A stretch of DNA of 64,000 nucleotides from assembly GCF_001425165.1 (NCBI RefSeq), contig NZ_LMDU01000011.1, forward strand, positions 372,058 through 436,057, written 5' to 3'. Numbering within the stretch: position 1 is the first letter of the stretch; each line of letters opens with the position of its first letter. Source of the stretch: Pelomonas sp. Root405 (GTDB lineage Bacteria; Pseudomonadota; Gammaproteobacteria; Burkholderiales; Burkholderiaceae_C). Shown here one piece after another: positions 1-64,000 of the stretch. The translations under genes were made by a program, and so were the position numbers. The notes beneath the pieces are model-generated. The model ran no database searches, was not told the origin of the DNA, and saw nothing but the letters and a program-made list of their open reading frames with translations.

Positions 1-92
1 GCTCTGTGCCGGGTCAGCCCCTGTGAAGGCGCATATTTTGCACGCGGCGATAAATGATGTCGACGGAGCGACGACCGTCAGGAATGACGACC

Positions 93-1034
93 TCAATCCA
101 GTTTGGCCAGCCGCTCCGTCAGCAGCCGGAAGAAGCCGTCAGCGTCGACATGCCGCAGCACCTGGGCATTGGCGGGCAGGCCCGTCACGCCCCACCAGTC
201 GATGACCGTCATGCCGCGCGTCAGCTCGCTCCGGGTCTCGACGCGCACGTTGCAGTCACGGCCGGTGAACAGCTCGGGCTGCAGCAACCAGGCGATGACG
301 CAGGGATCATGCAGCGGGCCGCCGTCCTGGCCGTACTTCTCTTCGTCGAAGCGCTCGAAGAACTCCATCCAGGCGGCGACGACGCTGCCGGCGCGGTTGC
401 CCAGGCGCCGGATGGCCTCGATGCGGGCCGCCGTCGTCAGCGCCTCATGCGTCACGTCCAACGGTGCCATCGTGATGGGCACGCCGCTGCTGAAGACTTC
501 GTGCGCCGCCTGCGGGTCGACATAGATGTTGAACTCGGCCGACGGCGTGACGTTGCCGCCCTCGAAGAAGCCGCCGCCCATCAGCACGATGCGGCGGATG
601 CGTGGTGCGATGTCGGGCGCCTGGCGCAGCGCCAGCGCGATGTTGGTCAGCGGGCCCAGCGGGCAGAGCGTCACGGTGCCGGCCTCGCGCTCCCGCAGCG
701 TCTGGATGATGAAGTCGACCGCATGGCGCGGGTCCAGGGCCAGCGTCGGCTCGGGCAGCTCGACGCCGTTCAGGCCCGTGTCGCCATGCACATGCTCGGC
801 GGTGACCAGGGGCACATCCAGCGGCCGGTCGGCGCCGGCGCAGATGGGCACGTCGCGGCGGCCGGCCAGCTCCATCACCTTGCGGGCGTTCAGCGTCGTC
901 AGCCGCAGCGGCACATTGCCGGCGACGGTCGTCACGCCGATCAGCTCCAGCTCGGGGCTGGCGGCGGCCAGCAGCAGCGCGATGGCGTCGTCCTGGCCAG
1001 GGTCGGTGTCGATCAGGATAGGCAGGGGTGTCAT
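93..1034 (-). CDS. Inosine/uridine-preferring nucleoside hydrolase
   Basis: Predicted cytoplasmic N-ribosyl hydrolase that splits nucleosides into base and ribose for salvage. The 313-residue product has the family signature at residues 9-16 (DTDPGQDD, the calcium- and ribose-binding aspartates). A conserved His-Asp pair sits near the C-terminus in HDPCVIAW. Length is normal. The start is the ATG whose last A overlaps the stop of the upstream FAH-like gene (ATGA, 4 bp), so the two are translationally coupled. A longer frame upstream exists but runs through that gene. The specific nucleoside cannot be read from the sequence. Confidence 0.93.
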   Translation of the reverse strand: MTPLPILIDTDPGQDDAIALLLAAASPELELIGVTTVAGNVPLRLTTLNARKVMELAGRRDVPICAGADRPLDVPLVTAEHVHGDTGLNGVELPEPTLALDPRHAVDFIIQTLREREAGTVTLCPLGPLTNIALALRQAPDIAPRIRRIVLMGGGFFEGGNVTPSAEFNIYVDPQAAHEVFSSGVPITMAPLDVTHEALTTAARIEAIRRLGNRAGSVVAAWMEFFERFDEEKYGQDGGPLHDPCVIAWLLQPELFTGRDCNVRVETRSELTRGMTVIDWWGVTGLPANAQVLRHVDADGFFRLLTERLAKLD

Positions 1035-1804
1035 GCGGCAGCGGGAGCGATGTCGAGGTCGATGGCGCCGAAAAGGCTGGCGCCCTCGGCGGACTTGAGG
1101 TCCAGATGGAGGCTGTCGCCAGGCGCGAGTGTCAGGTCGAGCGCGCCAAGGGCCGCGCCCGCCACCTGACCGGCACGCAGCGCGCGCAGCCGTGCCAGGC
1201 GGGCCAGGGCGTCGCCGGCCGTGACCGTCACCTCGCGCGGCTCCAGCTTGCCGCCGTTGTGCAGCAGGCTGAGGCGCGCTTGCAGGCGGCCGCCCGACCA
1301 AGCGCCGCCGAGTTCATCGGGCGTGACGGCCACGGGTGCGCAATGCGTGGCCATCAGCTCGCCCTCGATTCGCCAATCCAGGGCAAAAGTCAACAGGCGC
1401 AGGGCATCCAGTGCGGCCGCGGCGTCGCTCGCGGCGGCCAGGTCGCCGGTGATGGCCGCGAGCGCCGGCTCGCCGTGGGCGGGCGCCCGCAGCGGCTGGC
1501 CCGGTGCCGAGAAATTGCCGGCCTCGCGGCGAATACCGCCATCCGCATCGACCACCGCCCAGCCATAGGCCCGCGGCAGCGGCGCCAGGCATTTGTCAGG
1601 CTCGAAGGCGAAGGCGTGTCGCAGCTTGCCGTGGTTGAGCTGCACGGCCAGGTCTTCGAGCTGCGGGGCGATGAAGCCCCAGTCATCGAGCACCTGCTGC
1701 AGGCGCGTGGCGATGCCGGTGGCGTAGTGGGCCTGGGTCAGGTCGCGCGACACGACGACGAGATGGCCGTCGCGCGAGCCGTCGGCGTAGCTGGCGAGTT
1801 TCAT
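1031..1804 (-). CDS. Shrunken fumarylacetoacetate hydrolase-family protein, probably inactive
   Basis: A 257-residue protein whose first ~70 residues (MKLASYADGSRDGHLVVVSR onward) and C-terminal third (APVAVTPDELGGAW) match FAH-family hydrolases, which normally run to ~330 residues. The central region carrying the metal ligands is shortened. Where relatives as I remember them read like FEAEIAVI, this reads EPALAAI, so one ligand glutamate is Ala. The usual NDWS segment is ALDWRIEG. The frame is intact, so it looks like a maintained pseudoenzyme rather than a wreck. It is the first gene of a two-gene unit with the nucleoside hydrolase and starts head-to-head with the DUF3108 gene. Comparison with family members is from memory. 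Confidence 0.75.
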   Translation of the reverse strand: MKLASYADGSRDGHLVVVSRDLTQAHYATGIATRLQQVLDDWGFIAPQLEDLAVQLNHGKLRHAFAFEPDKCLAPLPRAYGWAVVDADGGIRREAGNFSAPGQPLRAPAHGEPALAAITGDLAAASDAAAALDALRLLTFALDWRIEGELMATHCAPVAVTPDELGGAWSGGRLQARLSLLHNGGKLEPREVTVTAGDALARLARLRALRAGQVAGAALGALDLTLAPGDSLHLDLKSAEGASLFGAIDLDIAPAAA

Positions 1805-1838
1805 GAAGAGCTGTCCGCGGAGATGGCAGCATTGTGCG

Positions 1839-2743
1839 ATGCGCGCTGCCCTGACCTCCTCGCCGGCACGATCCCGCGCCGCCGTGCTTGCGCTGGTGGC
1901 CAGCCTGCTTGCGCATGCGGCGCTGCTGGGCAGGGAGCGTGTGCGCGAGGCCCCGGTGACGCCGGCACGCGCCATCAACATCGCGCTGTTGCAGCCGCCG
2001 ACCGCGCCCGTGGCCCTGCCCGAGCCAGCACCTGCCGCCTTGCCCGCCCCGAGGGCCCGATCGACTCGTCCCAATCAGCCAGCGCCCAAGCCCGCGATGG
2101 AAGCGCCCATGGCAAAACCTGACGCACCCCTGATGCGCCTGGCCGGCCCCGCGACCTGGCACTACCGCCTGCGCCAAGGCGGCCAGGACGGCGAGGCGCT
2201 GCTGGACTGGCAGCCGCAGGCGGACGGCCGCTACAGCCTGCGGCTGACACGGCGCATCGGAGAGCGCGCCCTGCCCGCGCTGGAGAGCCTGGGCCAAACC
2301 GGCAGCGCCGGCCTGGCACCCCAGCGCTTTGCACTCCAGCAGGGCGGCCGGGACCGACAGCCGTCAACTTCGATGCCGAGGGCCGCCGCGTCAGCTTCTC
2401 GGCCAGCCCGGCCCGGCTGGATCTCCCCGAGGGCACGCAGGACCGCCTGTCCTGGTGGCTGCAGCTGGCGGCACTCGTGCAGGCCTCGCCCGCACCGGGC
2501 GGGCGATGGCGCGTCTGGGTCGCCGGCCTCCGCGGTGAGCTGCGCGAGTGGACCTTCGAGGCCGTCGACGGCGCGCCCGAGGACGCCGCCGTACTGCATC
2601 TGCGCCGCCTGCCGCTGGGTCCGCACGACCCCGGCGTGGAGCTTTGGCTCGACCCGGCGCGAGGCTATTGGCCGGTCCGGCTGCGCCAAGGTGACCCCGA
2701 AACACGCGGTTTCGAGATCAGCTTGTCCGACGTGAACTCCTGA
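1839..2743 (+). pseudogene. DUF3108 domain protein, frameshifted
   Basis: The first frame encodes an N-terminal hydrophobic anchor (AAVLALVASLLAHAALL), a Pro/Ala-rich stretch and the start of a DUF3108 domain (WHYRLRQGGQDGEALLDW). Around 2350-2360 the coding potential moves to the next frame: QQGGRDR is followed in the other frame by TAVNFDAEG and continues through GRWRVWVAGLRGELREW to the stop at 2741-2743. This is a net one-base loss (or two-base gain). DUF3108 proteins are envelope proteins of unknown function. It may be a true pseudogene or a sequencing error. The chosen start is the ATG just before the anchor; an ATG at 1803 would overlap the divergent gene. Confidence 0.7.
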
Positions 2744-2866
2744 CGCTTCCTACACGTTGTCAGCGCGGGGGATGACCCGAACTGCGGGGCGTTCTGCCAG
2801 TATCTAAACCAACCGGGACTTGAAACCCCGGTCGCCACCCGCAGTTGAAGCCATGAGGAGAACTCC

Positions 2867-3148
2867 ATGCACATGCTCTACAACTCCGACAGCTTCATCG
2901 TCGTGCAGTTCGACGTACCGACCACTGAACTCCAGGCTGTCGAGTCGGGCCCCCAGCTGAATCGCGGCGGCTTCGAGATCGTCGACAAGTTCGCCCGCAA
3001 GGAAATCTTCATCGAAGGCGCGCTGGCTGAATCCTTCCAGCAAGGTGTGCAGGCGCTTATCGATGAAGGCGAGCCGTCCGAAGATGACCTCGACGCCTTC
3101 ATCGAGCGCTACGCCTTGATGGGCCAGCAGCCGGTCGTGATGCACTGA
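2867..3148 (+). CDS. DUF3567 family protein
   Basis: A 93-residue soluble acidic protein matching DUF3567, a small family found mainly in Burkholderiales and of unknown function. Diagnostic stretches are MHMLYNSDSFIVVQFD, GGFEIVDKFARKEIFIEG and the terminal MGQQPVVMH. A good Shine-Dalgarno (GAGGAG) lies 5-10 bases before the ATG. It stands alone between the broken DUF3108 gene and the AAA+ ATPase, so its context gives no function. Confidence 0.9.
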   Translation: MHMLYNSDSFIVVQFDVPTTELQAVESGPQLNRGGFEIVDKFARKEIFIEGALAESFQQGVQALIDEGEPSEDDLDAFIERYALMGQQPVVMH

Positions 3149-3243
3149 ACACTCGGGAAGCCTGTCTTACATTGATCTGCGCCCAAGCCTGATACAAGAT
3201 GGGTCCGCGCCGGCCGTTGCAGGCCGCGCCAGGAGCCCATCAA

Positions 3244-5553
3244 ATGGTGAAGCGAGCCGCCGTAGACACAGCCTCCCGGGCATCCGCCCGAGTGCTGCCG
3301 TCGCCCGGCCTGGACAGCGCCCCGGTGCTGGACCGCATGTGCTCGCAGTTCGTGCTGACGTTGACCGTCAGGCACGCCGGCCGCTTCAACCTGCGGCGCG
3401 ATTTCAACGGCCTGCTGTCCTTCACCGGCCGCCACCTGGTCTGGCCGGCGCGCGTGCTGCAACGGCTGCGCGGCTATCTTGGCCAGCGCTGCGCGGGCAA
3501 CGAGCTGTGGCGAGGACATGAATCGCTGAGCGACGAGGTCTTCCTGGACCGCTTCGGCCAGTGGAGTGGCCCGTTCTCTGAAGCCACGCTCTTCTTCTAC
3601 CTCGACGAATACGTCAAGGACGCGCCCAAGGACATGATGGCCTTGCTGGCCACCACCTGCGAGCACCTGGACCGCCAGCTCAAGCGTGAATCGACGCTGG
3701 TCGAGAAGAACATCGCCGCCTTGGGCACGCTGCTGCAGCTCAACCCGGCCGAGCGCGCCATCCTGCTGTACGGGACGCTCGCCCGCTACCAGCGCGAGTT
3801 GCGCGGGGCGCTGGTGGAGTTCAAGGTCAACACCGCGCAAGAGGCCTTTGCCGCCATCGCTGCGGTCGCCGGCGTCGACGAACGGGAGGTGGCCGAAGCC
3901 TTGCGCGCCGGCTCGCGGCTCGAACGCATCGGCATGGTCGAGAACCTGATCTCCGAGCACAACATCACCGACCTGGCCGACCTGATGAAGGTCAGCGACC
4001 AGTTGCCTCCCGTGCTGATGCGCGAGTACCAGGGCCCACACGACCTGATGGCCGTGTTCACCCGGCCCGCCACGCCGAGCCTGCTTGGCGCCAGTGATTT
4101 CCAGTTCGTCAGCGAAGACCTCGGCCTGCTGCAGGGCCTGCTCCGCCAAGCGGTGGCGACGCATGCGACCGGCGTGAACGTGCTGCTCTACGGCCCGCCG
4201 GGCACGGGCAAGACAGAGCTGGCCAAGGTCGCCGCCGCCGCTGCGGGGCTGGACCTGTACGAGGTCGAGTACGCCGACCGCGACGGCAATTCGCTGTCGG
4301 GCCGCGACCGCTACCGCTCGCTGCAGATCAGCCAGGTCTTCCTGAAGGCCAGCGCCAATGTGGCACTGCTGTTCGACGAGGTGGAGGACGTGTTTCCGCC
4401 ACTGTCCAGCGACACAGCCTCGCTGCTGAGCCGGCTCGACGCCAGCGGCGATGGGGCGCTGAGCAATTCGGTCAGCGGCAAGGCCTGGGTCAACCAGATC
4501 CTGGAGACCAACCCGGTGCCAGTGATCTGGGTCACCAACCGCATCGAGCAGATCGACCCCGCCTTCCGCCGACGCTTCCAGTACCACCTGGAACTGAAGT
4601 CGCCGCCACCCGGTGCGCGCCGCGGCCTGGTCGCGAAATCCCTCGGCGAGGTTGCCGTCAGCGAAGACTTCGTCGGCAAGCTCGCCGAGCGGCCGGGCCT
4701 CACGCCGGCGCAGATCCGCACCGCCGTGCGCTTCGCTCAATTGGCCGGTTCGGCGGATGAGGCCGAGAAGCTCATCGAGCGCCAGCTGGCCAATGCCGAC
4801 AAGGCCCTGGGCCGGGACGACGTCAGCCACGCCCGCCCTTGCGTGACCCGCTATGCGTTGGACCTGCTGAACTGCGAAAGCCGCTTCGAGATCCCGCGCA
4901 TCGTCGAGGCACTGCGCCGCAAGGGCGCGGGCCAGCTCTGCTTCTACGGCCCGCCCGGCAGCGGCAAGACGGCCCTGGCCGAGCACATCTCGCAGGCGCT
5001 GGGCCGGCCGCTGATGGTCAAACGTGCCAGCGACATCGCCAGCAAGTTCGTCGGCGAGACCGAGCAGAACATGGCACGCATGTTCGAGCTGGCACAGAGC
5101 GAAGGCGCCGTGCTGCTGCTGGACGAAGCCGACAGTTTTTTGCGCAGCCGCAAGCGCGCCGAGCGCAACTACGAGGTGAGCGAGGTCAACGAAATGCTGG
5201 CCGGCATGGAGCGCTTCAACGGCCTCTTCATCTGCACGACCAACCTCTTCGACGACCTGGACGAGGCCGCGCTGCGACGCTTCGCGTTCAAGATCAGGTT
5301 CAAGGCGCTGAAGCCGGAGCAGCGCGTGGCCATGTTCGAGCGCGAGGCGGGCGAGGCGCCGACCGACGAGCAGCGCTCACGACTGGTGGCGATGGATTGC
5401 CTGACGCATGGCGACTTCGCGGCCGTGAGGCAGCAGATCGAGATCCTCGGCGAGGCCTTCACGCCGGATGAGTTCTTGGCTCAACTCGAAGCGGAGCATC
5501 GGGCGAAGCCCGAGGTGCGCGAGCGCCGTGGCATCGGCTTCAGAGCGGCTTGA
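3244..5553 (+). CDS. Tandem AAA+ ATPase with a large unassigned N-terminal region
   Basis: A 769-residue cytoplasmic protein with two AAA+ modules. The first has Walker A GPPGTGKT at about 317-324 and Walker B LLFDEVED near 376. The second has Walker A GPPGSGKT at about 569-576 and Walker B LLLDEADSF near 624, followed by sensor-like TTN. Both look catalytically intact. The second resembles the spastin/FtsH-type remodelling class (VGETEQNMARMFELA). The first ~300 residues are mostly helical and match no domain I recognise. The ATG at 3244 is preferred over one 15 codons upstream because AGGAG lies 8 nt before it. Its 3' end overlaps the convergent GNAT gene by 14 bp. The substrate is unknown. 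Confidence 0.9.
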   Translation: MVKRAAVDTASRASARVLPSPGLDSAPVLDRMCSQFVLTLTVRHAGRFNLRRDFNGLLSFTGRHLVWPARVLQRLRGYLGQRCAGNELWRGHESLSDEVFLDRFGQWSGPFSEATLFFYLDEYVKDAPKDMMALLATTCEHLDRQLKRESTLVEKNIAALGTLLQLNPAERAILLYGTLARYQRELRGALVEFKVNTAQEAFAAIAAVAGVDEREVAEALRAGSRLERIGMVENLISEHNITDLADLMKVSDQLPPVLMREYQGPHDLMAVFTRPATPSLLGASDFQFVSEDLGLLQGLLRQAVATHATGVNVLLYGPPGTGKTELAKVAAAAAGLDLYEVEYADRDGNSLSGRDRYRSLQISQVFLKASANVALLFDEVEDVFPPLSSDTASLLSRLDASGDGALSNSVSGKAWVNQILETNPVPVIWVTNRIEQIDPAFRRRFQYHLELKSPPPGARRGLVAKSLGEVAVSEDFVGKLAERPGLTPAQIRTAVRFAQLAGSADEAEKLIERQLANADKALGRDDVSHARPCVTRYALDLLNCESRFEIPRIVEALRRKGAGQLCFYGPPGSGKTALAEHISQALGRPLMVKRASDIASKFVGETEQNMARMFELAQSEGAVLLLDEADSFLRSRKRAERNYEVSEVNEMLAGMERFNGLFICTTNLFDDLDEAALRRFAFKIRFKALKPEQRVAMFEREAGEAPTDEQRSRLVAMDCLTHGDFAAVRQQIEILGEAFTPDEFLAQLEAEHRAKPEVRERRGIGFRAA

Positions 5554-6055
5554 AGTAGTAGGTCGTCGAGCAGAACTGCCCATCGGGCATCAGTGCATAG
5601 GCCGGAATGTCGCCCGCCTTCTGCCATCCCAGCCGCTCGTAGACCCGCGAGGCATCGCTGCCGGTGACGGTGTCCAGCACCAGGGTCGTCTTGCCCAGTT
5701 CCCGCGCCTTCACTTCCAGCGCACGCAACAGCCGCTCGGCCACGCCCTGGCGGCGCATGCGGCGGTGGACGAGCATCTTGGACACATCGGCGCGATGCGG
5801 CTGGTTGTCGGGCATGTCGACGACAAGAGACAGCGTGCCGCAGATGCGGCCGGCCTCGTCCTCGGCGACGAAGAGGTGACGTTTGCCCTCTGCGACGGCC
5901 GCCGCCACATGTTGCCAGAAGGCTTCGGGACGACCTTCGGCCAGCGGCAGCATGAAGCCCACCGACGCGCCACCTTCGACGCAGTCGCGCAGCACCTCGG
6001 CCAGTTCGCCCACGCGGGCCAGCGCTTCAGCGCCACCGATTTCACGGATGTTCAT
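5540..6055 (-). CDS. GNAT-family N-acetyltransferase
   Basis: A 171-residue GNAT enzyme expected to move an acetyl group from acetyl-CoA to an amine. The acetyl-CoA motif A is VSKMLVHRRMRRQGVAERLL (R-x-x-G-x-A type), followed by LVLDTVTG and YERLGWQKAG, which are typical motif B elements. Length is normal. The ATG overlaps the stop of the upstream XRE-cupin gene by 4 bp (ATGA), so the regulator and enzyme form a coupled pair. The acceptor substrate cannot be inferred. Confidence 0.9.
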   Translation of the reverse strand: MNIREIGGAEALARVGELAEVLRDCVEGGASVGFMLPLAEGRPEAFWQHVAAAVAEGKRHLFVAEDEAGRICGTLSLVVDMPDNQPHRADVSKMLVHRRMRRQGVAERLLRALEVKARELGKTTLVLDTVTGSDASRVYERLGWQKAGDIPAYALMPDGQFCSTTYYFKPL

Positions 6056-6627
6056 GGGCGTGCTCCCGTGAGCGCGACGAGGTAGCGCGCCGGCTTTGTG
6101 CCAGGGTTGTGGAAACGGATCGGTGCATCGAGCTGCATGGCCAGGCAGTCGCCGGCATTCAGCTGCCACTGCTCGCCGCCATGGCCAATCTCCATGACGC
6201 CGTCGATCATCCAGACGAGCTGATGGATGTCGGCATCGCGCGCCGAGGTCTCAAAGGCGACGCGCTGGCCGGCGGGGAAGATGACGTCCACGAGCTGCAG
6301 GGGCGACATGCCGGCAGGCGACACGTTGCGGCGGCGGTAGCCTGAGGCCGGGTCGTCCCAGACGGGCTGGTCAGCCACGCGCACCAACGGCGATGGCGCT
6401 GCGGAGGGGCTGGCCTCCGCAGCGCCCTCGAACATCGACGCGACGCTGACTCCGAGGGCTGACGACAGCTTGTCCAGCACCACCGCCGTCGGGCTGCTCT
6501 GGCCGCGTTCGATCAACGAGATGTTGGAACGGCTGACGCCACTCTTGTGGGCCAGCGCGTCCAGCGACAGGCCGGCGGCCGAGCGCAGTTCATGCAGGCG
6601 GCGGCCGATGCGTTGTGTGATGTCCAT
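6052..6627 (-). CDS. XRE-family transcriptional regulator with C-terminal cupin domain
   Basis: A 191-residue DNA-binding regulator. Residues ~5-60 form an XRE helix-turn-helix (LSLDALAHKSGVSRSNISLIE), and the C-terminal half is a cupin fold (VWMIDGVMEIGHGGEQWQLNAGDC). This HTH-cupin architecture commonly senses small metabolites. It is the first gene of a two-gene unit with the GNAT enzyme, which it probably controls. Upstream lies the questin-oxidase-like gene on the same strand with a 29 bp gap. Confidence 0.92.
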   Translation of the reverse strand: MDITQRIGRRLHELRSAAGLSLDALAHKSGVSRSNISLIERGQSSPTAVVLDKLSSALGVSVASMFEGAAEASPSAAPSPLVRVADQPVWDDPASGYRRRNVSPAGMSPLQLVDVIFPAGQRVAFETSARDADIHQLVWMIDGVMEIGHGGEQWQLNAGDCLAMQLDAPIRFHNPGTKPARYLVALTGARP

Positions 6628-6656
6628 CCATCCAGTTTACTGGAAACTCTCGTCCA

Positions 6657-7655
6657 TCAAACTGGAATGGCGCGCTCGACGGCGCGGCGCCAAGCCGGGT
6701 CGGGCCAGCGCCGTCCCAATCGCCAGGCGGCATGGGTCAGCTTGATGACGTGGGGATCGGGCTGCTCGCACGCCGCCGAGATCAATGCGGGCCAGGGGCG
6801 GCTGGGCGGACGGTCCAGCATCGTCGCGGGCGTGGCGCCGCTGGCCAGCAGGCCGGCCGCCGCGGCGACGCTGAACCCACGCGGCAGTGCCGGCGTGGGC
6901 CACCAGCGCTCCAAGACCGTCATCGCATGGCTGGCCGTCATCAGGTGCAGCACGGTGAAGTTTCCGGTGGCCGCATAGGTGTGGGCGGCCAGCAGCGCCA
7001 GGTCGCGCAGCGTGTCCGGCCCCTGGCGCAGGCGGCCGGCCACGGCCGCGAAGCCAGGCAATTCACCCCAGGCCTGCATGCGCCCGGTGATCAGGCTGCC
7101 CGCCGGATAGGCCGGGCGCTGCACGGTCGCCAGCGCGCGCAACCAGTCGGGCAGGTCAAGCGGCGGGCCGTCGTCGGTCGTCGGCAGCGGCATGAAGTGG
7201 GACGCCCAGTGCGCCAGGCCGGCGGCCAGTTCGGCCTCGTGGCCGGCCAGCACGGCGTGGCCCGTGCGGATCAGGCCGTGGAAGGCGATGGCGCCGGCGC
7301 CGGGCAGCAGCATCGGCAGGGCCTCGGCAAGGGCGGCGGCAGAACCGAGCTTGGTAATACGGGCCGCGAAGTGCGCACGCCAGGCCGCATCGCTGTCGGG
7401 CCGGCCCAGATCGCGTTCGATGGCGATGCGCGCCGGCCGGCCCGCGGTGTGCGGCTCCAGCAGCGTCTCGCCGGCTTCAGTGAAGGCCTGCAGTCGGGCG
7501 GCCGAGGCGCCCAGCTCCAGCAGCGCCTGCTGCGCCATGGGCAGGTGGTTGCTCAGCTGGCCGCGGTAGGTGGCGGACAGCGCCTGGCCGGCGTCGAGCA
7601 GGTGGTGCAGCTGCGCAATTGTCGCGGGCGCCGGGGTGGCGGTTTTCATCAGCAT
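6657..7655 (-). CDS. Questin oxidase-like protein (DUF4243)
   Basis: A 332-residue cytoplasmic protein resembling the questin oxidase/AflY-like family. Fungal members carry out oxidative ring opening of polyketides; bacterial members are uncharacterised. Supporting stretches are QLSNHLPMAQQALLELGAS near the N-terminus, AFHGLIRTGHAV in the middle and FTVLHLMTASHAM later, with conserved histidines. Its start lies only 30 bp from the start of the divergent soxR gene, with a SoxR-like box between and overlapping them. Redox-responsive control is therefore plausible. An ATG two codons downstream is an alternative start. Confidence 0.82.
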   Translation of the reverse strand: MLMKTATPAPATIAQLHHLLDAGQALSATYRGQLSNHLPMAQQALLELGASAARLQAFTEAGETLLEPHTAGRPARIAIERDLGRPDSDAAWRAHFAARITKLGSAAALAEALPMLLPGAGAIAFHGLIRTGHAVLAGHEAELAAGLAHWASHFMPLPTTDDGPPLDLPDWLRALATVQRPAYPAGSLITGRMQAWGELPGFAAVAGRLRQGPDTLRDLALLAAHTYAATGNFTVLHLMTASHAMTVLERWWPTPALPRGFSVAAAAGLLASGATPATMLDRPPSRPWPALISAACEQPDPHVIKLTHAAWRLGRRWPDPAWRRAVERAIPV

Positions 7656-7685
7656 GGACGGCCTCGTCTGTGGGAATATCGCGCC

Positions 7686-8159
7686 ATGCTCGAAGTTGAA
7701 GTGGACTTGAAGTCAAGCACGCCGTTGACCATCGGCCAGCTCGCGCGGCGTGCGGGCGTCGCGACGAGTGCCTTGCGCTTCTACGAAGCCGAAGGGCTGC
7801 TGGCTGGCAGCCGCAGTACCGGCGGGCACCGTCAGTACCCACGCCATGCGCTGCGCCGCGTCGCCTTCATCCGCGCGGCCCAGGCCGTCGGGCTGACGCT
7901 GCCGCAGATCAAGGCCGCGCTGGCCACGCTGCCCGATGGCCGCACGCCGACCAAGGCGGACTGGACGAGGCTTTCGGCGGCCTGGGCGCCGCTGCTGGAC
8001 GCACGCATTGCCGCGCTGCAGAAGCTGCGCAGCCAGCTGACGAGCTGCATCGGTTGCGGCTGTCTGTCGCTGAAGGCCTGCGCGCTTTACAACCCACAGG
8101 ATTCGGTCAGCCGGCAGGGCGCCGGCGCGAGGCTTCTGCGCATCGAAACGACGCCTTGA
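7686..8159 (+). CDS. soxR: Redox-sensing transcriptional regulator SoxR (MerR family)
   Basis: A 157-residue MerR-family activator with an N-terminal helix-turn-helix (LTIGQLARRAGVATSALRFYE) and the SoxR iron-sulfur cluster site CIGCGCLSLKAC, with cysteines at 121, 124, 126 and 132. The 2Fe-2S cluster senses redox-cycling compounds. In most non-enteric bacteria SoxR regulates a few genes directly rather than through SoxS, and no soxS is seen here. The neighbours are a divergent questin-oxidase-like gene and a downstream ferredoxin-NADP reductase. A GTG at 7701 is a possible alternative start that would free part of the candidate operator. Confidence 0.95.
   Translation: MLEVEVDLKSSTPLTIGQLARRAGVATSALRFYEAEGLLAGSRSTGGHRQYPRHALRRVAFIRAAQAVGLTLPQIKAALATLPDGRTPTKADWTRLSAAWAPLLDARIAALQKLRSQLTSCIGCGCLSLKACALYNPQDSVSRQGAGARLLRIETTP
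7695..7712 (-). promoter_or_regulatory. Candidate SoxR box for the questin oxidase gene
   Basis: Read on the minus strand, the 18 bp agree at about 12 of 18 positions with the enteric SoxR site CCTCAAGTTAACTTGAGG, including the core CAAGT..ACTT. A good -35 hexamer (TTGACT, 7716-7711) overlaps its edge, followed 19 nt later by a poor -10 (GAGCAT). The long spacer fits SoxR/MerR-type promoters. It lies inside the first codons of soxR if the ATG start is right. Confidence 0.4.
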
Positions 8160-8201
8160 CCCCTTGGCGACGGTGGAGGCCCACTTCCCGGCGAAAATCC
8201 C

Positions 8202-8213
8202 CGGGTTAACCCG
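8202..8213. promoter_or_regulatory. Perfect 12-bp palindrome upstream of fpr
   Basis: CGGGTTAACCCG is a perfect inverted repeat 18 bp before the fpr start codon. Its position suggests an operator or a 5'-leader element, but it does not match a regulator site I can name and could be chance. Confidence 0.3.
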
Positions 8214-8230
8214 TCACGAATAGCCCGCCC

Positions 8231-9007
8231 ATGAGTGCCTTCCACGAAGAGACCGTCCTGACCGTCCACCACTGGACCGACCGCCTGTTCAGCTTCACGA
8301 CGACGCGCGACCAGGCGCTGCGTTTTTCAAATGGCCACTTCACCATGATCGGCCTCAAGGGCGAGAACGGTAAGCCGCTGCTGCGGGCCTACAGCATCGT
8401 CAGCGCCAACTACGAGGAGCAGCTGGAGTTCCTCAGCATCAAGGTGCCGGACGGCCCGCTGACGTCGAAGCTGCAGCACATCAAGCCAGGCGACAAGATC
8501 GTCGTCGGCCGCAAGCCCACGGGCACGCTGCTGATCGACTATTTGCTGCCGGGCAAGACCCTCTACCTGCTGGGCAGCGGCACGGGCCTGGCGCCCTTCA
8601 TCAGCATCGTGCGCGACCCGGTGACCTACGAACGCTTCGAGAAGGTCGTCATCGTTCACGGCGTGCGCGAGGTGGCTGAGCTGGCCTACCACGACCACCT
8701 CACGGTGGACCTGCACCAGCACGAGTTCCTCGGCGAGTTCGCCAGTGAGCAGCTGCTGTATTACCCGACCGTCACGCGCGAACCCTACAAGAACATGGGC
8801 CGCATCACCGACCTGATCCAGACCGGCAAGCTGCAGGCCGACCTGGGCCTGCCGGCGTTGGACCCCGAGAACGACCGCATCATGCTGTGCGGCAGCCCGG
8901 CGCTGCTGAAGGACATGCAGGAGATGCTGGACATCCGCGGCTTCAAGGAAGGCAGCACGACGACGCCGGGCGACTACGTCATCGAACGAGCTTTTGTAGA
9001 AAAGTGA
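8231..9007 (+). CDS. fpr: Ferredoxin/flavodoxin--NADP reductase
   Basis: A 258-residue FAD enzyme moving electrons between NADPH and ferredoxin or flavodoxin. It shows the FAD motif RAYSIVSAN (R-x-Y-S), the NADP-binding LGSGTGLAPF and the C-terminal CGSPALLKDM segment. The ending ...DYVIERAFVEK is typical of the bacterial Fpr subclass. It lies 71 bp downstream of soxR on the same strand, a link that suits oxidative-stress control of iron-sulfur reduction. Immediately after its TGA begins repeat copy A. Confidence 0.96.
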   Translation: MSAFHEETVLTVHHWTDRLFSFTTTRDQALRFSNGHFTMIGLKGENGKPLLRAYSIVSANYEEQLEFLSIKVPDGPLTSKLQHIKPGDKIVVGRKPTGTLLIDYLLPGKTLYLLGSGTGLAPFISIVRDPVTYERFEKVVIVHGVREVAELAYHDHLTVDLHQHEFLGEFASEQLLYYPTVTREPYKNMGRITDLIQTGKLQADLGLPALDPENDRIMLCGSPALLKDMQEMLDIRGFKEGSTTTPGDYVIERAFVEK

Positions 9008-9102
9008 GCCCCTCGCCCGAGGGGACGGCGATGCTCGCGGGGCCTGCCCCGCTCGCACATCGCCAGACGGGCCGGCCTGGGGCGGCCCGGCGCTCGGCCC
9101 GC
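9008..9102 (+). repeat. Stop-anchored intergenic repeat, copy A
   Basis: Begins directly after the fpr TGA with GCCCCTCGCCC, continues CGAGGGGACGGCGATG and ends GGCGCTCGGCCCGC. It is the shortest copy: the variable segment found after GCCCCTCGCCC in the other copies is absent. The central hairpin has a GCGGGG/CCCCGC stem where copies C and E have GCGGC/GCCGC. It separates fpr from the convergent response regulator. Confidence 0.85.
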
Positions 9103-9136
9103 GACAGGCGCCAAGCCCTCCTCGCCTGCTTGGCGC

Positions 9137-9958
9137 CTACATGCCCTTGAACAAGTGCGTGTAGCTGCGGCTGACTTCGAGCTTCTCGGTCAGCCCGCGC
9201 ACACCCACCAGCTGCCGGCCGCGGAAGTCGCGGGTGATGCCGTCGATGGCACGCGCATTGACCAGCGTGGAGCGGTGAATCTGCCAGAAGACCTGCGGGT
9301 CCAGCTCGTCCACCAGCTCCTTGATGGGCTTGCGGATCAGCGCCTCGACCTTGGCGGTCTGCACGCGGGTGTACTTCTCGTCGCTGATGAAGAACAGCAC
9401 GTCCTCGACCGGGATCATCTGGATGGCCTGGCCGACCGTGGCCTGGATCCACTGCAGATAGCTCGGCTTGGCGCCGCCGCCGCTGACCTGGGCGCTCAGC
9501 TTGTGCAGCAGCTGCTGCAGCGGCACTGACGATGTCTCGACCGACTCGCTGCCTTCGCGCTGGGCCAGGCGCTTCTTGATGCGCGCGACCGTCAGCTGCA
9601 GCCGCTCGCGCTCGGCGGGCTTGAGCACATAGTCGGCCACGCCCTGCTCGAAGGCCTCGACGGCGTACTGGTCGTAGGCGGTGATGAAGACGATCTCGGG
9701 CACCAGCCAGTCGTCGTCCTCCGGCAGCTGGGCAATCTGACGGGCGGCGTCGACGCCCGTCAGGCCCGGCATGCGGATGTCGAGGAAGACCAGGTCGGGC
9801 TTGTGCTCCCGGGTCAGCTCGACGGCCTCCAGGCCGTTCTTGGCCTCGGCCACGATGTCCAGCTCGGGCCAGACCTCGGTGAGGCGGCTGCGGAGCTGTT
9901 CGCGCATCAGTCGTTCGTCGTCGGCCAGGATGGCGCGGATGGGTGCTGCTGTGTTCAT
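9137..9958 (-). CDS. LytTR-family response regulator
   Basis: A 273-residue two-component regulator with an N-terminal receiver domain (acidic DD at 13-14, phosphoacceptor D60 in FLDIRMPG, Lys in YVLKPAERE) and a C-terminal LytTR DNA-binding domain (EDVLFFISDEKYTRVQT, FWQIHRSTLVNARAI). It is the last gene of an operon with a LytS-type kinase and a small membrane protein, 19 nt after the latter, and is most likely the cognate partner of that kinase. It resembles AlgR/LytR-type regulators. The targets are unknown. Confidence 0.94.
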   Translation of the reverse strand: MNTAAPIRAILADDERLMREQLRSRLTEVWPELDIVAEAKNGLEAVELTREHKPDLVFLDIRMPGLTGVDAARQIAQLPEDDDWLVPEIVFITAYDQYAVEAFEQGVADYVLKPAERERLQLTVARIKKRLAQREGSESVETSSVPLQQLLHKLSAQVSGGGAKPSYLQWIQATVGQAIQMIPVEDVLFFISDEKYTRVQTAKVEALIRKPIKELVDELDPQVFWQIHRSTLVNARAIDGITRDFRGRQLVGVRGLTEKLEVSRSYTHLFKGM

Positions 9959-9977
9959 GCCGACGATGCTACTAGCC

Positions 9978-10379
9978 TCAGACCGACGTGGACCTCGCCG
10001 CGTTGGCGCGGCTGCGGTTGCGCAGCACGACGAAGAGCAGCAGGCCGAGCAGGATAAGCGGCGAGCTGAGCACGGCCCCCACGCCAAGCAGGCTGGCCAC
10101 GACCAGGGCGATCACGCCGCCGACGATGAGCAGCGGCAGCGCCAGGCCAAGCAGCAGCACCAGCGGCAGCACGATGACGCAGACGACGCCGGCGACAAAG
10201 AGGCCGATGGCGGCGCCCAGCCAGTCGCCGAAGTCGCTGTCACCGAGGAAGAACTCGCCATCGTCCAGCACGATGTGCATGTCCGGGCCGTGGTGGTTGA
10301 GCAGCGCAAAGCCGCCAAACATCGCCAACACCACCATCAGCGCAGTGCCGATGAACAGGATCTTGAAGAGGGTTTTCAT
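9978..10379 (-). CDS. Small membrane protein encoded between kinase and regulator
   Basis: A 133-residue protein with an N-terminal transmembrane helix (residues ~5-27), a short acidic extracytoplasmic loop (HHGPDMHIVLDDGEFFLGDS), two long hydrophobic segments (~55-105) and a basic tail (RNRSRANAARSTSV). I do not recognise a family. Its ATG overlaps the kinase stop by 4 bp, so its production is tied to the kinase. It may be a co-sensor or accessory component of the signalling system. That role is inferred from position only. Confidence 0.85.
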   Translation of the reverse strand: MKTLFKILFIGTALMVVLAMFGGFALLNHHGPDMHIVLDDGEFFLGDSDFGDWLGAAIGLFVAGVVCVIVLPLVLLLGLALPLLIVGGVIALVVASLLGVGAVLSSPLILLGLLLFVVLRNRSRANAARSTSV

Positions 10380-11842
10380 GCCGTGGCTCCTTCGTCGTTG
10401 CGGCTGCGGTAGGGCACGGTGATCGTGACGACCGTGCCGCTGGGTTGGTTCTCGGTGACGGTGACGCTGGCCTTGCTGCCGTGCAGCAGTTGCAGGCGCT
10501 CGCGGATATTGGCCAGGCCCACGCCGGTGCCGCTGGTGGCGGCGCGGCCGAAGCCCAGGCCCGTGTCGGCCACGATGACGGCCAGCTTGCCGTGCACGAT
10601 CTCGGCCTTGACCTTGAGCGTGCCGCCCTCGGCCTTGGGCTCCAGGCCGTGCTTGATGGCGTTCTCGACCAGGCCCTGGATCATCATGGGCGGGAACTCG
10701 GCGGACAGCAGGCCCTCGGGCACGTCGATCTCCGTCTGCAGGCGCTCTTCCATGCGAACCTTCAGGATCTCGAGGTAGGGGCGGATGACGGCCAGCTCAC
10801 GGCCCAGGTCACGCACGCCGCCATTGGCATTGGCCTCGCGCATGGTGGGCATGGAGGCCCGCAGCAGCGCGATCAGGTTCTTCTGCATCTGGCTGGCGCG
10901 CGGCGGGTCGGTCTCGATGAGGTGGTCGATGCTCGCCAGCGTGTTGAACAGGAAGTGCGGCTCGACCTGGGCCTGCATGGCGGCCATGCGGGCTTCGATG
11001 ACCTGGCGCTTGAGCGCCTCGCTCTCGGCGTTCTCGGCGGCCTGGGCGGCCTTGACCTCGGCCTGGATGCGGCCCTTGTACATGGCCTTGATGACGGCGG
11101 AGGCCAGCACCCAGAGGATGGCCAGGTCCATCAGCGAATCGCCGGCATGGATGATGGTGACGCGCTTGCGGCTCTGCGCCTGGCTGGCTTCCTCGGCAGC
11201 TTCCCGCAGCGCGGCCTGGGCTTCGGCGGCGGCCACCTGCGCCTCGGTGACTTCCTCCGCCTCCTGCTTGAGCTGGCTCAGCTGGTCCTTGGCCTGGTCG
11301 ATGGCAGCGCGGATGTCCTCGGGGCGGGCGCTCTTGGGAAAGTCGATGGAGATGGCGGGGGCAGCGGCGTCTTCGGCAACCTTGGGTTCGCCGTCCTCGT
11401 CAACGGCACTGGCGGCGCTGGCGGCACTGGCACCGGAGGATGCAGGGCGCACCGGCTGGATGCGCACGCCGCGCTCGTCGATCTTGACCTCGTAGTGGAC
11501 GGCACCTTTCTCGCCGTCCTTCTTGGCCGCCTTCTCGGCCGCCTGGCGCGCCTTGTCGGCGGCCTTCCTGGCGTCGGCCTCAAGCCTGGCGTGGCGGCGC
11601 GCCGCGGCGCCGTGATCGTGGTCCTCGACCTGCTCGCTGATGCGCCAGGTGAAGGGCGGCAGGTTCTTCAGCACATTGACGCCGATCAGCAGCGCCAGGG
11701 ACAGCAGCACGAAGCGCTTCCAGCTGATGCCGACCAGCCAGCCGGCGTAGATGTGGAAGTAGCGCACCACCGTGCCGGAAAAACGCTGCCAGCGCTCGAT
11801 CCAGAGCTTTTGCTGGGGGCTGGGTGTGAAGGAGGGAGTCAT
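10376..11842 (-). CDS. LytS/YehU-type sensor histidine kinase with Ala-rich coiled coil
   Basis: A 488-residue kinase. The His_kinase motif EPHFLFNTLASI places the phosphoacceptor at about H296, with the N box NAIKHGLE and glycine-rich GTGVGLANIRERL further on. One membrane segment lies near residues 35-55 (FVLLSLALLIGVNVL) and another around 245-265. Between them are long charged Ala/Lys/Glu segments likely to form coiled coils, which is unusual for this family. The ATG at 11842, preceded by GGAGGGAG-like sequence, is chosen over a longer frame. It heads the operon and is translationally coupled to the small membrane protein. Confidence 0.93.
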   Translation of the reverse strand: MTPSFTPSPQQKLWIERWQRFSGTVVRYFHIYAGWLVGISWKRFVLLSLALLIGVNVLKNLPPFTWRISEQVEDHDHGAAARRHARLEADARKAADKARQAAEKAAKKDGEKGAVHYEVKIDERGVRIQPVRPASSGASAASAASAVDEDGEPKVAEDAAAPAISIDFPKSARPEDIRAAIDQAKDQLSQLKQEAEEVTEAQVAAAEAQAALREAAEEASQAQSRKRVTIIHAGDSLMDLAILWVLASAVIKAMYKGRIQAEVKAAQAAENAESEALKRQVIEARMAAMQAQVEPHFLFNTLASIDHLIETDPPRASQMQKNLIALLRASMPTMREANANGGVRDLGRELAVIRPYLEILKVRMEERLQTEIDVPEGLLSAEFPPMMIQGLVENAIKHGLEPKAEGGTLKVKAEIVHGKLAVIVADTGLGFGRAATSGTGVGLANIRERLQLLHGSKASVTVTENQPSGTVVTITVPYRSRNDEGATA

Positions 11843-12035
11843 GGCCGTTGTGTCGTCGTTGGGGCCACTGTAAGCAGGCGCCCCGGGTGGCGTGGGGCCG
11901 GAGCGACACGCCGGCCGGCCTGGGTGACGAACTGCATGGGAGAGCGACAGGCCGGCCGCCCCGCGAGGGCGCCGCTGCGAGCGGTGCGGCAATAGTTCAC
12001 GGACCGCATGGCGGCGCCCACCGGCCGGCCAGCAA

Positions 12036-12059
12036 AAAGCCCGCCGAGGGGCGGGCTTT
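12036..12059 (-). terminator. Rho-independent terminator of the YceI gene
   Basis: A 10-bp perfect stem (AAAGCCCGCC / GGCGGGCTTT) with a 4-nt loop. On the minus strand it is followed by a T run, 21 bp past the stop of the first YceI gene. The 12060-11843 stretch towards the kinase gene holds nothing else I recognise. Confidence 0.85.
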
Positions 12060-12080
12060 GAAGGACGGGCCGGGAGCTGC

Positions 12081-12647
12081 TTACTGCTTGATCGCCTCGG
12101 CCTGGATCAGCAGGCGCACGTTGTCGGGAATGCCCGGCACGCCGTAGCTGATGCCCCACTGGCTGCGCTGGATGGTGGCCTCGAAGTCGCCGCCGCAGAC
12201 CTCGCGCTTCAGGCGCGGGTGGTCATAGCAGTTGAAGCCGGTGGCGGTCAGCGTGACGGGGTGGGTCTTGTCGCGCAGCGTCAGGTTGCCGGTCACGCTG
12301 ACGAGCTTGTCGCCGTTGAAGGTCAGCTTGTCGCCGGCGAACTTGGCGGTCGGGAACTGCTCGACGCCGAAGAAGTCGTTGCTCTTGAGGTGTCCATCGA
12401 AGGGGCCGACGCCGGTGGAGATGGACGTCATGTCCAGCGTCACCTCGAAGCGGCCGGTCTTGGCGGCCTTGTCGAAGGTGATGGAACCTTCCTTCTTGTC
12501 CCAGCGGCCACGCGAGGTGCTGGTGCCGAAGTGCTTGGCCTCCCAGGTCACGAAGGTGTGCGTGGGGTCGATCACGTAGGTGGCGCTCTGGGCCTGAGCG
12601 ACGCCCGCGGCGGCAAGCAGGGCGGTGAGCAGCAATGCGTTCTTCAT
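12081..12647 (-). CDS. Periplasmic YceI family protein (isoprenoid-binding lipocalin fold)
   Basis: A 188-residue exported protein: signal peptide ~1-20 ending in AQA, then a YceI domain (YVIDPTHTFVTWEAKHFGTS, DGHLKSNDFFGVEQFPTAKF, LTLRDKTHPVTLTATGFNC). YceI proteins bind polyprenoid or fatty-acid-like ligands in the periplasm. It is the last gene of an alkB-cytochrome b561-yceI-yceI run and ends in a clear terminator. Its two cysteines (NCYD..REVCGG) could form a disulfide. Confidence 0.93.
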   Translation of the reverse strand: MKNALLLTALLAAAGVAQAQSATYVIDPTHTFVTWEAKHFGTSTSRGRWDKKEGSITFDKAAKTGRFEVTLDMTSISTGVGPFDGHLKSNDFFGVEQFPTAKFAGDKLTFNGDKLVSVTGNLTLRDKTHPVTLTATGFNCYDHPRLKREVCGGDFEATIQRSQWGISYGVPGIPDNVRLLIQAEAIKQ

Positions 12648-12689
12648 CGATGGGTCTCCGGGGGGTGGGAAGGAAAGGGAAGGCAGAGG

Positions 12690-13223
12690 TTACAGGCCGG
12701 CGAAAGCCAGCTTGAATTTGACGGTTACATCGTTGGCGACCATGGACGTGTCGGCCCATTCGCCGTCGCCGATCTTGAAGTCCAGCCGCTTGATGGCGAC
12801 GCTGCCCGAGGCGATACCGCCGGCCACGGTGATGGGCACGGTGACGTCGCGGCTGGCGCCCTTGATGGTCAGCTTGCCGGCGACGTCGTATTTGCCGGGG
12901 CCCGTTGGCTTGATGGCGCTGGAGACAAAGGTCGCCTTGCCGTTGCGCTTGGTGTCGAACCAGGGCGCCTTGGCCAGCTCGGCGTCGAAACTGGCATCGC
13001 CCAACGACACGCTGCCCAGGTCCACCGTGAAGGCGATCTTGCCGGCCTCGGGTTTCTTGGCGTCGAAGTCCAGCGCAGCTTCGAACTTCTTGAACGTGCC
13101 ATCGACCGGCACGCCCATCTGCTTGAAGGTGAAGCTGACATCGCTCTTGGCAGGCTGCAGCGTGGCGGCATGTGCGGCCAGGGCGCTGGTGGCGATCAGC
13201 AGTGCGGAAAACAGGCGTTTCAT
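12690..13223 (-). CDS. Second YceI family protein
   Basis: A 177-residue exported protein with a signal peptide (LIATSALAAHA) and a divergent YceI domain (SDVSFTFKQMGVPVDGTFKKF, IKRLDFKIGDGEWADT). It is only distantly similar to the neighbouring YceI, so it is not a recent tandem duplicate. It lies 13 bp after the cytochrome b561 gene. The cytochrome b561 + YceI pairing recurs in proteobacteria and suggests a shared membrane redox or lipid role. Confidence 0.92.
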   Translation of the reverse strand: MKRLFSALLIATSALAAHAATLQPAKSDVSFTFKQMGVPVDGTFKKFEAALDFDAKKPEAGKIAFTVDLGSVSLGDASFDAELAKAPWFDTKRNGKATFVSSAIKPTGPGKYDVAGKLTIKGASRDVTVPITVAGGIASGSVAIKRLDFKIGDGEWADTSMVANDVTVKFKLAFAGL

Positions 13224-13236
13224 TGGGGTCCTTTCG

Positions 13237-13776
13237 TCAGGCGCGGCCCAGGCCCATGCGGGCGAGCAGGCGGTCACGGTCGATGAGATGGTGCTTGAGC
13301 GCACCGGCCACATGGGCTGCCACCAGCAGCCCCAGGCCATAGGCGGCGAACTTGTGGACGAGCTTGAAGACCTCGGCCAGCTCCTTGTCCTTCGGCACGA
13401 AGTCGGGCAGCGGCAAGACGCCGAACCAGACGATGGGGAAGCCCGCCGCCGAGCTGTAGGCCCAACCGGCCAGTGGCACGGCGAAGAAGAGCACGTAGAG
13501 CAGGCTGTGCGTCAGATGGGCGACGCGCGCCTGCCAGGCCGGCATGGGCAGGTCCGCCGGCGGGCGGTGCGTCAGGCGCCACAGCAGGCGCAGCGCCGAC
13601 AGCGTCAGGATGGTGACGCCCGCCCACTTGTGCCAGTTGTAGAGCTTGAGCCGCGTCGGCGAGAACGGCAGGCTCGTCATGTAGAGCCCCATGCCAAGAG
13701 CGCCGACAATGGCCAGCGCCAGCAGCCAGTGCAGCGCGATGGCGACGGGGGTGTAGCGGTTGGCAGGGCTCATCAT
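13237..13776 (-). CDS. Cytochrome b561
   Basis: A 179-residue integral membrane di-haem b protein with four predicted helices. Histidines likely to ligate haem appear in IALHWLLALAI, LYNWHKWAG, VAHLTHSLLYV and KLVHKFAAYGLGLLVAAHV. It probably carries electrons between the quinone pool and periplasmic acceptors. It is 59 bp downstream of alkB and 13 bp upstream of a YceI gene on the same strand. MM start: either ATG (13776 or 13773) is possible. Confidence 0.93.
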   Translation of the reverse strand: MMSPANRYTPVAIALHWLLALAIVGALGMGLYMTSLPFSPTRLKLYNWHKWAGVTILTLSALRLLWRLTHRPPADLPMPAWQARVAHLTHSLLYVLFFAVPLAGWAYSSAAGFPIVWFGVLPLPDFVPKDKELAEVFKLVHKFAAYGLGLLVAAHVAGALKHHLIDRDRLLARMGLGRA

Positions 13777-13835
13777 GGGCTCGCAGTGTGTTCCGTGCAG
13801 TCCGGCGAGCGGTTCACCGGTCTTGACGCCATTGT

Positions 13836-15011
13836 TCAGCGATTTTGAACGGCACCGTGACGGCGCTCCAGCGCGGCGCGGCGCGAGGGCTGCACATTGG
13901 CGCGCCACAGGTCACCGCCATAGTGGGCAAGCACGCGCCGGTCCATCAGACGGAACCACAGCGGCGGGCAGTAGGCGACCAGCAGCAGGCCGGCATAGCC
14001 GCTGGGCAGCTGCGGTGCCGACTCGAAATGCCGCAGTGCCTGGTAGCGCCGGGCCGGGTGGGCGTGGTGGTCGCTGTGGCGCTGCAGGTGGTACAGGAAC
14101 AGGTTGGACACGCGGTGGTTGCTGTTCCATGAGTGCTCGGGCGCGCAGCGCACCGGCCGGCCATCGGCAGCAGTGGCGCGCAGCAGGCCGTAGTGCTCGA
14201 TGTAGTTCACCACCTCCAGCAGCGAGGCGCCGTATAGGGCCTGCGCGAGCAAGAAGGGCAGCACCGCCCAGCCCAGCCACGCCACCACGCCGCCATACAG
14301 GGCCAGCGTCATCGCCCAGGCCTGCAGGCACTCGTTGCGCCAATGCCAGGCCGCCAGGCCGCGGTGCGCCAGCCGGTCCACCTCCAGCGCCCAGGCCGAG
14401 CGCAGGCCGCCGAGCAGCGTGCGTGGCAGGAAGGCCCAGTAGCCTTCGCCCAGGCGCGCGCTGGCCGGGTCTTCGAAGGTGGCCACGCGGCGATGATGAC
14501 CGCGGTTGTGCTCCACGTAAAAGTGCCCATAGGCCACCGGCGCCAGCACCAGCCGCGACAGCCAGCGCTCCCAGCGGGCGTGCTTGTGGCCCAGCTCATG
14601 GGCCGTGTTGATGGCCACGCCATTCATGCCACCCACCGTCAGCACCAGGCCGATGAAGCCCATCACGCCCAGGGGCCCGGCCGGTTCGCGCGCGGCAATC
14701 CAGGCGCCGTGCAGCGTCAGCCCGAACTGCAGCGGAATGAACAGTAGCAGCACCGCCAGATACCAGCGGTCCGCCTCCAGCGCGGGCACGGCCTCGGCCG
14801 GCGGGTTGGCGCGGTCTTCGGCCAACCACCAGTCCAGCAGGGGAATGACGGTGTAGATCGTGGCCGCCATCAGCCACAGAAACATTACTTTGCCAGTCGA
14901 CTGGTACTGCCACAGGTTCACCCAGGCCATGCCTGGCAGCAGCCCCGACAACAGCCAGCCGTAGCGCTTGCGGTCACGCCAAGGCGAAGGGAGGGCGGTG
15001 GCCTGGGACAT
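13836..15011 (-). CDS. alkB: AlkB-type alkane 1-monooxygenase
   Basis: A 391-residue membrane di-iron hydroxylase. All AlkB histidine boxes are present: HELGHK at about 138-143, EHNRGHH, the AlkB-specific NYIEHYGL and LQRHSDHHAHP. Six hydrophobic helices surround them. Known AlkB enzymes hydroxylate the terminal carbon of alkanes using rubredoxin. No rubredoxin or rubredoxin reductase gene is visible in the window; instead cytochrome b561 and YceI genes follow. The substrate may therefore not be an n-alkane. Confidence 0.93.
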   Translation of the reverse strand: MSQATALPSPWRDRKRYGWLLSGLLPGMAWVNLWQYQSTGKVMFLWLMAATIYTVIPLLDWWLAEDRANPPAEAVPALEADRWYLAVLLLFIPLQFGLTLHGAWIAAREPAGPLGVMGFIGLVLTVGGMNGVAINTAHELGHKHARWERWLSRLVLAPVAYGHFYVEHNRGHHRRVATFEDPASARLGEGYWAFLPRTLLGGLRSAWALEVDRLAHRGLAAWHWRNECLQAWAMTLALYGGVVAWLGWAVLPFLLAQALYGASLLEVVNYIEHYGLLRATAADGRPVRCAPEHSWNSNHRVSNLFLYHLQRHSDHHAHPARRYQALRHFESAPQLPSGYAGLLLVAYCPPLWFRLMDRRVLAHYGGDLWRANVQPSRRAALERRHGAVQNR

Positions 15012-15179
15012 CGGACCATGCTGCGTGAGCAGACCGTTACGGTCAAGCCGGCCTCAACCGTGGGTTTGACCCAGTTGCGTCGGATTAGGGGGCCGCCAGA
15101 CAGTCGGGCACGGCGGCGGGGCGCCCAGCCGCACGGTTTATCAAGGCGCAGTCAAACACTTCAAATCGGAGACAAGCCC

Positions 15180-16301
15180 ATGACCCAGACTCCCAGCGCG
15201 CGTCGGCGCTTCATCAAGAAAGCCGCGGTCACCACGGCCGGTGCAGGCGCTTTGGCCGCGCCCATGATCTCGAAGGCGCAGACCGTCAGCATGCGCTTCC
15301 AGTCCACCTGGCCGGCCAAGGACATCTTCCACGAGTACGCCCAGGACTTCGCCAAGAAGGTCAACGACATGGCCGGCGGCCGCCTCAAGATCGAGGTGCT
15401 GCCCTCGGGCTCGGTGGTGCCGGCGTTCCAGCTGCTCGATGCCGTCAACAAGGGCACGCTGGACGGCGGCCACGGCGTGGTGGCCTATCACTACGGCAAG
15501 AACAACGCCCTGGCGCTGTGGGGCTCGGGCCCGGCCTTCGGCATGGACCCGAACATGGTGCTGGCCTGGCACAACTACGGCGGCGGCAAGGCGCTGCTGG
15601 CCGAGGTCTACAACGCGCTGAACATCGACGTCGTGTCCTTCCTGTACGGCCCGATGCCGACGCAGCCGCTGGGCTGGTTCAAGAAGCCCATCGGCAAGCC
15701 CGAGGACCTCAAGGGGCTGAAGTTCCGCACCGTCGGCCTGGCCGTCGACGTGTTCAAGGAACTCGGCGTGGCCGTCAACCCGCTGCCGGGCGGCGAGATC
15801 GTGCCGGCCCTGGACCGCGGGCTCATCGACGCGGCCGAGTTCAACAACGCCTCGTCCGACCGCGTGCTGGGCTTTGCCGACGTGGCCAAGACCTGCATGC
15901 TGCAGAGCTTCCACCAGAGCGGCGAGCAGTTCGAGATCCTGTTCAACAAGGCCAAGTACGACGGGCTGCCGGCCGAGCTGAAGGCGGTCATCGACTACGC
16001 CGTGCAGGCGTCCAGCGCCGACATGAGCTGGAAGGCCATCGAGCGCAACAGCACCGACTACAACGAGCTGAAGAAGGCCGGCGTCAAGTTCTACAAGACG
16101 CCCGACAGCGTGCTGCGCGCGCAGATCGCCGCCTGGGACAAAGTCATCGCCGCCAAGGCGGCCGAGAACCCGCTGTTCAAGAAAGTGCTGGACAGCCAGA
16201 AGGCCTTCGCCCAGCGCGCTGGCGGCTGGCAGAACGACTACACGGTCGACTTCAAGATGGCCTGGAACCACTATTTCAGAGCCCCGGCCAAGAAGGCCTG
16301 A
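15180..16301 (+). CDS. TRAP transporter substrate-binding protein (DctP family)
   Basis: A 373-residue periplasmic binding protein. Its N-terminus, RRRFIKKAAVTTAGAGALAAP, looks like a twin-arginine signal. The mature part has the DctP fold with FRTVGLAVDVFKELGVAV and GEIVPALDRGLIDAAEFNNA, a segment typical of the alpha-keto acid/lactate (TakP-like) branch. It captures an organic acid and delivers it to DctQM for Na+-driven uptake. The ATG at 15180 is chosen to place the Tat motif near the start. A hairpin separates it from dctQ. Confidence 0.94.
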   Translation: MTQTPSARRRFIKKAAVTTAGAGALAAPMISKAQTVSMRFQSTWPAKDIFHEYAQDFAKKVNDMAGGRLKIEVLPSGSVVPAFQLLDAVNKGTLDGGHGVVAYHYGKNNALALWGSGPAFGMDPNMVLAWHNYGGGKALLAEVYNALNIDVVSFLYGPMPTQPLGWFKKPIGKPEDLKGLKFRTVGLAVDVFKELGVAVNPLPGGEIVPALDRGLIDAAEFNNASSDRVLGFADVAKTCMLQSFHQSGEQFEILFNKAKYDGLPAELKAVIDYAVQASSADMSWKAIERNSTDYNELKKAGVKFYKTPDSVLRAQIAAWDKVIAAKAAENPLFKKVLDSQKAFAQRAGGWQNDYTVDFKMAWNHYFRAPAKKA

Positions 16302-16314
16302 TCCCGGTGACACC

Positions 16315-16336
16315 AAGGGGCCTCGCGCCCCTTTTT
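16315..16336 (+). terminator. Intra-operon hairpin between dctP and dctQ
   Basis: A perfect 7-bp stem AAGGGGC / GCCCCTT with a 5-nt loop followed by T residues, 13 bp after the dctP stop and 11 bp before dctQ. It probably acts as a partial terminator or 3'-end stabiliser, so that binding protein is made in excess over the membrane subunits. Confidence 0.7.
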
Positions 16337-16347
16337 CCTGCCATGCC

Positions 16348-16926
16348 ATGAAACAACTGCTGCTTGCGGTGGACCATCTGTCCACCTGGATCGGCCAGGC
16401 CTTCGCCTGGCTGATCGTCGCCCTGACCGCGCTGATCAGCTGGGAGGTGTTCTCCCGCTACATCCTCAACGCGCCACACGACTGGAACCTCGATGCCCAA
16501 TTGATGGGCTATGGCACGCTGTTCATGATGGCGGGCGCCTACACGCTGGCCAAGAGCGGCCATGTGCGCGGCGACGTGCTCTACGGCTTCTTCCAGCCGC
16601 GCACCCAGGCCACCATCGACCTGACGCTCTACATCGTCTTCTTCCTGCCTGGGATCGTCGCGCTGACCTGGGCCGGCTGGACCTTCTTCCAGGATGCCGT
16701 GGCCATCCGCGAGTCCACCTTCAGCGCCACGCCGCTGCCGGTCTACCCGTTCAAGGCCGTCATCCCGCTGGCCGGCGGGCTGCTGCTGCTGCAGGGCTTC
16801 GTCGAGATCGTGCGCTGCCTGCAATGCCTGCAGCAGGGCTACTGGCCCAGCCGCGAGCAGGACGTCGAGGAAGTCGACGTCGACAAGCTCAAGCAGATGG
16901 TTCACGCGGAAGAGGCCCGGCCATGA
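16348..16926 (+). CDS. TRAP transporter small permease subunit (DctQ)
   Basis: A 192-residue membrane protein with four predicted helices and the DctQ signature (ALISWEVFSRYILNAPHDWN, GAYTLAKSGHVRGDVLYGF). It partners with the large permease and receives substrate from the upstream binding protein. The cytoplasmic C-terminus is acidic (REQDVEEVDVDKLKQ). Its TGA overlaps the dctM ATG (ATGA). Confidence 0.94.
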   Translation: MKQLLLAVDHLSTWIGQAFAWLIVALTALISWEVFSRYILNAPHDWNLDAQLMGYGTLFMMAGAYTLAKSGHVRGDVLYGFFQPRTQATIDLTLYIVFFLPGIVALTWAGWTFFQDAVAIRESTFSATPLPVYPFKAVIPLAGGLLLLQGFVEIVRCLQCLQQGYWPSREQDVEEVDVDKLKQMVHAEEARP

Positions 16927-19058
16927 AGATTCGCAAGGAACTCTGGTTCGGCTTCACGCTGATGGCGATCATCATCGCCGGCACCGGCTTCACCATGCTG
17001 AACGCCGAGCAGCTCACGCGCGGCCACCTCGGGCTGACCATGCTCGCCCTGGTCGTCGTGGCCATCATGCTGGGCTTCCCGACGGCGTTCACGCTGATGG
17101 GCATGGGCATGCTGTTCACCTGGCTGGCCTACGACTTCGACACTGGCAAGACGCTGGCGCTGATGGTGCAGAGCGCCTTCAAGGTGATGGGCAACGACGT
17201 GCTCATCTCCATCCCGCTGTTCGTCTTCATGGGTTATCTCGTCGAGCGGGCCAACCTCATCGACAAGCTCTTCAAAAGCCTGCACCTGGCCATGGCGCGC
17301 GTACCAGGCTCGCTGGCAGTGGCCACCATCTTCACTTGCGCGGTGTTCGCCACGGCCACCGGCATCGTCGGTGCGGTCGTCACGCTGATGGGGCTGCTGG
17401 CGCTGCCGCAGATGCTCAAGGGCGGCTACGACGTGCGCGTGTCGGCCGGCGCCATCACGGCCGGTGGCTGCCTGGGCATCCTGATCCCGCCGTCGGTCAT
17501 GCTGATCGTCTACGGTGCGACGGCCGGCGTGTCGGTGGTGCAGCTCTATGCCGGCGCCTTCTTCCCCGGGTTGATGCTGGCAGGCCTGTACGTGCTCTAT
17601 GTGGTGCTGCTGGCCAAGCTCAAGCCGGCGCTGATGCCGCCGCTGTCGGCCGAGGCGCGGCATGTCAACCTGCCGCCGCTGGCCGAGCGCCTCAGCGGCG
17701 GCCGCCTGCGCCCGGCCCTGCCGGCGCTGCTGCGGGCCCTGGGCCGCGAGCCCGACAAGGGCCCGGTGCTGCGCCAGCTCGGCGTGGCGCTGCTGCCGGT
17801 GGCCATCGTGATGGTGATCGCCTTCTTCGCCGCGCTGCGCGCCCTCAACCCGGTGGCGCCCGAGGCGCCCGCGGCCGATGCGCCGCAGGTCATGGGCAGC
17901 GAGGCCACCTCGTCCACCGAGTCCGGCCTGGCCGAGCCCCAGGAAACGGGCGGCCTGTCGGAACCGCCGTCCGAGGCGGCCAGCGAGGAGGCCGGTGTGG
18001 CCGAGCCGCCGATTGGCGAGCCCCCCGTCACCGAGCCTGCTGCAACCGTCGCCGCACCTTCGACCATCGCCGAGCCGATGCCGGCCGCGTCAACGGCGGC
18101 AGCACCGCCCGCCGAAAGCGGCCGCGGCTGGGTCGGCTGGGCCGTCACGGCGGCGGTCCTCGTGGGCTTCTATGCGCTGCTCAACTTCCAGCGGCTGGAG
18201 ATCTTCAAGCTGCTGCTGACCAGCTTCTTTCCGCTGCTGGTCATGATCCTGGCGGTGCTGGGCTCCATCGTCTTTGGCCTGGCCACACCCACCGAGGCCG
18301 CCGCCGTCGGTGCCTTCGGCGGCTACGTGCTGGCAGCCATCTACTCGGTGATCAACAAGCGCGAGCCGGGCCAGCGCCGGCCGGTCTTCATCGTCTGGCT
18401 GCTGTTGTGGCTGCCGCTGCTCGCGTCGCTGGTCTGGTATGCCGCGCACAAGCAGGGGCTGGCGTCGGAACCGGTCAGCCCGGTGTTCGGCGCCGTCGCC
18501 GCCGGCGGCGTGCTGCTGTGGGCCCTGATGGCCTACCGGCAGGCGCGGCTGCAGACCGAGGTCAGGGAGTCGGTCTTCCTGACCGCGAAGACCACCGCCA
18601 TGGTCTGCTGGCTCTTCGTCGGCTCGGCCATCTTCTCGGCGGCGTTCGCGCTGCTGGGCGGGCAGGAGCTGGTGGAGAAATGGGTGCTGGGCATGGACCT
18701 CAGCAAGACCGAGTTCCTGATCCTCAGCCAGCTCATCATCTTCATCCTGGGCTGGCCGCTGGAATGGACCGAGATCATCGTGATCTTCATGCCCATCTTC
18801 ATCCCGCTGCTCAGCCACTTCGGCGTGGACCCGCTGTTCTTCGGCCTGCTGGTGGCGCTGAACTTGCAGACCGCCTTCCTGAGCCCGCCGGTGGCGATGG
18901 CGGCCTTCTACCTGAAGGGCGTGGCGCCACCGCATGTGACGCTGAACCAGATCTTCGTGGGCATGCTGCCCTTCATGGGCATCCAGGTCATCGCCATCGT
19001 CATGCTCTACATCTGGCCGGCCATCGGCCTGTGGCTGCCGAAGGTGCTCTACGGTTGA
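16923..19058 (+). CDS. TRAP transporter large permease subunit (DctM) with a Pro/Glu/Ala-rich insert
   Basis: A 711-residue sodium-coupled permease, much longer than the ~430 residues of classical DctM. The N-terminal half carries family features (VAIMLGFPTAFTLMGMG, ISIPLFVFMGYLVERANL, AITAGGCLGILIPPSVMLI), and the rest of the fold resumes with FGLATPTEAAAVGAFGG and QTAFLSPPVAMAAFYLKG. Between them (~residues 313-400) lies a low-complexity, acidic linker with repeated EPP and AEP units, flanked by additional membrane helices. Related long DctM proteins exist in Burkholderiales. The ATG in the dctQ overlap is used. Its 3' end overlaps the convergent EamA gene by 10 bp. Confidence 0.92.
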   Translation: MKIRKELWFGFTLMAIIIAGTGFTMLNAEQLTRGHLGLTMLALVVVAIMLGFPTAFTLMGMGMLFTWLAYDFDTGKTLALMVQSAFKVMGNDVLISIPLFVFMGYLVERANLIDKLFKSLHLAMARVPGSLAVATIFTCAVFATATGIVGAVVTLMGLLALPQMLKGGYDVRVSAGAITAGGCLGILIPPSVMLIVYGATAGVSVVQLYAGAFFPGLMLAGLYVLYVVLLAKLKPALMPPLSAEARHVNLPPLAERLSGGRLRPALPALLRALGREPDKGPVLRQLGVALLPVAIVMVIAFFAALRALNPVAPEAPAADAPQVMGSEATSSTESGLAEPQETGGLSEPPSEAASEEAGVAEPPIGEPPVTEPAATVAAPSTIAEPMPAASTAAAPPAESGRGWVGWAVTAAVLVGFYALLNFQRLEIFKLLLTSFFPLLVMILAVLGSIVFGLATPTEAAAVGAFGGYVLAAIYSVINKREPGQRRPVFIVWLLLWLPLLASLVWYAAHKQGLASEPVSPVFGAVAAGGVLLWALMAYRQARLQTEVRESVFLTAKTTAMVCWLFVGSAIFSAAFALLGGQELVEKWVLGMDLSKTEFLILSQLIIFILGWPLEWTEIIVIFMPIFIPLLSHFGVDPLFFGLLVALNLQTAFLSPPVAMAAFYLKGVAPPHVTLNQIFVGMLPFMGIQVIAIVMLYIWPAIGLWLPKVLYG

Positions 19059-19942
19059 CGTGACGGCCGGCTGACCAGGAAAACGCCGCCGAGCACCAGC
19101 AGGGTGCCGGCGGCGATCCACGCGTTCATCGGCTCACCCAGGATGAGCACGCCCATGATCAGCGTGCTCATCGGGCCCACCATGCCGACCTGCGACGACA
19201 GCGGCGCGCCGATGCGGGCGATGGCCAGCATCACCATCAACACCGGCGCAACCGTGCAGGCAGTGGCGTTCAGCAGCGACAGCCACAGCACCGGCTCGGG
19301 CACGGCCGCCGCCGACAGCGGCCTGATCAGCAGGAACTGCGCGATGCACAGCGCACAGGCCACCGTGCTGGCCAGGCCGGCCAGGCGCAGCGAACCCAGG
19401 CGCTTCACGACCTTGCCGCTGAGCGCCAGGTAGACCGCATAGCTGACCGCGCTGGCGAACACCAACGCCGCGCCCAGGGCCGTGTTGGCGCCCTCGAAGC
19501 TCAGCTCGTGCGCGAACACCGCCACCACGCCGGCATAGCTGACGGCCATCGCGATCAGCTGGCGCGCCTGCAGCCGGTGCTGGAAGAACAGCACCGAGAT
19601 CAGCAGCACCAGCGTCGGGTTCAGGTAGAGGATGAGCCGTTCCAGGCTCGCCGAGATATAGGCCAGGCCTGCGAAGTCCAGGTAGCTGGCCAGGTAGTAG
19701 CCGGTGAAGCCCAGCACGGCCACATCGCGCCAGTCCTGGCGCGTCAGTGCCGGCTTGCCCCGGCCGGCCCACCAGGCCATGGCCAGGAAGAAAGGCAGGG
19801 CCAGCAGCATGCGCCACATCAGCAGCGTGACAGGGTCGACGCCGTGGCGATAGGCCAGCTTGACGATGATGGCCTTGCCGGAGAAACCGATGGCACCCAG
19901 CACTGCGAGCAGCAGGCCGGGCCAGAGTTGTCTGGGATTCAA
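19049..19942 (-). CDS. EamA/DMT-family transporter
   Basis: A 297-residue membrane protein with about ten helices and two EamA repeats (AIGFSGKAIIVKLAYRHGV at the N-terminus, SSQVGMVGPMSTLIMGVLILGEP at the C-terminus). DMT proteins usually export amino acids or metabolites. The likely start is TTG at 19942, which overlaps the stop of the upstream solute-binding gene as TTGA. No ATG lies near, and the upstream frame runs into that gene. The substrate is unknown. Confidence 0.85.
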   Translation of the reverse strand: MNPRQLWPGLLLAVLGAIGFSGKAIIVKLAYRHGVDPVTLLMWRMLLALPFFLAMAWWAGRGKPALTRQDWRDVAVLGFTGYYLASYLDFAGLAYISASLERLILYLNPTLVLLISVLFFQHRLQARQLIAMAVSYAGVVAVFAHELSFEGANTALGAALVFASAVSYAVYLALSGKVVKRLGSLRLAGLASTVACALCIAQFLLIRPLSAAAVPEPVLWLSLLNATACTVAPVLMVMLAIARIGAPLSSQVGMVGPMSTLIMGVLILGEPMNAWIAAGTLLVLGGVFLVSRPSRQP

Positions 19943-20697
19943 GTCAGTCCGTAGGCGGTGCGAAGCCGCGCCGCTGCGCCGCTGAGTTCGAGGGTTCGCA
20001 TGGCGGCGACAACACGCGCCAGCCGCTCCGGCGCCAGGCCCGGCGCATGGGCCAGCAGCTGCGAGTCGGCATGGAAGACCGCCGGCAGGATGCGCACCCG
20101 GGCCTGCGCGCCCTCGGCCTCGATGCAATGGCGCAGGGTCACGTCGGCGTGATAGAAAAAACGGCCGCGACCGCTCAGCAGCTTGCGCAGGTTGCGCAGG
20201 TCGTCGGTCGCGCCGGCGTCCACGGTGAGGCCAGGCTGCTCGGCCAGAAAGCTCTCGCAGCCTGTTGCACGCGTGGCCAGGATGATGCCGTTGCCGCCCA
20301 GGGCGCGGATGTCGTCGAAGCCCTGCACATTGACCGCATCGTCGGCACGCACCGCCACGCGATGGCGCACGTTGTACAGCGCCGGCGTCTCGACGAAGCC
20401 GAAGCGCGCGACGCGCTCACGCGTCTTCATCAGCGCAAAGAACAAGTCGATGCGCTCGGCCGCCAGGTCGCTCTCGATGCGCGTCAGGGGCAGCGCCTCG
20501 TCCAACCCCTTGAACAGCAAGCCGGAGTCCACACGCTGCAGGGCCTGGATGTAGTCGACGCAGAACCCCGGCGGACCGTTGACGTTGAACTTGAGGTTCA
20601 TGCCAGATTGGGCAGCGGTGCGCAGCATCTCGCCCGCGGCCGCATGGCCGGCAGCCAGGGCCAGAGGCAGCGTGAGAATCGAGCGACGGCGCACCAT
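19939..20697 (-). CDS. Periplasmic solute-binding protein, family-3-like (paralogue 1)
   Basis: A 252-residue exported protein with a signal peptide (~1-21) and a bilobed family-3 binding fold. It shares an arrangement with the gene at 39546: LRTAAQSGMNLK near the N-terminus, one conserved Cys, GLLFKGLDEALPLTRIE, then DLFFALMKTRER. No ABC permease or ATPase is adjacent. It is instead translationally coupled to an EamA exporter. It may be an orphan receptor. The ligand is unknown; the fold suggests amino acids or similar small polar molecules. Confidence 0.82.
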   Translation of the reverse strand: MVRRRSILTLPLALAAGHAAAGEMLRTAAQSGMNLKFNVNGPPGFCVDYIQALQRVDSGLLFKGLDEALPLTRIESDLAAERIDLFFALMKTRERVARFGFVETPALYNVRHRVAVRADDAVNVQGFDDIRALGGNGIILATRATGCESFLAEQPGLTVDAGATDDLRNLRKLLSGRGRFFYHADVTLRHCIEAEGAQARVRILPAVFHADSQLLAHAPGLAPERLARVVAAMRTLELSGAAARLRTAYGLT

Positions 20698-20799
20698 GAA
20701 GGCGCGCAGTCTAGGGCGGCCATCCTGCGTGCGCCGCGAAGTTGAACGCCGCGCTGCGGCAAGCGTTAAGCCCGTCTTCAGACACCGAAGGATTTCGAC

Positions 20800-21312
20800 A
20801 TGGCCATGATGGACAAGATGCGCCGGCCGCTCGCCGCAGCGGTCGGCGCGCTGATGGTGGTGATCGCCGGCAGCGGCTGCACGACAGCGCCCACGGTGCG
20901 CGTGTCGCAGCCCGTGCGCTGCGACCAGCCGGGCAGCACCTGCGTCAACGACCTCATGCAGGCGCTGGAAGACTGGAAGGACGCCTACAACGCACGCGAC
21001 CCGCGCCGGCTGCAGCAGCTCTATGCCCCGGGTGCGCTGATCACCGACGACGAGTACGTGGCCGTGCCGCTGAACGGCCCCGCACTGCCGGTGTTCTTCG
21101 ACCAGATGGCGCAGCGGCCGACGGCACGCATGCGCTGGATCGTCGGCAACCTGCAGCTGTTCGGCGAGACGGCGGTGCGCTCAGGCGAATACGAGTTCAC
21201 CGAGGAGGTCGCCGGCCAGCCGACGACGCGGCCAGCGCGCTACAGCTTCGCCTACCAGCGCATCGAAGGCCGTTGGCTGATCCTGCTGCAGCACTCCACG
21301 CTGAGACCCTGA
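20800..21312 (+). CDS. SnoaL/NTF2-like exported protein, possible lipoprotein
   Basis: A 170-residue protein with a hydrophobic leader (LAAAVGALMVVIAGSGC) and an NTF2-like, DUF4440-type cone domain (LMQALEDWKDAYNARDPRRLQQLYAPGALITDDEYVAV..GRWLILLQHSTLRP). The Cys after AGSG could be lipidated, though Gly at -3 departs from the usual lipobox. Such domains bind or convert small molecules; no catalytic residues can be assigned. It is monocistronic and ends at a long hairpin. Confidence 0.82.
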   Translation: MAMMDKMRRPLAAAVGALMVVIAGSGCTTAPTVRVSQPVRCDQPGSTCVNDLMQALEDWKDAYNARDPRRLQQLYAPGALITDDEYVAVPLNGPALPVFFDQMAQRPTARMRWIVGNLQLFGETAVRSGEYEFTEEVAGQPTTRPARYSFAYQRIEGRWLILLQHSTLRP

Positions 21313-21318
21313 AAAGGC

Positions 21319-21348
21319 GAAGCCCCGCAGGGCGGCCTGCGGGGCTTC
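21319..21348 (-). terminator. Terminator between the SnoaL-like gene and the oxidoreductase
   Basis: A 13-bp perfect stem (GAAGCCCCGCAGG and its complement) with a 4-nt loop. On the minus strand a TTTT follows 3 nt later, 18 bp beyond the oxidoreductase stop. It could work in both directions, less well on the plus strand. Confidence 0.8.
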
Positions 21349-21365
21349 ACCAGGATGCGCGCTGT

Positions 21366-24300
21366 TCAGACCTTGGCCAGCAGCGCGTCCCACTTGGCGC
21401 GAGCGACCTTCTCGTGGCGCTCCTTCACGTGGCCGTAGCCGCGGATGTCTTCCGGCACGCGGGCCAGCTCGACCGCGGTAGGCAGGGTCTCGGCGCTCAG
21501 GCGGGCCAGCGCCTTGTCGACACCGGCGCGATAGTCGGCGATCCAGCGGCGCTCCATCTTGCGCTCGGCGGTGTGGCCGAAGATGTCGAAAGCCGTGCCG
21601 CGCAGGCCCTTCATCTGGGCCAGCAGGCCGAAGGCGGGGCGCACCCAGGCGCCGAAGGGGCGCTTCTGCAGCTCGCCCTTGTCGTTCTTCTTGGCCAGCA
21701 GCGGCGGCGCGAGGTGGTGCACCAGCTTGTAGTCGCCCTCGAACTGGTTGGCGATCTTGTTGATGAATGACGCGTCGGTGTGCAGGCGCGCCACCTCGTA
21801 CTCGTCCTTGTAGGCCATCAGCTTGAACAGGTAGCGGGCGACGGCCTCCGTCAGCTTGGTCGTAGCGCCCAGCTTGGCTTCGGCAGCGCGCACCTTGTCG
21901 ACAAAGGCCCTGTACTCGGCCGCATAGGCGGCGTTCTGGTAGCCGGTCAGGAAGTCGACGCGCTTGGTGATGATCTCGTCGATGCCCTGGCGCTTGACCA
22001 TCTGGATGACCTGCTGCGCCGCATACAGCGCCTGCACGCTCTTCAGGTCCTGCGCACAGCGACGGCCCCATTCGAAGGCGACCTTGTTGTTGTCGACCTG
22101 CACGCCGTTCAGCTCGATGGCGCGCATCAGCGCGTCGTAGCTCAGCGGGATGCGGCCCTGCTGCCAGGCGTAGCCCAGCATCAGCGGATTGGTGTAGAGC
22201 GAATCGCCCACCAGCTTGACGGCCACTTCCTCGGCGTCGAAGGAGCCGAGATGGTCGCGGCCCACCGCGTTGCCGACGGCCGCCTCGCAGGCGGCGCCCG
22301 GGAAACTCCAGTTGGCGTCGCTGACCAGCGTCGCCGTCGGCGAGCCGTGCGTGTTCAGCGCCACATAGGTGCGACCTTCGCGCATGACGGCCAGCGTGGC
22401 CTTGTTGGCAGCGACGATGGCGTCGCAGGCGATGACGAGGTCAGCCTCTGCCGTGCCGACCTTGGTGCAGAAGATCGCGTCCGGGCTGTTGGCGATCTGG
22501 ATGTGGCTCCAGGTCGCGCCGCCCTTCTGCGCCAGGCCCGCGGCGTCCTGCGTGATGACGCCCTTGCCTTCCAGGTGGGCCGCCATGCCCAGCAACTGGC
22601 CGATCGTGATGACGCCCGTGCCGCCGACACCGCCGACGACGATGCCCCAGGCCTTCTCCGGGTTGGGCACGATGGGCATGGCCAGCTGCGGCAGCGCGGC
22701 GTCGAAGGGGCTCTTGCGCGCTTCCTTCTTGGGCTTCTTCAGCTCGCCGCCTTCCACCGTGACGAAGCTCGGGCAGAAGCCCTTCACGCAGGAGTAATCC
22801 TTGTTGCAGGTGTTCTGGTTGATCTGGCGCTTGCGGCCGAAGTCGGTCTCCAGCGGCTCGATGGACAGGCAGTTGGACTGCACCGAGCAGTCGCCGCAGC
22901 CTTCGCAGACCAGCTCGTTGATGACGACGCGCTTGGCCGGGTCCACCAGCTTGCCGCGCTTGCGGCGGCGGCGCTTCTCGGTGGCGCAGGTCTGGTCGTA
23001 AATGATGACCGTGGTGCCTTCGATCTCGCGGAACTGGCGCTGGATCTCGTCCAGCTCGTCGCGGTGGTGCACGGTGACGCCGGGCGCCAGGGCCACGCCC
23101 TCGTACTTGAAGGGCTCGTCGGTGACGATGACCAGCTTCTTCACACCTTCCGAGATCACGCTGTTCATGATCTGGATGACGGTGTGGCCCTCGGGCCGCT
23201 CGCCGACCTGCTGGCCGCCGGTCATCGCGACGGCGTCGTTGTAGAGGATCTTGTAGGTGATGTTGACGCCCGCGGCAATGCTCTGGCGGATCGCCAGGCT
23301 GCCGCTGTGGAAGTAGGTGCCGTCGCCCAGGTTGGAGAAGATGTGCTTCTCCCCGGTGAACGGCGCCTGGCCGACCCAGGGCACGCCCTCGCCGCCCATC
23401 TGCGTGAAGGTGGCCGTGTTGCGGCCGGGCATCCACGTGACCATGTAGTGGCAACCGATGCCGCCGACCGCGCGGCTGCCGTCAGGCACGCGCGTGGACG
23501 TGTTGTGCGGGCAGCCGGAGCAGAACCAAGGCGTGCGGTCGGCGCCGCCGGCGGTCTTCTCCTCGGCCTTCAGCGAGTTTTCCTTGGCGTCGATGATGGC
23601 CAGGCGCGCGTCCAGGCGGGCGGCGATGTCGCTGTCCACGCCCAGCTTCTTCAGCCGTTTGGCGATGGCGCGGGCAATGATGGCCGGCGTCAGGTCGGCC
23701 TGCGGGCGCAGCAGCCAGTGGTCGCTGGGGTTGGGCACGCTCCACTCGCCACCCTCGCCACCGTCGCCGGCGTCGAACTTGCCGAGCACGTTCGGGCGCA
23801 CATCGGAGCGCCAGTTGTAGAGCTCTTCCTTGACCTGGTACTCGATGATCTGGCGCTTCTCTTCGACGACCAGGATCTCCTGCAGGCCCTTGGCGAAATC
23901 GCGCGTGATCTGCGCTTCCAGCGGCCACACGACGTTGACCTTGTGCAGGCGGATGCCTTGCGCCCTGCAGGTGTCGTCGTCCAGGCCCAGGTCGTTGAGC
24001 GCCTGGCGGGTGTCGTTGAAGGCCTTGCCGCTGGTGATGATGCCGAAGCGGTCGTTCCGGCCTTCGATGACGTTGTAGTTCAGCTTGTTCGCGCGGATGT
24101 AGGCCAGCGCGGCGTACCACTTGTAATTCATCATCCGCGACTCCTGCTCGAGCGGCGGGTCGGGCCAGCGGATGTGCAGGCCACCGGCCGGCATCTGGAA
24201 GTCTTCCGGCAGGATGATGTTGACGCGGTCGGGGTCGACGCTGACCGACGACGAGGACTCGACGATTTCCTGGATCGTCTTCATGCCCGCCCACACGCCC

Positions 24301-24911
24301 GAGAAGCGGCTCATCGCAAAGGCGTGCAGGCCCATGTCCAGGATGTCCTGCACGCTGCTCGGGAAGAAGGTCGGGAAGCCGACGGCCTTGAAGACGTGGT
24401 CGCTCTGGTGGGCCGCCGTCGAGCTTTTGGCGATGTGGTCGTCGCCCGCGATGGCGATGACGCCGCCGTGCTTGCTCGTGCCGGCCATGTTGGCGTGCTT
24501 GAACACGTCGATGCAGCGGTCCACGCCCGGGCCCTTGCCGTACCAGAGGCCGAAGACGCCGTCGAACTTGGCCTTCTCGGGGAAGAGGTCGAGCTGCTGC
24601 GTGCCCCACACGGCCGTCGCGCCCAGTTCCTCGTTCACGCCCGGCTGGAAGACGATGTTCTGCTTCGCCAGGTGCTTCTTGGCCTGCATCAGCGCCTGGT
24701 CATAGGTGCCCAGCGGGGAGCCGCGGTAGCCACTGATGAAGCCGGCCGTGTTCAGCCCGGCCAGCGCATCGCGCGTGCGTTGCAGCATGGGCAGCCGCAC
24801 CAGCGCCTGCACGCCGCTCATGAAGGCTCGGCCGGTATCGAGCGCGTATTTGTCGTCGAGGGAGACGGTCTGCAGGGCGCGCAGGATGTGTTCGGGCAGC
24901 GGGGCGTTCAT
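21366..24911 (-). CDS. Indolepyruvate ferredoxin oxidoreductase, fused single-chain form
   Basis: An 1181-residue 2-oxoacid:ferredoxin oxidoreductase that decarboxylates aryl pyruvates such as indolepyruvate to acyl-CoA, passing electrons to ferredoxin. It has an N-terminal pyrimidine-binding-like domain, a thiamine diphosphate domain (GIGCHYMVTWMPGRN, GDGTYFHSGSLAIRQS), iron-sulfur cysteines around residues 668-710 (CEGCGDC, CNKDYSCVKGFC) and a C-terminal gamma-type domain (GVGGTGVITIGQLL). It corresponds to a fusion of IorA and IorB. It is divergent from an Lrp regulator that probably controls it, and likely serves aromatic amino acid breakdown. Confidence 0.94.
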   Translation of the reverse strand: MNAPLPEHILRALQTVSLDDKYALDTGRAFMSGVQALVRLPMLQRTRDALAGLNTAGFISGYRGSPLGTYDQALMQAKKHLAKQNIVFQPGVNEELGATAVWGTQQLDLFPEKAKFDGVFGLWYGKGPGVDRCIDVFKHANMAGTSKHGGVIAIAGDDHIAKSSTAAHQSDHVFKAVGFPTFFPSSVQDILDMGLHAFAMSRFSGVWAGMKTIQEIVESSSSVSVDPDRVNIILPEDFQMPAGGLHIRWPDPPLEQESRMMNYKWYAALAYIRANKLNYNVIEGRNDRFGIITSGKAFNDTRQALNDLGLDDDTCRAQGIRLHKVNVVWPLEAQITRDFAKGLQEILVVEEKRQIIEYQVKEELYNWRSDVRPNVLGKFDAGDGGEGGEWSVPNPSDHWLLRPQADLTPAIIARAIAKRLKKLGVDSDIAARLDARLAIIDAKENSLKAEEKTAGGADRTPWFCSGCPHNTSTRVPDGSRAVGGIGCHYMVTWMPGRNTATFTQMGGEGVPWVGQAPFTGEKHIFSNLGDGTYFHSGSLAIRQSIAAGVNITYKILYNDAVAMTGGQQVGERPEGHTVIQIMNSVISEGVKKLVIVTDEPFKYEGVALAPGVTVHHRDELDEIQRQFREIEGTTVIIYDQTCATEKRRRRKRGKLVDPAKRVVINELVCEGCGDCSVQSNCLSIEPLETDFGRKRQINQNTCNKDYSCVKGFCPSFVTVEGGELKKPKKEARKSPFDAALPQLAMPIVPNPEKAWGIVVGGVGGTGVITIGQLLGMAAHLEGKGVITQDAAGLAQKGGATWSHIQIANSPDAIFCTKVGTAEADLVIACDAIVAANKATLAVMREGRTYVALNTHGSPTATLVSDANWSFPGAACEAAVGNAVGRDHLGSFDAEEVAVKLVGDSLYTNPLMLGYAWQQGRIPLSYDALMRAIELNGVQVDNNKVAFEWGRRCAQDLKSVQALYAAQQVIQMVKRQGIDEIITKRVDFLTGYQNAAYAAEYRAFVDKVRAAEAKLGATTKLTEAVARYLFKLMAYKDEYEVARLHTDASFINKIANQFEGDYKLVHHLAPPLLAKKNDKGELQKRPFGAWVRPAFGLLAQMKGLRGTAFDIFGHTAERKMERRWIADYRAGVDKALARLSAETLPTAVELARVPEDIRGYGHVKERHEKVARAKWDALLAKV

Positions 24912-25053
24912 CGGTGGGAGCTCCTGAATGGCGGCCCGAGAGGCCGGCCCTTGTGAGGCTGGCGCGCGGGCTTGTGGCCAGTATGGCCGGACCGGTCAGT
25001 GTAGGGAAATGGCGGCGCGCAGTGCTTTCTCAATTGCGCCGCAAACCGACGGT

Positions 25054-25070
25054 GCAAGCAACGTTCTTGC
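25054..25070. promoter_or_regulatory. Candidate Lrp-type operator 1
   Basis: GCAAG and CTTGC form an inverted repeat around a self-complementary AACGTT core with one extra base. It sits between the divergent oxidoreductase and Lrp genes, 16 bp centre-to-edge from a second dyad. Function is inferred from position and symmetry. Confidence 0.35.
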
Positions 25071-25078
25071 CGAAAGCG

Positions 25079-25094
25079 TTGAAATTCGCTTCAA
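25079..25094. promoter_or_regulatory. Candidate Lrp-type operator 2
   Basis: TTGAA-N6-TTCAA dyad 32 bp upstream of the Lrp start codon, in a locally AT-richer stretch. Lrp/AsnC proteins bind degenerate dyads of about this size in tandem, so the two sites together could serve autoregulation and control of the divergent gene. Confidence 0.4.
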
Positions 25095-25126
25095 TCACAT
25101 CGCCACTTTCACGATCAGGGCAAACC

Positions 25127-25624
25127 ATGAGTTCTGAAGACGCCACCTCCGATGCCCTCGACCGCCACCACATCGCCATCCTGGCCGAGCTGCAGGCCGA
25201 CGCCCGCCTGTCCAACGCCGAGCTGGCCCAGCGCATCGGCCTGTCGGCGGCCCCGACGTGGCGGCGCGTGAAGTGGCTGGAGGACCAGGGCTACATCACC
25301 GGCTACCGCGCCGAGATCGACCGCCGCAAGCTCGGCCTGGGCGTGCTCGCCTTCGTGCGCGTGGACGCCGAGCGCAGCGCGGGCGCCGCCACCAAGCCGC
25401 TGGAAGACGCCATCCGCCAGCTGCCCGAGGTCATCGCCTGCCACTACATCTCGGGCGCCGGCACCTTCGAGCTGCAGGTCATGGCGACCGATCTCGATGC
25501 CTTCTCACGCTTTTCCATCGACACGCTGCTGAACCTGCCCAACGTGAAGGACATCCACACCAGCTTCTCGCTCGGCGAGGTCAAGGCCAGTGGCGTGCTG
25601 CCGCTGGGCCACCTGGGTGGCTGA
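25127..25624 (+). CDS. Lrp/AsnC-family transcriptional regulator
   Basis: A 165-residue regulator: N-terminal winged helix-turn-helix (LDRHHIAILAELQADARLSNAELAQRIGLS) and C-terminal RAM effector domain (IACHYISGAGTFELQVMATD). These regulators form octamers and sense amino acids. Divergent from the indolepyruvate oxidoreductase gene, so the natural hypothesis is control of aromatic amino acid catabolism. The start is the ATG immediately before SSEDATSDALD. Confidence 0.94.
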   Translation: MSSEDATSDALDRHHIAILAELQADARLSNAELAQRIGLSAAPTWRRVKWLEDQGYITGYRAEIDRRKLGLGVLAFVRVDAERSAGAATKPLEDAIRQLPEVIACHYISGAGTFELQVMATDLDAFSRFSIDTLLNLPNVKDIHTSFSLGEVKASGVLPLGHLGG

Positions 25625-25698
25625 ACGGGCGTGAACAAGATCGCGGCGCGCTGGGGCAACAGCCTGACTGGCGGTGAAAGCCGCGTTAGGCTTGCGCG

Positions 25699-26808
25699 GT
25701 GAAGTCGCATTTCCAACGGCTCGGCGATCTCTGGCTGGGCACCGAACCCGCGCAGCGGTTGAGGCTGCGCCAGACCTCGCTGGCGACGGCGCTGATGCTC
25801 ATCAGCATCGTCATGCTGCATTACGCGGTGCACCTTTTTGGCGGCAGCGGGCGCGGCCTGTTGTGGGCCTGGACGGTCGTGTCGCTGGGCGGCATGGCTG
25901 TCGCGTATGGCGCCATCCGCAGCGGCTGGTCGCTGCGCTTTCGCGACCCCTCGCTGACCAGCCAGCAGATCGCCTTCGCGATCAGCGCCGCGGCGCTGGG
26001 CTATGCGCAGGCGGGGCCGCTGCGCGGCATGGTGTTCCCGGTGCTGACGCTGATCCTCATGTTCGGCATGTTCCAGCTGCGCGCCCGCAAGGCCTATGCG
26101 CTGAGCCTGTTCGCGCTGGCGATGTTCAGCCTGGTCATGGCCACCATGGCCTGGCTGCGTCCCGACGCCTACCCGCCCGCGGTGGAGATCGGCCATTTCG
26201 TCATGCTGGCCTGCATGCTGCCTGCCGTCGCGGTGCTGACGGCGCGGCTGAGCTTGATCCGCCGCCGCCTGTCCCAGCAGCGCGAGGAACTCGGCCGGGC
26301 GCTGGCGCAGCTGCAGGCCATCGCCACGCGCGACGAGCTGACCGGCCTGCCCAACCGCCGCCAGGTGCAGGCGCTGATGGACCAGGAGCTGCTGCGCTCG
26401 CTGCGCCACCACCACGACTTCTGCATCGCCCTCGCCGACCTTGACCATTTCAAGCGCGTCAACGATCTGCACGGCCACGCGGCAGGCGACGCGGTGCTGC
26501 GCGCCTTCGCCCAGGCGGGCCAGGCGGCCATGCGCGGCACCGATGTGCTGGCCCGTTGGGGCGGCGAGGAGTTCCTCGTGCTGATGCCCGACACGGCCAT
26601 GCCGCCGGCGCTGGGCGGCATGGAGAGATTGCGCGAGCACACCGCCGCGCTGCAGGTCGACGTCGGCGGCGCCAAGGTGTCGGTCACCGTCTCCATCGGC
26701 CTGACCGGCCACCGCCGCGGCGAAACGCTGGCGCAGACGCTGGAGCGCGCCGACCGGCTGCTCTACAAGGCCAAAGCTGAAGGGCGCAACCGCGTCTGTA
26801 TCGACTGA
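25699..26808 (+). CDS. Membrane-bound diguanylate cyclase
   Basis: A 369-residue protein with about five or six membrane helices in the first ~190 residues, a short helix, then a GGDEF domain starting at DELTGLPNRR. The active site is GGEEF at 288-292. An RxxD inhibitory site lies five residues before it (R279, D282), so it should make c-di-GMP and be product-inhibited. The start is GTG. The N-terminal membrane region is not a named sensor domain that I recognise. eamA follows directly. Confidence 0.93.
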   Translation: MKSHFQRLGDLWLGTEPAQRLRLRQTSLATALMLISIVMLHYAVHLFGGSGRGLLWAWTVVSLGGMAVAYGAIRSGWSLRFRDPSLTSQQIAFAISAAALGYAQAGPLRGMVFPVLTLILMFGMFQLRARKAYALSLFALAMFSLVMATMAWLRPDAYPPAVEIGHFVMLACMLPAVAVLTARLSLIRRRLSQQREELGRALAQLQAIATRDELTGLPNRRQVQALMDQELLRSLRHHHDFCIALADLDHFKRVNDLHGHAAGDAVLRAFAQAGQAAMRGTDVLARWGGEEFLVLMPDTAMPPALGGMERLREHTAALQVDVGGAKVSVTVSIGLTGHRRGETLAQTLERADRLLYKAKAEGRNRVCID

Positions 26809-27717
26809 ATGCGCCGCATGACTGCCACCCTGCCGCTGCGTCACTTCCTGCTCGCGCTGGCCGTCGTGGCGATCTGGGGCAGCAACTTCGTCGTCATCAA
26901 GGTCGCGCTGGATGTGCTGCCGCCAATGACGCTGGCGGTGCTGCGCTTTGCCATCGCCTTCGTGCCGGCCTGCTTCTTCCTGGCGCGGCCGGCGGTAGGC
27001 TGGCGCAACTTGGCGGGCTATGGCGGTTTCGTCGCGGTCGGCCAGTTCGGCTTGCTCTACCTGGCGATGCGCAGCGAGATCTCGCCGGGGCTGGCCTCGC
27101 TGGTCATCCAGACCCAGGTGTTCTTCACGCTGCTGCTGGCCGTCTGGCTGGCCAACGAACGCGTGCTGCCGAGCCAGTGGCTGGGCCTGGTGCTGGCGGT
27201 TGCCGGCATCGCCGTCATCGTCTTTCACACTGACGGCGCGACGTCCCCGCTGGGCCTGGCGATGGTGCTGGCCGCTGCCTTTTCCTGGGCCTGCGGCAAC
27301 ATCGTCGGCAAGCGCGCCGGCAAGGTGAACATGCTGGCCTATGTCGTCTGGAGCAGCGCCTTCGCGGTGCCGCCGCTGCTGGTGCTGGCCCTGGTGGTGG
27401 ACGGGCCGGCGCGCATCAGCACCGGGCTGGCCGCCGCTGACGCAGGCACCTGGGCCGCGGTGCTGTGGCAGAGCTTTGCGAACACATTGTTCGGTTATGG
27501 CTGCTGGAGCTGGCTGCTGGCGCGCCATCCGGCCGCGCGCATCGTGCCGATGGCGCTGTTGGTGCCCATCTTCGGCATGGGGGCCAGCAGCCTGCTGCTG
27601 GCCGAGTCGCTGCCGGGCTGGAAGCTGACGGCGGCGGCGCTGGTGATGGCCGGTCTGGCGATCAACCTGTTCGGACCGCGGCTTTTGCAGATGAGACGAG
27701 TCGCCGAGCGGGACTAA
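26809..27717 (+). CDS. eamA: Cysteine/O-acetylserine exporter EamA
   Basis: A 302-residue ten-helix DMT transporter that closely follows the E. coli EamA pattern: VAIWGSNFVVIKVALDVLPPM, GLASLVIQTQVFFTLLLA, AAAFSWACGNI and RIVPMALLVPIFGMGASSLLL. EamA exports O-acetylserine and cysteine pathway metabolites. The ATG directly abuts the stop of the diguanylate cyclase gene; a second ATG three codons later is an equally good start. Ten bp separate it from the next gene. Confidence 0.88.
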   Translation: MRRMTATLPLRHFLLALAVVAIWGSNFVVIKVALDVLPPMTLAVLRFAIAFVPACFFLARPAVGWRNLAGYGGFVAVGQFGLLYLAMRSEISPGLASLVIQTQVFFTLLLAVWLANERVLPSQWLGLVLAVAGIAVIVFHTDGATSPLGLAMVLAAAFSWACGNIVGKRAGKVNMLAYVVWSSAFAVPPLLVLALVVDGPARISTGLAAADAGTWAAVLWQSFANTLFGYGCWSWLLARHPAARIVPMALLVPIFGMGASSLLLAESLPGWKLTAAALVMAGLAINLFGPRLLQMRRVAERD

Positions 27718-27727
27718 GCTCGGGCGC

Positions 27728-28351
27728 ATGAAGCGCTGCTGCCTGCTTTTGCTGAGCCTGCTTGCCCTGCCCGCCGCTGCAGCACCGCCCGCCGTGCAGC
27801 TGCTGGTCGAGCTGCGCTGGGTGGACAGCCAGCTGCCGGCCGCTGCCCAGGCCGCGGTGCGCGATGGCGCCGTCGTCGTCGGCACGGCCGGCGCCGTGTC
27901 GCCGCGCGGGCCCGGCGTCGTCACGTCCACGGCGCAGGCGGCGCCCGAGCCGGGCCTTCGGCTGCAGGTGCACAACGGGCAGCGCGCCAGCATGCGGCTG
28001 ACGACGCGCGAACCGCTGCAATGGGTGGACCCGGTCGTCGAGGTCGCCCCCACCGGCACGGTGCGCGGTGTCTACGTCAACCCGCAGCCGCGCGAGCGCC
28101 GTGCCGCGGAGAGCTTCGCCGTCAAGCCGACCTGGCCGGGCGGTCGCGCGCCGGTGCGGGTCGAGTTCAGCGTCGCCAAGGACGGCGGCGAGTTCCAGTC
28201 CACGCTGGACCTGCCGCTGGATCGCTGGCAGACCGTCGCGCGCCGTGGTGGCGCGGCAGAGCCGGCGGGGCAGCGCGGCACCGTCAGCAGCCGTGACGCG
28301 GTCGGCCAACCCGAGCGCGAGCTGCAGCTGCGGGTGTCCGTTCAGCCTTGA
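27728..28351 (+). CDS. Exported protein of unknown function
   Basis: A 207-residue protein with a clear signal peptide (CCLLLLSLLALPAAAA) and no family that I recognise. The mature part is beta-rich and low in cysteine, with short motifs VQLLVELRWVDSQ, QVHNGQRASMRLT and RELQLRVSVQP. The middle resembles the beta-sandwich parts of secretin-type proteins, but this is weak. Its stop codon abuts that of the convergent PEP-mutase-like gene in the hexamer TGATCA. Confidence 0.8.
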   Translation: MKRCCLLLLSLLALPAAAAPPAVQLLVELRWVDSQLPAAAQAAVRDGAVVVGTAGAVSPRGPGVVTSTAQAAPEPGLRLQVHNGQRASMRLTTREPLQWVDPVVEVAPTGTVRGVYVNPQPRERRAAESFAVKPTWPGGRAPVRVEFSVAKDGGEFQSTLDLPLDRWQTVARRGGAAEPAGQRGTVSSRDAVGQPERELQLRVSVQP

Positions 28352-29155
28352 TCAGGCTTGCGCCGGATTCGCAGCGCTCAACGCCGCGTTGATCTGCGGA
28401 TAGGGCGCCGCGCCGTCGAACAGGTCCGCGCCCGTGCCCTGCTGCACAAACCCGGCCGCGGCCCGCTGCGCCCGGCCCCAGGCCGCCTCGGCAATGGCAC
28501 TGCCGGCACTGACGCGGCGCACGCCCAGGCGCTGCAGTTCGTCCAGGCTCGGCAGGGTCGGCCGCGCCATCACGTTCAGCGGCAGCGGCTGGCCGGCCAC
28601 CAGCGCCTCGATGTCGGCCACCGTCGTCACCCCGGCCGCAAACAGGCCGTCGGCGCCGGCAGCCAAATAGTCCCGCGCGCGCAGCAGCACCTCCTCGACC
28701 GCGCGGCCGGGGGCCAAGTTGCGCAGGTAGACATCGCAGCGCGCGTTGATGAACACGTCGACGCCGGCCTTGGCTGCCGCCGTCTTGATCGCCTCGATCT
28801 TGCGGCACAGCAGGGCGGGCGCGCCGGCGCCGTCTTCGAGGTTGATGCCAACCGCCCCCGCATCGACAAGCCGCATGACGTTGTCGGCCGCTGTGGCCGG
28901 GTCTTCGCTGTAGCCGGCCTCGCTGTCGGCACTCAACGGCACGCGGGCGACGCGGGCGATGCGCCGGATGGCGGCAGCATGCTCGTCGATGGGCAGGTGG
29001 TTGCCGTCGGCATAGCCCAGCGCCCAGGCCAGGCCGGCGCTGGTCGTGGCCAGGGCCGGCACGCCCAGCGCCTGCACGAGCACGGCGCTGCCGGCGTCCC
29101 AGACGTTGGCGATCTTCAGGAGTTCAGGGCCTTGGTGGAGCTGGCGGAAGTTCAT
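28352..29155 (-). CDS. Isocitrate lyase/PEP mutase superfamily protein
   Basis: A 267-residue TIM-barrel enzyme (KIANVWDAGSAVLVQALGVPALATTSAG, VPLSADSEAGYSEDP, GAVGINLEDGAG, DVFINARCDVYL). The metal-binding D-x-E and E-D residues are conserved. The catalytic KKCGH loop of true isocitrate lyases is absent. Relatives act as 2-methylisocitrate lyases, oxaloacetate decarboxylases or phosphonopyruvate enzymes. The reaction is not decidable here. It is divergent from mgsA. Confidence 0.88.
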   Translation of the reverse strand: MNFRQLHQGPELLKIANVWDAGSAVLVQALGVPALATTSAGLAWALGYADGNHLPIDEHAAAIRRIARVARVPLSADSEAGYSEDPATAADNVMRLVDAGAVGINLEDGAGAPALLCRKIEAIKTAAAKAGVDVFINARCDVYLRNLAPGRAVEEVLLRARDYLAAGADGLFAAGVTTVADIEALVAGQPLPLNVMARPTLPSLDELQRLGVRRVSAGSAIAEAAWGRAQRAAAGFVQQGTGADLFDGAAPYPQINAALSAANPAQA

Positions 29156-29280
29156 GGCCGGACGTGACGGGGTTTCGGGGACGCCTATCCTGCCGCGCAT
29201 CTGCTGTCAGCGCGTGGCAGTGAGCAGTTTTTGCAAGCTGATCGGTGACAGCCTGTGTGCGCGAGCCACTCAGGGCCCGT

Positions 29281-29292
29281 AACTGCGCAGTT
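29281..29292. promoter_or_regulatory. Perfect 12-bp palindrome in the PEP-mutase/mgsA intergenic region
   Basis: AACTGCGCAGTT, one of two perfect 12-mers in the 197-bp divergent spacer. Possible operator; no known regulator site matched. Confidence 0.35.
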
Positions 29293-29330
29293 CTTCGCAC
29301 TTCGCCGCACGCACTGCGTGTAACGTGATC

Positions 29331-29342
29331 GCTTTGCAAAGC
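29331..29342. promoter_or_regulatory. Perfect 12-bp palindrome just upstream of mgsA
   Basis: GCTTTGCAAAGC ends 10 bp before the mgsA ATG and follows a possible -10 (TAACGT, 29321-29326). It takes the place of a Shine-Dalgarno, which is not visible, so it could block transcription or translation initiation. Confidence 0.35.
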
Positions 29343-29352
29343 AGCCCGCTCG

Positions 29353-29721
29353 ATGAAACTCGCCTTGATCGCCCACGACGGCAAGAAGGACGACATGATC
29401 GCCCTCGCCGCCGACTTCCTGCCCCTGCTGCGCCGTTGCCAGCTGATCGCCACCGGCACCACCGGCACACGCCTCAGCGCCGCGCATGACCTCGTCATCG
29501 AGCGCATGCTGAGCGGGCCGCTGGGCGGCGACCTGCAGATCGGCGCGCGGCTGGCGGTGGGCGAGCTGGACGGCGTCATCTTCCTGCGCGACCCGATGAC
29601 CCCGCAGCCTCACGAACCCGACATCAATGCATTGGTGCGCGCCTGCGACGTGCACGACGTGCCCTGCGCCACCAACGTGGCCACGGCGCGGCTGCTGCTG
29701 ACGCGCTGGAGCGCTGAGTGA
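29353..29721 (+). CDS. mgsA: Methylglyoxal synthase
   Basis: A 122-residue enzyme converting dihydroxyacetone phosphate to methylglyoxal plus phosphate, a bypass that relieves phosphate limitation or sugar-phosphate stress. The core matches Mgs[35 protein letters not shown] (with the catalytic Asp), [18 protein letters not shown] and [10 protein letters not shown]. It is slightly shorter than the E. coli enzyme (152) at both ends. Monocistronic, with two palindromes upstream. Confidence 0.94.
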
Positions 29722-29752
29722 ACCTGGCGCTGTGCCAGGGAGCCTGTCGTCA

Positions 29753-31861
29753 ATGACTGACGCCGCGGCGCCTGTGCGCAGCCTGTCACGGCGCTTGCGC
29801 ATCCGCACCCGCCTGGGGCTGGCCTTCGCGCTGCTGCTGTTGCTGCTGATCGGGCTGGCAGTCCTGTCGGTACACCGGCTCAACGGCCTTTCCGACGCAC
29901 TGAACCGCATCGTCGACGACCAGGCCGTCATCCGCGACTCTGTCAACGAGATCAACCGCAACGCCGAGGCGGTGGCGCGCAAGCTGCTCGTGCTGATGAG
30001 CCCCGACGCCGAACTGCGCGTGGCCGCCTACCCCGAGATCGCATCGGCCAACAACCGGCTCGACGACGCCATGCAGCGCCTGGCCATGGTGCTGCCCCCG
30101 GGCCCGCGCGCAGAGCGGCTGGCCGAGGTCCGCTTGCGTCTGACCGACTACCGCGCCAGCTATGTCGACGTGCGCAACCTCATCGAGAGTGACGATTTCG
30201 AGGCCGCCCGGGCGCTGCTGGGCAGCGACACCGAGTCGGCGCTGTCGCTGTTCGTCAGCGCCATCCACCAGCTGGCCGCGAGCGAGGAGCGCGCCGGCAC
30301 CGCCCAGGCCCGCGAGCTGCGCGACCAGCTCGAAGTCGACCGCACCGGCGTGCTGGCGCTGTGCGTCGGCGCCCTGGTTGCCGGCGCGCTGCTGGCCGTG
30401 GGTGTCACGCGCTCCATCATCAACCCGCTCAAGCGTGCCGAGGACGGTGCCGAGCTGATCGCCCAGGGCCAGTACGGCCACCGGATCAAGGTCGATTCAT
30501 CCGACGAGCTGGGCCACATGGCCAGCGCGATGAACACGATGGCCGCGGCCGTCGGCGAGCGCGAGGCCCAACTGCGGCGCCTGGCCGACGTCGACCTGCT
30601 GACGGGCCTGCCCCAGCGCGCCCGCTTCATCGCCGACGGCGACCGGCTGCTGGCCAACCTGCCGGAGGGCGAACGGCTCGCCGTGCTGATCTGCATCGAC
30701 GTCGACCGCCTCAAGGCCGTCAACGGCGTGCTGGGTTTTGACGCCGGCGACGCGCTGCTGCGCGGCGCGGCGACCAAGCTCGCGGGGCTGTTCGAAGGCG
30801 TCGCCGCCTATGGGCGCCTGGCCGGCGGCACCTTTGCCGCGCTCGCGCCGGTGCTGCGCCTGGACCACGGTGCCGCGCTGGCTGCCCAGCTGCGCGAAGA
30901 AGTCGAGCACAAGCTGAGCTGGCAAGGTCAGTCGCTGGACCTGTCGGTGTCGCTGGGCGTGGCCCATTGGCCCGAGCACGCCGCCGACACCGAGGCCCTG
31001 CTGCGCCGCGCCGAGCAGGCGATGTTCGAGGCCAAGCGGCTGCGCCAGGCGGTGGCTGTCTACAACCCCGGGGCCGAGGCCGCCCGCGCGCTACATCTGA
31101 GCCTGCTGTCCGACCTGGCGACCGCCATCCAGCAGGACCAGCTGCGCCAGTTCCTGCAACCCAAGCGCGACCTGAGGACCGGCCGCATCTCCGGCGCCGA
31201 GGCGCTGGTGCGCTGGCATCACCCGCAGCGCGGCTGGCTGCCGCCGGGCGACTTCATCCCGTTTGCCGAGCGCAGCGGCCGCATCCGCCAGATCACCGAC
31301 TGGATGCTGGCCCGCGCCGTGCGCACGCTGGCCGCCTGGGAGGCGGAAGGTCGCGAGCCGCTGTGCATCGCCGTCAACATCTCGACGCTGGACCTGCAGG
31401 ACCAGACCCTGCCTGCCCGCCTGGCGGCACTGCTGGCCGAATACCGCGTCGACCCCGGCCAGCTGCAGCTGGAGGTGACCGAGACCGGCCTGATGTCCAG
31501 CGGCACCGACCCCATCGCCGTGCTGCATGCGCTCAAGACCTGGGGCGTGCGCCTGGCCATCGACGACTTCGGCACCGGCCAATCGTCGCTGGCCTATCTG
31601 CAGCACCTGCCGGTGGACGAGCTCAAGATCGACCGCAGCTTCATCCAGGATGTGGACGCCGACCCGCGCCGCCAGGCCCTGCTGAAATCCATCGTCGGCG
31701 TTGGCCAGGGGCTGGGCCTGACGGTGACGGCCGAGGGCGTCGAGAACGCCGCCGAACTGGCCGTCATCGAGGCCTGCGGCTGTGACCTGATCCAGGGCTA
31801 TCTGCTCGCCCGACCGATGGATCTGCCCGAATTTGAGGGCTGGCTTGGCCGCACAGGCTAA
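29753..31861 (+). CDS. Membrane GGDEF-EAL protein, likely phosphodiesterase
   Basis: A 702-residue protein: membrane helix (~25-45), a four-helix-bundle-type periplasmic sensor, second helix (~200-222), HAMP (NPLKRAEDGAELIAQGQYGHRI), GGDEF and EAL domains. The GGDEF site is degenerate (AGGTF at about 357-361), so no cyclase activity is expected. The EAL domain is intact: EAL from E483, NISTLDLQD, EVTETGLM, DDFGTG, KIDRSFI and TAEGVEN. It should degrade c-di-GMP, with the GGDEF part possibly binding GTP as a regulator. The ATG at 29753 is preferred over an upstream GTG. Confidence 0.93.
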   Translation: MTDAAAPVRSLSRRLRIRTRLGLAFALLLLLLIGLAVLSVHRLNGLSDALNRIVDDQAVIRDSVNEINRNAEAVARKLLVLMSPDAELRVAAYPEIASANNRLDDAMQRLAMVLPPGPRAERLAEVRLRLTDYRASYVDVRNLIESDDFEAARALLGSDTESALSLFVSAIHQLAASEERAGTAQARELRDQLEVDRTGVLALCVGALVAGALLAVGVTRSIINPLKRAEDGAELIAQGQYGHRIKVDSSDELGHMASAMNTMAAAVGEREAQLRRLADVDLLTGLPQRARFIADGDRLLANLPEGERLAVLICIDVDRLKAVNGVLGFDAGDALLRGAATKLAGLFEGVAAYGRLAGGTFAALAPVLRLDHGAALAAQLREEVEHKLSWQGQSLDLSVSLGVAHWPEHAADTEALLRRAEQAMFEAKRLRQAVAVYNPGAEAARALHLSLLSDLATAIQQDQLRQFLQPKRDLRTGRISGAEALVRWHHPQRGWLPPGDFIPFAERSGRIRQITDWMLARAVRTLAAWEAEGREPLCIAVNISTLDLQDQTLPARLAALLAEYRVDPGQLQLEVTETGLMSSGTDPIAVLHALKTWGVRLAIDDFGTGQSSLAYLQHLPVDELKIDRSFIQDVDADPRRQALLKSIVGVGQGLGLTVTAEGVENAAELAVIEACGCDLIQGYLLARPMDLPEFEGWLGRTG

Positions 31862-31919
31862 AATCCGCGCCTTTCGTCGTTTTGCCCCTGCTGTGGGCTA
31901 AGTTTCACTGGAGCCACTC

Positions 31920-32084
31920 ATGGGCAACAAAATCATCACCGAAGCGGACCGCCGCGCCTCCCCCCGTCCCGAAGCCCCCAAGGGCGTGACGTTCACGGCC
32001 CCCAAGGGCCAGCTGCGCAGCCTGGAGCGCGGTGCCCACACCCGCTCCAAGAAGAACCCGGGCAAGCGCCCGCATTCGGGCTGA
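31920..32084 (+). CDS. Small basic protein, 54 residues, unknown function
   Basis: Begins ATGGGCAAC after a GGAG Shine-Dalgarno (~31910) and ends at TGA 32082-32084, followed by a strong terminator 34 bp on. The product is hydrophilic and strongly basic, rich in Arg, Lys and Pro: MGNKIITEADRRASPRPE, then VTFTAPKG, SLERGAHTRSKK and a tail NPGKRPHSG. There is no hydrophobic segment. Charge suggests nucleic-acid or ribosome contact, but I recognise no family. The RBS, clean frame and private terminator support a real gene. Confidence 0.65.
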   Translation: MGNKIITEADRRASPRPEAPKGVTFTAPKGQLRSLERGAHTRSKKNPGKRPHSG

Positions 32085-32117
32085 TCTTTCAGGCCGAACG
32101 CCTGAAGGTTCACCATC

Positions 32118-32146
32118 AACAGGCCCCGCGGGGCCTGTTTGTTTTT
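32118..32146 (+). terminator. Strong rho-independent terminator after the 54-codon gene
   Basis: A fully self-complementary 22-base element (arms AACAGGCCCC / GGGGCCTGTT around a GC centre) directly followed by TGTTTTTG. It is the most classical terminator in the window and closes the small basic gene before the FAD enzyme. Confidence 0.9.
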
Positions 32147-32169
32147 GTCGGCTAGATATCGACCAAATC

Positions 32170-33870
32170 ATGATTCGCATCACTGAACTCCGCTTGCCGC
32201 TGGCCCACGCCGAAGACGCGCTGCGCCCCGCTGTGCTGGCGCGGCTCAAGCTGGCCGACGCCGAGCTGAGCGCCGTCCACGTCTTCCGCCGCGGCTACGA
32301 CGCCCGCAAGCGCAGCGACATCCAGCTCGTCTATACGCTCGACTGCGCGCTCGCCGAGGGCGTGGACGAAGCCGCCGTGCTGGCGCGCTTCGCCGGCGAC
32401 CACCAAGTCCGCCCGACCCCTGACACCGGCTATCGCTTCCTCGCGCAGGTCGGCGAGTTCACCGGCCCGCGCCCGGTCGTCGTCGGCTTCGGCCCTTGCG
32501 GCCTGTTCGCCGCGCTGATCCTTGCGCAGATGGGCTTGAGGCCCATCGTGCTGGAACGCGGCAAGGCGGTGCGCGAGCGCACGCAGGACACCTGGGGGCT
32601 GTGGCGTGAGCGCAAGCTGCACCCCGAGAGCAATGTTCAGTTCGGCGAAGGCGGCGCTGGCACCTTCTCCGACGGCAAGCTGTGGAGCCAGATCACCGAC
32701 CCGCGCCACCTGACGCGCAAGGTGCTGACTGAGTTCGTCAAGGCCGGCGCGCCGGACGAGATCCTTTACGTCAGCAAGCCGCACATCGGCACTTTCCGGC
32801 TGGTCAGCATGATCATCAAGATGCGCGCCGACATCGAGGCGCTGGGCGGCGAGATCCGCTTCCAGCAGAAGATGGCCGACCTCCTCATCGAGGACGGCGC
32901 CGTGCGCGGCGTGACGCTGGAATCCGGCGAGCAGATCGACACAACCCACGTCGTCATCGCGCTAGGCCACAGCGCGCGCGACACCTTCCAGATGCTGCAT
33001 GCCCGCGGCGTGCATATGGAGGCCAAGCCGTTCTCCATCGGCTACCGCATCGAGCATCCGCAGAGCCTGATCGACGCGGCCCGCTTCGGCGCGCATGCCG
33101 GCAACAAGATCCTGGGGGCGGCCGACTACAAGCTCGTCCACCACGCCAAGAACGGCCGCGCGGTGTACAGCTTCTGCATGTGCCCCGGCGGCACCGTGGT
33201 GGCGGCGACGAGCGAGGAGAACCGCGTCGTCACCAACGGCATGAGCCAGTACTCGCGCAACGAGCGCAATGCCAACGCCGGCATCGTCGTCGGCCTGACG
33301 CCCGAGGACTACCGCCAGGACGGCAAGCGCGACGGCAGCCCGGTGAACCCGCTGGACGGCATGGCCTTCCAGCGCCTCTGGGAGAGCCGCGCCTACGAGC
33401 TGGGCGGCGGTGGCTACCTGGCGCCCGGCTCGCTGGTCGGTGACTTCATCAAGCGCCAGGTCAGCAAGGAATTCGGCGACGTGCTGCCGAGCTACAAGCC
33501 CGGCGTGTCGCTGACCGACCTGCAGCAGAAGGGGAATGGCTCGCTGCCACCCTACTGCCTGGAGGCGATCCGCGAAGCGTTGCCCGCCTTCGCCCGCCAG
33601 ATCCGCGGCTTCGACCGGCCGGACGCAGTGCTGACCGGCGTGGAGACGCGCACGTCATCCCCGCTGCGCATCAACCGCGGGAGGGACTACCAGAGTGTCA
33701 ACGTGCGCGGGCTGTTCCCGGCCGGCGAGGGCGCGGGTTATGCGGGCGGGATCATGAGCGCCGGTGTCGACGGCATCGAGGTGGCCGAGGCGCTGGCGGC
33801 GGATTTGTTGGGCATGCCGGATGCGCCGGTGCTGCAGGGCAAGGGCTCAAAGGCGGGCGGGCAAGTGTGA
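32170..33870 (+). CDS. NAD(P)/FAD-dependent oxidoreductase
   Basis: A 566-residue flavoprotein of the large family annotated as uncharacterised FAD-dependent dehydrogenases. An N-terminal ~95-residue alpha/beta region precedes the Rossmann FAD site VVVGFGPCGLFAALILAQMG (~103-122). Further motifs are NVQFGEGGAGTFSDGKLWSQ, FCMCPGGTVVAA and the C-terminal FAD-contacting FPAGEGAGYAGGIMSAGVDG. The ATG at 32170 follows the terminator. The open frame extends upstream through that terminator and the 54-codon gene, so the longer start is rejected. The stop lies in a 16-bp palindrome shared with the convergent gene. Confidence 0.9.
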   Translation: MIRITELRLPLAHAEDALRPAVLARLKLADAELSAVHVFRRGYDARKRSDIQLVYTLDCALAEGVDEAAVLARFAGDHQVRPTPDTGYRFLAQVGEFTGPRPVVVGFGPCGLFAALILAQMGLRPIVLERGKAVRERTQDTWGLWRERKLHPESNVQFGEGGAGTFSDGKLWSQITDPRHLTRKVLTEFVKAGAPDEILYVSKPHIGTFRLVSMIIKMRADIEALGGEIRFQQKMADLLIEDGAVRGVTLESGEQIDTTHVVIALGHSARDTFQMLHARGVHMEAKPFSIGYRIEHPQSLIDAARFGAHAGNKILGAADYKLVHHAKNGRAVYSFCMCPGGTVVAATSEENRVVTNGMSQYSRNERNANAGIVVGLTPEDYRQDGKRDGSPVNPLDGMAFQRLWESRAYELGGGGYLAPGSLVGDFIKRQVSKEFGDVLPSYKPGVSLTDLQQKGNGSLPPYCLEAIREALPAFARQIRGFDRPDAVLTGVETRTSSPLRINRGRDYQSVNVRGLFPAGEGAGYAGGIMSAGVDGIEVAEALAADLLGMPDAPVLQGKGSKAGGQV

Positions 33871-33883
33871 CCGTGCACGGTCA
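33868..33883. promoter_or_regulatory. 16-bp perfect palindrome linking two convergent stop codons
   Basis: TGACCGTGCACGGTCA: the first three bases are the stop of the FAD enzyme and the last three, read on the minus strand, the stop of the GFA gene. With no loop it cannot be a standard hairpin without melting its centre. It may mark a bidirectional 3' end. Confidence 0.45.
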
Positions 33884-34285
33884 TTCGCCGTCGGCGCTCG
33901 GCAGGCCTGCCAGGTTCTGCGTCCAGCGCAGCGCCGATCTGCACCACTTCTGCTGGCGAGGCACCAGCGCCTCGCGCTCGTCGATGCAGCCGACACGCAA
34001 GCCCAGCCCCACGCCGGGATGGTCGGCGTCCCAGGTGTAGAGCGGCGAGCCGCAGTTCGGGCAGAACGCCTGCGCCCGGCGCGTTCCGGCGTCGCCCCGC
34101 TTCACGTAGACGCGCGGCTCGCCGGACAGCAGCCGGAACGAGCCGTCCACCGCCGGCACCGACACGCGGTAGGCCGAGCCGGTCAGCCGCTGGCAGTCGG
34201 TGCAATGGCACAGGCCGGTTCGCTGCGGATCGACCGTCGCTTCGTAGCGGATGGCGCCGCAGTGGCAGCTAGCGTGGATGCGCAT
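33881..34285 (-). CDS. GFA family protein (zinc-binding, glutathione-dependent formaldehyde-activating fold)
   Basis: A 134-residue protein with the GFA zinc sites: CHCG near the N-terminus, CHCTDCQR and CPNCGSPLY. Some members accelerate formation of S-hydroxymethylglutathione; most are uncharacterised. The ordering CxC..CxxC..CxxC is complete. A GST gene lies two genes upstream on the same strand, which suits a thiol-detoxification theme, though that is inference. Confidence 0.9.
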   Translation of the reverse strand: MRIHASCHCGAIRYEATVDPQRTGLCHCTDCQRLTGSAYRVSVPAVDGSFRLLSGEPRVYVKRGDAGTRRAQAFCPNCGSPLYTWDADHPGVGLGLRVGCIDEREALVPRQQKWCRSALRWTQNLAGLPSADGE

Positions 34286-34294
34286 TTGGCCGCC

Positions 34295-34516
34295 CTACCG
34301 CTGCACCCGAAAGATCCCGCCCTTCTTGTAGCCCGCCTGTTCATGAAACAGGTCGAACAGGAACTGTTCCAGTTCATCGTCGGCCACGAACTCCGGGATC
34401 ACGAAGTGGGCGGGTGCGCGCTTGCCATCGTTGCCCACCGCGAGCACCGACCAGCCGCCGCCGCTGCGCTCGATGTCGAAGAGGCCACCGAAGATGTTGA
34501 AGCGTTCGGACTTCAT
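34295..34516 (-). CDS. Small DUF7661-like protein
   Basis: A 73-residue soluble protein (FNIFGGLFDIERSGGGWSVL, GNDGKRAPAHFVIPEFV, LEQFLFDLFHEQA). It resembles small DUF7661-type proteins, with a GNxGKR element and a C-terminal helix containing LFHE. The function is unknown. It sits 9 bp upstream of the GFA gene and 4 bp downstream of the GST gene, so the three probably share a transcript. Confidence 0.78.
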   Translation of the reverse strand: MKSERFNIFGGLFDIERSGGGWSVLAVGNDGKRAPAHFVIPEFVADDELEQFLFDLFHEQAGYKKGGIFRVQR

Positions 34517-34520
34517 CAGC

Positions 34521-35168
34521 TCAGTCCTCCGGAAAGCGCGAGGCCCACAGGGCCGCGAGTCGCGGGTCGTTGTCCACGCGATGCACCGCCGGCGTCATGC
34601 GCGGCGCCACTTCGTGAAAGCGTTCGCGCCACGGCCCGAAGCGGGAGACGACGGCCACGTAAAGGTCAAGCACGGTCAACTCGTCCCCCAGCAGGTAGTC
34701 GCCGGGGTTGAGTTGCTCATCCATGTTGGCCCAGCAGAAGGCGATGCGCTCGTGCAGGGCCTCGATGACGGTGTCGCGGCAGGTCTCCGGCGCGCCAATG
34801 CGCTTCACGTCCGGCTTGATCCAGTGCAACGCGTAGATGGCCGACGACACATAGAGCATCCAGCGCAGGAACTGCCGCCGCAGCGGGTCGGTGGGCGCCG
34901 GTGCAAGGCCTGCCGCCGGGTCCAGGTCGCCGAGGTAGATCAGGATCGCCGCGCTCTCGGTCATGATCTCGCCGTCGGGCATGACCAGCGTCGGGATCTG
35001 GCGCATCGGGTTGCTCGTGGCCACGCGGTCCCGCGCGGCCTCCTCGGCCCAGGTGGCGCCTTCGATCAGCGTGTAGGGCAGGCCCAGCAGCGTCAATGCG
35101 GCTTCGATGGCGACGGCACCGGAGGCCTCGGCACCGTAGAGGGTCAGCGAATGGAGCGGGGCAGTCAT
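34521..35168 (-). CDS. Glutathione S-transferase family protein
   Basis: A 215-residue protein with an N-terminal thioredoxin-like domain (SLTLYGAEASGAVAIEAALTLLG, the cis-Pro region NPMRQIPTLVMPDGEIMTESAAILIYL with the ES glutathione motif) and an all-helical C-terminal domain (FCWANMDEQL, LTVLDLYVAVVSRF). Expected to conjugate or isomerise substrates with glutathione. It heads a GST-DUF7661-GFA run. The substrate is unknown. Confidence 0.92.
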   Translation of the reverse strand: MTAPLHSLTLYGAEASGAVAIEAALTLLGLPYTLIEGATWAEEAARDRVATSNPMRQIPTLVMPDGEIMTESAAILIYLGDLDPAAGLAPAPTDPLRRQFLRWMLYVSSAIYALHWIKPDVKRIGAPETCRDTVIEALHERIAFCWANMDEQLNPGDYLLGDELTVLDLYVAVVSRFGPWRERFHEVAPRMTPAVHRVDNDPRLAALWASRFPED

Positions 35169-35257
35169 GCGCGGTTCCGGTCGGGAGGACCTCGAAAGCC
35201 TAACGCGTCAAAGGGGCGTTGTCGCGGGTGTCCCACTTTTCGTGGCCCGGCGCGAAG

Positions 35258-35503
35258 TCAGCCACCGAGCAGCCCGATCAACTCCTTCGCAAAGGCCAGC
35301 GCTTCTTCCGGCGTCTCGAAATGCATCTCGTTGTTGAGTTCGTCCACGTCGCCGCCCGGGCCCTTGTGCACGACCGACCAGCCGCCCGCGCCGCCGTCGA
35401 TGGCAAGGACGCCGAACTGGCCGGGTTCAAGATCCCGGGCGCTGCCGCCGGTGACGACGATGTCGCGGCCGAGGTGGGAGTGATAGCGTCGCATCCAACC
35501 CAT
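35258..35503 (-). CDS. Hypothetical small protein
   Basis: An 81-residue soluble protein (DIVVTGGSARDLEPGQFGVL, GGWSVVHKGPG, EMHFETPEEALAFAKELIGLLGG). The C-terminal part reads as a beta strand plus amphipathic helix. No family is recognised. It is divergent from the DUF427 gene with only 17 bp between the start codons, so promoters must overlap the coding ends. Coding support is moderate, from codon pattern and the absence of a better frame. Confidence 0.65.
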   Translation of the reverse strand: MGWMRRYHSHLGRDIVVTGGSARDLEPGQFGVLAIDGGAGGWSVVHKGPGGDVDELNNEMHFETPEEALAFAKELIGLLGG

Positions 35504-35520
35504 TTTCGCGGAGACCCGAG

Positions 35521-35802
35521 ATGAAAGCAGTCTGGAACGGCGTGACCATCGCCGAGAGCGACGACACGGTGGTGGTGGAGGGCAACCACTACTTCCCGGC
35601 CGAGTCGTTGAAGAAGGAGTACACGACCTTCTCCAACCACCGCAGCGGCTGCCCCTGGAAGGGCCAGGCGCAGTACCTGAGCCTGTTCGTCAATGGCGAG
35701 ATGAATACCGACGCGGTCTGGTACTACGCCGACCCGCTGCCGGCGGCCGCGGAGATCAAGGGGCGCTACGCCTTCTGGAAGGGCGTCAAGGTTTCGGAAT
35801 AG
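35521..35802 (+). CDS. DUF427 domain protein
   Basis: A 93-residue protein of the DUF427 family: MKAVWNGVTIAESDDTVVVE, HYFPAESLKKEY, CPWKGQAQYLSL and WYYADPLPAAAEIKGRYAFW. The fold is a small beta-barrel; the biochemical role is unknown, though some members are linked to nucleotide or cofactor binding. The C-terminal 17 bp overlap the end of convergent mltA. Confidence 0.93.
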   Translation: MKAVWNGVTIAESDDTVVVEGNHYFPAESLKKEYTTFSNHRSGCPWKGQAQYLSLFVNGEMNTDAVWYYADPLPAAAEIKGRYAFWKGVKVSE

Positions 35803-36889
35803 CGCCTGCGGGCCAAAGCGCCCACAGCCGCAACGGCTGCTTGGTGCGCCCGGCCTGTAGCGCGGCCTCGTCGCTCCAGCCCCAGAACAGGTCGGCGCGC
35901 ACCGCGCCCAGGATGGCGCCGCCGGTGTCCTGCGCCAGAACCAGCCGGCGCAGCGGCGTGGGGGACAGCGGCTCGGTGCTGTCCAGCCAGAGCGGCGCGC
36001 CTAACGGAATGAAAGAGCGGTCGACAGCAACGGAGCGGCCCGGTGTCAGCGGCACACCCTGGGCGCCGCGTGGCCCCACCGTGACGTCCGGCAGGGCCTC
36101 CTCGCGAAAGTAGACGACGCGCGGGTTGACGGCCAGCGCATCGCGCACCTTGGCCGGGTTGCGGCGCGCCCACTCACTCAGCGCCGGCCAACTGGCGTCG
36201 CGCAGTTCGCCGCGGCCCAGCAGCGTGCGGGCGACGGATTGGAACGGCTGGTCGTTGTGACCGGCGAAGGCGACGCGGGTGATGCGCTCGGCGCCCGCAG
36301 CATCGCGCACGACCAGGCGGCCCGAGCCCTGGATCTGCAGTTGCAGCAGCGCGAAAGGATCATCGAGATAGGCGAGCTCCAGCGCGGCGAAGCGCGGATG
36401 CGCGTCGATGTCGCGGCGCGGCATGCGCCGCAGCACGGGGTCAGCCGGCAGCGCATGCAGCGGCCATTGATAGGCGCCCTGGCGCTGCCGGCTGGCGGCG
36501 AGCTGGGGCTCGAAATAGCCCGTCAGCAGGCCCGTCGCTTCGCCGTTGTCGGTTTGCAGCCGCCACGGGCGCAGATGCTTCATCAGCAGCAGCGCCGCCT
36601 CCATCGCATCGGCAGGTGGCTGCAGCGCCACACGTGCGCAGAACTCCGCCCAGCCGGGCGCGGGGCGCTGGCAACTGGCCAGCAAGGCCGGCCAGGCGGC
36701 GAGCAGATCGTCGCTGCCCCAGCCCGGCAGGTCCTGCCAGCCAACGGCGACCCAGCGCGCCGCGGCCTTCGGCGAAGCGGCCGTGACTGCCGGGTCGGGA
36801 GAAGGACTGGGCGGCTGCAGTGGCGGCGAGGAGCAGGCCGCCAGGCTTCCTAGAATCACCGCCAGCCCACCCCGCGCCCACAGACCCAT
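35786..36889 (-). CDS. mltA: Membrane-bound lytic murein transglycosylase A
   Basis: A 367-residue outer-membrane lipoprotein that cleaves peptidoglycan glycan strands to 1,6-anhydromuropeptides. Lipobox LAAC places the lipidated Cys at 19. The MltA domain shows LLTGYFEPQLAASR, FALLQLQIQGSGRL and the C-terminal 3D domain LVLAQDTGGAILGAVRADLFWG with its catalytic Asp. The ATG at 36889 has a GAGGAGGAG Shine-Dalgarno and gives a proper signal peptide, unlike starts further upstream. Its start codon overlaps that of a divergent 35-codon frame. Confidence 0.95.
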   Translation of the reverse strand: MGLWARGGLAVILGSLAACSSPPLQPPSPSPDPAVTAASPKAAARWVAVGWQDLPGWGSDDLLAAWPALLASCQRPAPGWAEFCARVALQPPADAMEAALLLMKHLRPWRLQTDNGEATGLLTGYFEPQLAASRQRQGAYQWPLHALPADPVLRRMPRRDIDAHPRFAALELAYLDDPFALLQLQIQGSGRLVVRDAAGAERITRVAFAGHNDQPFQSVARTLLGRGELRDASWPALSEWARRNPAKVRDALAVNPRVVYFREEALPDVTVGPRGAQGVPLTPGRSVAVDRSFIPLGAPLWLDSTEPLSPTPLRRLVLAQDTGGAILGAVRADLFWGWSDEAALQAGRTKQPLRLWALWPAGAIPKP

Positions 36890-36995
36890 GCTCCTCCTCC
36901 TGCTCGAAGCCCTCGGCGCGCTTGCGATCCTCGTGTTCATCGTCTGGTGGACCATGTTCTCGGGCCGCAAGAAGGGCGAGCGCAAGGACGACTGA
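36888..36995 (+). CDS. Small single-pass membrane protein, 35 residues
   Basis: Starts at an ATG sharing a CATG with the divergent mltA start and ends at TGA 36993-36995. The product has one hydrophobic helix (ALGALAILVFIVWWTMF) and a charged basic-acidic tail (SGRKKGERKDD). I have the impression of similar WWTMFSGR proteins near mltA in other Burkholderiales, but cannot verify that. No Shine-Dalgarno is visible, which lowers confidence. The stop abuts the convergent SpecificRecomb stop in TGATCA. Confidence 0.5.
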   Translation: MLLLLLEALGALAILVFIVWWTMFSGRKKGERKDD

Positions 36996-38969
36996 TCAAC
37001 GGCGCGGCACCAAAAAGCTCATCGGCTGGCGCCGCAGCCGCGCGCGGATGGCCGCGTAGACGCGCTTGCGATCGGCCAGGCGAACGCCGCGCGAGCGCAT
37101 CGCGACCTTGAAGGCGCAGAAGAAGCTGACGCCGACGTTGAGCATGCCGATGCCGAGGATGCACAGCACGCAGGACCAGAAGGCCCAGGTCGCCATGACG
37201 CCGACACCGAGCGCACCCACGGCCGCAGCGAGCTGACCGGTCGCGAGCGTCACGTGGCGCACATCCAGGTCCAGGCCGATGAAGCCGAGCAGCGGCGGCG
37301 CCAGGCCCAGCATCAGGCCGAGGCTGATATTGGCCGTCAGCCCGGAGATGTTGGCCCGCCACCAATGCGACCAGGCGCGCGCGCGCGCCTGGCCGACGGT
37401 ACCGACGATGCGCGGATTCCAGGCGATGGCGCTGTCCAGGCGATGGAAGACGAACCAGTTCTCCACCCAACCCGCGATCAGGCTGGATGCGAACAGCAGC
37501 GTGCCGGTGAAGGCTGCGAACAGCAGCGAGGGGCCGAACAGGCTGAGCGAGTCCAGCACGTACTCGGCCTCCCGCTCGCCGACCAGCGGCATGCCGAAGG
37601 CGAACCAGCACAGCCCCTGCACGGCCAGCACCAGCGGCGCGACGACGCTGAGGTTGCCGATGACGCCGGCAACCTGCGAGCGCACGAGATGGGTCACCTC
37701 GTCGACGAAGCCGACCACGCCGTCATCCCGGTCGATGTAGAGCAGCCGGTCGGCCATGGCCGGCGCCGTCATGGCCGGCTGCTTGGTCGCCACCGTCCAG
37801 TGCAGCAGATGGATGAGGACGAAGCAAGACGCGTAGTTGACGCCGGCCCAGAAACCGCCCCAGAAGGCCGTGAAGCCCAGCAGCGCGATGGCGAACTTCA
37901 GGAAGGTGGTGCCGGCCAGCACGGCCCCGCCGCCGGCCGCGCGCCTGATCATGTCGCCGTACTCGCTGCGGCTGCGGGTGATGTAGTGCTCGCCGGTCTC
38001 GGCGCTGCGCTCGGCCACCTTGCGCGCCAGCAGCGAGTAATGGCGTGCGAACAGCGTGCGCAGGCTGCGCCGCTCGTGCACCACGCGCACCAGGCCGGCA
38101 ATGAGCCGCAGCAGCTCGCGTTGCGGCTGCCTGGACAGCAGGCAGGCCAGCAGCGCCTCGATGCGGTCCAGCCGCGCGCCCAGCTGCTCCACCGAGAACA
38201 TCAGGTCGACCGACACGCCATGCGCTTCCAGATGCGCCGGCACCGTCTGCGCGGCGGCGCGGCAGCGGTCCAGCAACGCGTGCAGGTACTGCATGGCCGG
38301 CGCCAGGCCGGCGGGGTCGCCCGTCAGCGCGCGCTCGACGGCCTCCCAGGCGGCGGGCAGCTTGTGAAAGGGCCGGTCCTGCAGCGTCAGCTCGTCCATG
38401 CGCACACGCAGTGAGCCGGACAGCCCCACCGCATGCACGCTGCTGACGAGCACGGTGACCGCGGCGCGCATCTCGACGCGCCAGCCGCCGTCGGGCGCGG
38501 TCGAGAACAGCAGGCTCAGCCGGGCCAGCAGCTCATCGTCGATGGCGGCGATCCAGTCCTCGTCGGTCTCATCGCCGAAGAGCAGCTCGAACAGTTCCGC
38601 GAGGTCGCGCGTGTCGGTGGTGGCCGGCAGCAGGCGGCGGCGCAGGCGGCCGAGGAATTCGCTCCACAGCGCCATGCGCGGCGCAAAGCCGACCTCGGCA
38701 AACAGCGCGACCGCGTCGACATCGTTCCAGACGCCGCCGATGACACCGGCAAACGCCGCGGCGTGCTCGGGGTGGCGCTCCAGCACATTCAGCAGGTGCT
38801 TGAGGCGGACGATGGGCCGCGGGGTGCCGAGTGCCTTGACGGCCTCCTCACGCGGCGCATGCCGCAGCCATTCGAGCAGGCGCACCAGCCACAGGTTGCG
38901 CTCAGCCAGCTGCGCCTGCGGGTCGGCCGCGTTCAGCAGCGCGGTGAGGTCCCAACTGCGACTGGTCAA
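36996..38969 (-). CDS. SpecificRecomb (Gcr-type) membrane protein
   Basis: A 657-residue protein of the family named site-specific recombinase (PF10136). It has no tyrosine or serine recombinase motifs and is clearly a membrane protein. The first ~350 residues are helical and soluble (WLVRLLEWLRHAPREE, DETDEDWIAAIDDELLAR); about eight membrane helices follow (GGGAVLAGTTFLKFAIALLG, FGPSLLFAAFTGTLLFASSL). The start is TTG at 38969 with AAGGA six bases before it; no ATG exists nearby. The gene begins just after repeat copy B. Its cellular role is unknown; the recombinase name should not be relied on. Confidence 0.88.
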   Translation of the reverse strand: MTSRSWDLTALLNAADPQAQLAERNLWLVRLLEWLRHAPREEAVKALGTPRPIVRLKHLLNVLERHPEHAAAFAGVIGGVWNDVDAVALFAEVGFAPRMALWSEFLGRLRRRLLPATTDTRDLAELFELLFGDETDEDWIAAIDDELLARLSLLFSTAPDGGWRVEMRAAVTVLVSSVHAVGLSGSLRVRMDELTLQDRPFHKLPAAWEAVERALTGDPAGLAPAMQYLHALLDRCRAAAQTVPAHLEAHGVSVDLMFSVEQLGARLDRIEALLACLLSRQPQRELLRLIAGLVRVVHERRSLRTLFARHYSLLARKVAERSAETGEHYITRSRSEYGDMIRRAAGGGAVLAGTTFLKFAIALLGFTAFWGGFWAGVNYASCFVLIHLLHWTVATKQPAMTAPAMADRLLYIDRDDGVVGFVDEVTHLVRSQVAGVIGNLSVVAPLVLAVQGLCWFAFGMPLVGEREAEYVLDSLSLFGPSLLFAAFTGTLLFASSLIAGWVENWFVFHRLDSAIAWNPRIVGTVGQARARAWSHWWRANISGLTANISLGLMLGLAPPLLGFIGLDLDVRHVTLATGQLAAAVGALGVGVMATWAFWSCVLCILGIGMLNVGVSFFCAFKVAMRSRGVRLADRKRVYAAIRARLRRQPMSFLVPRR

Positions 38970-38989
38970 TTCCGGTCCTTGACTCTTTC

Positions 38990-39108
38990 GGGCCGAGCGC
39001 CGGGCCGCTCCCAAGCCGGCCCGTCCTGGCGATGTGCTTGTCGGTCGAGCCGGCAAGCATCGCCGTCCCCTCGGGGGACCGACCAAGGTAGGCCTTGGGC
39101 GAGGGGCT
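38990..39108 (-). repeat. Stop-anchored intergenic repeat, copy B
   Basis: On the minus strand it starts one base after the apaG TGA with GCCCCTCGCCC, has a short variable segment, then CCCCCGAGGGGACGGCGATG, the hairpin (CTTGCCGG / CCGACAAG, one mismatch) and GGCGCTCGGCCCG. It separates apaG from the downstream SpecificRecomb gene on the same strand. Confidence 0.85.
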
Positions 39109-39483
39109 TCAATGCAAACTGGCGCTGTCGGCCAGGAGGAACTCGTCGACGTCGGTGAAGAAGATGTCGCAGGCCTCGGTGACGCACAGGAAGCGACCGC
39201 GCATCGTGCCTTGCGGCGTGCCGATCTGGGCCCAGGAGCTGTACTGGAAGCTCTGCCCGGGCGCCAGCACCGGCTGGTGGCCGACGACGGCCAGGCCGTC
39301 GACAACCTGCAGCTGGCCGCGCGCATCGGTGATCTCCCAGTGCCGGCCGATCAACTGGCCCAGCACGTCGCCGGTGTTCTCGATGGTGACGGTGTAGCTG
39401 AACGCATACAGGCCTTGCTCGAGATGGGTCTGCTCGGGCAGGGCCTGCACGACAACGCTGCAACTGAAACGGGGGTTCGCCAT
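39109..39483 (-). CDS. apaG: Co2+/Mg2+ efflux protein ApaG
   Basis: A 124-residue single-domain protein with the immunoglobulin-like ApaG fold: FAYTVTIENTG-type segment (AFSYTVTIENTG), LIGRHWEITDARGQ, VVGHQPVLAPGQSFQYSSW, GTPQGTMRGRF. Length equals the E. coli protein. Linked genetically to divalent cation resistance; the precise role is unsettled. The ATG giving MANPRFSCSV is chosen. It is followed one base after its stop by repeat B. Confidence 0.95.
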   Translation of the reverse strand: MANPRFSCSVVVQALPEQTHLEQGLYAFSYTVTIENTGDVLGQLIGRHWEITDARGQLQVVDGLAVVGHQPVLAPGQSFQYSSWAQIGTPQGTMRGRFLCVTEACDIFFTDVDEFLLADSASLH

Positions 39484-39545
39484 CAGGTGATTTTCGGCGC
39501 CGAAAGCTATGCTCGCCGCATGTTTTTTGGGAAGTCTGATCCTAA

Positions 39546-40304
39546 GTGCTCCGCGGTCTCTGGCTGCTGAGCGGGCTTTTGAGCCTTGCGGCGGCCGCAA
39601 CAGCGCAGGAACTGCATCTGCGCACCGCCCAGCAGAGCGGCTCAACGGTCAAATACGACCCCGACGGCGGCGCGGCGCGGCCGGGCCTGTGCATGGAAGT
39701 GCTGCGTGCTGTCGAGCGGCTCGACCCAGGCCTGCGTTTCACGGGGCTGAATCAGCAGGTGCCCTTGAAGCGCGTGGAGCGCCTGCTGGCCGAGGGGCTG
39801 GTCGATGCCTTCTTCTGCCTGCTGAAGTCGCCCGAGCGCGAGAAGCAGTGGCGCTATGCCCCAGTGCCGCTGTACACCATCCGCCATGTCGTCCTGCAGC
39901 GCGCCGAGGATGCGCGCCACTTCGACGCCCTGCCAGATCTGGCCGCCGCCAGCCGCGACAAGCGCGTGCTGGTCATGCGCGGCACCGCATTGGCGCGCCG
40001 GCTCGTCGCCGGCGGGGTGTCCATTGCCGAGGTGGGCTCGGAGCGCGAGGCGCTGCAGATGCTGACGCTGGGCCGCGCCGATGCCATCTACGGCCAGGAC
40101 ATCAACCTGCTGCGTCATGTCAACGACAACCGGCTCGGCGACAAACTGAAGTTCGGCCGCACGGTCTTCCACGAGGAGCCGCAATACCTGGCGCTGCGCG
40201 CCGACCTGCCGGCTGCGCATGAAGAACGGCTGACGCAGGCACTGCGCCGGCTGGAACGCGACGGCACTTTGCGGCAGCTGGCCGAGAAATACCGCTCACC
40301 ATGA
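39546..40304 (+). CDS. Periplasmic solute-binding protein, family-3-like (paralogue 2)
   Basis: A 252-residue exported protein with a signal peptide ending around AAATAQ. It has the same plan as the protein at 19939-20697: LRTAQQSGSTVK, a Cys in LCMEVLRAVERLDPGLRFTGL, VPLKRVERLLAEGLVDAFFC and LKSPEREK, then HVVLQRAEDA. No ABC permease or ATPase gene is nearby. The start is GTG. Its TGA overlaps the ATG of tag (ATGA), an odd partner for a periplasmic binding protein. The ligand is unknown. Confidence 0.82.
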   Translation: MLRGLWLLSGLLSLAAAATAQELHLRTAQQSGSTVKYDPDGGAARPGLCMEVLRAVERLDPGLRFTGLNQQVPLKRVERLLAEGLVDAFFCLLKSPEREKQWRYAPVPLYTIRHVVLQRAEDARHFDALPDLAAASRDKRVLVMRGTALARRLVAGGVSIAEVGSEREALQMLTLGRADAIYGQDINLLRHVNDNRLGDKLKFGRTVFHEEPQYLALRADLPAAHEERLTQALRRLERDGTLRQLAEKYRSP

Positions 40305-40912
40305 AACCCCTGTACCTGCCCCCGGACGGCCGACCGCGCTGCGCCTGGTGCGCCGCCGCACCAGGCGACGAGACGTATCTGCGTTATCACGACGAGGAAT
40401 GGGGCCGGCCGGTGGCCGATGACTTCCGCTTGTTCGAGAAGTTATGCCTGGAGGGCTTCCAGAGCGGCCTGTCGTGGCGGACCATCCTGAACAAGCGCGG
40501 AGCCTTCCGCGCGGCCTTTGCCGGCTTTGACTACAACCGCGTGGCGGGATTTGGCCAAGCCGATGTGAACCGCCTGCTGCTGGACGCCGGCATCGTGCGC
40601 CACCGCGGCAAGATCGAGGCCGCCATCCACAACGCGGCGCGCTGTGTGGAGCTGGTGGCGGCCGAGGGGTCGCTGGCGGCCTACCTGTGGCGCTTCGAGC
40701 CGCCGAAGAACTCCATCGCACACAACCTGTCGCAGTCGGCGCCCTCCGAGGCCCTGTCCAAGGACCTGAAGAAGCGCGGCTGGAAGTTTGTCGGCCCGAC
40801 GACCATGCATGCCCTGATGCAGGCCATGGGCCTGATCAACGACCACCAGCCGGGCTGCCACCACTGGGCCGAAGCGCAGAAAGCGCGGGACGCCTTCACA
40901 CGCCCGCGTTGA
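40301..40912 (+). CDS. tag: DNA-3-methyladenine glycosylase I
   Basis: A 203-residue base-excision repair enzyme that removes 3-methyladenine from DNA. Tag hallmarks: the N-terminal Cys/His zinc site (RCAWCA at the start, with later HHW near the C-terminus), YHDEEWGRPVADDFRLFEKLCLEGFQSGLSW, catalytic Glu in LEGFQSGLSW and GWKFVGPTTMHALMQAMGLINDH. It is translationally coupled to the upstream solute-binding gene. Confidence 0.95.
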   Translation: MKPLYLPPDGRPRCAWCAAAPGDETYLRYHDEEWGRPVADDFRLFEKLCLEGFQSGLSWRTILNKRGAFRAAFAGFDYNRVAGFGQADVNRLLLDAGIVRHRGKIEAAIHNAARCVELVAAEGSLAAYLWRFEPPKNSIAHNLSQSAPSEALSKDLKKRGWKFVGPTTMHALMQAMGLINDHQPGCHHWAEAQKARDAFTRPR

Positions 40913-40941
40913 ATGTCACTCCAAGGGTGCGCCGCGGCTTC

Positions 40942-41077
40942 GGGCCGAGCGCCGGGCCGCTCCCAAGCCGGCCCGTACGGCGATGTGCTTGCGGCTCGAT
41001 GCCGCAAGCATCGCCATCCCCTCGGGGGATCGACCAGGCGCGCCCGCGTTCAGCGTGGCGCGACTGGGCGAGGGGCC
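40942..41077 (-). repeat. Stop-anchored intergenic repeat, copy C
   Basis: On the minus strand it begins one base after the fasciclin TGA: GGCCCCTCGCCC, a ~40-nt variable segment containing CGCTGAACGCGGGCG, CCCCCGAGGGGATGGCGATG, then a perfect hairpin CTTGCGGC / GCCGCAAG around ATCGA, ending GGCGCTCGGCCCG. It lies between tag and the convergent fasciclin gene. Confidence 0.87.
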
Positions 41078-41530
41078 TCACTTCGGCATGATGACGCTGT
41101 CGATCACGTGAATGACGCCGTTGTCGGCGGCGATGTCGGTGGCCGTCACCTTGGCGTTGTCGACCATGACACCGCCGCTGGTCGACACGGTCAGCTCACT
41201 GCCCTGAACGGTCTTGACCTTGCCGGCCTTGACGTCCTTGGCCATGACCTTGCCCGGCACGACGTGGTAGGTCAGCACGGCGGTCAGCTTGGCCTTGTCC
41301 TTCAGCAGCGCGTCGAGGTCGGCCTTGGGCACCTTGGCGAAGGCGGCATCCGTGGGCGCGAAGACGGTGAACGGGCCGGGGCCCTTGAGCGTGTCCACCA
41401 GACCGGCCGCTTGCAGCGCGGTGGCGAGGGTCTTGAAGTTGCCTGCGCCAACGGCGGTATCGACGATGTCCTTGGCTTGGGCGGCCAGGGCGGTCAGGGA
41501 GAGCAGGCTCACGGCGATCAGTTTCTTCAT
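41078..41530 (-). CDS. Single-domain fasciclin (FAS1) exported protein
   Basis: A 150-residue protein with a signal peptide ([16 protein letters not shown]) and one FAS1 domain ([68 protein letters not shown]). FAS1 domains mediate adhesion or bind ligands outside the cell. It is the last of three same-strand fasciclin genes; 52 bp separate it from the second. Repeat C follows its stop. Confidence 0.94.
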
Positions 41531-41582
41531 GGAAAGCTCCTAGGGAGGGTTGGGGAACGGGGGGATGGGTAGAAAAGCCCGA

Positions 41583-42512
41583 TCAGGGGCGGGGCAGGAT
41601 CACGGTGTCGATGAGATGGACAACGCCATTGCTGGTCAGCACGTCGGTGGCCGTGATGGCGGACTTGCGGCCGCGGGCATCGGTGATGGCGAGCGTGGCG
41701 TCAACGGTGAAGGTCTGGCCCTGCACGGTCGTGATCGCTGCTCCCACCGGCACGTCGGCCTTCAGCACGCGGGACGGCAGCACGTGGTAGGTCAGCACCT
41801 GGGTCAGCAGCGGCTTGTTGGCAAGCAGCTGTTGCTTGGTGACGCCCAGTTCGGTGAGCAGCTTCGCGAACGCGCTGTTCGTGGGCGCGAAGACGGTGAA
41901 CGGGCCGGTGCCGCTGAGCGTGCTGACGAGATCGGCGGCGACGACGGCCTCGACCAGGATGCTGAGGTCGGGCACGGCCTGCGCGGTCTGCACGATGTTG
42001 AGGTTGGCCGGCAGCAGCACGCGGTCGACGACATGGATGATGCCGTTGCGGGCCATGATGTCGGTGCCCGTGATGCGCGCCTGGCGGTTGCGGCCATCGG
42101 TGACGACGAGGTCATTGCCGACCTTGTCGACCTTGAAGATGCCGCCCTGCAGCGGCGTGATCGGCTTGCCGAGTGGCACCGAGGCCTGCGGCACGCTGGC
42201 ACCCAGCACGTGGTACTGCAGCACCGTGCGCAGCAGCGGCTTGTCGGCCAGCAGCTGGGCCTTGCTGACACCGAGTTCGGTCAGCAGTGCCGCGAAGGCG
42301 ACGTCCGTTGGTGCCAACACGGTGAAGGGCCCCGCCTCGGACAGCGGGCCGGCCAGATCGGCCGCCACCACCGCCTCGGCGAGGATGCTGAAACGGCTGT
42401 CGTTCTGGGCGACCTCGACCACGGTCGGCTCGGGGTCGCTGCCGCCACAGCCGGCCAGAACACCTGCGAGCAAGGCGGCGGCGAGACCGCGCCACAAGGT
42501 TTGCAAACTCAT
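41583..42512 (-). CDS. Two-domain fasciclin lipoprotein
   Basis: A 309-residue lipoprotein: lipobox LAGC with Cys22, then two FAS1 domains (first ~35-165 with GPFTVLAPTDVAFAALL and LQYHVLGASVP; second ~170-305 with [17 protein letters not shown] and LTYHVLPSRVLKADV). The two domains are clearly related to one another, suggesting internal duplication. It is predicted to sit in the outer membrane or periplasm. Middle gene of the three. Confidence 0.94.
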   Translation of the reverse strand: MSLQTLWRGLAAALLAGVLAGCGGSDPEPTVVEVAQNDSRFSILAEAVVAADLAGPLSEAGPFTVLAPTDVAFAALLTELGVSKAQLLADKPLLRTVLQYHVLGASVPQASVPLGKPITPLQGGIFKVDKVGNDLVVTDGRNRQARITGTDIMARNGIIHVVDRVLLPANLNIVQTAQAVPDLSILVEAVVAADLVSTLSGTGPFTVFAPTNSAFAKLLTELGVTKQQLLANKPLLTQVLTYHVLPSRVLKADVPVGAAITTVQGQTFTVDATLAITDARGRKSAITATDVLTSNGVVHLIDTVILPRP

Positions 42513-42598
42513 TTCGTCTCCTTTCGGGGTGAGTGAAACCAGCACACCCCGCTGGGCGCGCTGACAAGACATCGGTGGGGAATGGGAAAAGGGGCTGC

Positions 42599-43459
42599 TC
42601 AGTCGTCGGGCGGTAGCAGCACCTCGTCCAGGCAATGCAGCACGCCGTTGCTGCAGCTCAGGTCGCTGCCCGGCGCCAGCGGCAGCAGCAGGTCACCGCT
42701 GCGCAGCAGGCCCAGGGCGCTCCACTGAAGCGTCTGCCCGGCCAGCGTGTGCATCGCGCCGCTCCATGGCAGTTCACTGCTCGGCAGGCGCCCCGGCAGC
42801 AGATGGCGCGACAGCAGCCGGGTCAGCAGGGCCCGGTCAGCCCACAAGGCGGCAGGGCTGAGGCCGAGCCGCGCGGCGGCTCGTGCCAGCCCGCGGGACG
42901 ACGGCGCCAGCACGGTGAACGGCCCATTGCAGTTCAGCAGCGCGGCCAGGCCGGTGTATTCAAGCGCCGTGGCAAAGCGCCGCCGGCTGGGGTCGGCCGC
43001 GATGCGATCCCACAGCGTGGCGACAACGGGCTGAAGCGCTCGGTCGACCACCTGCACCCGCAGCCCGGCCTGCTCGCCAGCCCGGCCGACCTGGCGCACC
43101 ACCCGGCCGGCGCTGTCACGCCACTGCCGCGGCGCTTCTCCCGGTCGCAGCAACTGGCCGTCCAGCATCTGCAGCAGGCCGCCGCTGCGCGCGTCGTCCA
43201 CGCTGAGGTGACGCAGCAGCCAGTGCTGCAGCTCGTTGCGCGGCAGCTCGCCCGGCACCACGCCCGCCTCGCGCAAGGCCTCGTCACTGGGCGCCAGCAG
43301 CGTCAATCCGCCCGCCGCCAACCCCGGGCCTTGCAACCGCGCGGCGGCCAGCACCGGCGCCAGCCACTGCGCGGACGGCAGCGGCGACGCACCGGCAGCG
43401 CCCGGGGGCAGCAGGTGACGATGTCGCACGGGATTCAACAGTTGCAACCAGTCCAGCAT
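42599..43459 (-). CDS. Divergent fasciclin-domain protein without a signal peptide
   Basis: A 286-residue protein with two degenerate FAS1 domains (LTLLAPSDEALREAGVV; GPFTVLAPSSRGLARAAARLG, LSRHLLPGRLP, NGVLHCLDEVLLP). Unlike its neighbours it has no signal peptide, starting MLDWLQLLNPVRHRHLLPPG, so it may be cytoplasmic or exported otherwise. It is first in the fasciclin run, and its promoter region contains a TetR-type operator. An upstream start giving a signal peptide was looked for and not found. Confidence 0.85.
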   Translation of the reverse strand: MLDWLQLLNPVRHRHLLPPGAAGASPLPSAQWLAPVLAAARLQGPGLAAGGLTLLAPSDEALREAGVVPGELPRNELQHWLLRHLSVDDARSGGLLQMLDGQLLRPGEAPRQWRDSAGRVVRQVGRAGEQAGLRVQVVDRALQPVVATLWDRIAADPSRRRFATALEYTGLAALLNCNGPFTVLAPSSRGLARAAARLGLSPAALWADRALLTRLLSRHLLPGRLPSSELPWSGAMHTLAGQTLQWSALGLLRSGDLLLPLAPGSDLSCSNGVLHCLDEVLLPPDD

Positions 43460-43492
43460 GGCGCAGACCTCGCAAAAAACTCAACAGGCTTA

Positions 43493-43521
43493 AATATGAA
43501 CTTATCAGTTCATTCCGTCAA
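43493..43521 (-). promoter_or_regulatory. Fasciclin promoter containing a palindromic operator
   Basis: On the minus strand, -35 TTGACG (43521-43516), a 17-nt spacer and -10 CATATT (43498-43493). A perfect dyad ATGAACT-TATC-AGTTCAT (43496-43513) fills the spacer and the edge of the -10. A repressor bound there would block polymerase. The adjacent divergent TetR gene is the obvious candidate. The DNA here is AT-rich compared with its surroundings. Confidence 0.6.
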
Positions 43522-43605
43522 CCATGTGGTTTATTTTGCGAATGCATCAGGCTTATGCATACCAAACAGTGCGGAGATGCCTGCGCCGGTTTTACAATTG
43601 GCCAC

Positions 43606-44208
43606 ATGACTCGCCCCCGCTTCCGTGAACAGGTGCTGCTGGCACGCGAGGAGGCCATCATTGCCTCCGTGGACCGACTGCTTGCCGAGAGAGGCTTCGA
43701 GGCCATGACGGTGGACGCCGTGGTGGCCGATGTCGGCATCGCCAAGGCCAGCCTCTACAAGCACTTCACGTCCAAGGAAGAGCTGGCCGCCGCGGCGATG
43801 GTGCGCGTGCTGGACCGGGCGCTGGACGAGCTGGCACGCTTGCGCGCGCTGCCGTTGAATGCCTTGGGGCGTCTGGAGGCGGTGGCGCGCTGGTGCTACG
43901 AGCAGCAGATTGCCGGCCAGATGCCGGTGCTGCCGGCACAGAACTCGACGCTGCGCGCAGCGCTCACGCAGGACAAGGCCTACATGGACAGGCTGATGCA
44001 GCTGTCCGACGAATTGGGCGGCTGGATCGTCGAAGCCCAGCGCGAGCGCCATATCGACGCCGCGCTGCCGCCCGAGCTGGTGCTCTACACGCTCTTCGCC
44101 CGCGCCTGCGATCCGGTGCTGGCGGTCATGCGCGCCGGCGGCACGCACAGTGACGAGCAGATCGTCGGCTGGCTGGTGCAGACGTGGCTGAAGGGCCTGG
44201 CTGCCTAG
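43606..44208 (+). CDS. TetR/AcrR-family transcriptional regulator
   Basis: A 200-residue regulator: N-terminal TetR helix-turn-helix (AIIASVDRLLAERGFEAMTVDAVVADVGIAKASLYKHFTSKEEL) and a helical ligand-binding domain. The ATG giving MTRPRFREQV is preferred; an ATG 17 codons upstream adds an unlikely N-terminus. Its neighbour on the other side of a 146-bp spacer is the fasciclin run with the palindromic operator, so it probably represses that run and possibly itself. The inducer is unknown. Confidence 0.93.
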   Translation: MTRPRFREQVLLAREEAIIASVDRLLAERGFEAMTVDAVVADVGIAKASLYKHFTSKEELAAAAMVRVLDRALDELARLRALPLNALGRLEAVARWCYEQQIAGQMPVLPAQNSTLRAALTQDKAYMDRLMQLSDELGGWIVEAQRERHIDAALPPELVLYTLFARACDPVLAVMRAGGTHSDEQIVGWLVQTWLKGLAA

Positions 44209-44241
44209 CCGGCGCCGGTCGCGCTCCTAGAATCCGCGGCC

Positions 44242-44931
44242 ATGGCCGCCCCCGACTACCGCATTGCCCCCAGCCTGCTGTCCGCAGATTTCGCCCGCCT
44301 GGGCGAGGAAGTGAAGGCGGTGCTTGCCGCCGGCGCCGACTGGATCCACTTCGACGTGATGGACAACCATTACGTGCCCAACCTGACCTTCGGGCCGATG
44401 ATCTGCGAGGCGCTGCGCAAGCATGCGGTCAAGCCCGACGGTTCGCCAGCGCTGCTGGACGTGCACCTGATGGTGCAGCCCGTCGACAGCCTGGCCCAGG
44501 CCTTCTGCCGCGCGGGTGCGGACCTGGTGACCTTCCACCCCGAGGCCAGCGCCCATGTGGATCGCACGCTGCAGTTGATCAAGGGCGAGGGCAAGCAGGC
44601 CGGCCTGGTGTTCAACCCGGCCACGCCGCTGGACGTGCTGGAGTGGGTCATCGACAAGGTGGACCTCGTCATGCTGATGAGCGTGAACCCGGGCTTCGGC
44701 GGGCAGAGCTTCATCCCGTCCGCGCTGTCCAAGTTGAAGAAGGTGCGCGAGATCATCGACAAGAGCGGCCGCGACATCCGCCTGGAGATCGACGGCGGCG
44801 TGAAGGTGGACAACATCCGCGAGATCGCCGCGGCGGGCGCCGACACCTTCGTCGCGGGCTCGGCCATCTTCGGCAAGCCCGACTACAAAGCGGTCATCGA
44901 CGCGATGCGCACAGAACTTGCGAGAGGCTAA
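44242..44931 (+). CDS. rpe: Ribulose-phosphate 3-epimerase
   Basis: A 229-residue TIM-barrel enzyme interconverting ribulose-5-phosphate and xylulose-5-phosphate in the pentose phosphate and Calvin pathways. Signature segments: [69 protein letters not shown] and [12 protein letters not shown]. Length and motifs are standard. Only 3 bp separate it from the phosphatase gene. Confidence 0.96.
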
Positions 44932-44934
44932 GCC

Positions 44935-45408
44935 ATGGCCGCCATCCTGCTCGTCTGCACCGCCAACATCTGCCGCTCGCCGATGGCCGAGGCCATCTTC
45001 AAGGCCAAGCTGGGTGACGTGTTCAAGACCATCACGTCGGCCGGCGTGCATGCCGACCCCCGCGGCGGCCCGGTGGACGCGCGCGCCGCGGCGGCGCTGG
45101 CGCGCCACAACTACAGCGTCGAGCGCAAGTGGCGCTCGCAGCGGGTGCAGCCCGAAAACTTCGGCCAGTACGACCTCGTGCTGGTGATGGAGACCGAGCA
45201 CGCCGATGCCCTGCGCAAGAAGGCGGCCCCCGAGCACCACGCCAGGATCCAGCTGCTGACCGACTTCGTGCCCGAGCTGGCCGGCGAAGACGTGCCCGAC
45301 CCCTACTTCGGCCCGGTCGCCGGCTTTGACGTCGTCATCGGCATGCTCGAACGCGCCGCCCAGCGGCTGCTGGCCGAAAGCCGCGAGGGGCGGCTCAAGC
45401 TGGGCTGA
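44935..45408 (+). CDS. Low-molecular-weight protein tyrosine phosphatase
   Basis: A 157-residue enzyme with the catalytic loop CTANICRS (Cys8, Arg14, Ser15) at the N-terminus and the general-acid Asp in DPYFGP (D122). Bacterial members often act on tyrosine kinases controlling exopolysaccharide; no such genes are near. It follows rpe by 3 bp and probably shares its transcript. Its TGA abuts the psuG stop on the other strand (TGATCA). Confidence 0.93.
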   Translation: MAAILLVCTANICRSPMAEAIFKAKLGDVFKTITSAGVHADPRGGPVDARAAAALARHNYSVERKWRSQRVQPENFGQYDLVLVMETEHADALRKKAAPEHHARIQLLTDFVPELAGEDVPDPYFGPVAGFDVVIGMLERAAQRLLAESREGRLKLG

Positions 45409-46313
<905 letters not shown>

Positions 46314-46317
<4 letters not shown>

Positions 46318-47222
46318 CGGTCTTCCAGAAAACTCGGGTTCAGTTCGGCGTGCACGCTGTCCTCGGTCTGCAGCGTCAGCGCCGCCAAATCCAGGCCCAG
46401 GCGGGCGGCGGCATCGAAGTCGTCGCAGTCGCGCAGCAGCGCCGCGCAGACGCCGGCCGACAGCGCGTCGCCCGCGCCGGTCACGTCGACAACGTGGACC
46501 TGCGGTGCCGGCCAATGGCGCGGTGCATGCTCGCGCTCGCTGAGCAACAGGCCGTCGGCACCCTTCGAGACCAGCACGCAGCCGACGCCGCGCGCATGCA
46601 GTGCGTCGAAAGCCGTGTTGGCGTCGGCGGCGATGGTGGCCAGCTCGCCCATGTTCATGACGAGCAGGTGCAGGCCGTCCAGTCGCTCCGGCAGGCGCTC
46701 CATCTTGGCCTCGGACACCGCCACGCCCACCAGCGGGATGCCGCTGGCGCGGGCTTCGCCGAGCAACAGCGGCCAGGCGTCGGTGGGCAGGTTGCCGTCG
46801 GCGACGACCAGCGCGGCGCCAGCGCGCAGCGCCTTGCTGGCCTCCAGGGCCCAGGGGTTCAGGCTTTCGACCAGCGGCATCGAGGCCAGGCCGAGTTCCA
46901 GGCTGCCGTCGGGCGCCAGCACGGCGGTGTAGCTGTCGCTGGCGTGGCGGCGCAGGCGGATGACGGCGCGCGTGTCGATGCCGACGGCGGCGGCATGTTC
47001 CAGCAGCATGCGGCCGCCGGCGTCGTCGCCCACGGCAGCGACGAGGGCCACGGGCAAGCCCAGGCGCGCCAGGTTCTCGGCCACGTTGCGCACGACGCCG
47101 CCGGGCGTCTCATGTGATTCGCAGGGGTTGGACGAGCCCTGCAGGGAATTCGACAGCAGCTTGAGCTTGCGGTCGATGTTGAGGCCGCCGATGCAGACGA
47201 TGGGGGCGGCAGATGTGCTCAT
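46314..47222 (-). CDS. psuK: PfkB-family carbohydrate kinase, probable pseudouridine kinase
   Basis: A 302-residue ribokinase-like kinase: N-terminal VCIGGLNIDRKLKLLSNSLQGSSNP, a GGVVRNVAENLARLG motif, and the C-terminal active site VVDVTGAGDALSAGVCAALL with the catalytic Asp. Assignment to pseudouridine kinase rests on family fit and on the coupled psuG. It phosphorylates pseudouridine at C5' before glycosidic cleavage. Confidence 0.9.
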
Positions 47223-47231
47223 CGCCCGATT

Positions 47232-47909
47232 CTAGGAAGCCTGGCCTGCGGCCCACTCGGCCATGGCCTCGGCCAATGCCTGCACGACCTGCGCATCCGT
47301 TCGCCCGCTGCGCGCCCGCACATGGAAGGCGTGGTCCGCGTCGTCCTCGACACGCAGCACGGCCCGGTCGCCCAGGCGCCGCACGACACCCTCCAGCAAG
47401 TCCAGCGCCGCCAGCTCATCCCGCGTGCCCTGCAGGAACAGCATCGGCACCCGCACGTCATCCAGGTGCGCGGCCCGCTCGATGCCCGGCTTGCCGGCCG
47501 GATGCAGCGGAAAGCCGACGAACATCAGCCCGCGCACACCGGGCATCGGCGCCGCGGCCTGGGCCTGCGAGGTCATGCGGCCGCCAAAGGACTTGCCGCC
47601 GGCGAACAGCGGCGTGTCGGGCAGGCGGTCGCGCGCGGTCGCCACGGCGCCGCGCACCGCCGCTTGGGCGACTGCGGGGCTGTCAGGCCGTTTGGAACCG
47701 CGCTCCATGTAGGGAAACTGGTAGCGCAGCGTGGCGACCGACTCGCCGTGCAGGGCCTGCGACAGCGCCGCCATGAAGCTGTGGTGCATGCCGGCACCGG
47801 CGCCGTGGGCGAACACATAGGCCGCCCGCGGCCGTTGCGGTTCCAGCCACAACGCTGATACGGCGGTGTCGTCGTCGACCTTTAGCTTGAGGGGCTGCGC
47901 TTCGCTCAT
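47232..47909 (-). CDS. Alpha/beta-hydrolase (KANL3/Tex30-like)
   Basis: A 225-residue alpha/beta-hydrolase. HGAGAGMHHSF forms the oxyanion region, nucleophile Ser is in GGKSFGGRM, an Asp follows LFLQGTRDEL and the His is in DADHAFHV, so a full triad is visible. Members are dienelactone-hydrolase-like with unknown substrates. It lies 9 bp upstream of psuK on the same strand and may be in the same operon. Confidence 0.88.
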   Translation of the reverse strand: MSEAQPLKLKVDDDTAVSALWLEPQRPRAAYVFAHGAGAGMHHSFMAALSQALHGESVATLRYQFPYMERGSKRPDSPAVAQAAVRGAVATARDRLPDTPLFAGGKSFGGRMTSQAQAAAPMPGVRGLMFVGFPLHPAGKPGIERAAHLDDVRVPMLFLQGTRDELAALDLLEGVVRRLGDRAVLRVEDDADHAFHVRARSGRTDAQVVQALAEAMAEWAAGQAS

Positions 47910-47999
47910 GGGGCGAGCTTAGTGCGCTAGAGTCGCCCGCGGTGCGGCGCCAAGCCGCCCACGTCGCTCGGACGGTTCCGGGCGCTTACGTACATCGAC

Positions 48000-49220
48000 A
48001 TGACTTCCTCCTCTTCCGCCTCCGGCGGCAAGCGCCGTTTCGCGCGCATCGACCGCCTCCCGCCCTACGTCTTCAACATCACCGCCGAGCTAAAGCTCGC
48101 GGCCCGCCGACGCGGCGAAGACATCATCGACATGAGCATGGGCAACCCCGACGGGGCCACGCCGCCGCACATCGTCGCCAAGCTCGCCGAAGTTGCGCAA
48201 CGACCCGACACGCACGGCTACTCGGCCAGCAAGGGCATCCCTCGACTGCGCCGCGCGATTTCGCACTGGTACCAGCGCCGCTATGGCGTCGCCATCGACC
48301 CCGATCACGAGGCCATCGTCACCATCGGCTCCAAAGAGGGCCTGGCCCACCTGATGCTGGCCACGCTGGACCGCGGCGACACCGTGCTGGTGCCCGACCC
48401 GAGCTACCCCATCCACATCTATGGCGCCGTCATCGCGGGCGCCGACATCCGCGCCATCCCGGTCAGCAGCGAGGTCGACTTCTTCGCCGAGCTGGAGAAG
48501 ACCATCCGCGGCAGCTACCCCAAGCCCAAGATGATGGTGTTCGGCTTCCCGTCGAACCCGACCGCGCAGTGCGTGGAGCTGGCCTTCTTCGAGCGTGTCA
48601 TCGCGCTAGCGAAGAAGCACGACATCCTCGTCGTGCACGACCTCGCCTATGCCGACATCGTCTTCGACGGCTTCGTCGCGCCGTCCATCATGCAGGTGCC
48701 CGGCGCCAAGGACGTGGCGGTCGAGTTCTTCACGCTCAGCAAGAGCTACAACATGGCCGGCTGGCGCGTCGGCTTCATGGTCGGCAATGCCGATCTCGTC
48801 GCCGCGCTGGCGCGCATGAAGAGCTATCACGACTACGGCACCTTCACGCCGCTGCAGGTGGCCGCCATCGCGGCGCTGGAGGGCGATCAGCAGTGCGTGC
48901 ACGACATCGCCGCGAGCTATCAGCGCCGCCGCGACGTGCTCTACAAAGGCCTGATCGAAGCGGGCTGGGCAGTGGACTGCCCCAAGGCCAGCATGTACAT
49001 CTGGGCGCGCATCCCCGAGCCCTACCGGGAGCTCGGCTCGCTGGAGTTCGCCAAGCAATTGCTGGAGAAGGCCAAGGTCTGCGTGTCACCCGGCATCGGC
49101 TTCGGCGACCACGGCGACGGCCATGTGCGCTTCGCGCTGATCGAGAACGAGTCGCGCATCCGCCAGGCGGTGCGGGGGATCAAGGCGATGTTCAAGGCGG
49201 ATGGGCTGATGAAAGCCTAG
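48000..49220 (+). CDS. alaC: Alanine transaminase AlaC-type aminotransferase
   Basis: A 406-residue PLP-dependent class I aminotransferase converting pyruvate and glutamate to alanine and 2-oxoglutarate. PLP lysine is K248 in [13 protein letters not shown]. Other features are [48 protein letters not shown] and [13 protein letters not shown], which match AlaC. It is monocistronic. Its TAG overlaps the TAG of the convergent UPF0303 gene in the palindrome CTAG. Confidence 0.93.
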
Positions 49221-49714
49221 GAACCGACGTTCCGGCTTTGCCACAGCTGCAGCCCGCCGACCGCCAGCACATGGTCTTCCCAGCCTTCCAGGCCCGAGAC
49301 GACCAGCATGCCCACACGCCCCTTGCCGCGGATCATCAGCGGCACGGCGCCGCCCTCGGCGCGGAACAGCTCCGGGTCCAGCCCCGTGTCCTTGTTGAAG
49401 TCCACGCCACGCTCGATGAACTGCTGCCGAACCATCCACGAGCTGTGGCCGAAGCGGCGGGCGACGTTCTTTTTCTTGTTGACCCAGTCGGCATTCCCGG
49501 CCGTCGTGCCGTCCATGAAATAGACGAACAGCGGGTGGGTTTCCGTCTCGATGTGGATGGCGATGGGCCGGCCCGGAAACCATTCCAGCGACAGCGCGAG
49601 GATGGCCTGGCCGATGGCCATCGCGTCCGCCGCGTTGAGGCGGTCGAAGACGAGGGCAGCTTCCTGTGCCGCACAGGCGGCGGCGGTCTGCGGGGCTTTC
49701 AGTTTCTTGTCCAT
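49217..49714 (-). CDS. UPF0303 (HbpS/GlcG-like haem-degrading domain) protein
   Basis: A 165-residue protein of the UPF0303/DUF336 group: [63 protein letters not shown] and [15 protein letters not shown]. Relatives bind haem or cobalamin-like cofactors, but function is unproven. Its start faces gph, with 74 bp between, and no promoter motif stands out. Confidence 0.88.
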
Positions 49715-49788
49715 GCGTGTGTGTGCAGCTTGCGGAACGGCCGATGCCGGATAGTAGTGAGCCGTGGTTTCATGACGTGATCAAGCGA

Positions 49789-50463
49789 ATGCCCTTGCCC
49801 TCCTCGCACTTCCAACCGCCCATGCAGGCCTGCATGCTTGACCTGGACGGCACGCTCGTCGACACCCTCGGTGACTTCGTCGCCGTGCTCGGCTTGACGC
49901 TGGCCGACCTGGGCTTGCCGGCCGTGCCACGCGATTTCATCGAGCACACCATCGGCCGCGGCGGCGAGCACCTGGTGCGCATGACGCTGGCCGAGGCCGG
50001 GGGCGAAGCCGCGCAGTTCGACCGCGCCTGGGCGCTCTATCAACAGCACTACGCGGCTGTGAACGGGGAGCACGCGGCCGTCTATCCGGGCGTCATCGAA
50101 GGGCTGGAGCTGCTGCACTCAATGGACCTGCCCCTGGCCGTGCTGACCAACAAGCCCGCCGCGCCGGCGCGCGAGCTGCTGCGCCGCAAGGGGCTGGACG
50201 GCTACTTCCGCCACGTCTTTGGCGGCGACGACTTCCCGCGCAAGAAGCCCGACCCACTGCCGCTGCTCAAGACCTGCGAGGCGCTGGGCACGCCACCGTC
50301 AGCCACCTGGATGGTGGGCGACTCGCGCAATGACGCCCAGGCCGCTCACGCAGCGGCTTGTCCGTTGATCCTGGTGACCTATGGCTACAACCACGGTGAA
50401 GACATCCGCGCCGTGCCGGCCCTGCAGCATGTGGACCGGCTGGACCACCTTCGACTCGGCTGA
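49789..50463 (+). CDS. gph: Phosphoglycolate phosphatase (HAD family)
   Basis: A 224-residue HAD hydrolase removing phosphate from 2-phosphoglycolate. HAD motif I is MLDLDGTLVDT, motif II LTNKPAAPARELL, motif III Lys in RKKPDPLPLL and motif IV MVGDSRNDAQAAHAA. The ATG giving MPLPSSHFQPPMQAC fits the usual Gph length; an upstream in-frame extension overlaps the UPF0303 gene. Function in clearing phosphoglycolate from DNA repair or photorespiration-like metabolism is inferred. Confidence 0.93.
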   Translation: MPLPSSHFQPPMQACMLDLDGTLVDTLGDFVAVLGLTLADLGLPAVPRDFIEHTIGRGGEHLVRMTLAEAGGEAAQFDRAWALYQQHYAAVNGEHAAVYPGVIEGLELLHSMDLPLAVLTNKPAAPARELLRRKGLDGYFRHVFGGDDFPRKKPDPLPLLKTCEALGTPPSATWMVGDSRNDAQAAHAAACPLILVTYGYNHGEDIRAVPALQHVDRLDHLRLG

Positions 50464-50479
50464 CGGGGCCCTTTCCTGC

Positions 50480-50675
50480 GGGCCGAGCGCAGGGCCGCCC
50501 CAAGCCGTCCCACCGCGCGATGTGCGAGCGGCTCAACGCCGCGAGCATCGCCGTCCCCACGGGGGCTGAGCCCGGACACAGGCGCACCCAGTGGGCGCGC
50601 TGTGCCTGCCGCAGCGCGGCCTGCAAGACCGACCAGGCCCGCTCGCGTTCAGCGACGCAGGGCTGGGCGAGGGGC
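50480..50675 (-). repeat. Stop-anchored intergenic repeat, copy D (longest)
   Basis: On the minus strand, 7 nt after the stop of the chalcone-isomerase-like gene and directly after a second TGA, it begins GCCCCTCGCCC. A ~110-nt variable segment follows, including GTCGCTGAACGCGAGCG shared with E and about 60 nt found in no other copy. Then come the GGGGACGGCGATG block, hairpin CTCGCGGC / GCCGCTCG and GCGCTCGGCCCGC. It fills the space between convergent gph and the isomerase-like gene. Confidence 0.83.
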
Positions 50676-50682
50676 TCACATT

Positions 50683-51282
50683 TCAGCGGCGCGCCTTCTT
50701 GATGCCCAGCAAGGCATCCTTGAGGTTGTCGTCGGCAGGCTTGTCGCCCAGCCAGATGCGCAACAAGGCGGTGAAGAACTCCGGCTCCTTGATGGGCTCA
50801 GGCATCACGGACTTGCCGTTCAGCAACAGCGTCGAACCCAGGCCGGGCACGTAGTCGACGGAGAAGTTGTCGCCGCTGTTGAGTTGCTTGCGGCTGGCGA
50901 AGATCTCGCTGAGTTTGAGCACGCCGTTGATGGACTTGACGAATTCGTCGCGCGGCGCGTTGGCTTCCATGCCCTTGACGAAGAGCTTGCCCAGCTCGTT
51001 GCCGTCGATGTCGCGCAGCATCTGGATGTGGATGCGCTTGGGGCCGGGCGCCGCCAGCACCTCGGCCGTCGTGCCAGCCTTGCTCGTCAGGTACAGCCCC
51101 GCCGTGTAGACCTTGACGACGAACTTGTAGCGGATGCCGGCGCCATTGAGCTGCAGCTTCTGGCCCGCCAGGTCCAGTGCTGGCTCGTATTTGACGTTGG
51201 CCACCTCGACCGCTTGCGCCCAGGTACTGCCCCCGCCCAGACTGCCCACGGCCACCAGGGCCGCGACGATGAATGCGCGCAT
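50683..51282 (-). CDS. Chalcone isomerase-like periplasmic protein
   Basis: A 199-residue exported protein: signal peptide ending TWAQA, then a chalcone-isomerase-fold domain (LQLNGAGIRYKFVVKVYTAGLYLTSKAG, RIHIQMLRDIDGNELGKLFVKGM, DYVPGLGSTLLLNGK). Bacterial members lack an assigned reaction and may bind fatty-acid-like ligands. It is divergent from the trp locus with 94 bp to the leader peptide. Confidence 0.9.
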   Translation of the reverse strand: MRAFIVAALVAVGSLGGGSTWAQAVEVANVKYEPALDLAGQKLQLNGAGIRYKFVVKVYTAGLYLTSKAGTTAEVLAAPGPKRIHIQMLRDIDGNELGKLFVKGMEANAPRDEFVKSINGVLKLSEIFASRKQLNSGDNFSVDYVPGLGSTLLLNGKSVMPEPIKEPEFFTALLRIWLGDKPADDNLKDALLGIKKARR

Positions 51283-51358
51283 ATCTCGCTCCGTTATCGT
51301 GCCGCGATGGCGGCATCTTCGTGAGCCGAAGTATGGCGCGTGAAGGCCAAAAACCCGC

Positions 51359-51367
51359 TGATACACT
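51359..51367 (+). promoter_or_regulatory. Extended -10 promoter of the trp operon
   Basis: TGATACACT contains the extended -10 TG followed by TACACT (51362-51367). The -35 is poor (GTGAAG at 16 nt spacing). A start about 7 nt downstream falls at 51373-51375, 2-4 nt before the leader-peptide ATG. No TrpR-like dyad is seen. Confidence 0.5.
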
Positions 51368-51376
51368 GACCCGATC

Positions 51377-51457
51377 ATGTTCATCACGCGGAAGTACATC
51401 ACGGGGTCGAGCGACCGGGGAGCCTGGCCCTGGCGTCGCTGGTTCACCGCCGACTGA
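51377..51457 (+). CDS. trpL: trp operon leader peptide
   Basis: A 26-codon frame, MFITRKYITGSDRG followed by AWPWRRWFTAD, with three Trp codons within six positions (17, 19, 22). It lies ~100 bp before trpE and is followed by a terminator hairpin, the classical attenuation layout. Ribosome stalling at the Trp codons when charged tRNA-Trp is scarce would favour read-through. No Shine-Dalgarno precedes it; the predicted transcription start lies within four bases of the ATG, so it may be leaderless. Confidence 0.75.
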   Translation: MFITRKYITGSSDRGAWPWRRWFTAD

Positions 51458-51462
51458 TGCTG

Positions 51463-51525
51463 CTTGGCGCGCCCTGACGCGCTTTTTCCCGCGTTGCCCG
51501 TTCTCCACCGGGCTGCACGCCAAGC
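51463..51525 (+). terminator. trp attenuator with alternative antiterminator pairing
   Basis: Terminator: 5-bp all-GC stem GCGCG / CGCGC (51467-51471 with 51478-51482), 6-nt loop, then TTTTT (51483-51487). Mutually exclusive alternative: GCTTGGCG (51462-51469) can pair with CGCCAAGC (51518-51525), an 8-bp perfect match that uses the terminator's 5' arm. This would serve as antiterminator. Confidence 0.65.
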
Positions 51526-51555
51526 CCTGAAACTTGTCTTTTCAAGGTTTGTGTC

Positions 51556-53046
51556 GTGATCACTGAACTCGAATTCCAGAGCCTCGCCGCCGAGGGCTAC
51601 AACCGCATCCCGCTGATCAGCGAGGCCTTTGCGGATCTCGAAACTCCGCTGTCCCTCTACCTCAAGCTTTGCGCGCCCGGCTCGGGGCCGTGCCGCAACA
51701 GCTTCCTGCTCGAATCCGTCGTCGGCGGCGAGCGCTTCGGGCGCTACTCCTTCATCGGCCTGCCGGCGCGCACGCTGATTCGCGCGACCGGTCAGCATTG
51801 CGAGGTGTTGACCGATGGCGCCATCGTCGAGACGCACGAGGGCAACCCGCTCGATTTCATCGCCGCCTACCAGGACCGCATCAAGCCGCGCATCCCCGCC
51901 GGTCTGCCGCGCTTCTGCGGAGGCTTGGCCGGCTACTTCGGCTACGAGGCCGTGCGTGCCATCGAGAAGCGCCTGGACCGCGATCACAAGGGCGAGTCCC
52001 TCGGTACGCCTGACATCGTGCTGCTGCTGTCCGAGGAAGTCGCTGTCATCGACAACCTGTCGGGCCGGCTCTACCTCATCGTCTGGGCCGACCCGCGCCA
52101 GCCCGAGGCCTACTTCCGCGCCAAGAAGAAGCTCTCGCAGTTGCGCGACAAGCTGACCTACTCGGTCAGCGTGCCCAAGGTCCAGCGGTCCGAGTCGCAT
52201 GCGCCGACACGCGCCTTCGCCAAGGCCGACTACCTAGCCGCCGTCGCGAAAGCCAAGGACTACATCGCCGCCGGCGACCTGATGCAGGTGCAAGTGGGCC
52301 AGCGCATCGCCAAGCCCTACAAGGCCGAACCCATTGCGCTGTACCGGGCGCTGCGGGCGCTGAACCCCAGCCCCTATATGTACTTCTACGACCTGGGCGA
52401 CTTCCAGATCGTCGGCGCCAGCCCCGAAATTTTGGTGCGCGAGGAGCACGCCAGCGACGGCAGCCGCAAGGTGACGATCCGGCCGCTGGCCGGCACCCGC
52501 CCGCGCGGCGCGACGCCCGAGCGGGACATCGAACTGGAAGCCGAACTGCAGGCCGATCCCAAGGAGCGCGCCGAGCACCTGATGCTGATCGACCTGGCGC
52601 GCAACGACATCGGCCGCATCGCCCGCACCGGCAGCGTCAAGGTGACGCAGGCCTTCACCATCGAGCGCTACTCGCACGTCATGCACATCGTCTCCAACGT
52701 CGAGGGCGTGTTGCGCCCCGAGGTCGGCCAGCTCGACGTGCTGAAAGCCACCTTCCCCGCCGGCACGCTGACGGGCGCGCCCAAGGTGCGGGCGATGGAG
52801 CTCATCGACGAACTGGAGCCCGTGCAGCGCGGCATCTATGGCGGCGCCTGCGGCTACCTGAGCTTTGCCGGCGACATGGACCTGGCGATTGCGATCCGCA
52901 CCGGCATCATCAAGAACGGCATGCTCTACGTGCAGGCGGCGGCGGGTGTGGTGGCCGACTCGGTGCCTGAGCTGGAATGGCAAGAAACAGAGGCCAAAGC
53001 CAGAGCGCTCTTGCGCGCCGCTGAACTCGTCGAGGAGGGCTTCTAA
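51556..53046 (+). CDS. trpE: Anthranilate synthase component I
   Basis: A 496-residue subunit converting chorismate and ammonia (from TrpG) to anthranilate, the first committed step of tryptophan synthesis. It has the N-terminal regulatory region with LLES (Trp-feedback type), and chorismate-binding motifs (ASPEILVR, RPLAGTRPRGATPERD, HLMLIDLARNDIGRIA, FPAGTLTGAPKVRAMELIDE). The start is GTG at 51556. trpG begins directly after its TAA. Confidence 0.96.
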   Translation: MITELEFQSLAAEGYNRIPLISEAFADLETPLSLYLKLCAPGSGPCRNSFLLESVVGGERFGRYSFIGLPARTLIRATGQHCEVLTDGAIVETHEGNPLDFIAAYQDRIKPRIPAGLPRFCGGLAGYFGYEAVRAIEKRLDRDHKGESLGTPDIVLLLSEEVAVIDNLSGRLYLIVWADPRQPEAYFRAKKKLSQLRDKLTYSVSVPKVQRSESHAPTRAFAKADYLAAVAKAKDYIAAGDLMQVQVGQRIAKPYKAEPIALYRALRALNPSPYMYFYDLGDFQIVGASPEILVREEHASDGSRKVTIRPLAGTRPRGATPERDIELEAELQADPKERAEHLMLIDLARNDIGRIARTGSVKVTQAFTIERYSHVMHIVSNVEGVLRPEVGQLDVLKATFPAGTLTGAPKVRAMELIDELEPVQRGIYGGACGYLSFAGDMDLAIAIRTGIIKNGMLYVQAAAGVVADSVPELEWQETEAKARALLRAAELVEEGF

Positions 53047-53631
53047 ATGCTGCTGATGATCGACAACTACGACAGCTTCACGTTCAACCTCGTCCAGTAC
53101 TTCGGTGAACTCGGCGCGGACGTGAAGGTCGTGCGCAACGACGAGATCACGGTGGCCGAGATGGCCGCGCTGAACCCGGATCACATCGTCTTCTCGCCCG
53201 GCCCCTGCACGCCCAACGAGGCGGGCGTCTGCGTGGAGGCCATCCAGCATTTCATCGGCAAGAAGCCGCTGCTCGGGGTGTGCCTGGGCCACCAGGCCAT
53301 GGGCCAGGCCCTCGGCGGCAAGATCATCCGCGCGCAGCGCCAGATGCACGGCAAGGCCAGCACGCTGACGACAGACCAGCGTGGCGTCTACACCGGCCTG
53401 CCCAAGGAGTTCTCGGTGATCCGCTATCACTCCCTCGTCATCGAGGAAGCGACCTGCCCGGCGGTGCTGGAGATCACGTCGCGCAGCGAGGACGGCGAAA
53501 TCATGGGCGTGCGCCACCGCGAGCTGGCCGGCACGGCCACGCCGCTGGAAGGCGTGCAGTTCCACCCCGAGTCCATCCTCAGCGAGCATGGGCACGCGAT
53601 GCTGCGCAACTTCCTGGAGTTGAGGCCATGA
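53047..53631 (+). CDS. trpG: Anthranilate synthase component II (glutamine amidotransferase)
   Basis: A 194-residue class I amidotransferase supplying ammonia to TrpE. The catalytic Cys is in [15 protein letters not shown] and the His-Glu pair in [13 protein letters not shown]; the N-terminus reads [23 protein letters not shown]. It may also serve p-aminobenzoate synthesis, as in relatives with one shared amidotransferase. Its TGA overlaps the ltaE ATG (ATGA). Confidence 0.96.
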
Positions 53632-54677
53632 GCGACTACGCGCCCGGCTCGGGCGGCAGCGGCGGGGATGCCGTGGTTGACCTGCGCAGCGACACGGTTA
53701 CCAAGCCGACGCGAGCCATGCTGGAAGCCATCGCCGCCGCCAAAGTCGGCGACGACGTCTTCGGCGACGACCCGACCGTCAACGCCCTGCAGGAGCGCGT
53801 CGCCGCCCTGCTCGGCAAGGAAGCCGCCCTCTTCATGCCCAGCGGCACGCAGAGCAACCTCTGCGCGCTGCTCGCCCATTGCGGCCGCGGCGACGAGTAC
53901 ATCGTCGGCCAGCTCGCCCATACCTACCGCTACGAAGGCGGAGGCGCGGCGGTGCTGGGCGGCATCCAGCCCCAGCCACTGAACAACCAGCCCGACGGCA
54001 CGCTCAAGCTCGACGACATCGCCGCCGCGATCAAGCCCGACGACCCGCACTTCGCGCGCACGCGGCTGCTGGCGCTGGAGAACACCTGGGGCGGCCAGGT
54101 GCTGTCCACGCAGTACACCAATGCCGCCTGTGAGCTGGCTCATTCGCGCGGCCTCGCCACGCACCTGGACGGCGCCCGCCTCTTCAACGCCGCGGTCGCC
54201 TCGGGCCGCAGCGTGGCGGACCTGGCGCGGGCCTTCGACTCGGTCTCCATCTGCTTCAGCAAGGGTTTGGGCGCGCCCATCGGCTCCATGCTGGTCGGTT
54301 CGCGCGAGCTGATCGCCAAGGCGCACCGCTCGCGCAAGATGCTCGGCGGCGGCCTGCGCCAAGTCGGCCTGCTGGCCGCGGCGGCCGACCATGCGCTGAC
54401 GCATCACGTGGCACGGTTGGCCGATGACCATGCGCTGGCCAAACGGCTGGCCGAGGGTCTGGCGGCGCTGCCCGGTGTCACGGTCACGCCACCGCAGACG
54501 AATATCGTCTTCGCCCAGATCAGTGACGGCCGCACGCCCGCCCTGTTGGAACACCTGAAATCGCGCGGCGTGCTGGCGACCGGCCTCATCGGGCTGCGTT
54601 TCGTCACGCACCTCGATGTCGACGCGGCCGGCATCGACCATGCCATCGCCGCAGCGCGCAAATTCCTGGAGGCCTGA
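53628..54677 (+). CDS. ltaE: Low-specificity L-threonine aldolase
   Basis: A 349-residue PLP enzyme cleaving L-threonine or allo-threonine to glycine and acetaldehyde. Motifs: [61 protein letters not shown] and the PLP Lys in [16 protein letters not shown]. The N-terminus has a short Gly/Ser extension ([13 protein letters not shown]). It sits inside the trp operon, coupled to trpG by ATGA, which is not part of the tryptophan pathway. Confidence 0.93.
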
Positions 54678-54679
54678 TC

Positions 54680-55180
54680 GTGTCGACGTCCACCTTGCTG
54701 ATCTCGCTCTTCGAGCAGAAGGCCGCCATTGATCGCGAGTTCTTCGCGGCGCTGGCCGGCGCGCCGTTGTCGCCCGAGAACCGCCACATTGCCATCCGCA
54801 CGCTCAACCACATCCACACGGTGGACCGCATCTTTGCGGCCCACCTGCGCGGCGAGCCGCACGGCCTCAAGGCCAGCAACACCGTGGACACGCCGACGCT
54901 GGAACAGCTGCGCGCCGCCGTCGAACGGGTGGACGGTTGGTACGTCGACTACGTGCGCGCACTGCGCCCGGAGCAATTCGAGGAAGTGCTGAGCTTTCGG
55001 TTCACCGACGGCGACGCCGGCCGCATGAGCCGCGAGGAAATCCTGGCCCATGTCATCCATCACGGCAGTCATCACCGCGGCAACGTCGGCATGCTGATGA
55101 AGCAGATCGACCAGGCACCGCCGCGCGACCTGTTCACCCGTTACCTGCATCAACACGAGCCCGCGCGCCGCTCGATCTGA
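54680..55180 (+). CDS. DinB-family protein
   Basis: A 166-residue four-helix-bundle DinB protein with putative metal-binding histidines: one near IRTLNHIHTVDRIF and two in HVIHHGSHHRGNVGML. Many members are thiol-dependent transferases or hydrolases; the activity here is unknown. The start is GTG, 2 bp after ltaE. The gene lies between ltaE and trpD, so it is part of the trp transcript. Confidence 0.9.
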   Translation: MSTSTLLISLFEQKAAIDREFFAALAGAPLSPENRHIAIRTLNHIHTVDRIFAAHLRGEPHGLKASNTVDTPTLEQLRAAVERVDGWYVDYVRALRPEQFEEVLSFRFTDGDAGRMSREEILAHVIHHGSHHRGNVGMLMKQIDQAPPRDLFTRYLHQHEPARRSI

Positions 55181-55189
55181 GGTCTGACC

Positions 55190-56224
55190 ATGGCAATCAC
55201 CGACAACGAAGCCCTGACCCGCGTCATCGAGCACCGCGAGATCTTCCACGACGAGATGCTGACGCTGATGCGCCGCATCATGGCTGGCGAGATGTCGCCC
55301 GTCATCGCCGCCGCGCTGCTGACCGGCCTGCGCGTGAAGAAGGAAACCATCGGCGAGATCACCGCCGCAGCGCAGGTCATGCGCGAGCTGTCCAACAAGG
55401 TGCCGCTGGGACCGCTGCCGCACCTCGTCGACGTCGTCGGCACCGGCGGCGATGGCGCCCACAGCTTCAACATCTCGACCTGCTCGATGTTCGTCGCGGC
55501 TGCGGCCGGCGCGCAGGTCGCCAAGCATGGCAACCGCAGCGTCAGCAGCAAGACCGGCAGCGCCGACGTGCTGGAGGCGCTCGGCGCCAACATCCAGCTG
55601 TCGCCGCGTGCCGTGGCGGCCTGCCTGGACGAATGCGGCATCGGCTTCATGTTCGCGCCCAACCACCACCCGGCGATGAAGAACATCGCGCCGGTGCGCC
55701 GCGAACTCGGCGTGCGCACCATCTTCAACATCCTCGGCCCGCTGACCAACCCGGCCGGCGCGCCCAACATCCTGATGGGCGTTTTCCACCCCGACCTCGT
55801 CGGTATCCAGGTGCGCGTGCTGCAGCGCCTGGGCGCCGAGCATGCGTTGGTGGTCTACGGCAAGGACGGCATGGACGAGATCTCGCTGGGCGCGACGACG
55901 CTGGTCGGTGAGCTCAAGGACGGTGCGGTGCGTGAGTACGAGATCCACCCCGAGGACTTCGGCATGGCCATGGCCAGCAACCGCAGCCTCAAAGTCGAGA
56001 ACCCCGAGCAGTCGCGCGAGATGCTGGTCGGCGTGCTCGACGGCAACCCGGGCCCGGCGCGCGACATCGTGCTGCTGAATGCCGGCGCGACGCTGTACGC
56101 CGCCAACGTGGCGCCGACCTTGGCCGATGGCATCGCCCGCGCCCGGGCGGCGCTGGACAGCGGCGCGGCGCGGGCCAAGCTCGATGCCTTCGTCAAGCAA
56201 ACCCAGCATTTGGGGAAAAGTTGA
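55190..56224 (+). CDS. trpD: Anthranilate phosphoribosyltransferase
   Basis: A 344-residue enzyme transferring phosphoribosyl from PRPP to anthranilate. PRPP site [16 protein letters not shown], then [57 protein letters not shown] and [11 protein letters not shown]. Length is standard. Its stop overlaps the trpC start by one base (TGATG). Confidence 0.96.
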
Positions 56225-57015
56225 TGAGCGATATCCTGAACCGCATCGTCGAGGTCAAGTGGGAAGAGATCTCGGCCGCCAAGCTCAGGCGTTCGCTGGC
56301 CTCGCAGCGTGAAGAGGCCGAAGCCCGCAAGGCCGAGCGCCTGGGCTTCGAGCGCTCGCTGCGCGCCAGCATCGCAGCGGGCCGCGCCGCCGTCATCGCC
56401 GAGATCAAGAAGGCCAGCCCCAGCAAGGGCGTGCTGCGCGAGGACTTCAAGCCCGGGCTGATTGCCGAGAGCTACGCCCGCAACGGCGCGGCCTGCCTGT
56501 CCGTGCTGACCGACGAGCGATTCTTCCAGGGCTCCGCCGCCTATCTGCGCGAGGCCCGCACCGCCTGCGAGCTGCCGGTGCTGCGCAAGGACTTCATGGT
56601 CGACGAGTACCAGGTCATGGAAGCCGGCGCGATGGGTGCCGACTGCATCTTGCTGATCGCCGCCTGCCTGGCCGACTCGCAGATGGCCGACCTCGAAGCC
56701 GCGGCGCATGCACTGGGCATGGATGTGCTGGTGGAAGTGCATGACGGTGATGAACTCGACCGTGCGCTGAAGCTGAAGACGCCGCTGGTCGGCATCAACA
56801 ACCGCAACCTGCGCACCTTCGACGTGACGCTGGACACGACGCTCGGCCTGCTGCCGCGCGTGCCGGCCGACCGGCTGCTGGTGACGGAATCCGGCATCCT
56901 CGGCGCGGCGGACGTGCAGCGCATGCGCGACGCCAACGTGCACGCCTTCCTCGTCGGCGAGGCCTTCATGCGTGCGCCCGACCCGGGTCAGGCGCTGGCC
57001 AACTTGTTCGCGTGA
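56224..57015 (+). CDS. trpC: Indole-3-glycerol phosphate synthase
   Basis: A 263-residue TIM-barrel enzyme closing the indole ring. Motifs: [19 protein letters not shown] with the catalytic Glu and Lys, [43 protein letters not shown] and [18 protein letters not shown]. The ATG overlapping the trpD stop is chosen. trpF, trpB and trpA are not in the window, so the pathway is split, as is usual in Burkholderiales. Repeat E starts 4 nt after its TGA. Confidence 0.96.
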
Positions 57016-57019
57016 TGAC

Positions 57020-57156
57020 GCCCCTCGCCCAATCTCGCATCGCTGAACGCGGGCGAGTCTGGTCGGTCCCCCGAGGGGACGGCGATGTTTGCGGCATCGA
57101 GCCGCAAGCACATCGCCCGGCGGGCCGGCTTGGGAGCGGCCCGGCGCTCGCCCCGC
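57020..57156 (+). repeat. Stop-anchored intergenic repeat, copy E
   Basis: Follows the trpC stop (TGATGAC then GCCCCTCGCCC), has a variable segment with TCGCTGAACGCGGGCGA, then CCCCCGAGGGGACGGCGATG, hairpin TTGCGGC / GCCGCAA and GGCGCTCGCCCCGC. Same orientation as the trp genes; it lies between trpC and ung, both plus strand. Confidence 0.87.
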
Positions 57157-57177
57157 AAGTTTCACAGGACCACTGAT

Positions 57178-57864
57178 ATGCGGCTGCCGCTTCAGCTGCC
57201 CGACACCGACTGGCGCCCCGCCGTCGAGGCCTGGGCGATGTCACCGGCCGGGCAGCGGCTGCAGTCGTTCCTCGCCGAACGTCAGGCCGCCGGCGCGACC
57301 ATCTACCCGCCCGAGCCGCTCCGGGCGCTGACGCTGACGCCGCTGTCACAGACCCGCGTCGTCATCCTCGGCCAAGACCCGTACCACGGCCCTGGCCAGG
57401 CCGAGGGCCTGAGCTTCAGCGTGCCGCCCGGCGTGCCACTGCCGCCCAGCCTGCGCAATATCTTCAAGGAAATCCAGCGCGACCTCGACAAGCCCTTCCC
57501 GCCCAATGGCAGCTTGGTGCGCTGGGCCGAAGGCGGCACGCTGTTGCTGAATGCGGTACTCACCGTGGAAGACGGCCAGCCCGCCTGCCACGCCAACAAG
57601 GGCTGGGAGGCGCTGACAGACGCCCTCATCAAGACGGCCGCCGAAGACGCCGCCCCCAAGGTTTTCATGCTGTGGGGCGCCTACGCCCAGGCCAAGGCGC
57701 CACTGATCGATGCGGCCCGGAAGGATCACCTCGTGCTCAAGGCCAACCACCCGTCGCCGCTGTCGGCGCTCAAGCCGCCGCGCCCCTTCATCGGCTGCGG
57801 GCATTTCTCGACCGCCAAGGCCTGGCTGGAAGAGCGCGGCCGCGGCGCGCCTCGCAAGGCCTGA
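57178..57864 (+). CDS. ung: Uracil-DNA glycosylase
   Basis: A 228-residue family-1 UDG that removes uracil from DNA. Catalytic Asp67 is in GQDPYHGPGQAEGLSFSV and His191 in HPSPLSALK. The ATG at 57178 gives the normal length; the open frame extends upstream through repeat E but with no family similarity. An unusual feature is only 21 bp of unique sequence between the repeat and the start codon. Confidence 0.95.
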   Translation: MRLPLQLPDTDWRPAVEAWAMSPAGQRLQSFLAERQAAGATIYPPEPLRALTLTPLSQTRVVILGQDPYHGPGQAEGLSFSVPPGVPLPPSLRNIFKEIQRDLDKPFPPNGSLVRWAEGGTLLLNAVLTVEDGQPACHANKGWEALTDALIKTAAEDAAPKVFMLWGAYAQAKAPLIDAARKDHLVLKANHPSPLSALKPPRPFIGCGHFSTAKAWLEERGRGAPRKA

Positions 57865-58000
57865 GCCGTCTTGACGGCGGCGGATTGTTCCGCTGCAAGC
57901 AACTCGCCGTTCTGCTGCGCCCGCTTTTTCCCGCGGCCTGCAATTCATAAAGTGACAACCTGTCGGCACACCCTTTGCGGTGCCGGCCAGGAGAGTCACC

Positions 58001-58159
58001 ATGAACAACAGCACCCGGTCCTTTTTCTCGCTGATCACCGCCGCGACCGCCGTCACCGCGCTGGCGGCCGGGCTGATGCTGGCGATCAGCGCGCCCGCGC
58101 CGGCGACCGAGGATTTCAGCCCGGCGGTGGTGGCCAGCGCAGCGACCGACGAGGTTTAA
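58001..58159 (+). CDS. Small exported or membrane protein, 52 residues
   Basis: Starts at an ATG 6-7 nt after a good Shine-Dalgarno (AGGAGAG) and ends at TAA 58157-58159. It has a hydrophobic segment (ITAATAVTALAAGLMLAI) after a basic N-terminus and a short acidic tail (ATEDFSPAVVASAATDEV). It may be a secreted peptide or single-pass protein. No family is recognised. Its TAA overlaps the LysR stop on the other strand (TTAA). The 57865-58000 stretch before it holds no other gene. Confidence 0.65.
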   Translation: MNNSTRSFFSLITAATAVTALAAGLMLAISAPAPATEDFSPAVVASAATDEV

Positions 58160-59094
58160 GCCGACAGGCCGCAACGCACCTTCATGCCGGCCGTCGATGA
58201 CTGGCCGAGCAGTTCCACCACCCAGTCAACGAAGACGCGCAGCTTGCTGCTGAGGTGGCGGTTGGGCGGATAGACGACGTGCACGGGGATGGCGTCGCAC
58301 TGCCAATCCTCCAGGATCCGCAGCAGGGCACCGCTCTTGATCAGCGGCGCAGCCATGAAGCAGGTCAGCTGCATGACGCCCAGGTGGGCCAGGCCCGCAT
58401 TGAGATAACCACTGGCGTCGTTGACGGCGATGACATGGTTGCCGACGACGTCCACCACCTCGTCGTCACGCCGGAAGCTGTCCGGCAGCAGCTTGCCGCT
58501 GCGCGCCGAGAAATACCCAACCATGCGATGCGGCGATTGACCCAGCTCCAGCGGGTGGGCCGGCGTGCCGTGGCGGCGCAGGTATTCGGGCGTGGCGCAG
58601 GTGACCATGTGGAACTCGCCGATGCGGCGCGCCACCAGGCTCTGGTCGGTCAGCTCGCCGCCGCGGATGACCGCGTCGATGTTGTCGCTGATCAGGTCGA
58701 CCGTGCGGTCGCTGACACCGAGTTCGATCTGGATGTCCGGGTAGCGGGCATAGAAATCCGGCAGCGCCGGGATGATCATTTCCCGGCCCACCACGCCCGG
58801 CACATCGATGCGGATGCGCCCACGCGGTGTCACCCGCGCCTGGCTCATGCTGCCTTCGAGTTCCTCCAGATCGCCCAGCAGGCGCATCGCGCGCTCGTAG
58901 TACGCAGCGCCGTCGGGCGTGACCGTCACGCGGCGCGTCGTGCGGTTCAGCAGCTTGGTGCGCAGATGGCCTTCCAGCGTCTGGATGAGGCGGGTGACGG
59001 TGGCCTTGGGCAGGTCCAGCGAGTCGGCCGCCTTCGTGAAGGTGCCAGCCTCGACGACCCGGACATAGGCTTGCATAGCGGAGAGTCGATCCAT
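58156..59094 (-). CDS. LysR-family transcriptional regulator
   Basis: A 312-residue LysR regulator: N-terminal HTH (MQAYVRVVEAGTFTKAADSLDLPKATVTRLIQTLEGHL) and a periplasmic-binding-like effector domain. It belongs to the CrgA/AaeR-like branch by appearance. It is divergent from the hydrolase-mexE-mexF genes with an 83-bp spacer containing a candidate dyad, so it probably controls them, in the way MexT controls MexEF in Pseudomonas. It is not clearly a MexT orthologue. Confidence 0.92.
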   Translation of the reverse strand: MDRLSAMQAYVRVVEAGTFTKAADSLDLPKATVTRLIQTLEGHLRTKLLNRTTRRVTVTPDGAAYYERAMRLLGDLEELEGSMSQARVTPRGRIRIDVPGVVGREMIIPALPDFYARYPDIQIELGVSDRTVDLISDNIDAVIRGGELTDQSLVARRIGEFHMVTCATPEYLRRHGTPAHPLELGQSPHRMVGYFSARSGKLLPDSFRRDDEVVDVVGNHVIAVNDASGYLNAGLAHLGVMQLTCFMAAPLIKSGALLRILEDWQCDAIPVHVVYPPNRHLSSKLRVFVDWVVELLGQSSTAGMKVRCGLSA

Positions 59095-59113
59095 GCGCTG
59101 ATTGTTCCAGGTT

Positions 59114-59140
59114 GGGGAAAAGTGATTCGCTTTCGTCCCC
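59114..59140. promoter_or_regulatory. Candidate LysR operator dyad
   Basis: GGGGA (59114-59118) and TCCCC (59136-59140) flank an inner AAAG-N7-CTTT inverted repeat, in the 83-bp spacer between the LysR gene and the hydrolase-mexEF genes. LysR sites typically contain an interrupted dyad of this scale. Assignment is by position only. Confidence 0.35.
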
Positions 59141-59177
59141 GTTTATCCCTAAGGCGTTGATCTCTATCTTTCGCCCC

Positions 59178-59966
59178 ATGGACAAGTTTGCCGCCCCCAC
59201 CACATTGCGCCTGGGCCCCGCGCCGGGTCTCGTGGCCCAGGTCTATGCCGCACGCCGGCCGCTGGATGGCGGCGCCCGCGCGCTCATGCTCTTCCTGCAC
59301 GACGGCAGCTTCACGAGTGGGTCGCTGGCCTCCGCACGCGCCCGGAGCGAAATGCTGGCCGAGGCCGGTGCCGACGTCGTCTCGCTGGACTACCCGCTCG
59401 CACCCGAGCACCCCTTTCCCACCGGCCTGAGTGCCGCCTTCGAAGCGCTGCAGGCTCTGGCCGCCAAGCCGGCCAAGCTGACCGGCAGCGCGCAAACCGC
59501 CCTCTTCGTCGCCGGCGAGGAAGCCGGTGGCAACCTGGCCGCGGCGCTGGCGCTGATGGCGCGCGACCAGCGCGCGCCCCACTTGGCCGGGCAGCTGCTG
59601 ATCTCGCCGATGCTGGACCCCCAGCTTGGCAGCGCGTCGATGCGCGAAGGCGAATGCGGCCATTGCGAATGCATTTATGCCAAGGGCTGGCAGGCCTACC
59701 TGGGCGGCAACACCCGTGCCGACCATCCCTATGCCGCGCCGCTGAACGCCAGCCGCCTTTCGGGCTTGGCGCCGGCCCTGGTGCTCAGCGTCGCCGGGCA
59801 CCCGCTCAATGACGAGGCGCGCCGCTATGCCGCCGCCCTGCGCGAGCACGGTGGCGCCGCCAGGGAGCTGACGCTGCCGGCCATTGCGCCCGGCTATGTG
59901 CTGGCCGCCATCCACGAGTTCCTGAGCCAGGCCGCCGGCCGGGCTCTGTCGCCGCCTTCTGCTTGA
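59178..59966 (+). CDS. Alpha/beta-hydrolase pseudoenzyme (HSL family)
   Basis: A 262-residue protein of the hormone-sensitive-lipase/fold-3 type. Family members read HGGGF and GDSAGG; here the first is HDGSF (41-45) and the second GEEAGG, with Glu115 where the nucleophile Ser should be. The catalytic His region HGF is replaced by APGYVLAAIHEF. The scaffold (SLDYPLAPEHPFPTGLSAAFEAL, LLISPMLDPQLG) remains. It is therefore unlikely to hydrolyse esters. It lies 20 bp upstream of mexE and is presumably cotranscribed. ATG at 59178 is preferred over one 22 codons upstream, which would fall in the LysR spacer. Confidence 0.88.
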   Translation: MDKFAAPTTLRLGPAPGLVAQVYAARRPLDGGARALMLFLHDGSFTSGSLASARARSEMLAEAGADVVSLDYPLAPEHPFPTGLSAAFEALQALAAKPAKLTGSAQTALFVAGEEAGGNLAAALALMARDQRAPHLAGQLLISPMLDPQLGSASMREGECGHCECIYAKGWQAYLGGNTRADHPYAAPLNASRLSGLAPALVLSVAGHPLNDEARRYAAALREHGGAARELTLPAIAPGYVLAAIHEFLSQAAGRALSPPSA

Positions 59967-59986
59967 AAACCCCGGGAGAAATCGAA

Positions 59987-61198
59987 ATGCAATCCACCCC
60001 ACGCTTCAACCGCCGCCTCGGCATCATCGTTGGCGCCATTGCCCTCGCCGGCCTCGGCGCCGTCGGCTTCGCGCAGTTCGGGCAGCCGGCGCTGGCCAAC
60101 GCCGGTCCCACCGCGCCGCCGGCCACGCCGGTGTCCGTGGCGCAAGTCGTCAGCCAGGACGTGGCGGCCTGGAATGAGTTCTCCGGCCGGCTCGAAGCCG
60201 TGGAGCGCGTGGACGTGCGGGCCCGCGTGTCGGGCGCCGTGCAGCAGCTGCACTTCCGCGAGGGCAGCCTCGTGAAGGCGGGCGATCTGCTCGTCACCAT
60301 CGACCCCGCACCCTACCAGGCCGAAGTCGCCCGCTTTGAGGCGCAGGTCGCTGCAGCCCAGGCGCGCGTGACCTATTCGCAAAGCGAGGCCGCAAGGGCC
60401 AAGGCGCTGTGGGAAGACCGTGCCGTGGCCCGCCGCGAGTTTGACGAGAAGGACAACGCTGCCCGCGAGGCCGCCGCCAACCTGCGCGCCGCGCAGGCCG
60501 CGCTGCAGTCGGCGCAGTTGAGCCTGGGCTACACGCAGGTGCGTGCGCCTGTGGCAGGTCGCGTCGGCAAGATTGAGGTAACGCAGGGCAATCTCGTCGC
60601 CGCCGGTGCCGGCGCGCCCGTGCTGACGACGCTGGTGTCGGTGAGCCCGATCTACGCGAGCTTCGACGCCGACGAGAAGGTCGTGCGTGAGGCGCTGGCG
60701 TCATTGCCCAACGGCGCTGAGGAGCGGCGCGGCATCGAGCGCATTCCCGTCGAAATGCTGGCGGGGACGGACAAGTCCACCTCCGGTCGGTTGCAGCTCA
60801 TTGACAACCAGGTCGATGCCAAGAGCGGCACGCTGCGCGTGCGCGCGGTCTTCGACAACAAGGATGGCGGCCTGATGCCGGGCCAGTTCGCCAAGCTGCG
60901 CCTCGGCCAGGCGAAGAACGAAGCGGGCCTGCTGGTGAACGAGCGCGCCGTCGGCACCGATCAGGACAAGCGTTACGTCATCGTCGTCGGCGCCGGCAAC
61001 CAGGCCGAGTGGCGGCCGGTGACGCTGGGCGCCAACGTGAACGGTCTGCGCGTCGTGACCAGCGGCCTGAAGGCCGGTGAGCGCGTCGTCGTCGGCGGCG
61101 TGCAGCGGGTGCGGCCGGGCTCGGTCCTCGCACCCAAGGACGTGGCGATGGATGCCAAGCCCGAACTGCAAGCGCAACTCGCGGCCAAGGCCTCCTGA
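59987..61198 (+). CDS. mexE: RND efflux pump periplasmic adaptor (MexE-like)
   Basis: A 403-residue membrane fusion protein bridging the inner-membrane pump and an outer-membrane channel. Segments: one N-terminal anchor (IIVGAIALAGLGAVGF), a lipoyl domain (EFSGRLEAVERVDVRARVSG), a coiled-coil hairpin and LSLGYTQVRAPVAGRVGKIEV. Its closest pattern is MexE. The ATG at 59987 has GGGAG upstream. It is separated from mexF by 88 bp with a nested hairpin. No outer-membrane factor gene is seen within the window. Confidence 0.92.
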   Translation: MQSTPRFNRRLGIIVGAIALAGLGAVGFAQFGQPALANAGPTAPPATPVSVAQVVSQDVAAWNEFSGRLEAVERVDVRARVSGAVQQLHFREGSLVKAGDLLVTIDPAPYQAEVARFEAQVAAAQARVTYSQSEAARAKALWEDRAVARREFDEKDNAAREAAANLRAAQAALQSAQLSLGYTQVRAPVAGRVGKIEVTQGNLVAAGAGAPVLTTLVSVSPIYASFDADEKVVREALASLPNGAEERRGIERIPVEMLAGTDKSTSGRLQLIDNQVDAKSGTLRVRAVFDNKDGGLMPGQFAKLRLGQAKNEAGLLVNERAVGTDQDKRYVIVVGAGNQAEWRPVTLGANVNGLRVVTSGLKAGERVVVGGVQRVRPGSVLAPKDVAMDAKPELQAQLAAKAS

Positions 61199-61219
61199 CC
61201 TAGCGCCCCACCCTCCGTA

Positions 61220-61269
61220 GCAAGCCCTGCGACCAGGCCGGTTTTCACCGGCCTGAGGGGACGGCTTGC
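61220..61269 (+). promoter_or_regulatory. Nested hairpin between mexE and mexF
   Basis: Inner stem CAGGCCGG / CCGGCCTG (61234-61241, 61248-61255; loop TTTTCA) and an outer stem GCAAGCC / GGCTTGC (61220-61226, 61263-61269). Without a T run after it, termination is not predicted. It may protect mRNA or set the adaptor-to-pump ratio. Confidence 0.65.
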
Positions 61270-61286
61270 CTTCAGAAAGAAGAAAA

Positions 61287-64000
61287 ATGAACTTCTCCAA
61301 ATTTTTCATCGACCGCCCGATCTTTGCGGGCGTGCTGTCGCTGCTGATCTTCATCGGCGGCCTGCTGTCGATCCGCGCGCTGCCGATCTCGGAATACCCA
61401 GACGTCGTGCCGCCCTCGGTCGTCGTGCGCGCCCAGTACCCGGGCGCCAATCCCAAGGTCATCGCCGAGACGGTGGCCACGCCGCTCGAAGAAGCCATCA
61501 ACGGCACCGAGGACATGCTCTACATGAGCAGCCAGGCGACCACCGACGGCCTGATGACGCTGACCGTCAGCTTCAAGCTCGGCACCGACCCCGACAAGGC
61601 CCAGCAACTGGTGCAGAACCGCGTCTCACAGGCCGAGGCGCGGCTGCCCGAGGAGGTCAAGCGCCTGGGCGTGACGACGGTCAAGAGCAGCCCCGACCTG
61701 ACCATGGTCGTGCACCTGACCTCGCCCAACGACCGCTACGACATGACCTACCTGCGCAACTACGCGCTGCTCAACGTCAAGGACCGCCTCGCGCGCATCC
61801 AGGGCGTCGGCCAGGTGCAGTTGTTCGGCTCGGGCGACTACTCGATGCGCATCTGGCTGGACCCGCAGAAGGTGGCCGAGCACGGCCTGTCGGCCAGCGA
61901 CGTGGTGGCCGCCATCCGCAGCCAGAACGTGCAGGCCGCAGCCGGCGTGGTGGGCGCATCGCCGGGGTTGCAGGGCATCGACCTGCAACTGTCCGTCAAC
62001 GCTCAGGGCCGCTTGCAGTCGGTCGAGGAGTTCGGCGACATCATTGTGAAGAGCGGTGCTAACGGTGCCGTCACGCGGCTGCGTGACCTGGGCCGCCTGG
62101 AACTCGGCGCGTCGGAATACGCGCTGCGCTCCCTGCTCGACAACAAGCCCGCCGTCGCGGTGCCGGTCTTCCAGGCCCCGGGCGGCAACGCGCTGGACAT
62201 CTCCAAGAACGTGCGCGCCACGATGTCCGAGCTGAAGGCCGCGATGCCCGAGGGCGTGGACTACACCATCGTCTACGACCCGACACAGTTCGTGCGCGCG
62301 TCCATCGAATCCGTCATCCACACGCTGCTCGAAGCCGTCGCGCTGGTGGTGCTGGTCGTCATCCTGTTCCTGCAGACCTGGCGCGCGTCCATCATCCCGC
62401 TGCTGGCCGTGCCGGTGTCCATCGTCGGCACCTTTGCCGTCATGCACGGCTTCGGCTTCTCGATCAACGCGCTGAGCCTGTTCGGCCTGGTCCTGGCCAT
62501 CGGCATCGTCGTCGACGACGCCATCGTGGTGGTGGAGAACGTGGAGCGCAACATCGCGTCGGGCCTGTCGCCCCGCGAAGCGACCTACCAGGCGATGCGC
62601 GAGGTCTCCGGGCCCATCGTCGCCATCGCGCTGACGCTGATTGCGGTCTTCGTGCCGCTGGCCTTCATCACCGGCCTGACGGGCCAGTTCTACAAGCAGT
62701 TCGCGCTCACCATCGCCATCTCGACGGTGATCTCGGCGATCAATTCGCTGACGTTGTCGCCCGCGCTCGCTGCCCTGCTGCTCAAGGGCCACGACGCGCC
62801 CAAGGACGCGCTGACGCGCGGCATGGACAAGGTCTTCGGCCGCTTCTTCGCGGGCTTCAACCGCCTGTTCACCAGCAGCTCCGAGAAGTACGGTAGCGGC
62901 GTGAAGACGCTGATGTCGCGCAAGGCGCTGATGATGGTCATCTACCTGGCCCTCGTCGCAGCCACGGCCGGCCTGTTCAAGGCCGTGCCCGGCGGCTTCG
63001 TGCCGGGGCAGGACAAGCAGTACCTGATCGGCTTCGCCCAGCTGCCCGACGGCGCCACGCTCGACCGCACCGAGGACGTCATCCGCCGCATGACCGACAT
63101 CACGCTGAAGACGCCGGGGGTCGAGCATGCGGTCGCCTTCCCGGGCCTGTCGATCAACGGCTTCACGAACAGCTCCAGCTCGGGCATCGTGTTTGCGACG
63201 CTCAAGCCGTTCAGCGAGCGCAAGACGAAGGACTTGTCGGCTGGCGCCATTGCCGGCTCGCTGAACGGGCAATACGGCGCCATCGAAGACGCCTTCATCG
63301 TCATGTTCCCGCCGCCGCCGGTGCAAGGCCTGGGCACGACGGGCGGCTTCAAGCTGCAGCTGCAGGACCGCGGCGGCGTGGGCTACGAGGTGATGGACCA
63401 GGCGGTCAAGGCCTTCATGGCCAAGGCCGGTACGACACCCGAACTGGCCGGCCTCTTCTCCAGCTACCAGGTCAACGTGCCGCAGCTGTTTGCCGACCTC
63501 GACCGCACCCGCGCCCGCCAGCTCGGCGTGGCCGTGACGGACGTGTTCGACACGATGCAGATCTACCTCGGCAGCCTGTACGTGAACGACTTCAACCAGT
63601 TCGGCCGCACCTATTCCGTTCGCGTGCAGGCCGACGCGCCCTACCGCGCCCGCGCCGAGGACATCGGCTCGCTGAAGGTGCGTTCGTCGTCGGGCGAGAT
63701 GGTGCCGCTGTCTGCCGTGATGAAGGTCAAGCCCAGCTTCGGCCCCGAGCGCGCGATGCGCTACAACGGCTTCCTGGCCGCCGACATCAACGGCGGCGCC
63801 GCGCCCGGCTTCTCGTCGGGCCAGGCGCAGGCCGCCGTGGAGCGCATTGCCGCCGAGACGCTGCCCCCGGGCGTCGGCTTCGAGTGGACCGACCTGACCT
63901 ACCAGGAAAAGATCGCCGGCAACTCGGGCGCCTGGGTCTTCCCGCTGGCCATCCTGCTGGTCTTCCTCGTACTCGCCGCGCAGTACGAAAGCCTGACGCT
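61287..64000 (+). CDS. mexF: RND efflux pump inner-membrane transporter (MexF-like), partial
   Basis: The first ~904 codons of an RND permease; the gene continues beyond the window. It starts MNFSKFFIDRPIFAGVLSLL and matches MexF closely through TLSPALAALLLKG, PGVEHAVAFPGLSINGFTN and FVLAAQYES near the edge. The proton-relay motif GIVVDDAIVVVENVERNI is in TM4. Expected to export antimicrobials in exchange for protons. RBS AAGAAG precedes the ATG. A resistance phenotype cannot be claimed from sequence. Confidence 0.95.
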   Translation, partial: MNFSKFFIDRPIFAGVLSLLIFIGGLLSIRALPISEYPDVVPPSVVVRAQYPGANPKVIAETVATPLEEAINGTEDMLYMSSQATTDGLMTLTVSFKLGTDPDKAQQLVQNRVSQAEARLPEEVKRLGVTTVKSSPDLTMVVHLTSPNDRYDMTYLRNYALLNVKDRLARIQGVGQVQLFGSGDYSMRIWLDPQKVAEHGLSASDVVAAIRSQNVQAAAGVVGASPGLQGIDLQLSVNAQGRLQSVEEFGDIIVKSGANGAVTRLRDLGRLELGASEYALRSLLDNKPAVAVPVFQAPGGNALDISKNVRATMSELKAAMPEGVDYTIVYDPTQFVRASIESVIHTLLEAVALVVLVVILFLQTWRASIIPLLAVPVSIVGTFAVMHGFGFSINALSLFGLVLAIGIVVDDAIVVVENVERNIASGLSPREATYQAMREVSGPIVAIALTLIAVFVPLAFITGLTGQFYKQFALTIAISTVISAINSLTLSPALAALLLKGHDAPKDALTRGMDKVFGRFFAGFNRLFTSSSEKYGSGVKTLMSRKALMMVIYLALVAATAGLFKAVPGGFVPGQDKQYLIGFAQLPDGATLDRTEDVIRRMTDITLKTPGVEHAVAFPGLSINGFTNSSSSGIVFATLKPFSERKTKDLSAGAIAGSLNGQYGAIEDAFIVMFPPPPVQGLGTTGGFKLQLQDRGGVGYEVMDQAVKAFMAKAGTTPELAGLFSSYQVNVPQLFADLDRTRARQLGVAVTDVFDTMQIYLGSLYVNDFNQFGRTYSVRVQADAPYRARAEDIGSLKVRSSSGEMVPLSAVMKVKPSFGPERAMRYNGFLAADINGGAAPGFSSGQAQAAVERIAAETLPPGVGFEWTDLTYQEKIAGNSGAWVFPLAILLVFLVLAAQYESLT

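Follow-up and report, generated by a model that had tools for sequence, protein, structure and literature searches.

Why do several copies of one short repeat lie directly behind stop codons, with the same end toward the gene each time? The question is raised by a 64,000-nt stretch of Pelomonas sp. Root405 DNA, here called the window, in which a preliminary description had placed five copies (A to E) with their GCCCCTCGCCC end 0-7 nt past the stop of a gene.

Five copies and their family

All five copies were confirmed in the window, and the GCCCCTCGCCC end begins 0, 1, 1, 7 and 4 nt past the stops of the fpr-like, apaG, fasciclin, chalcone-isomerase-like and trpC genes, as claimed. The starts originally given are right for copies A and E, whereas those given for B, C and D are in fact their 3' ends. 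Likewise, a common order of parts that includes a variable segment describes B, C and E, but not A, which has no variable segment, or D, which carries an extra internal module. The features are as follows, in window coordinates:

Copy A, 9008..9101, plus strand: short form without a variable segment, abutting the fpr-like stop (9005-9007)
Copy B, 38989..39107, minus strand: 119-nt type, 1 nt from the apaG stop, R1 113.5 bits
Copy B micro-ORF, 38966..39112, minus strand: 48 aa, predicted from sequence
apaG (ApaG domain), 39109..39483, minus strand: upstream neighbor of copy B
Copy C, 40941..41076, minus strand: 136-nt type, 1 nt from the fasciclin gene stop, R1 149.5 bits
Copy D, 50479..50675, minus strand: 197-nt type, 7 nt from the chalcone-isomerase-like stop, R1 69.5 bits
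trpC (IGPS domain), 56224..57015, plus strand: upstream neighbor of copy E
Copy E, 57020..57155, plus strand: 136-nt type, 4 nt from the trpC stop, R1 147.9 bits
Copy E micro-ORF, 57015..57176, plus strand: 53 aa, predicted from sequence
ung-like gene (UDG domain), 57178..57864, plus strand: downstream neighbor of copy E

The R1 model matches copy A over 8978-9101 (70.3 bits). Copies A, C and D have convergent downstream neighbors. The statement that no copy lies near a start in that orientation needs correcting: at its 3' end, B is only 19 nt before the start of a co-oriented gene, and E only 22 nt before ung.

The whole element in the window is not a product of chance, because identity between copies compared in pairs is 71-100% over stretches of 38-140 nt, and a covariance model based on 29 copies detects at least 87 genomic places at E<=0.01, a minimum given that 150 of 12,831 candidates were scored. 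The 16-nt core by itself is weak evidence, and chance is not excluded for it: there are six matches in the window at up to 3 mismatches, and 4 of 100 shuffles reach six. The R1 genome search returned 96 rows, of which 8 were duplicates, leaving 88 places; among the matches listed in the scan of named genomes, R1 had no match in 25 of 80 loci.

The main forms are 117-137 nt long and asymmetric, with four different hairpins, and sizes across all forms range from 79 to 216 nt. Pairing in the hairpins is conserved, with compensatory changes in 24 of 46 pairs, and the consensus has two stop-free frames and a closed third. A known RNA family was ruled out, there being no Rfam match at the gathering score within the window. 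We also rejected spread via plasmids, phages or viruses, since the element matched nothing in plasmids or phages and its exact 29-mer was unmatched in viral contigs. Six lone-3'-end loci were inspected, and they proved to be deletion derivatives, truncated or decayed copies, a variant-end copy and a 79-nt-type copy; no autonomous form whose ends enclose a gene was among them.

Placement after stops and at empty sites

The non-random, side-specific anchoring first proposed from five copies holds genome-wide. Sixty-nine of this genome's own copies score at least 85 bits (window copies A and D fall below this), and when 4 without an anchor are dropped, 65 alignable copies remain. In 58 of these the 5' end is found -3 to 13 nt past a stop; random intergenic placement gives 4.7%. 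In relatives, 47 of 51 copies are stop-anchored; this set consists of 41 copies picked from the top-scoring places and 10 of 17 further copies, the other 7 (copy D's orthologue, together with forms that are partial, variant or of 79-nt type) having been left out by hand. Copies in both orientations relative to the stop had been named in advance as a finding against this reading, and one minor subtype, the 79-nt form, is indeed reversed.

Of the functions suggested for such an element, transcription termination is not supported, because 51 of the 88 places lie between co-oriented genes and only 3 of 88 have a TTTT within 25 nt of their 3' end; the hairpin plus T-run of intrinsic terminators at transcript ends is not the pattern here. 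Another 25 places lie between convergent genes, and several copies between co-oriented genes are only 10-40 nt from the next start.

A targeted mobile unit, also suggested at the outset, gains support from filled and empty sites. Among 19 genomes of the genus, copy E is found between trpC and ung in 2, this genome and one relative. Judged by these junctions, the repeat copies are insertions gained at their sites, because in the other 17 genomes trpC and ung overlap (15) or lie 7 nt apart (2). Empty overlapping junctions occur in relatives for copies E and B, for L041 and for sites 5, 6 and 7, and inserts at these sites have TGA on either side. Site 6, empty in the window, contains TAA but lacks TGA. 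The copy B site is empty in G012, while at the copy D site G012 has a plain copy and G006 and L094 have none. L094 and G013:C104 have the same coordinates and the same junction sequence.

Micro-ORFs and their likely role

Copies usually open with a start codon touching the upstream stop, with a start 4-6 nt ahead of CCCCTCG in 47 of the 65 own copies and 23 of the relatives' 51 (control 26%). In copy B, the TTG of the micro-ORF overlaps the apaG stop and its TGA overlaps the TTG at which the next gene is called to start; in copy E, the ATG overlaps the trpC stop and the TGA ends 1 nt before the ung ATG (57178). The cases we wrote out are about 30-55 codons long. In a frame test that used a home-made gene caller and accepted every in-frame start the next gene offers, 24 of 43 own start-bearing frames end at the next start compared with 4 of 83 other frames (Fisher p 2e-10), and in relatives the figures are 16 of 27 and 6 of 63 (Fisher p 2e-6). 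By this test 23 of 42 own tandem copies and 16 of 30 in relatives are coupled, while 19 and 14, respectively, are uncoupled, among them L022, L024 and L028 with their closed frames. The offset is -1 (ATGA) in 15 of the 24 own frames and 5 of the relatives' 16.

Own coupled cases read the element in frame 0 (n=15), frame 1 (n=8) or frame 2 (n=1), and since both frames 0 and 1 are used, it is the reading itself that counts and not one peptide. Variability in the element has no clear three-base rhythm, and selection on one peptide was rejected for that reason. The reverse-oriented 79-nt form has the same coupling geometry in 6 of 9 places inspected. Tandem arrays are present in some relatives; in array L254, each of two units has a 48-aa frame ending on a TGA that overlaps the next unit's GTG. 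What matters functionally is apparently not the stop codon itself, because the start codon usually touches the element and its frame often ends on the next start.

The anchoring, copy gain, micro-ORF geometry, conserved pairing and co-occurrence with RAYT-2, a second Y1 (RAYT-like) transposase, can be read from the sequences. We think them best explained, with a probability of roughly 0.7, by a translation-coupling, non-autonomous mobile element that may depend on a RAYT and resembles the mycobacterial interspersed repetitive units (MIRUs) reportedly described by Supply et al. in 1997. We infer that the micro-ORFs are translated and do the coupling. The element's targets would be DTGA (D = A, G or T), in many cases at junctions with the stop overlapping the next start or almost reaching it. 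A ribosome finishing the upstream gene would re-initiate at the overlapping ATG, GTG or TTG, read the micro-ORF through the element, stop on a TGA that overlaps the next start or immediately precedes it, and re-initiate at the next gene, so that translational coupling would survive the insertion. Between convergent genes the element would merely be a tolerated insertion past a stop. Its conserved hairpins are probably recognized as single-stranded DNA by RAYT-2. Several observations sit less well with a coupling element: the uncoupled tandem copies, an adjoining start in fewer than half of the relatives' copies, the home-made gene caller and its freedom in choosing the next start, the TAA at site 6, the lack of a visible autonomous version, and, on the side of the transposase, the HUH alterations of RAYT-2, the rarity of elements near it and one genome (G013) in which it was not found.

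Plain insertion tolerance is a possible, if rather unlikely, alternative. TGA-like targets anywhere would be hit with only post-stop insertions surviving, and coupling frames would persist through chance or through selection acting solely on the genes to either side, the element being unadapted. Convergent and uncoupled copies fit this, as do the absence of a three-base rhythm and the fact that TGA is the commonest stop in the window regardless (50 of 66), but the excess of coupling in start-bearing frames, the consensus with two open frames and one closed, and the overlap geometry kept by array units argue against it. We consider it improbable that the element works as RNA at 3' ends, its hairpins protecting the upstream mRNA or modulating its end (compare REP/BIME) and the micro-ORFs being by-products of stop-poor, GC-rich sequence. 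Polar placement past stops, conserved hairpins and the convergent places, where coupling cannot be the purpose, would agree with such a role, whereas the many places between co-oriented genes, some of them so close to the next start, the scarcity of TTTT, the marked excess over controls of frames that end at the next start and the opposite orientation of the 79-nt form do not.

Candidate transposases and known systems

RAYT-2 was found in 40 of 43 element-bearing but 1 of 49 element-free family genomes tested, 12 of the 43 element-bearing genomes counting by cross-match alone; G013 has many copies, and RAYT-2 was not found there. The protein scores below the NCBIfam cut-off for REP-associated tyrosine transposases. 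The RAYT-2 of this genome has an altered HUH motif, as do 17 of 29 aligned proteins, 8 of the 29 lack the tyrosine, and altered forms occur in several element-rich genomes. An element-like copy follows the RAYT-2 stop at 2 of 29 loci, and R1 matches at 1 of 30. Presumably RAYT-2 moves, or once moved, the element. That RAYT-1 moves it instead, with RAYT-2 co-occurring through shared ancestry only, is very doubtful, and RAYT-1 was rejected as mobilizer: it is an intact Y1 transposase above the cut-off that RAYT-2, altered as it often is, does not reach, but it is present in 35 of 35 genomes tested, element-bearing or not, and is flanked by GGGGTC-type repeats with no element nearby.

Placed by motif only, RAYT-2 resembles TnpA_Y1 subclass 2.1 / TIRYT in the NHYH / YVELNP motifs and HTH-like C-terminus of its canonical members and in a GGGGTCAG half-repeat within 60 nt upstream at 6 of 29 loci. 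One survey (PMC6006769) reports no REP-like sequences near subclass 2.1 genes; in contrast, RAYT-2 co-occurs with a repeat, a candidate substrate for this large subclass. Tentatively, and with the odds somewhat against it, the element could be the missing nucleic-acid partner of this orphan domesticated Y1 class, a structured element with stop-free frames in either orientation that passes ribosomes from gene to gene, the transposase having lost catalysis in several hosts to become a hairpin-binding protein. If so, it would spread through operons as a translational linker.

REPs and REPINs, according to PMC2817692, PMC8049555 and PMC3733652, are high-copy, non-autonomous, extragenic palindromes with compensatory changes, REPs being 20-40 bp long and GTAG- or CGTC-tagged and REPINs consisting of two inverted REPs; GTAG REPs frequently provide neighboring ORFs with a TAG stop, and RAYT genes are single-copy and vertically kept. 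Our element is likewise high-copy, extragenic and non-autonomous, has palindromes with compensatory changes and co-occurs with a single-copy RAYT. Unlike them, it is asymmetric and longer, is neither a tagged 20-40 bp palindrome nor a pair of inverted REPs, and does not frame its candidate transposase gene with two inverted copies.

MIRUs, which target DTGA and form VNTR arrays, are a close parallel. According to PMC12548453, they are short repeats that seem to be mobile, insert at start codons and contain an ORF coupled to the gene with a spacing of -4 nt. By this description the element is alike in its insertion at overlapping stop/start junctions (copy E and other pairs), its micro-ORF predicted by frame geometry to couple at -4 (ATGA) or nearby spacing, its polar orientation and its tandem arrays in some relatives. 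It differs in occurring in other bacteria, in its larger size, four covarying hairpins and co-occurring Y1 transposase, and in lying in two orientations by subtype and also between convergent genes. Translation-coupling mobile repeats are cited for mycobacteria, and the present element is a case separate from these: it is larger and structured, its sites are filled in some genomes of the genus and empty in others, and a transposase co-occurs with it. The coupling, if true, would let the element spread without breaking operons, and how mobile DNA avoids breaking them becomes testable.

The repeat and its placement after stop codons

Five copies of the repeat lie in the window, placed as the preliminary description had stated, with the 5' end of the element (GCCCCTCGCCC) 0 to 7 nt past the stop of a gene.

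Copies of the element in the window
9008-9101 (+), copy A, 0 nt past the fpr-like stop
38989-39107 (-), copy B, 1 nt past the apaG stop; next gene's start 19 nt past its 3' end
40941-41076 (-), copy C, 1 nt past the fasciclin stop
50479-50675 (-), copy D, 7 nt past the chalcone-isomerase-like stop
57020-57155 (+), copy E, 4 nt past the trpC stop; next gene's start 22 nt past its 3' end

The layout described as common to all five holds overall, except that A is without the variable segment and D has an additional module. No family matched in an Rfam search. At 41255-42391, DNA is repeated within and between two adjacent fasciclin-type genes (a 266-nt repeat 72% identical, plus related blocks), which at the sequence level reads as a sign of domain duplication.

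A covariance model of the main type (R1), trained on 29 copies, found at least 87 places (E≤0.01) in this genome of 5.81 Mb; the count is a minimum, since scoring was limited to 150 of 12,831 candidates. When up to three mismatches were allowed, a 20-nt pattern taken from the 3' end gave 114 matches versus 35 for the reversed-read pattern. With genes called by a home-made caller based on codon usage, a stop lies upstream of the 5' end in 76 of 88 places (51 stop/start, 25 stop/stop); the other 12 are start/stop (10, one within a called gene) or start/start (2). The anchoring to stop codons proposed from the window extends genome-wide: the 5' end falls -3 to 13 nt past a stop in 58 of 65 copies of at least 85 bits, compared to 4.7% for random intergenic placement, and in 47 of 51 copies in relatives. 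In other genera, 18 of 23 inspected copies start no more than 13 nt past a stop; of the five that do not, three are inner units of arrays. The 66 stops found at -1 to 13 nt from the element are 60 TGA, 5 TAG and 1 TAA; for comparison, those in the window are 50 TGA, 8 TAG and 8 TAA.

Structure and forms of the element

The element consists of four hairpins in succession. Among 34 copies of the 137-nt type, drawn from several genera, compensatory changes, with both sides altered and the pair kept, occur in 24 of the 46 predicted pairs. In some genera most of the third stem has changed in sequence with its pairing retained, and the 3' hairpin is near-invariant. Four of the five window copies are more stable than nearly all shuffles, and D is not unusually so (170 of 200 shuffles fold at least as well). 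The conserved pairing would be equally usable by single-stranded DNA or RNA. Both ends are common to the subtypes and the interiors differ; remaining copies are deletion derivatives or truncated.

Subtypes of the element
About 137 nt
About 119 nt, marked by a short CCAAGG...CCTTGG hairpin
197-216 nt, lengthened by an additional module; D belongs here
79 nt, without the third hairpin

Two copies (L038:2039-2173 and L071:2077-2190) have another module (GGAGTCGGACACAAGCAGTCCCTGCGGACTGC) within the 3' hairpin, which marks a second internal site of insertion, distinct from the one used in the 197-216 nt form.

The 79-nt copies rank first in a search with their own model (R2), trained on eight copies, six from this genome. 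Read in the direction of the genes, this form is reverse-complementary to the main type. Six of the 9 places inspected have a short frame that runs from on or beside the upstream stop to a TGA overlapping the next gene's ATG. At the L308 copy the frame is present, but the caller runs the upstream gene through it, and at L305 and L322 this stop-to-next-start geometry is absent.

A frame through the element and the gain of copies

An ATG, GTG or TTG adjoins the element, 4-6 nt ahead of CCCCTCG, in 47 of the 65 copies of this genome and 23 of the relatives' 51, against a control of 26%. For copies lying between co-oriented genes, 35 of the 43 own frames bearing this start stay open, versus 43 of 83 other frames, and 24 of the 43 stop at -1 to +4 nt from a start that the next gene could use, versus 4 of 83 (Fisher p 2e-10); in relatives the latter counts are 16 of 27 versus 6 of 63 (Fisher p 2e-6). 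Counted per copy, 23 of 42 own tandem copies and 16 of 30 in relatives are coupled in this way, and by the same frame-end test 19 and 14 are not.

Micro-ORFs of two window copies
E, 53 aa, starting at the trpC stop and closing 1 nt short of ung
B, 48 aa, starting at the apaG stop and closing at the TTG of the next gene

A and C also have open frames, which face convergent genes, and the frame of D is closed. Coupled own frames use element frames 0, 1 and 2 (15, 8 and 1, respectively), and therefore no single peptide is kept; a three-base rhythm in variability along the element was not clear. By eye, and uncounted, a tail like GGAnnACTGAYATG ends the stretch between element and next start in many copies, and would be a putative source of both a ribosome binding site and the micro-ORF stop.

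Tandem arrays with units of 143-153 nt occur at L253-L256 (genomes G196 and G277) and are possible length-variable loci. Two units of L254 contain frames of 48 aa, each closing on a TGA that overlaps the next unit's GTG, and the third unit's frame ends elsewhere; such overlap was not found in L253 and L255.

Related genomes provide filled and empty sites. A trpC match was obtained in 19 genomes of the genus; among these, trpC and ung overlap by 4 nt (ATGA) in 15 and have a 7-nt gap in 2, and only this genome and G006 carry E, 22 and 36 nt from ung. G012 is empty at the B and L041 sites; at the D site it has a plain copy, and G006 and L094 have none. At compared junctions 5 and 7, G006 is filled and G012 empty; at site 6, G012 is filled and the window empty, with TAA and no TGA. 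At E, B, L041, 5, 6 and 7 the insert is flanked by TGA on either side, a pattern compatible with a duplicated DTGA target (D = A, G or T) or a matching right end, the divergence being too large to fix exact duplications from sequence. Past the TAA stop at the A site, the G012 sequence is unrelated, and at site 11, filled in G012, 10 nt in G006 may be a remnant.

Distribution, a candidate partner and known systems

Each of the 20 genomes examined in the genus has at least 15 matches. Under strict filters with few candidates per genome, the element was found in 26 of 250 genomes and 15 of 141 genera of a family sample (E≤1e-6), and in 1 of 300 genomes of an order sample, this genome only; sensitivity of these large samples is limited, as G024 has 10 weak matches in the search that covered the genus and none in the family sample.

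Two Y1 transposase-type proteins were compared with this distribution. RAYT-1 is present in all 35 family genomes tested. Its gene here (L092:7933-8637, G000:C1:782932-783636) is intact and single-copy, with GGGGTC-type repeats about 50 nt away on either side, and the gene beside it is presumably gltB. The divergent RAYT-2 occurs, among the same 35, in all 18 genomes with the element and in none of the 17 without it. As a query against 68 genomes, it is full-length in 28 of 31 element-bearing versus 1 of 37 element-free ones (G084); among the element-bearing, none was found in G013 and G126 and it is broken in G024, and element-free G087 has fragments. Merged without double counting, the tests give 40 of 43 versus 1 of 49, counts that ignore shared ancestry and in which 12 of the 43 come from the 35-genome test alone. 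RAYT-2 proteins have 281-301 aa, an HTH-like end and a weak Y1 core under Pfam and NCBIfam cut-offs. Among 29 aligned proteins, the HUH motif reads H-x-H in 12 (HYD in this genome) and the tyrosine is missing in 8. At two of the 29 loci, in G014 and G016, the RAYT-2 stop is followed by an element-like copy. We therefore regard RAYT-2 as a credible partner of the element, not a proven mobiliser. In G084, where R1 has no matches, the full-length RAYT-2 relative (L301, 48% identity) may be the partner of a diverged element invisible to R1.

No paper naming the repeat was found in a literature search mostly of titles and opening abstract lines, with subscription papers thinly covered. The element falls outside the definition of REP/REPIN. 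A 2025 review describes MIRUs as apparently mobile, inserting at start codons and carrying an internal ORF coupled at -4 spacing (PMC12548453). The element works like a MIRU, a likeness in mode of working that does not imply sequence kinship. As a repeat after stop codons it is ordinary; its unusual side is that of a structured insertion compatible with operons and carrying a putative coupling frame of its own.
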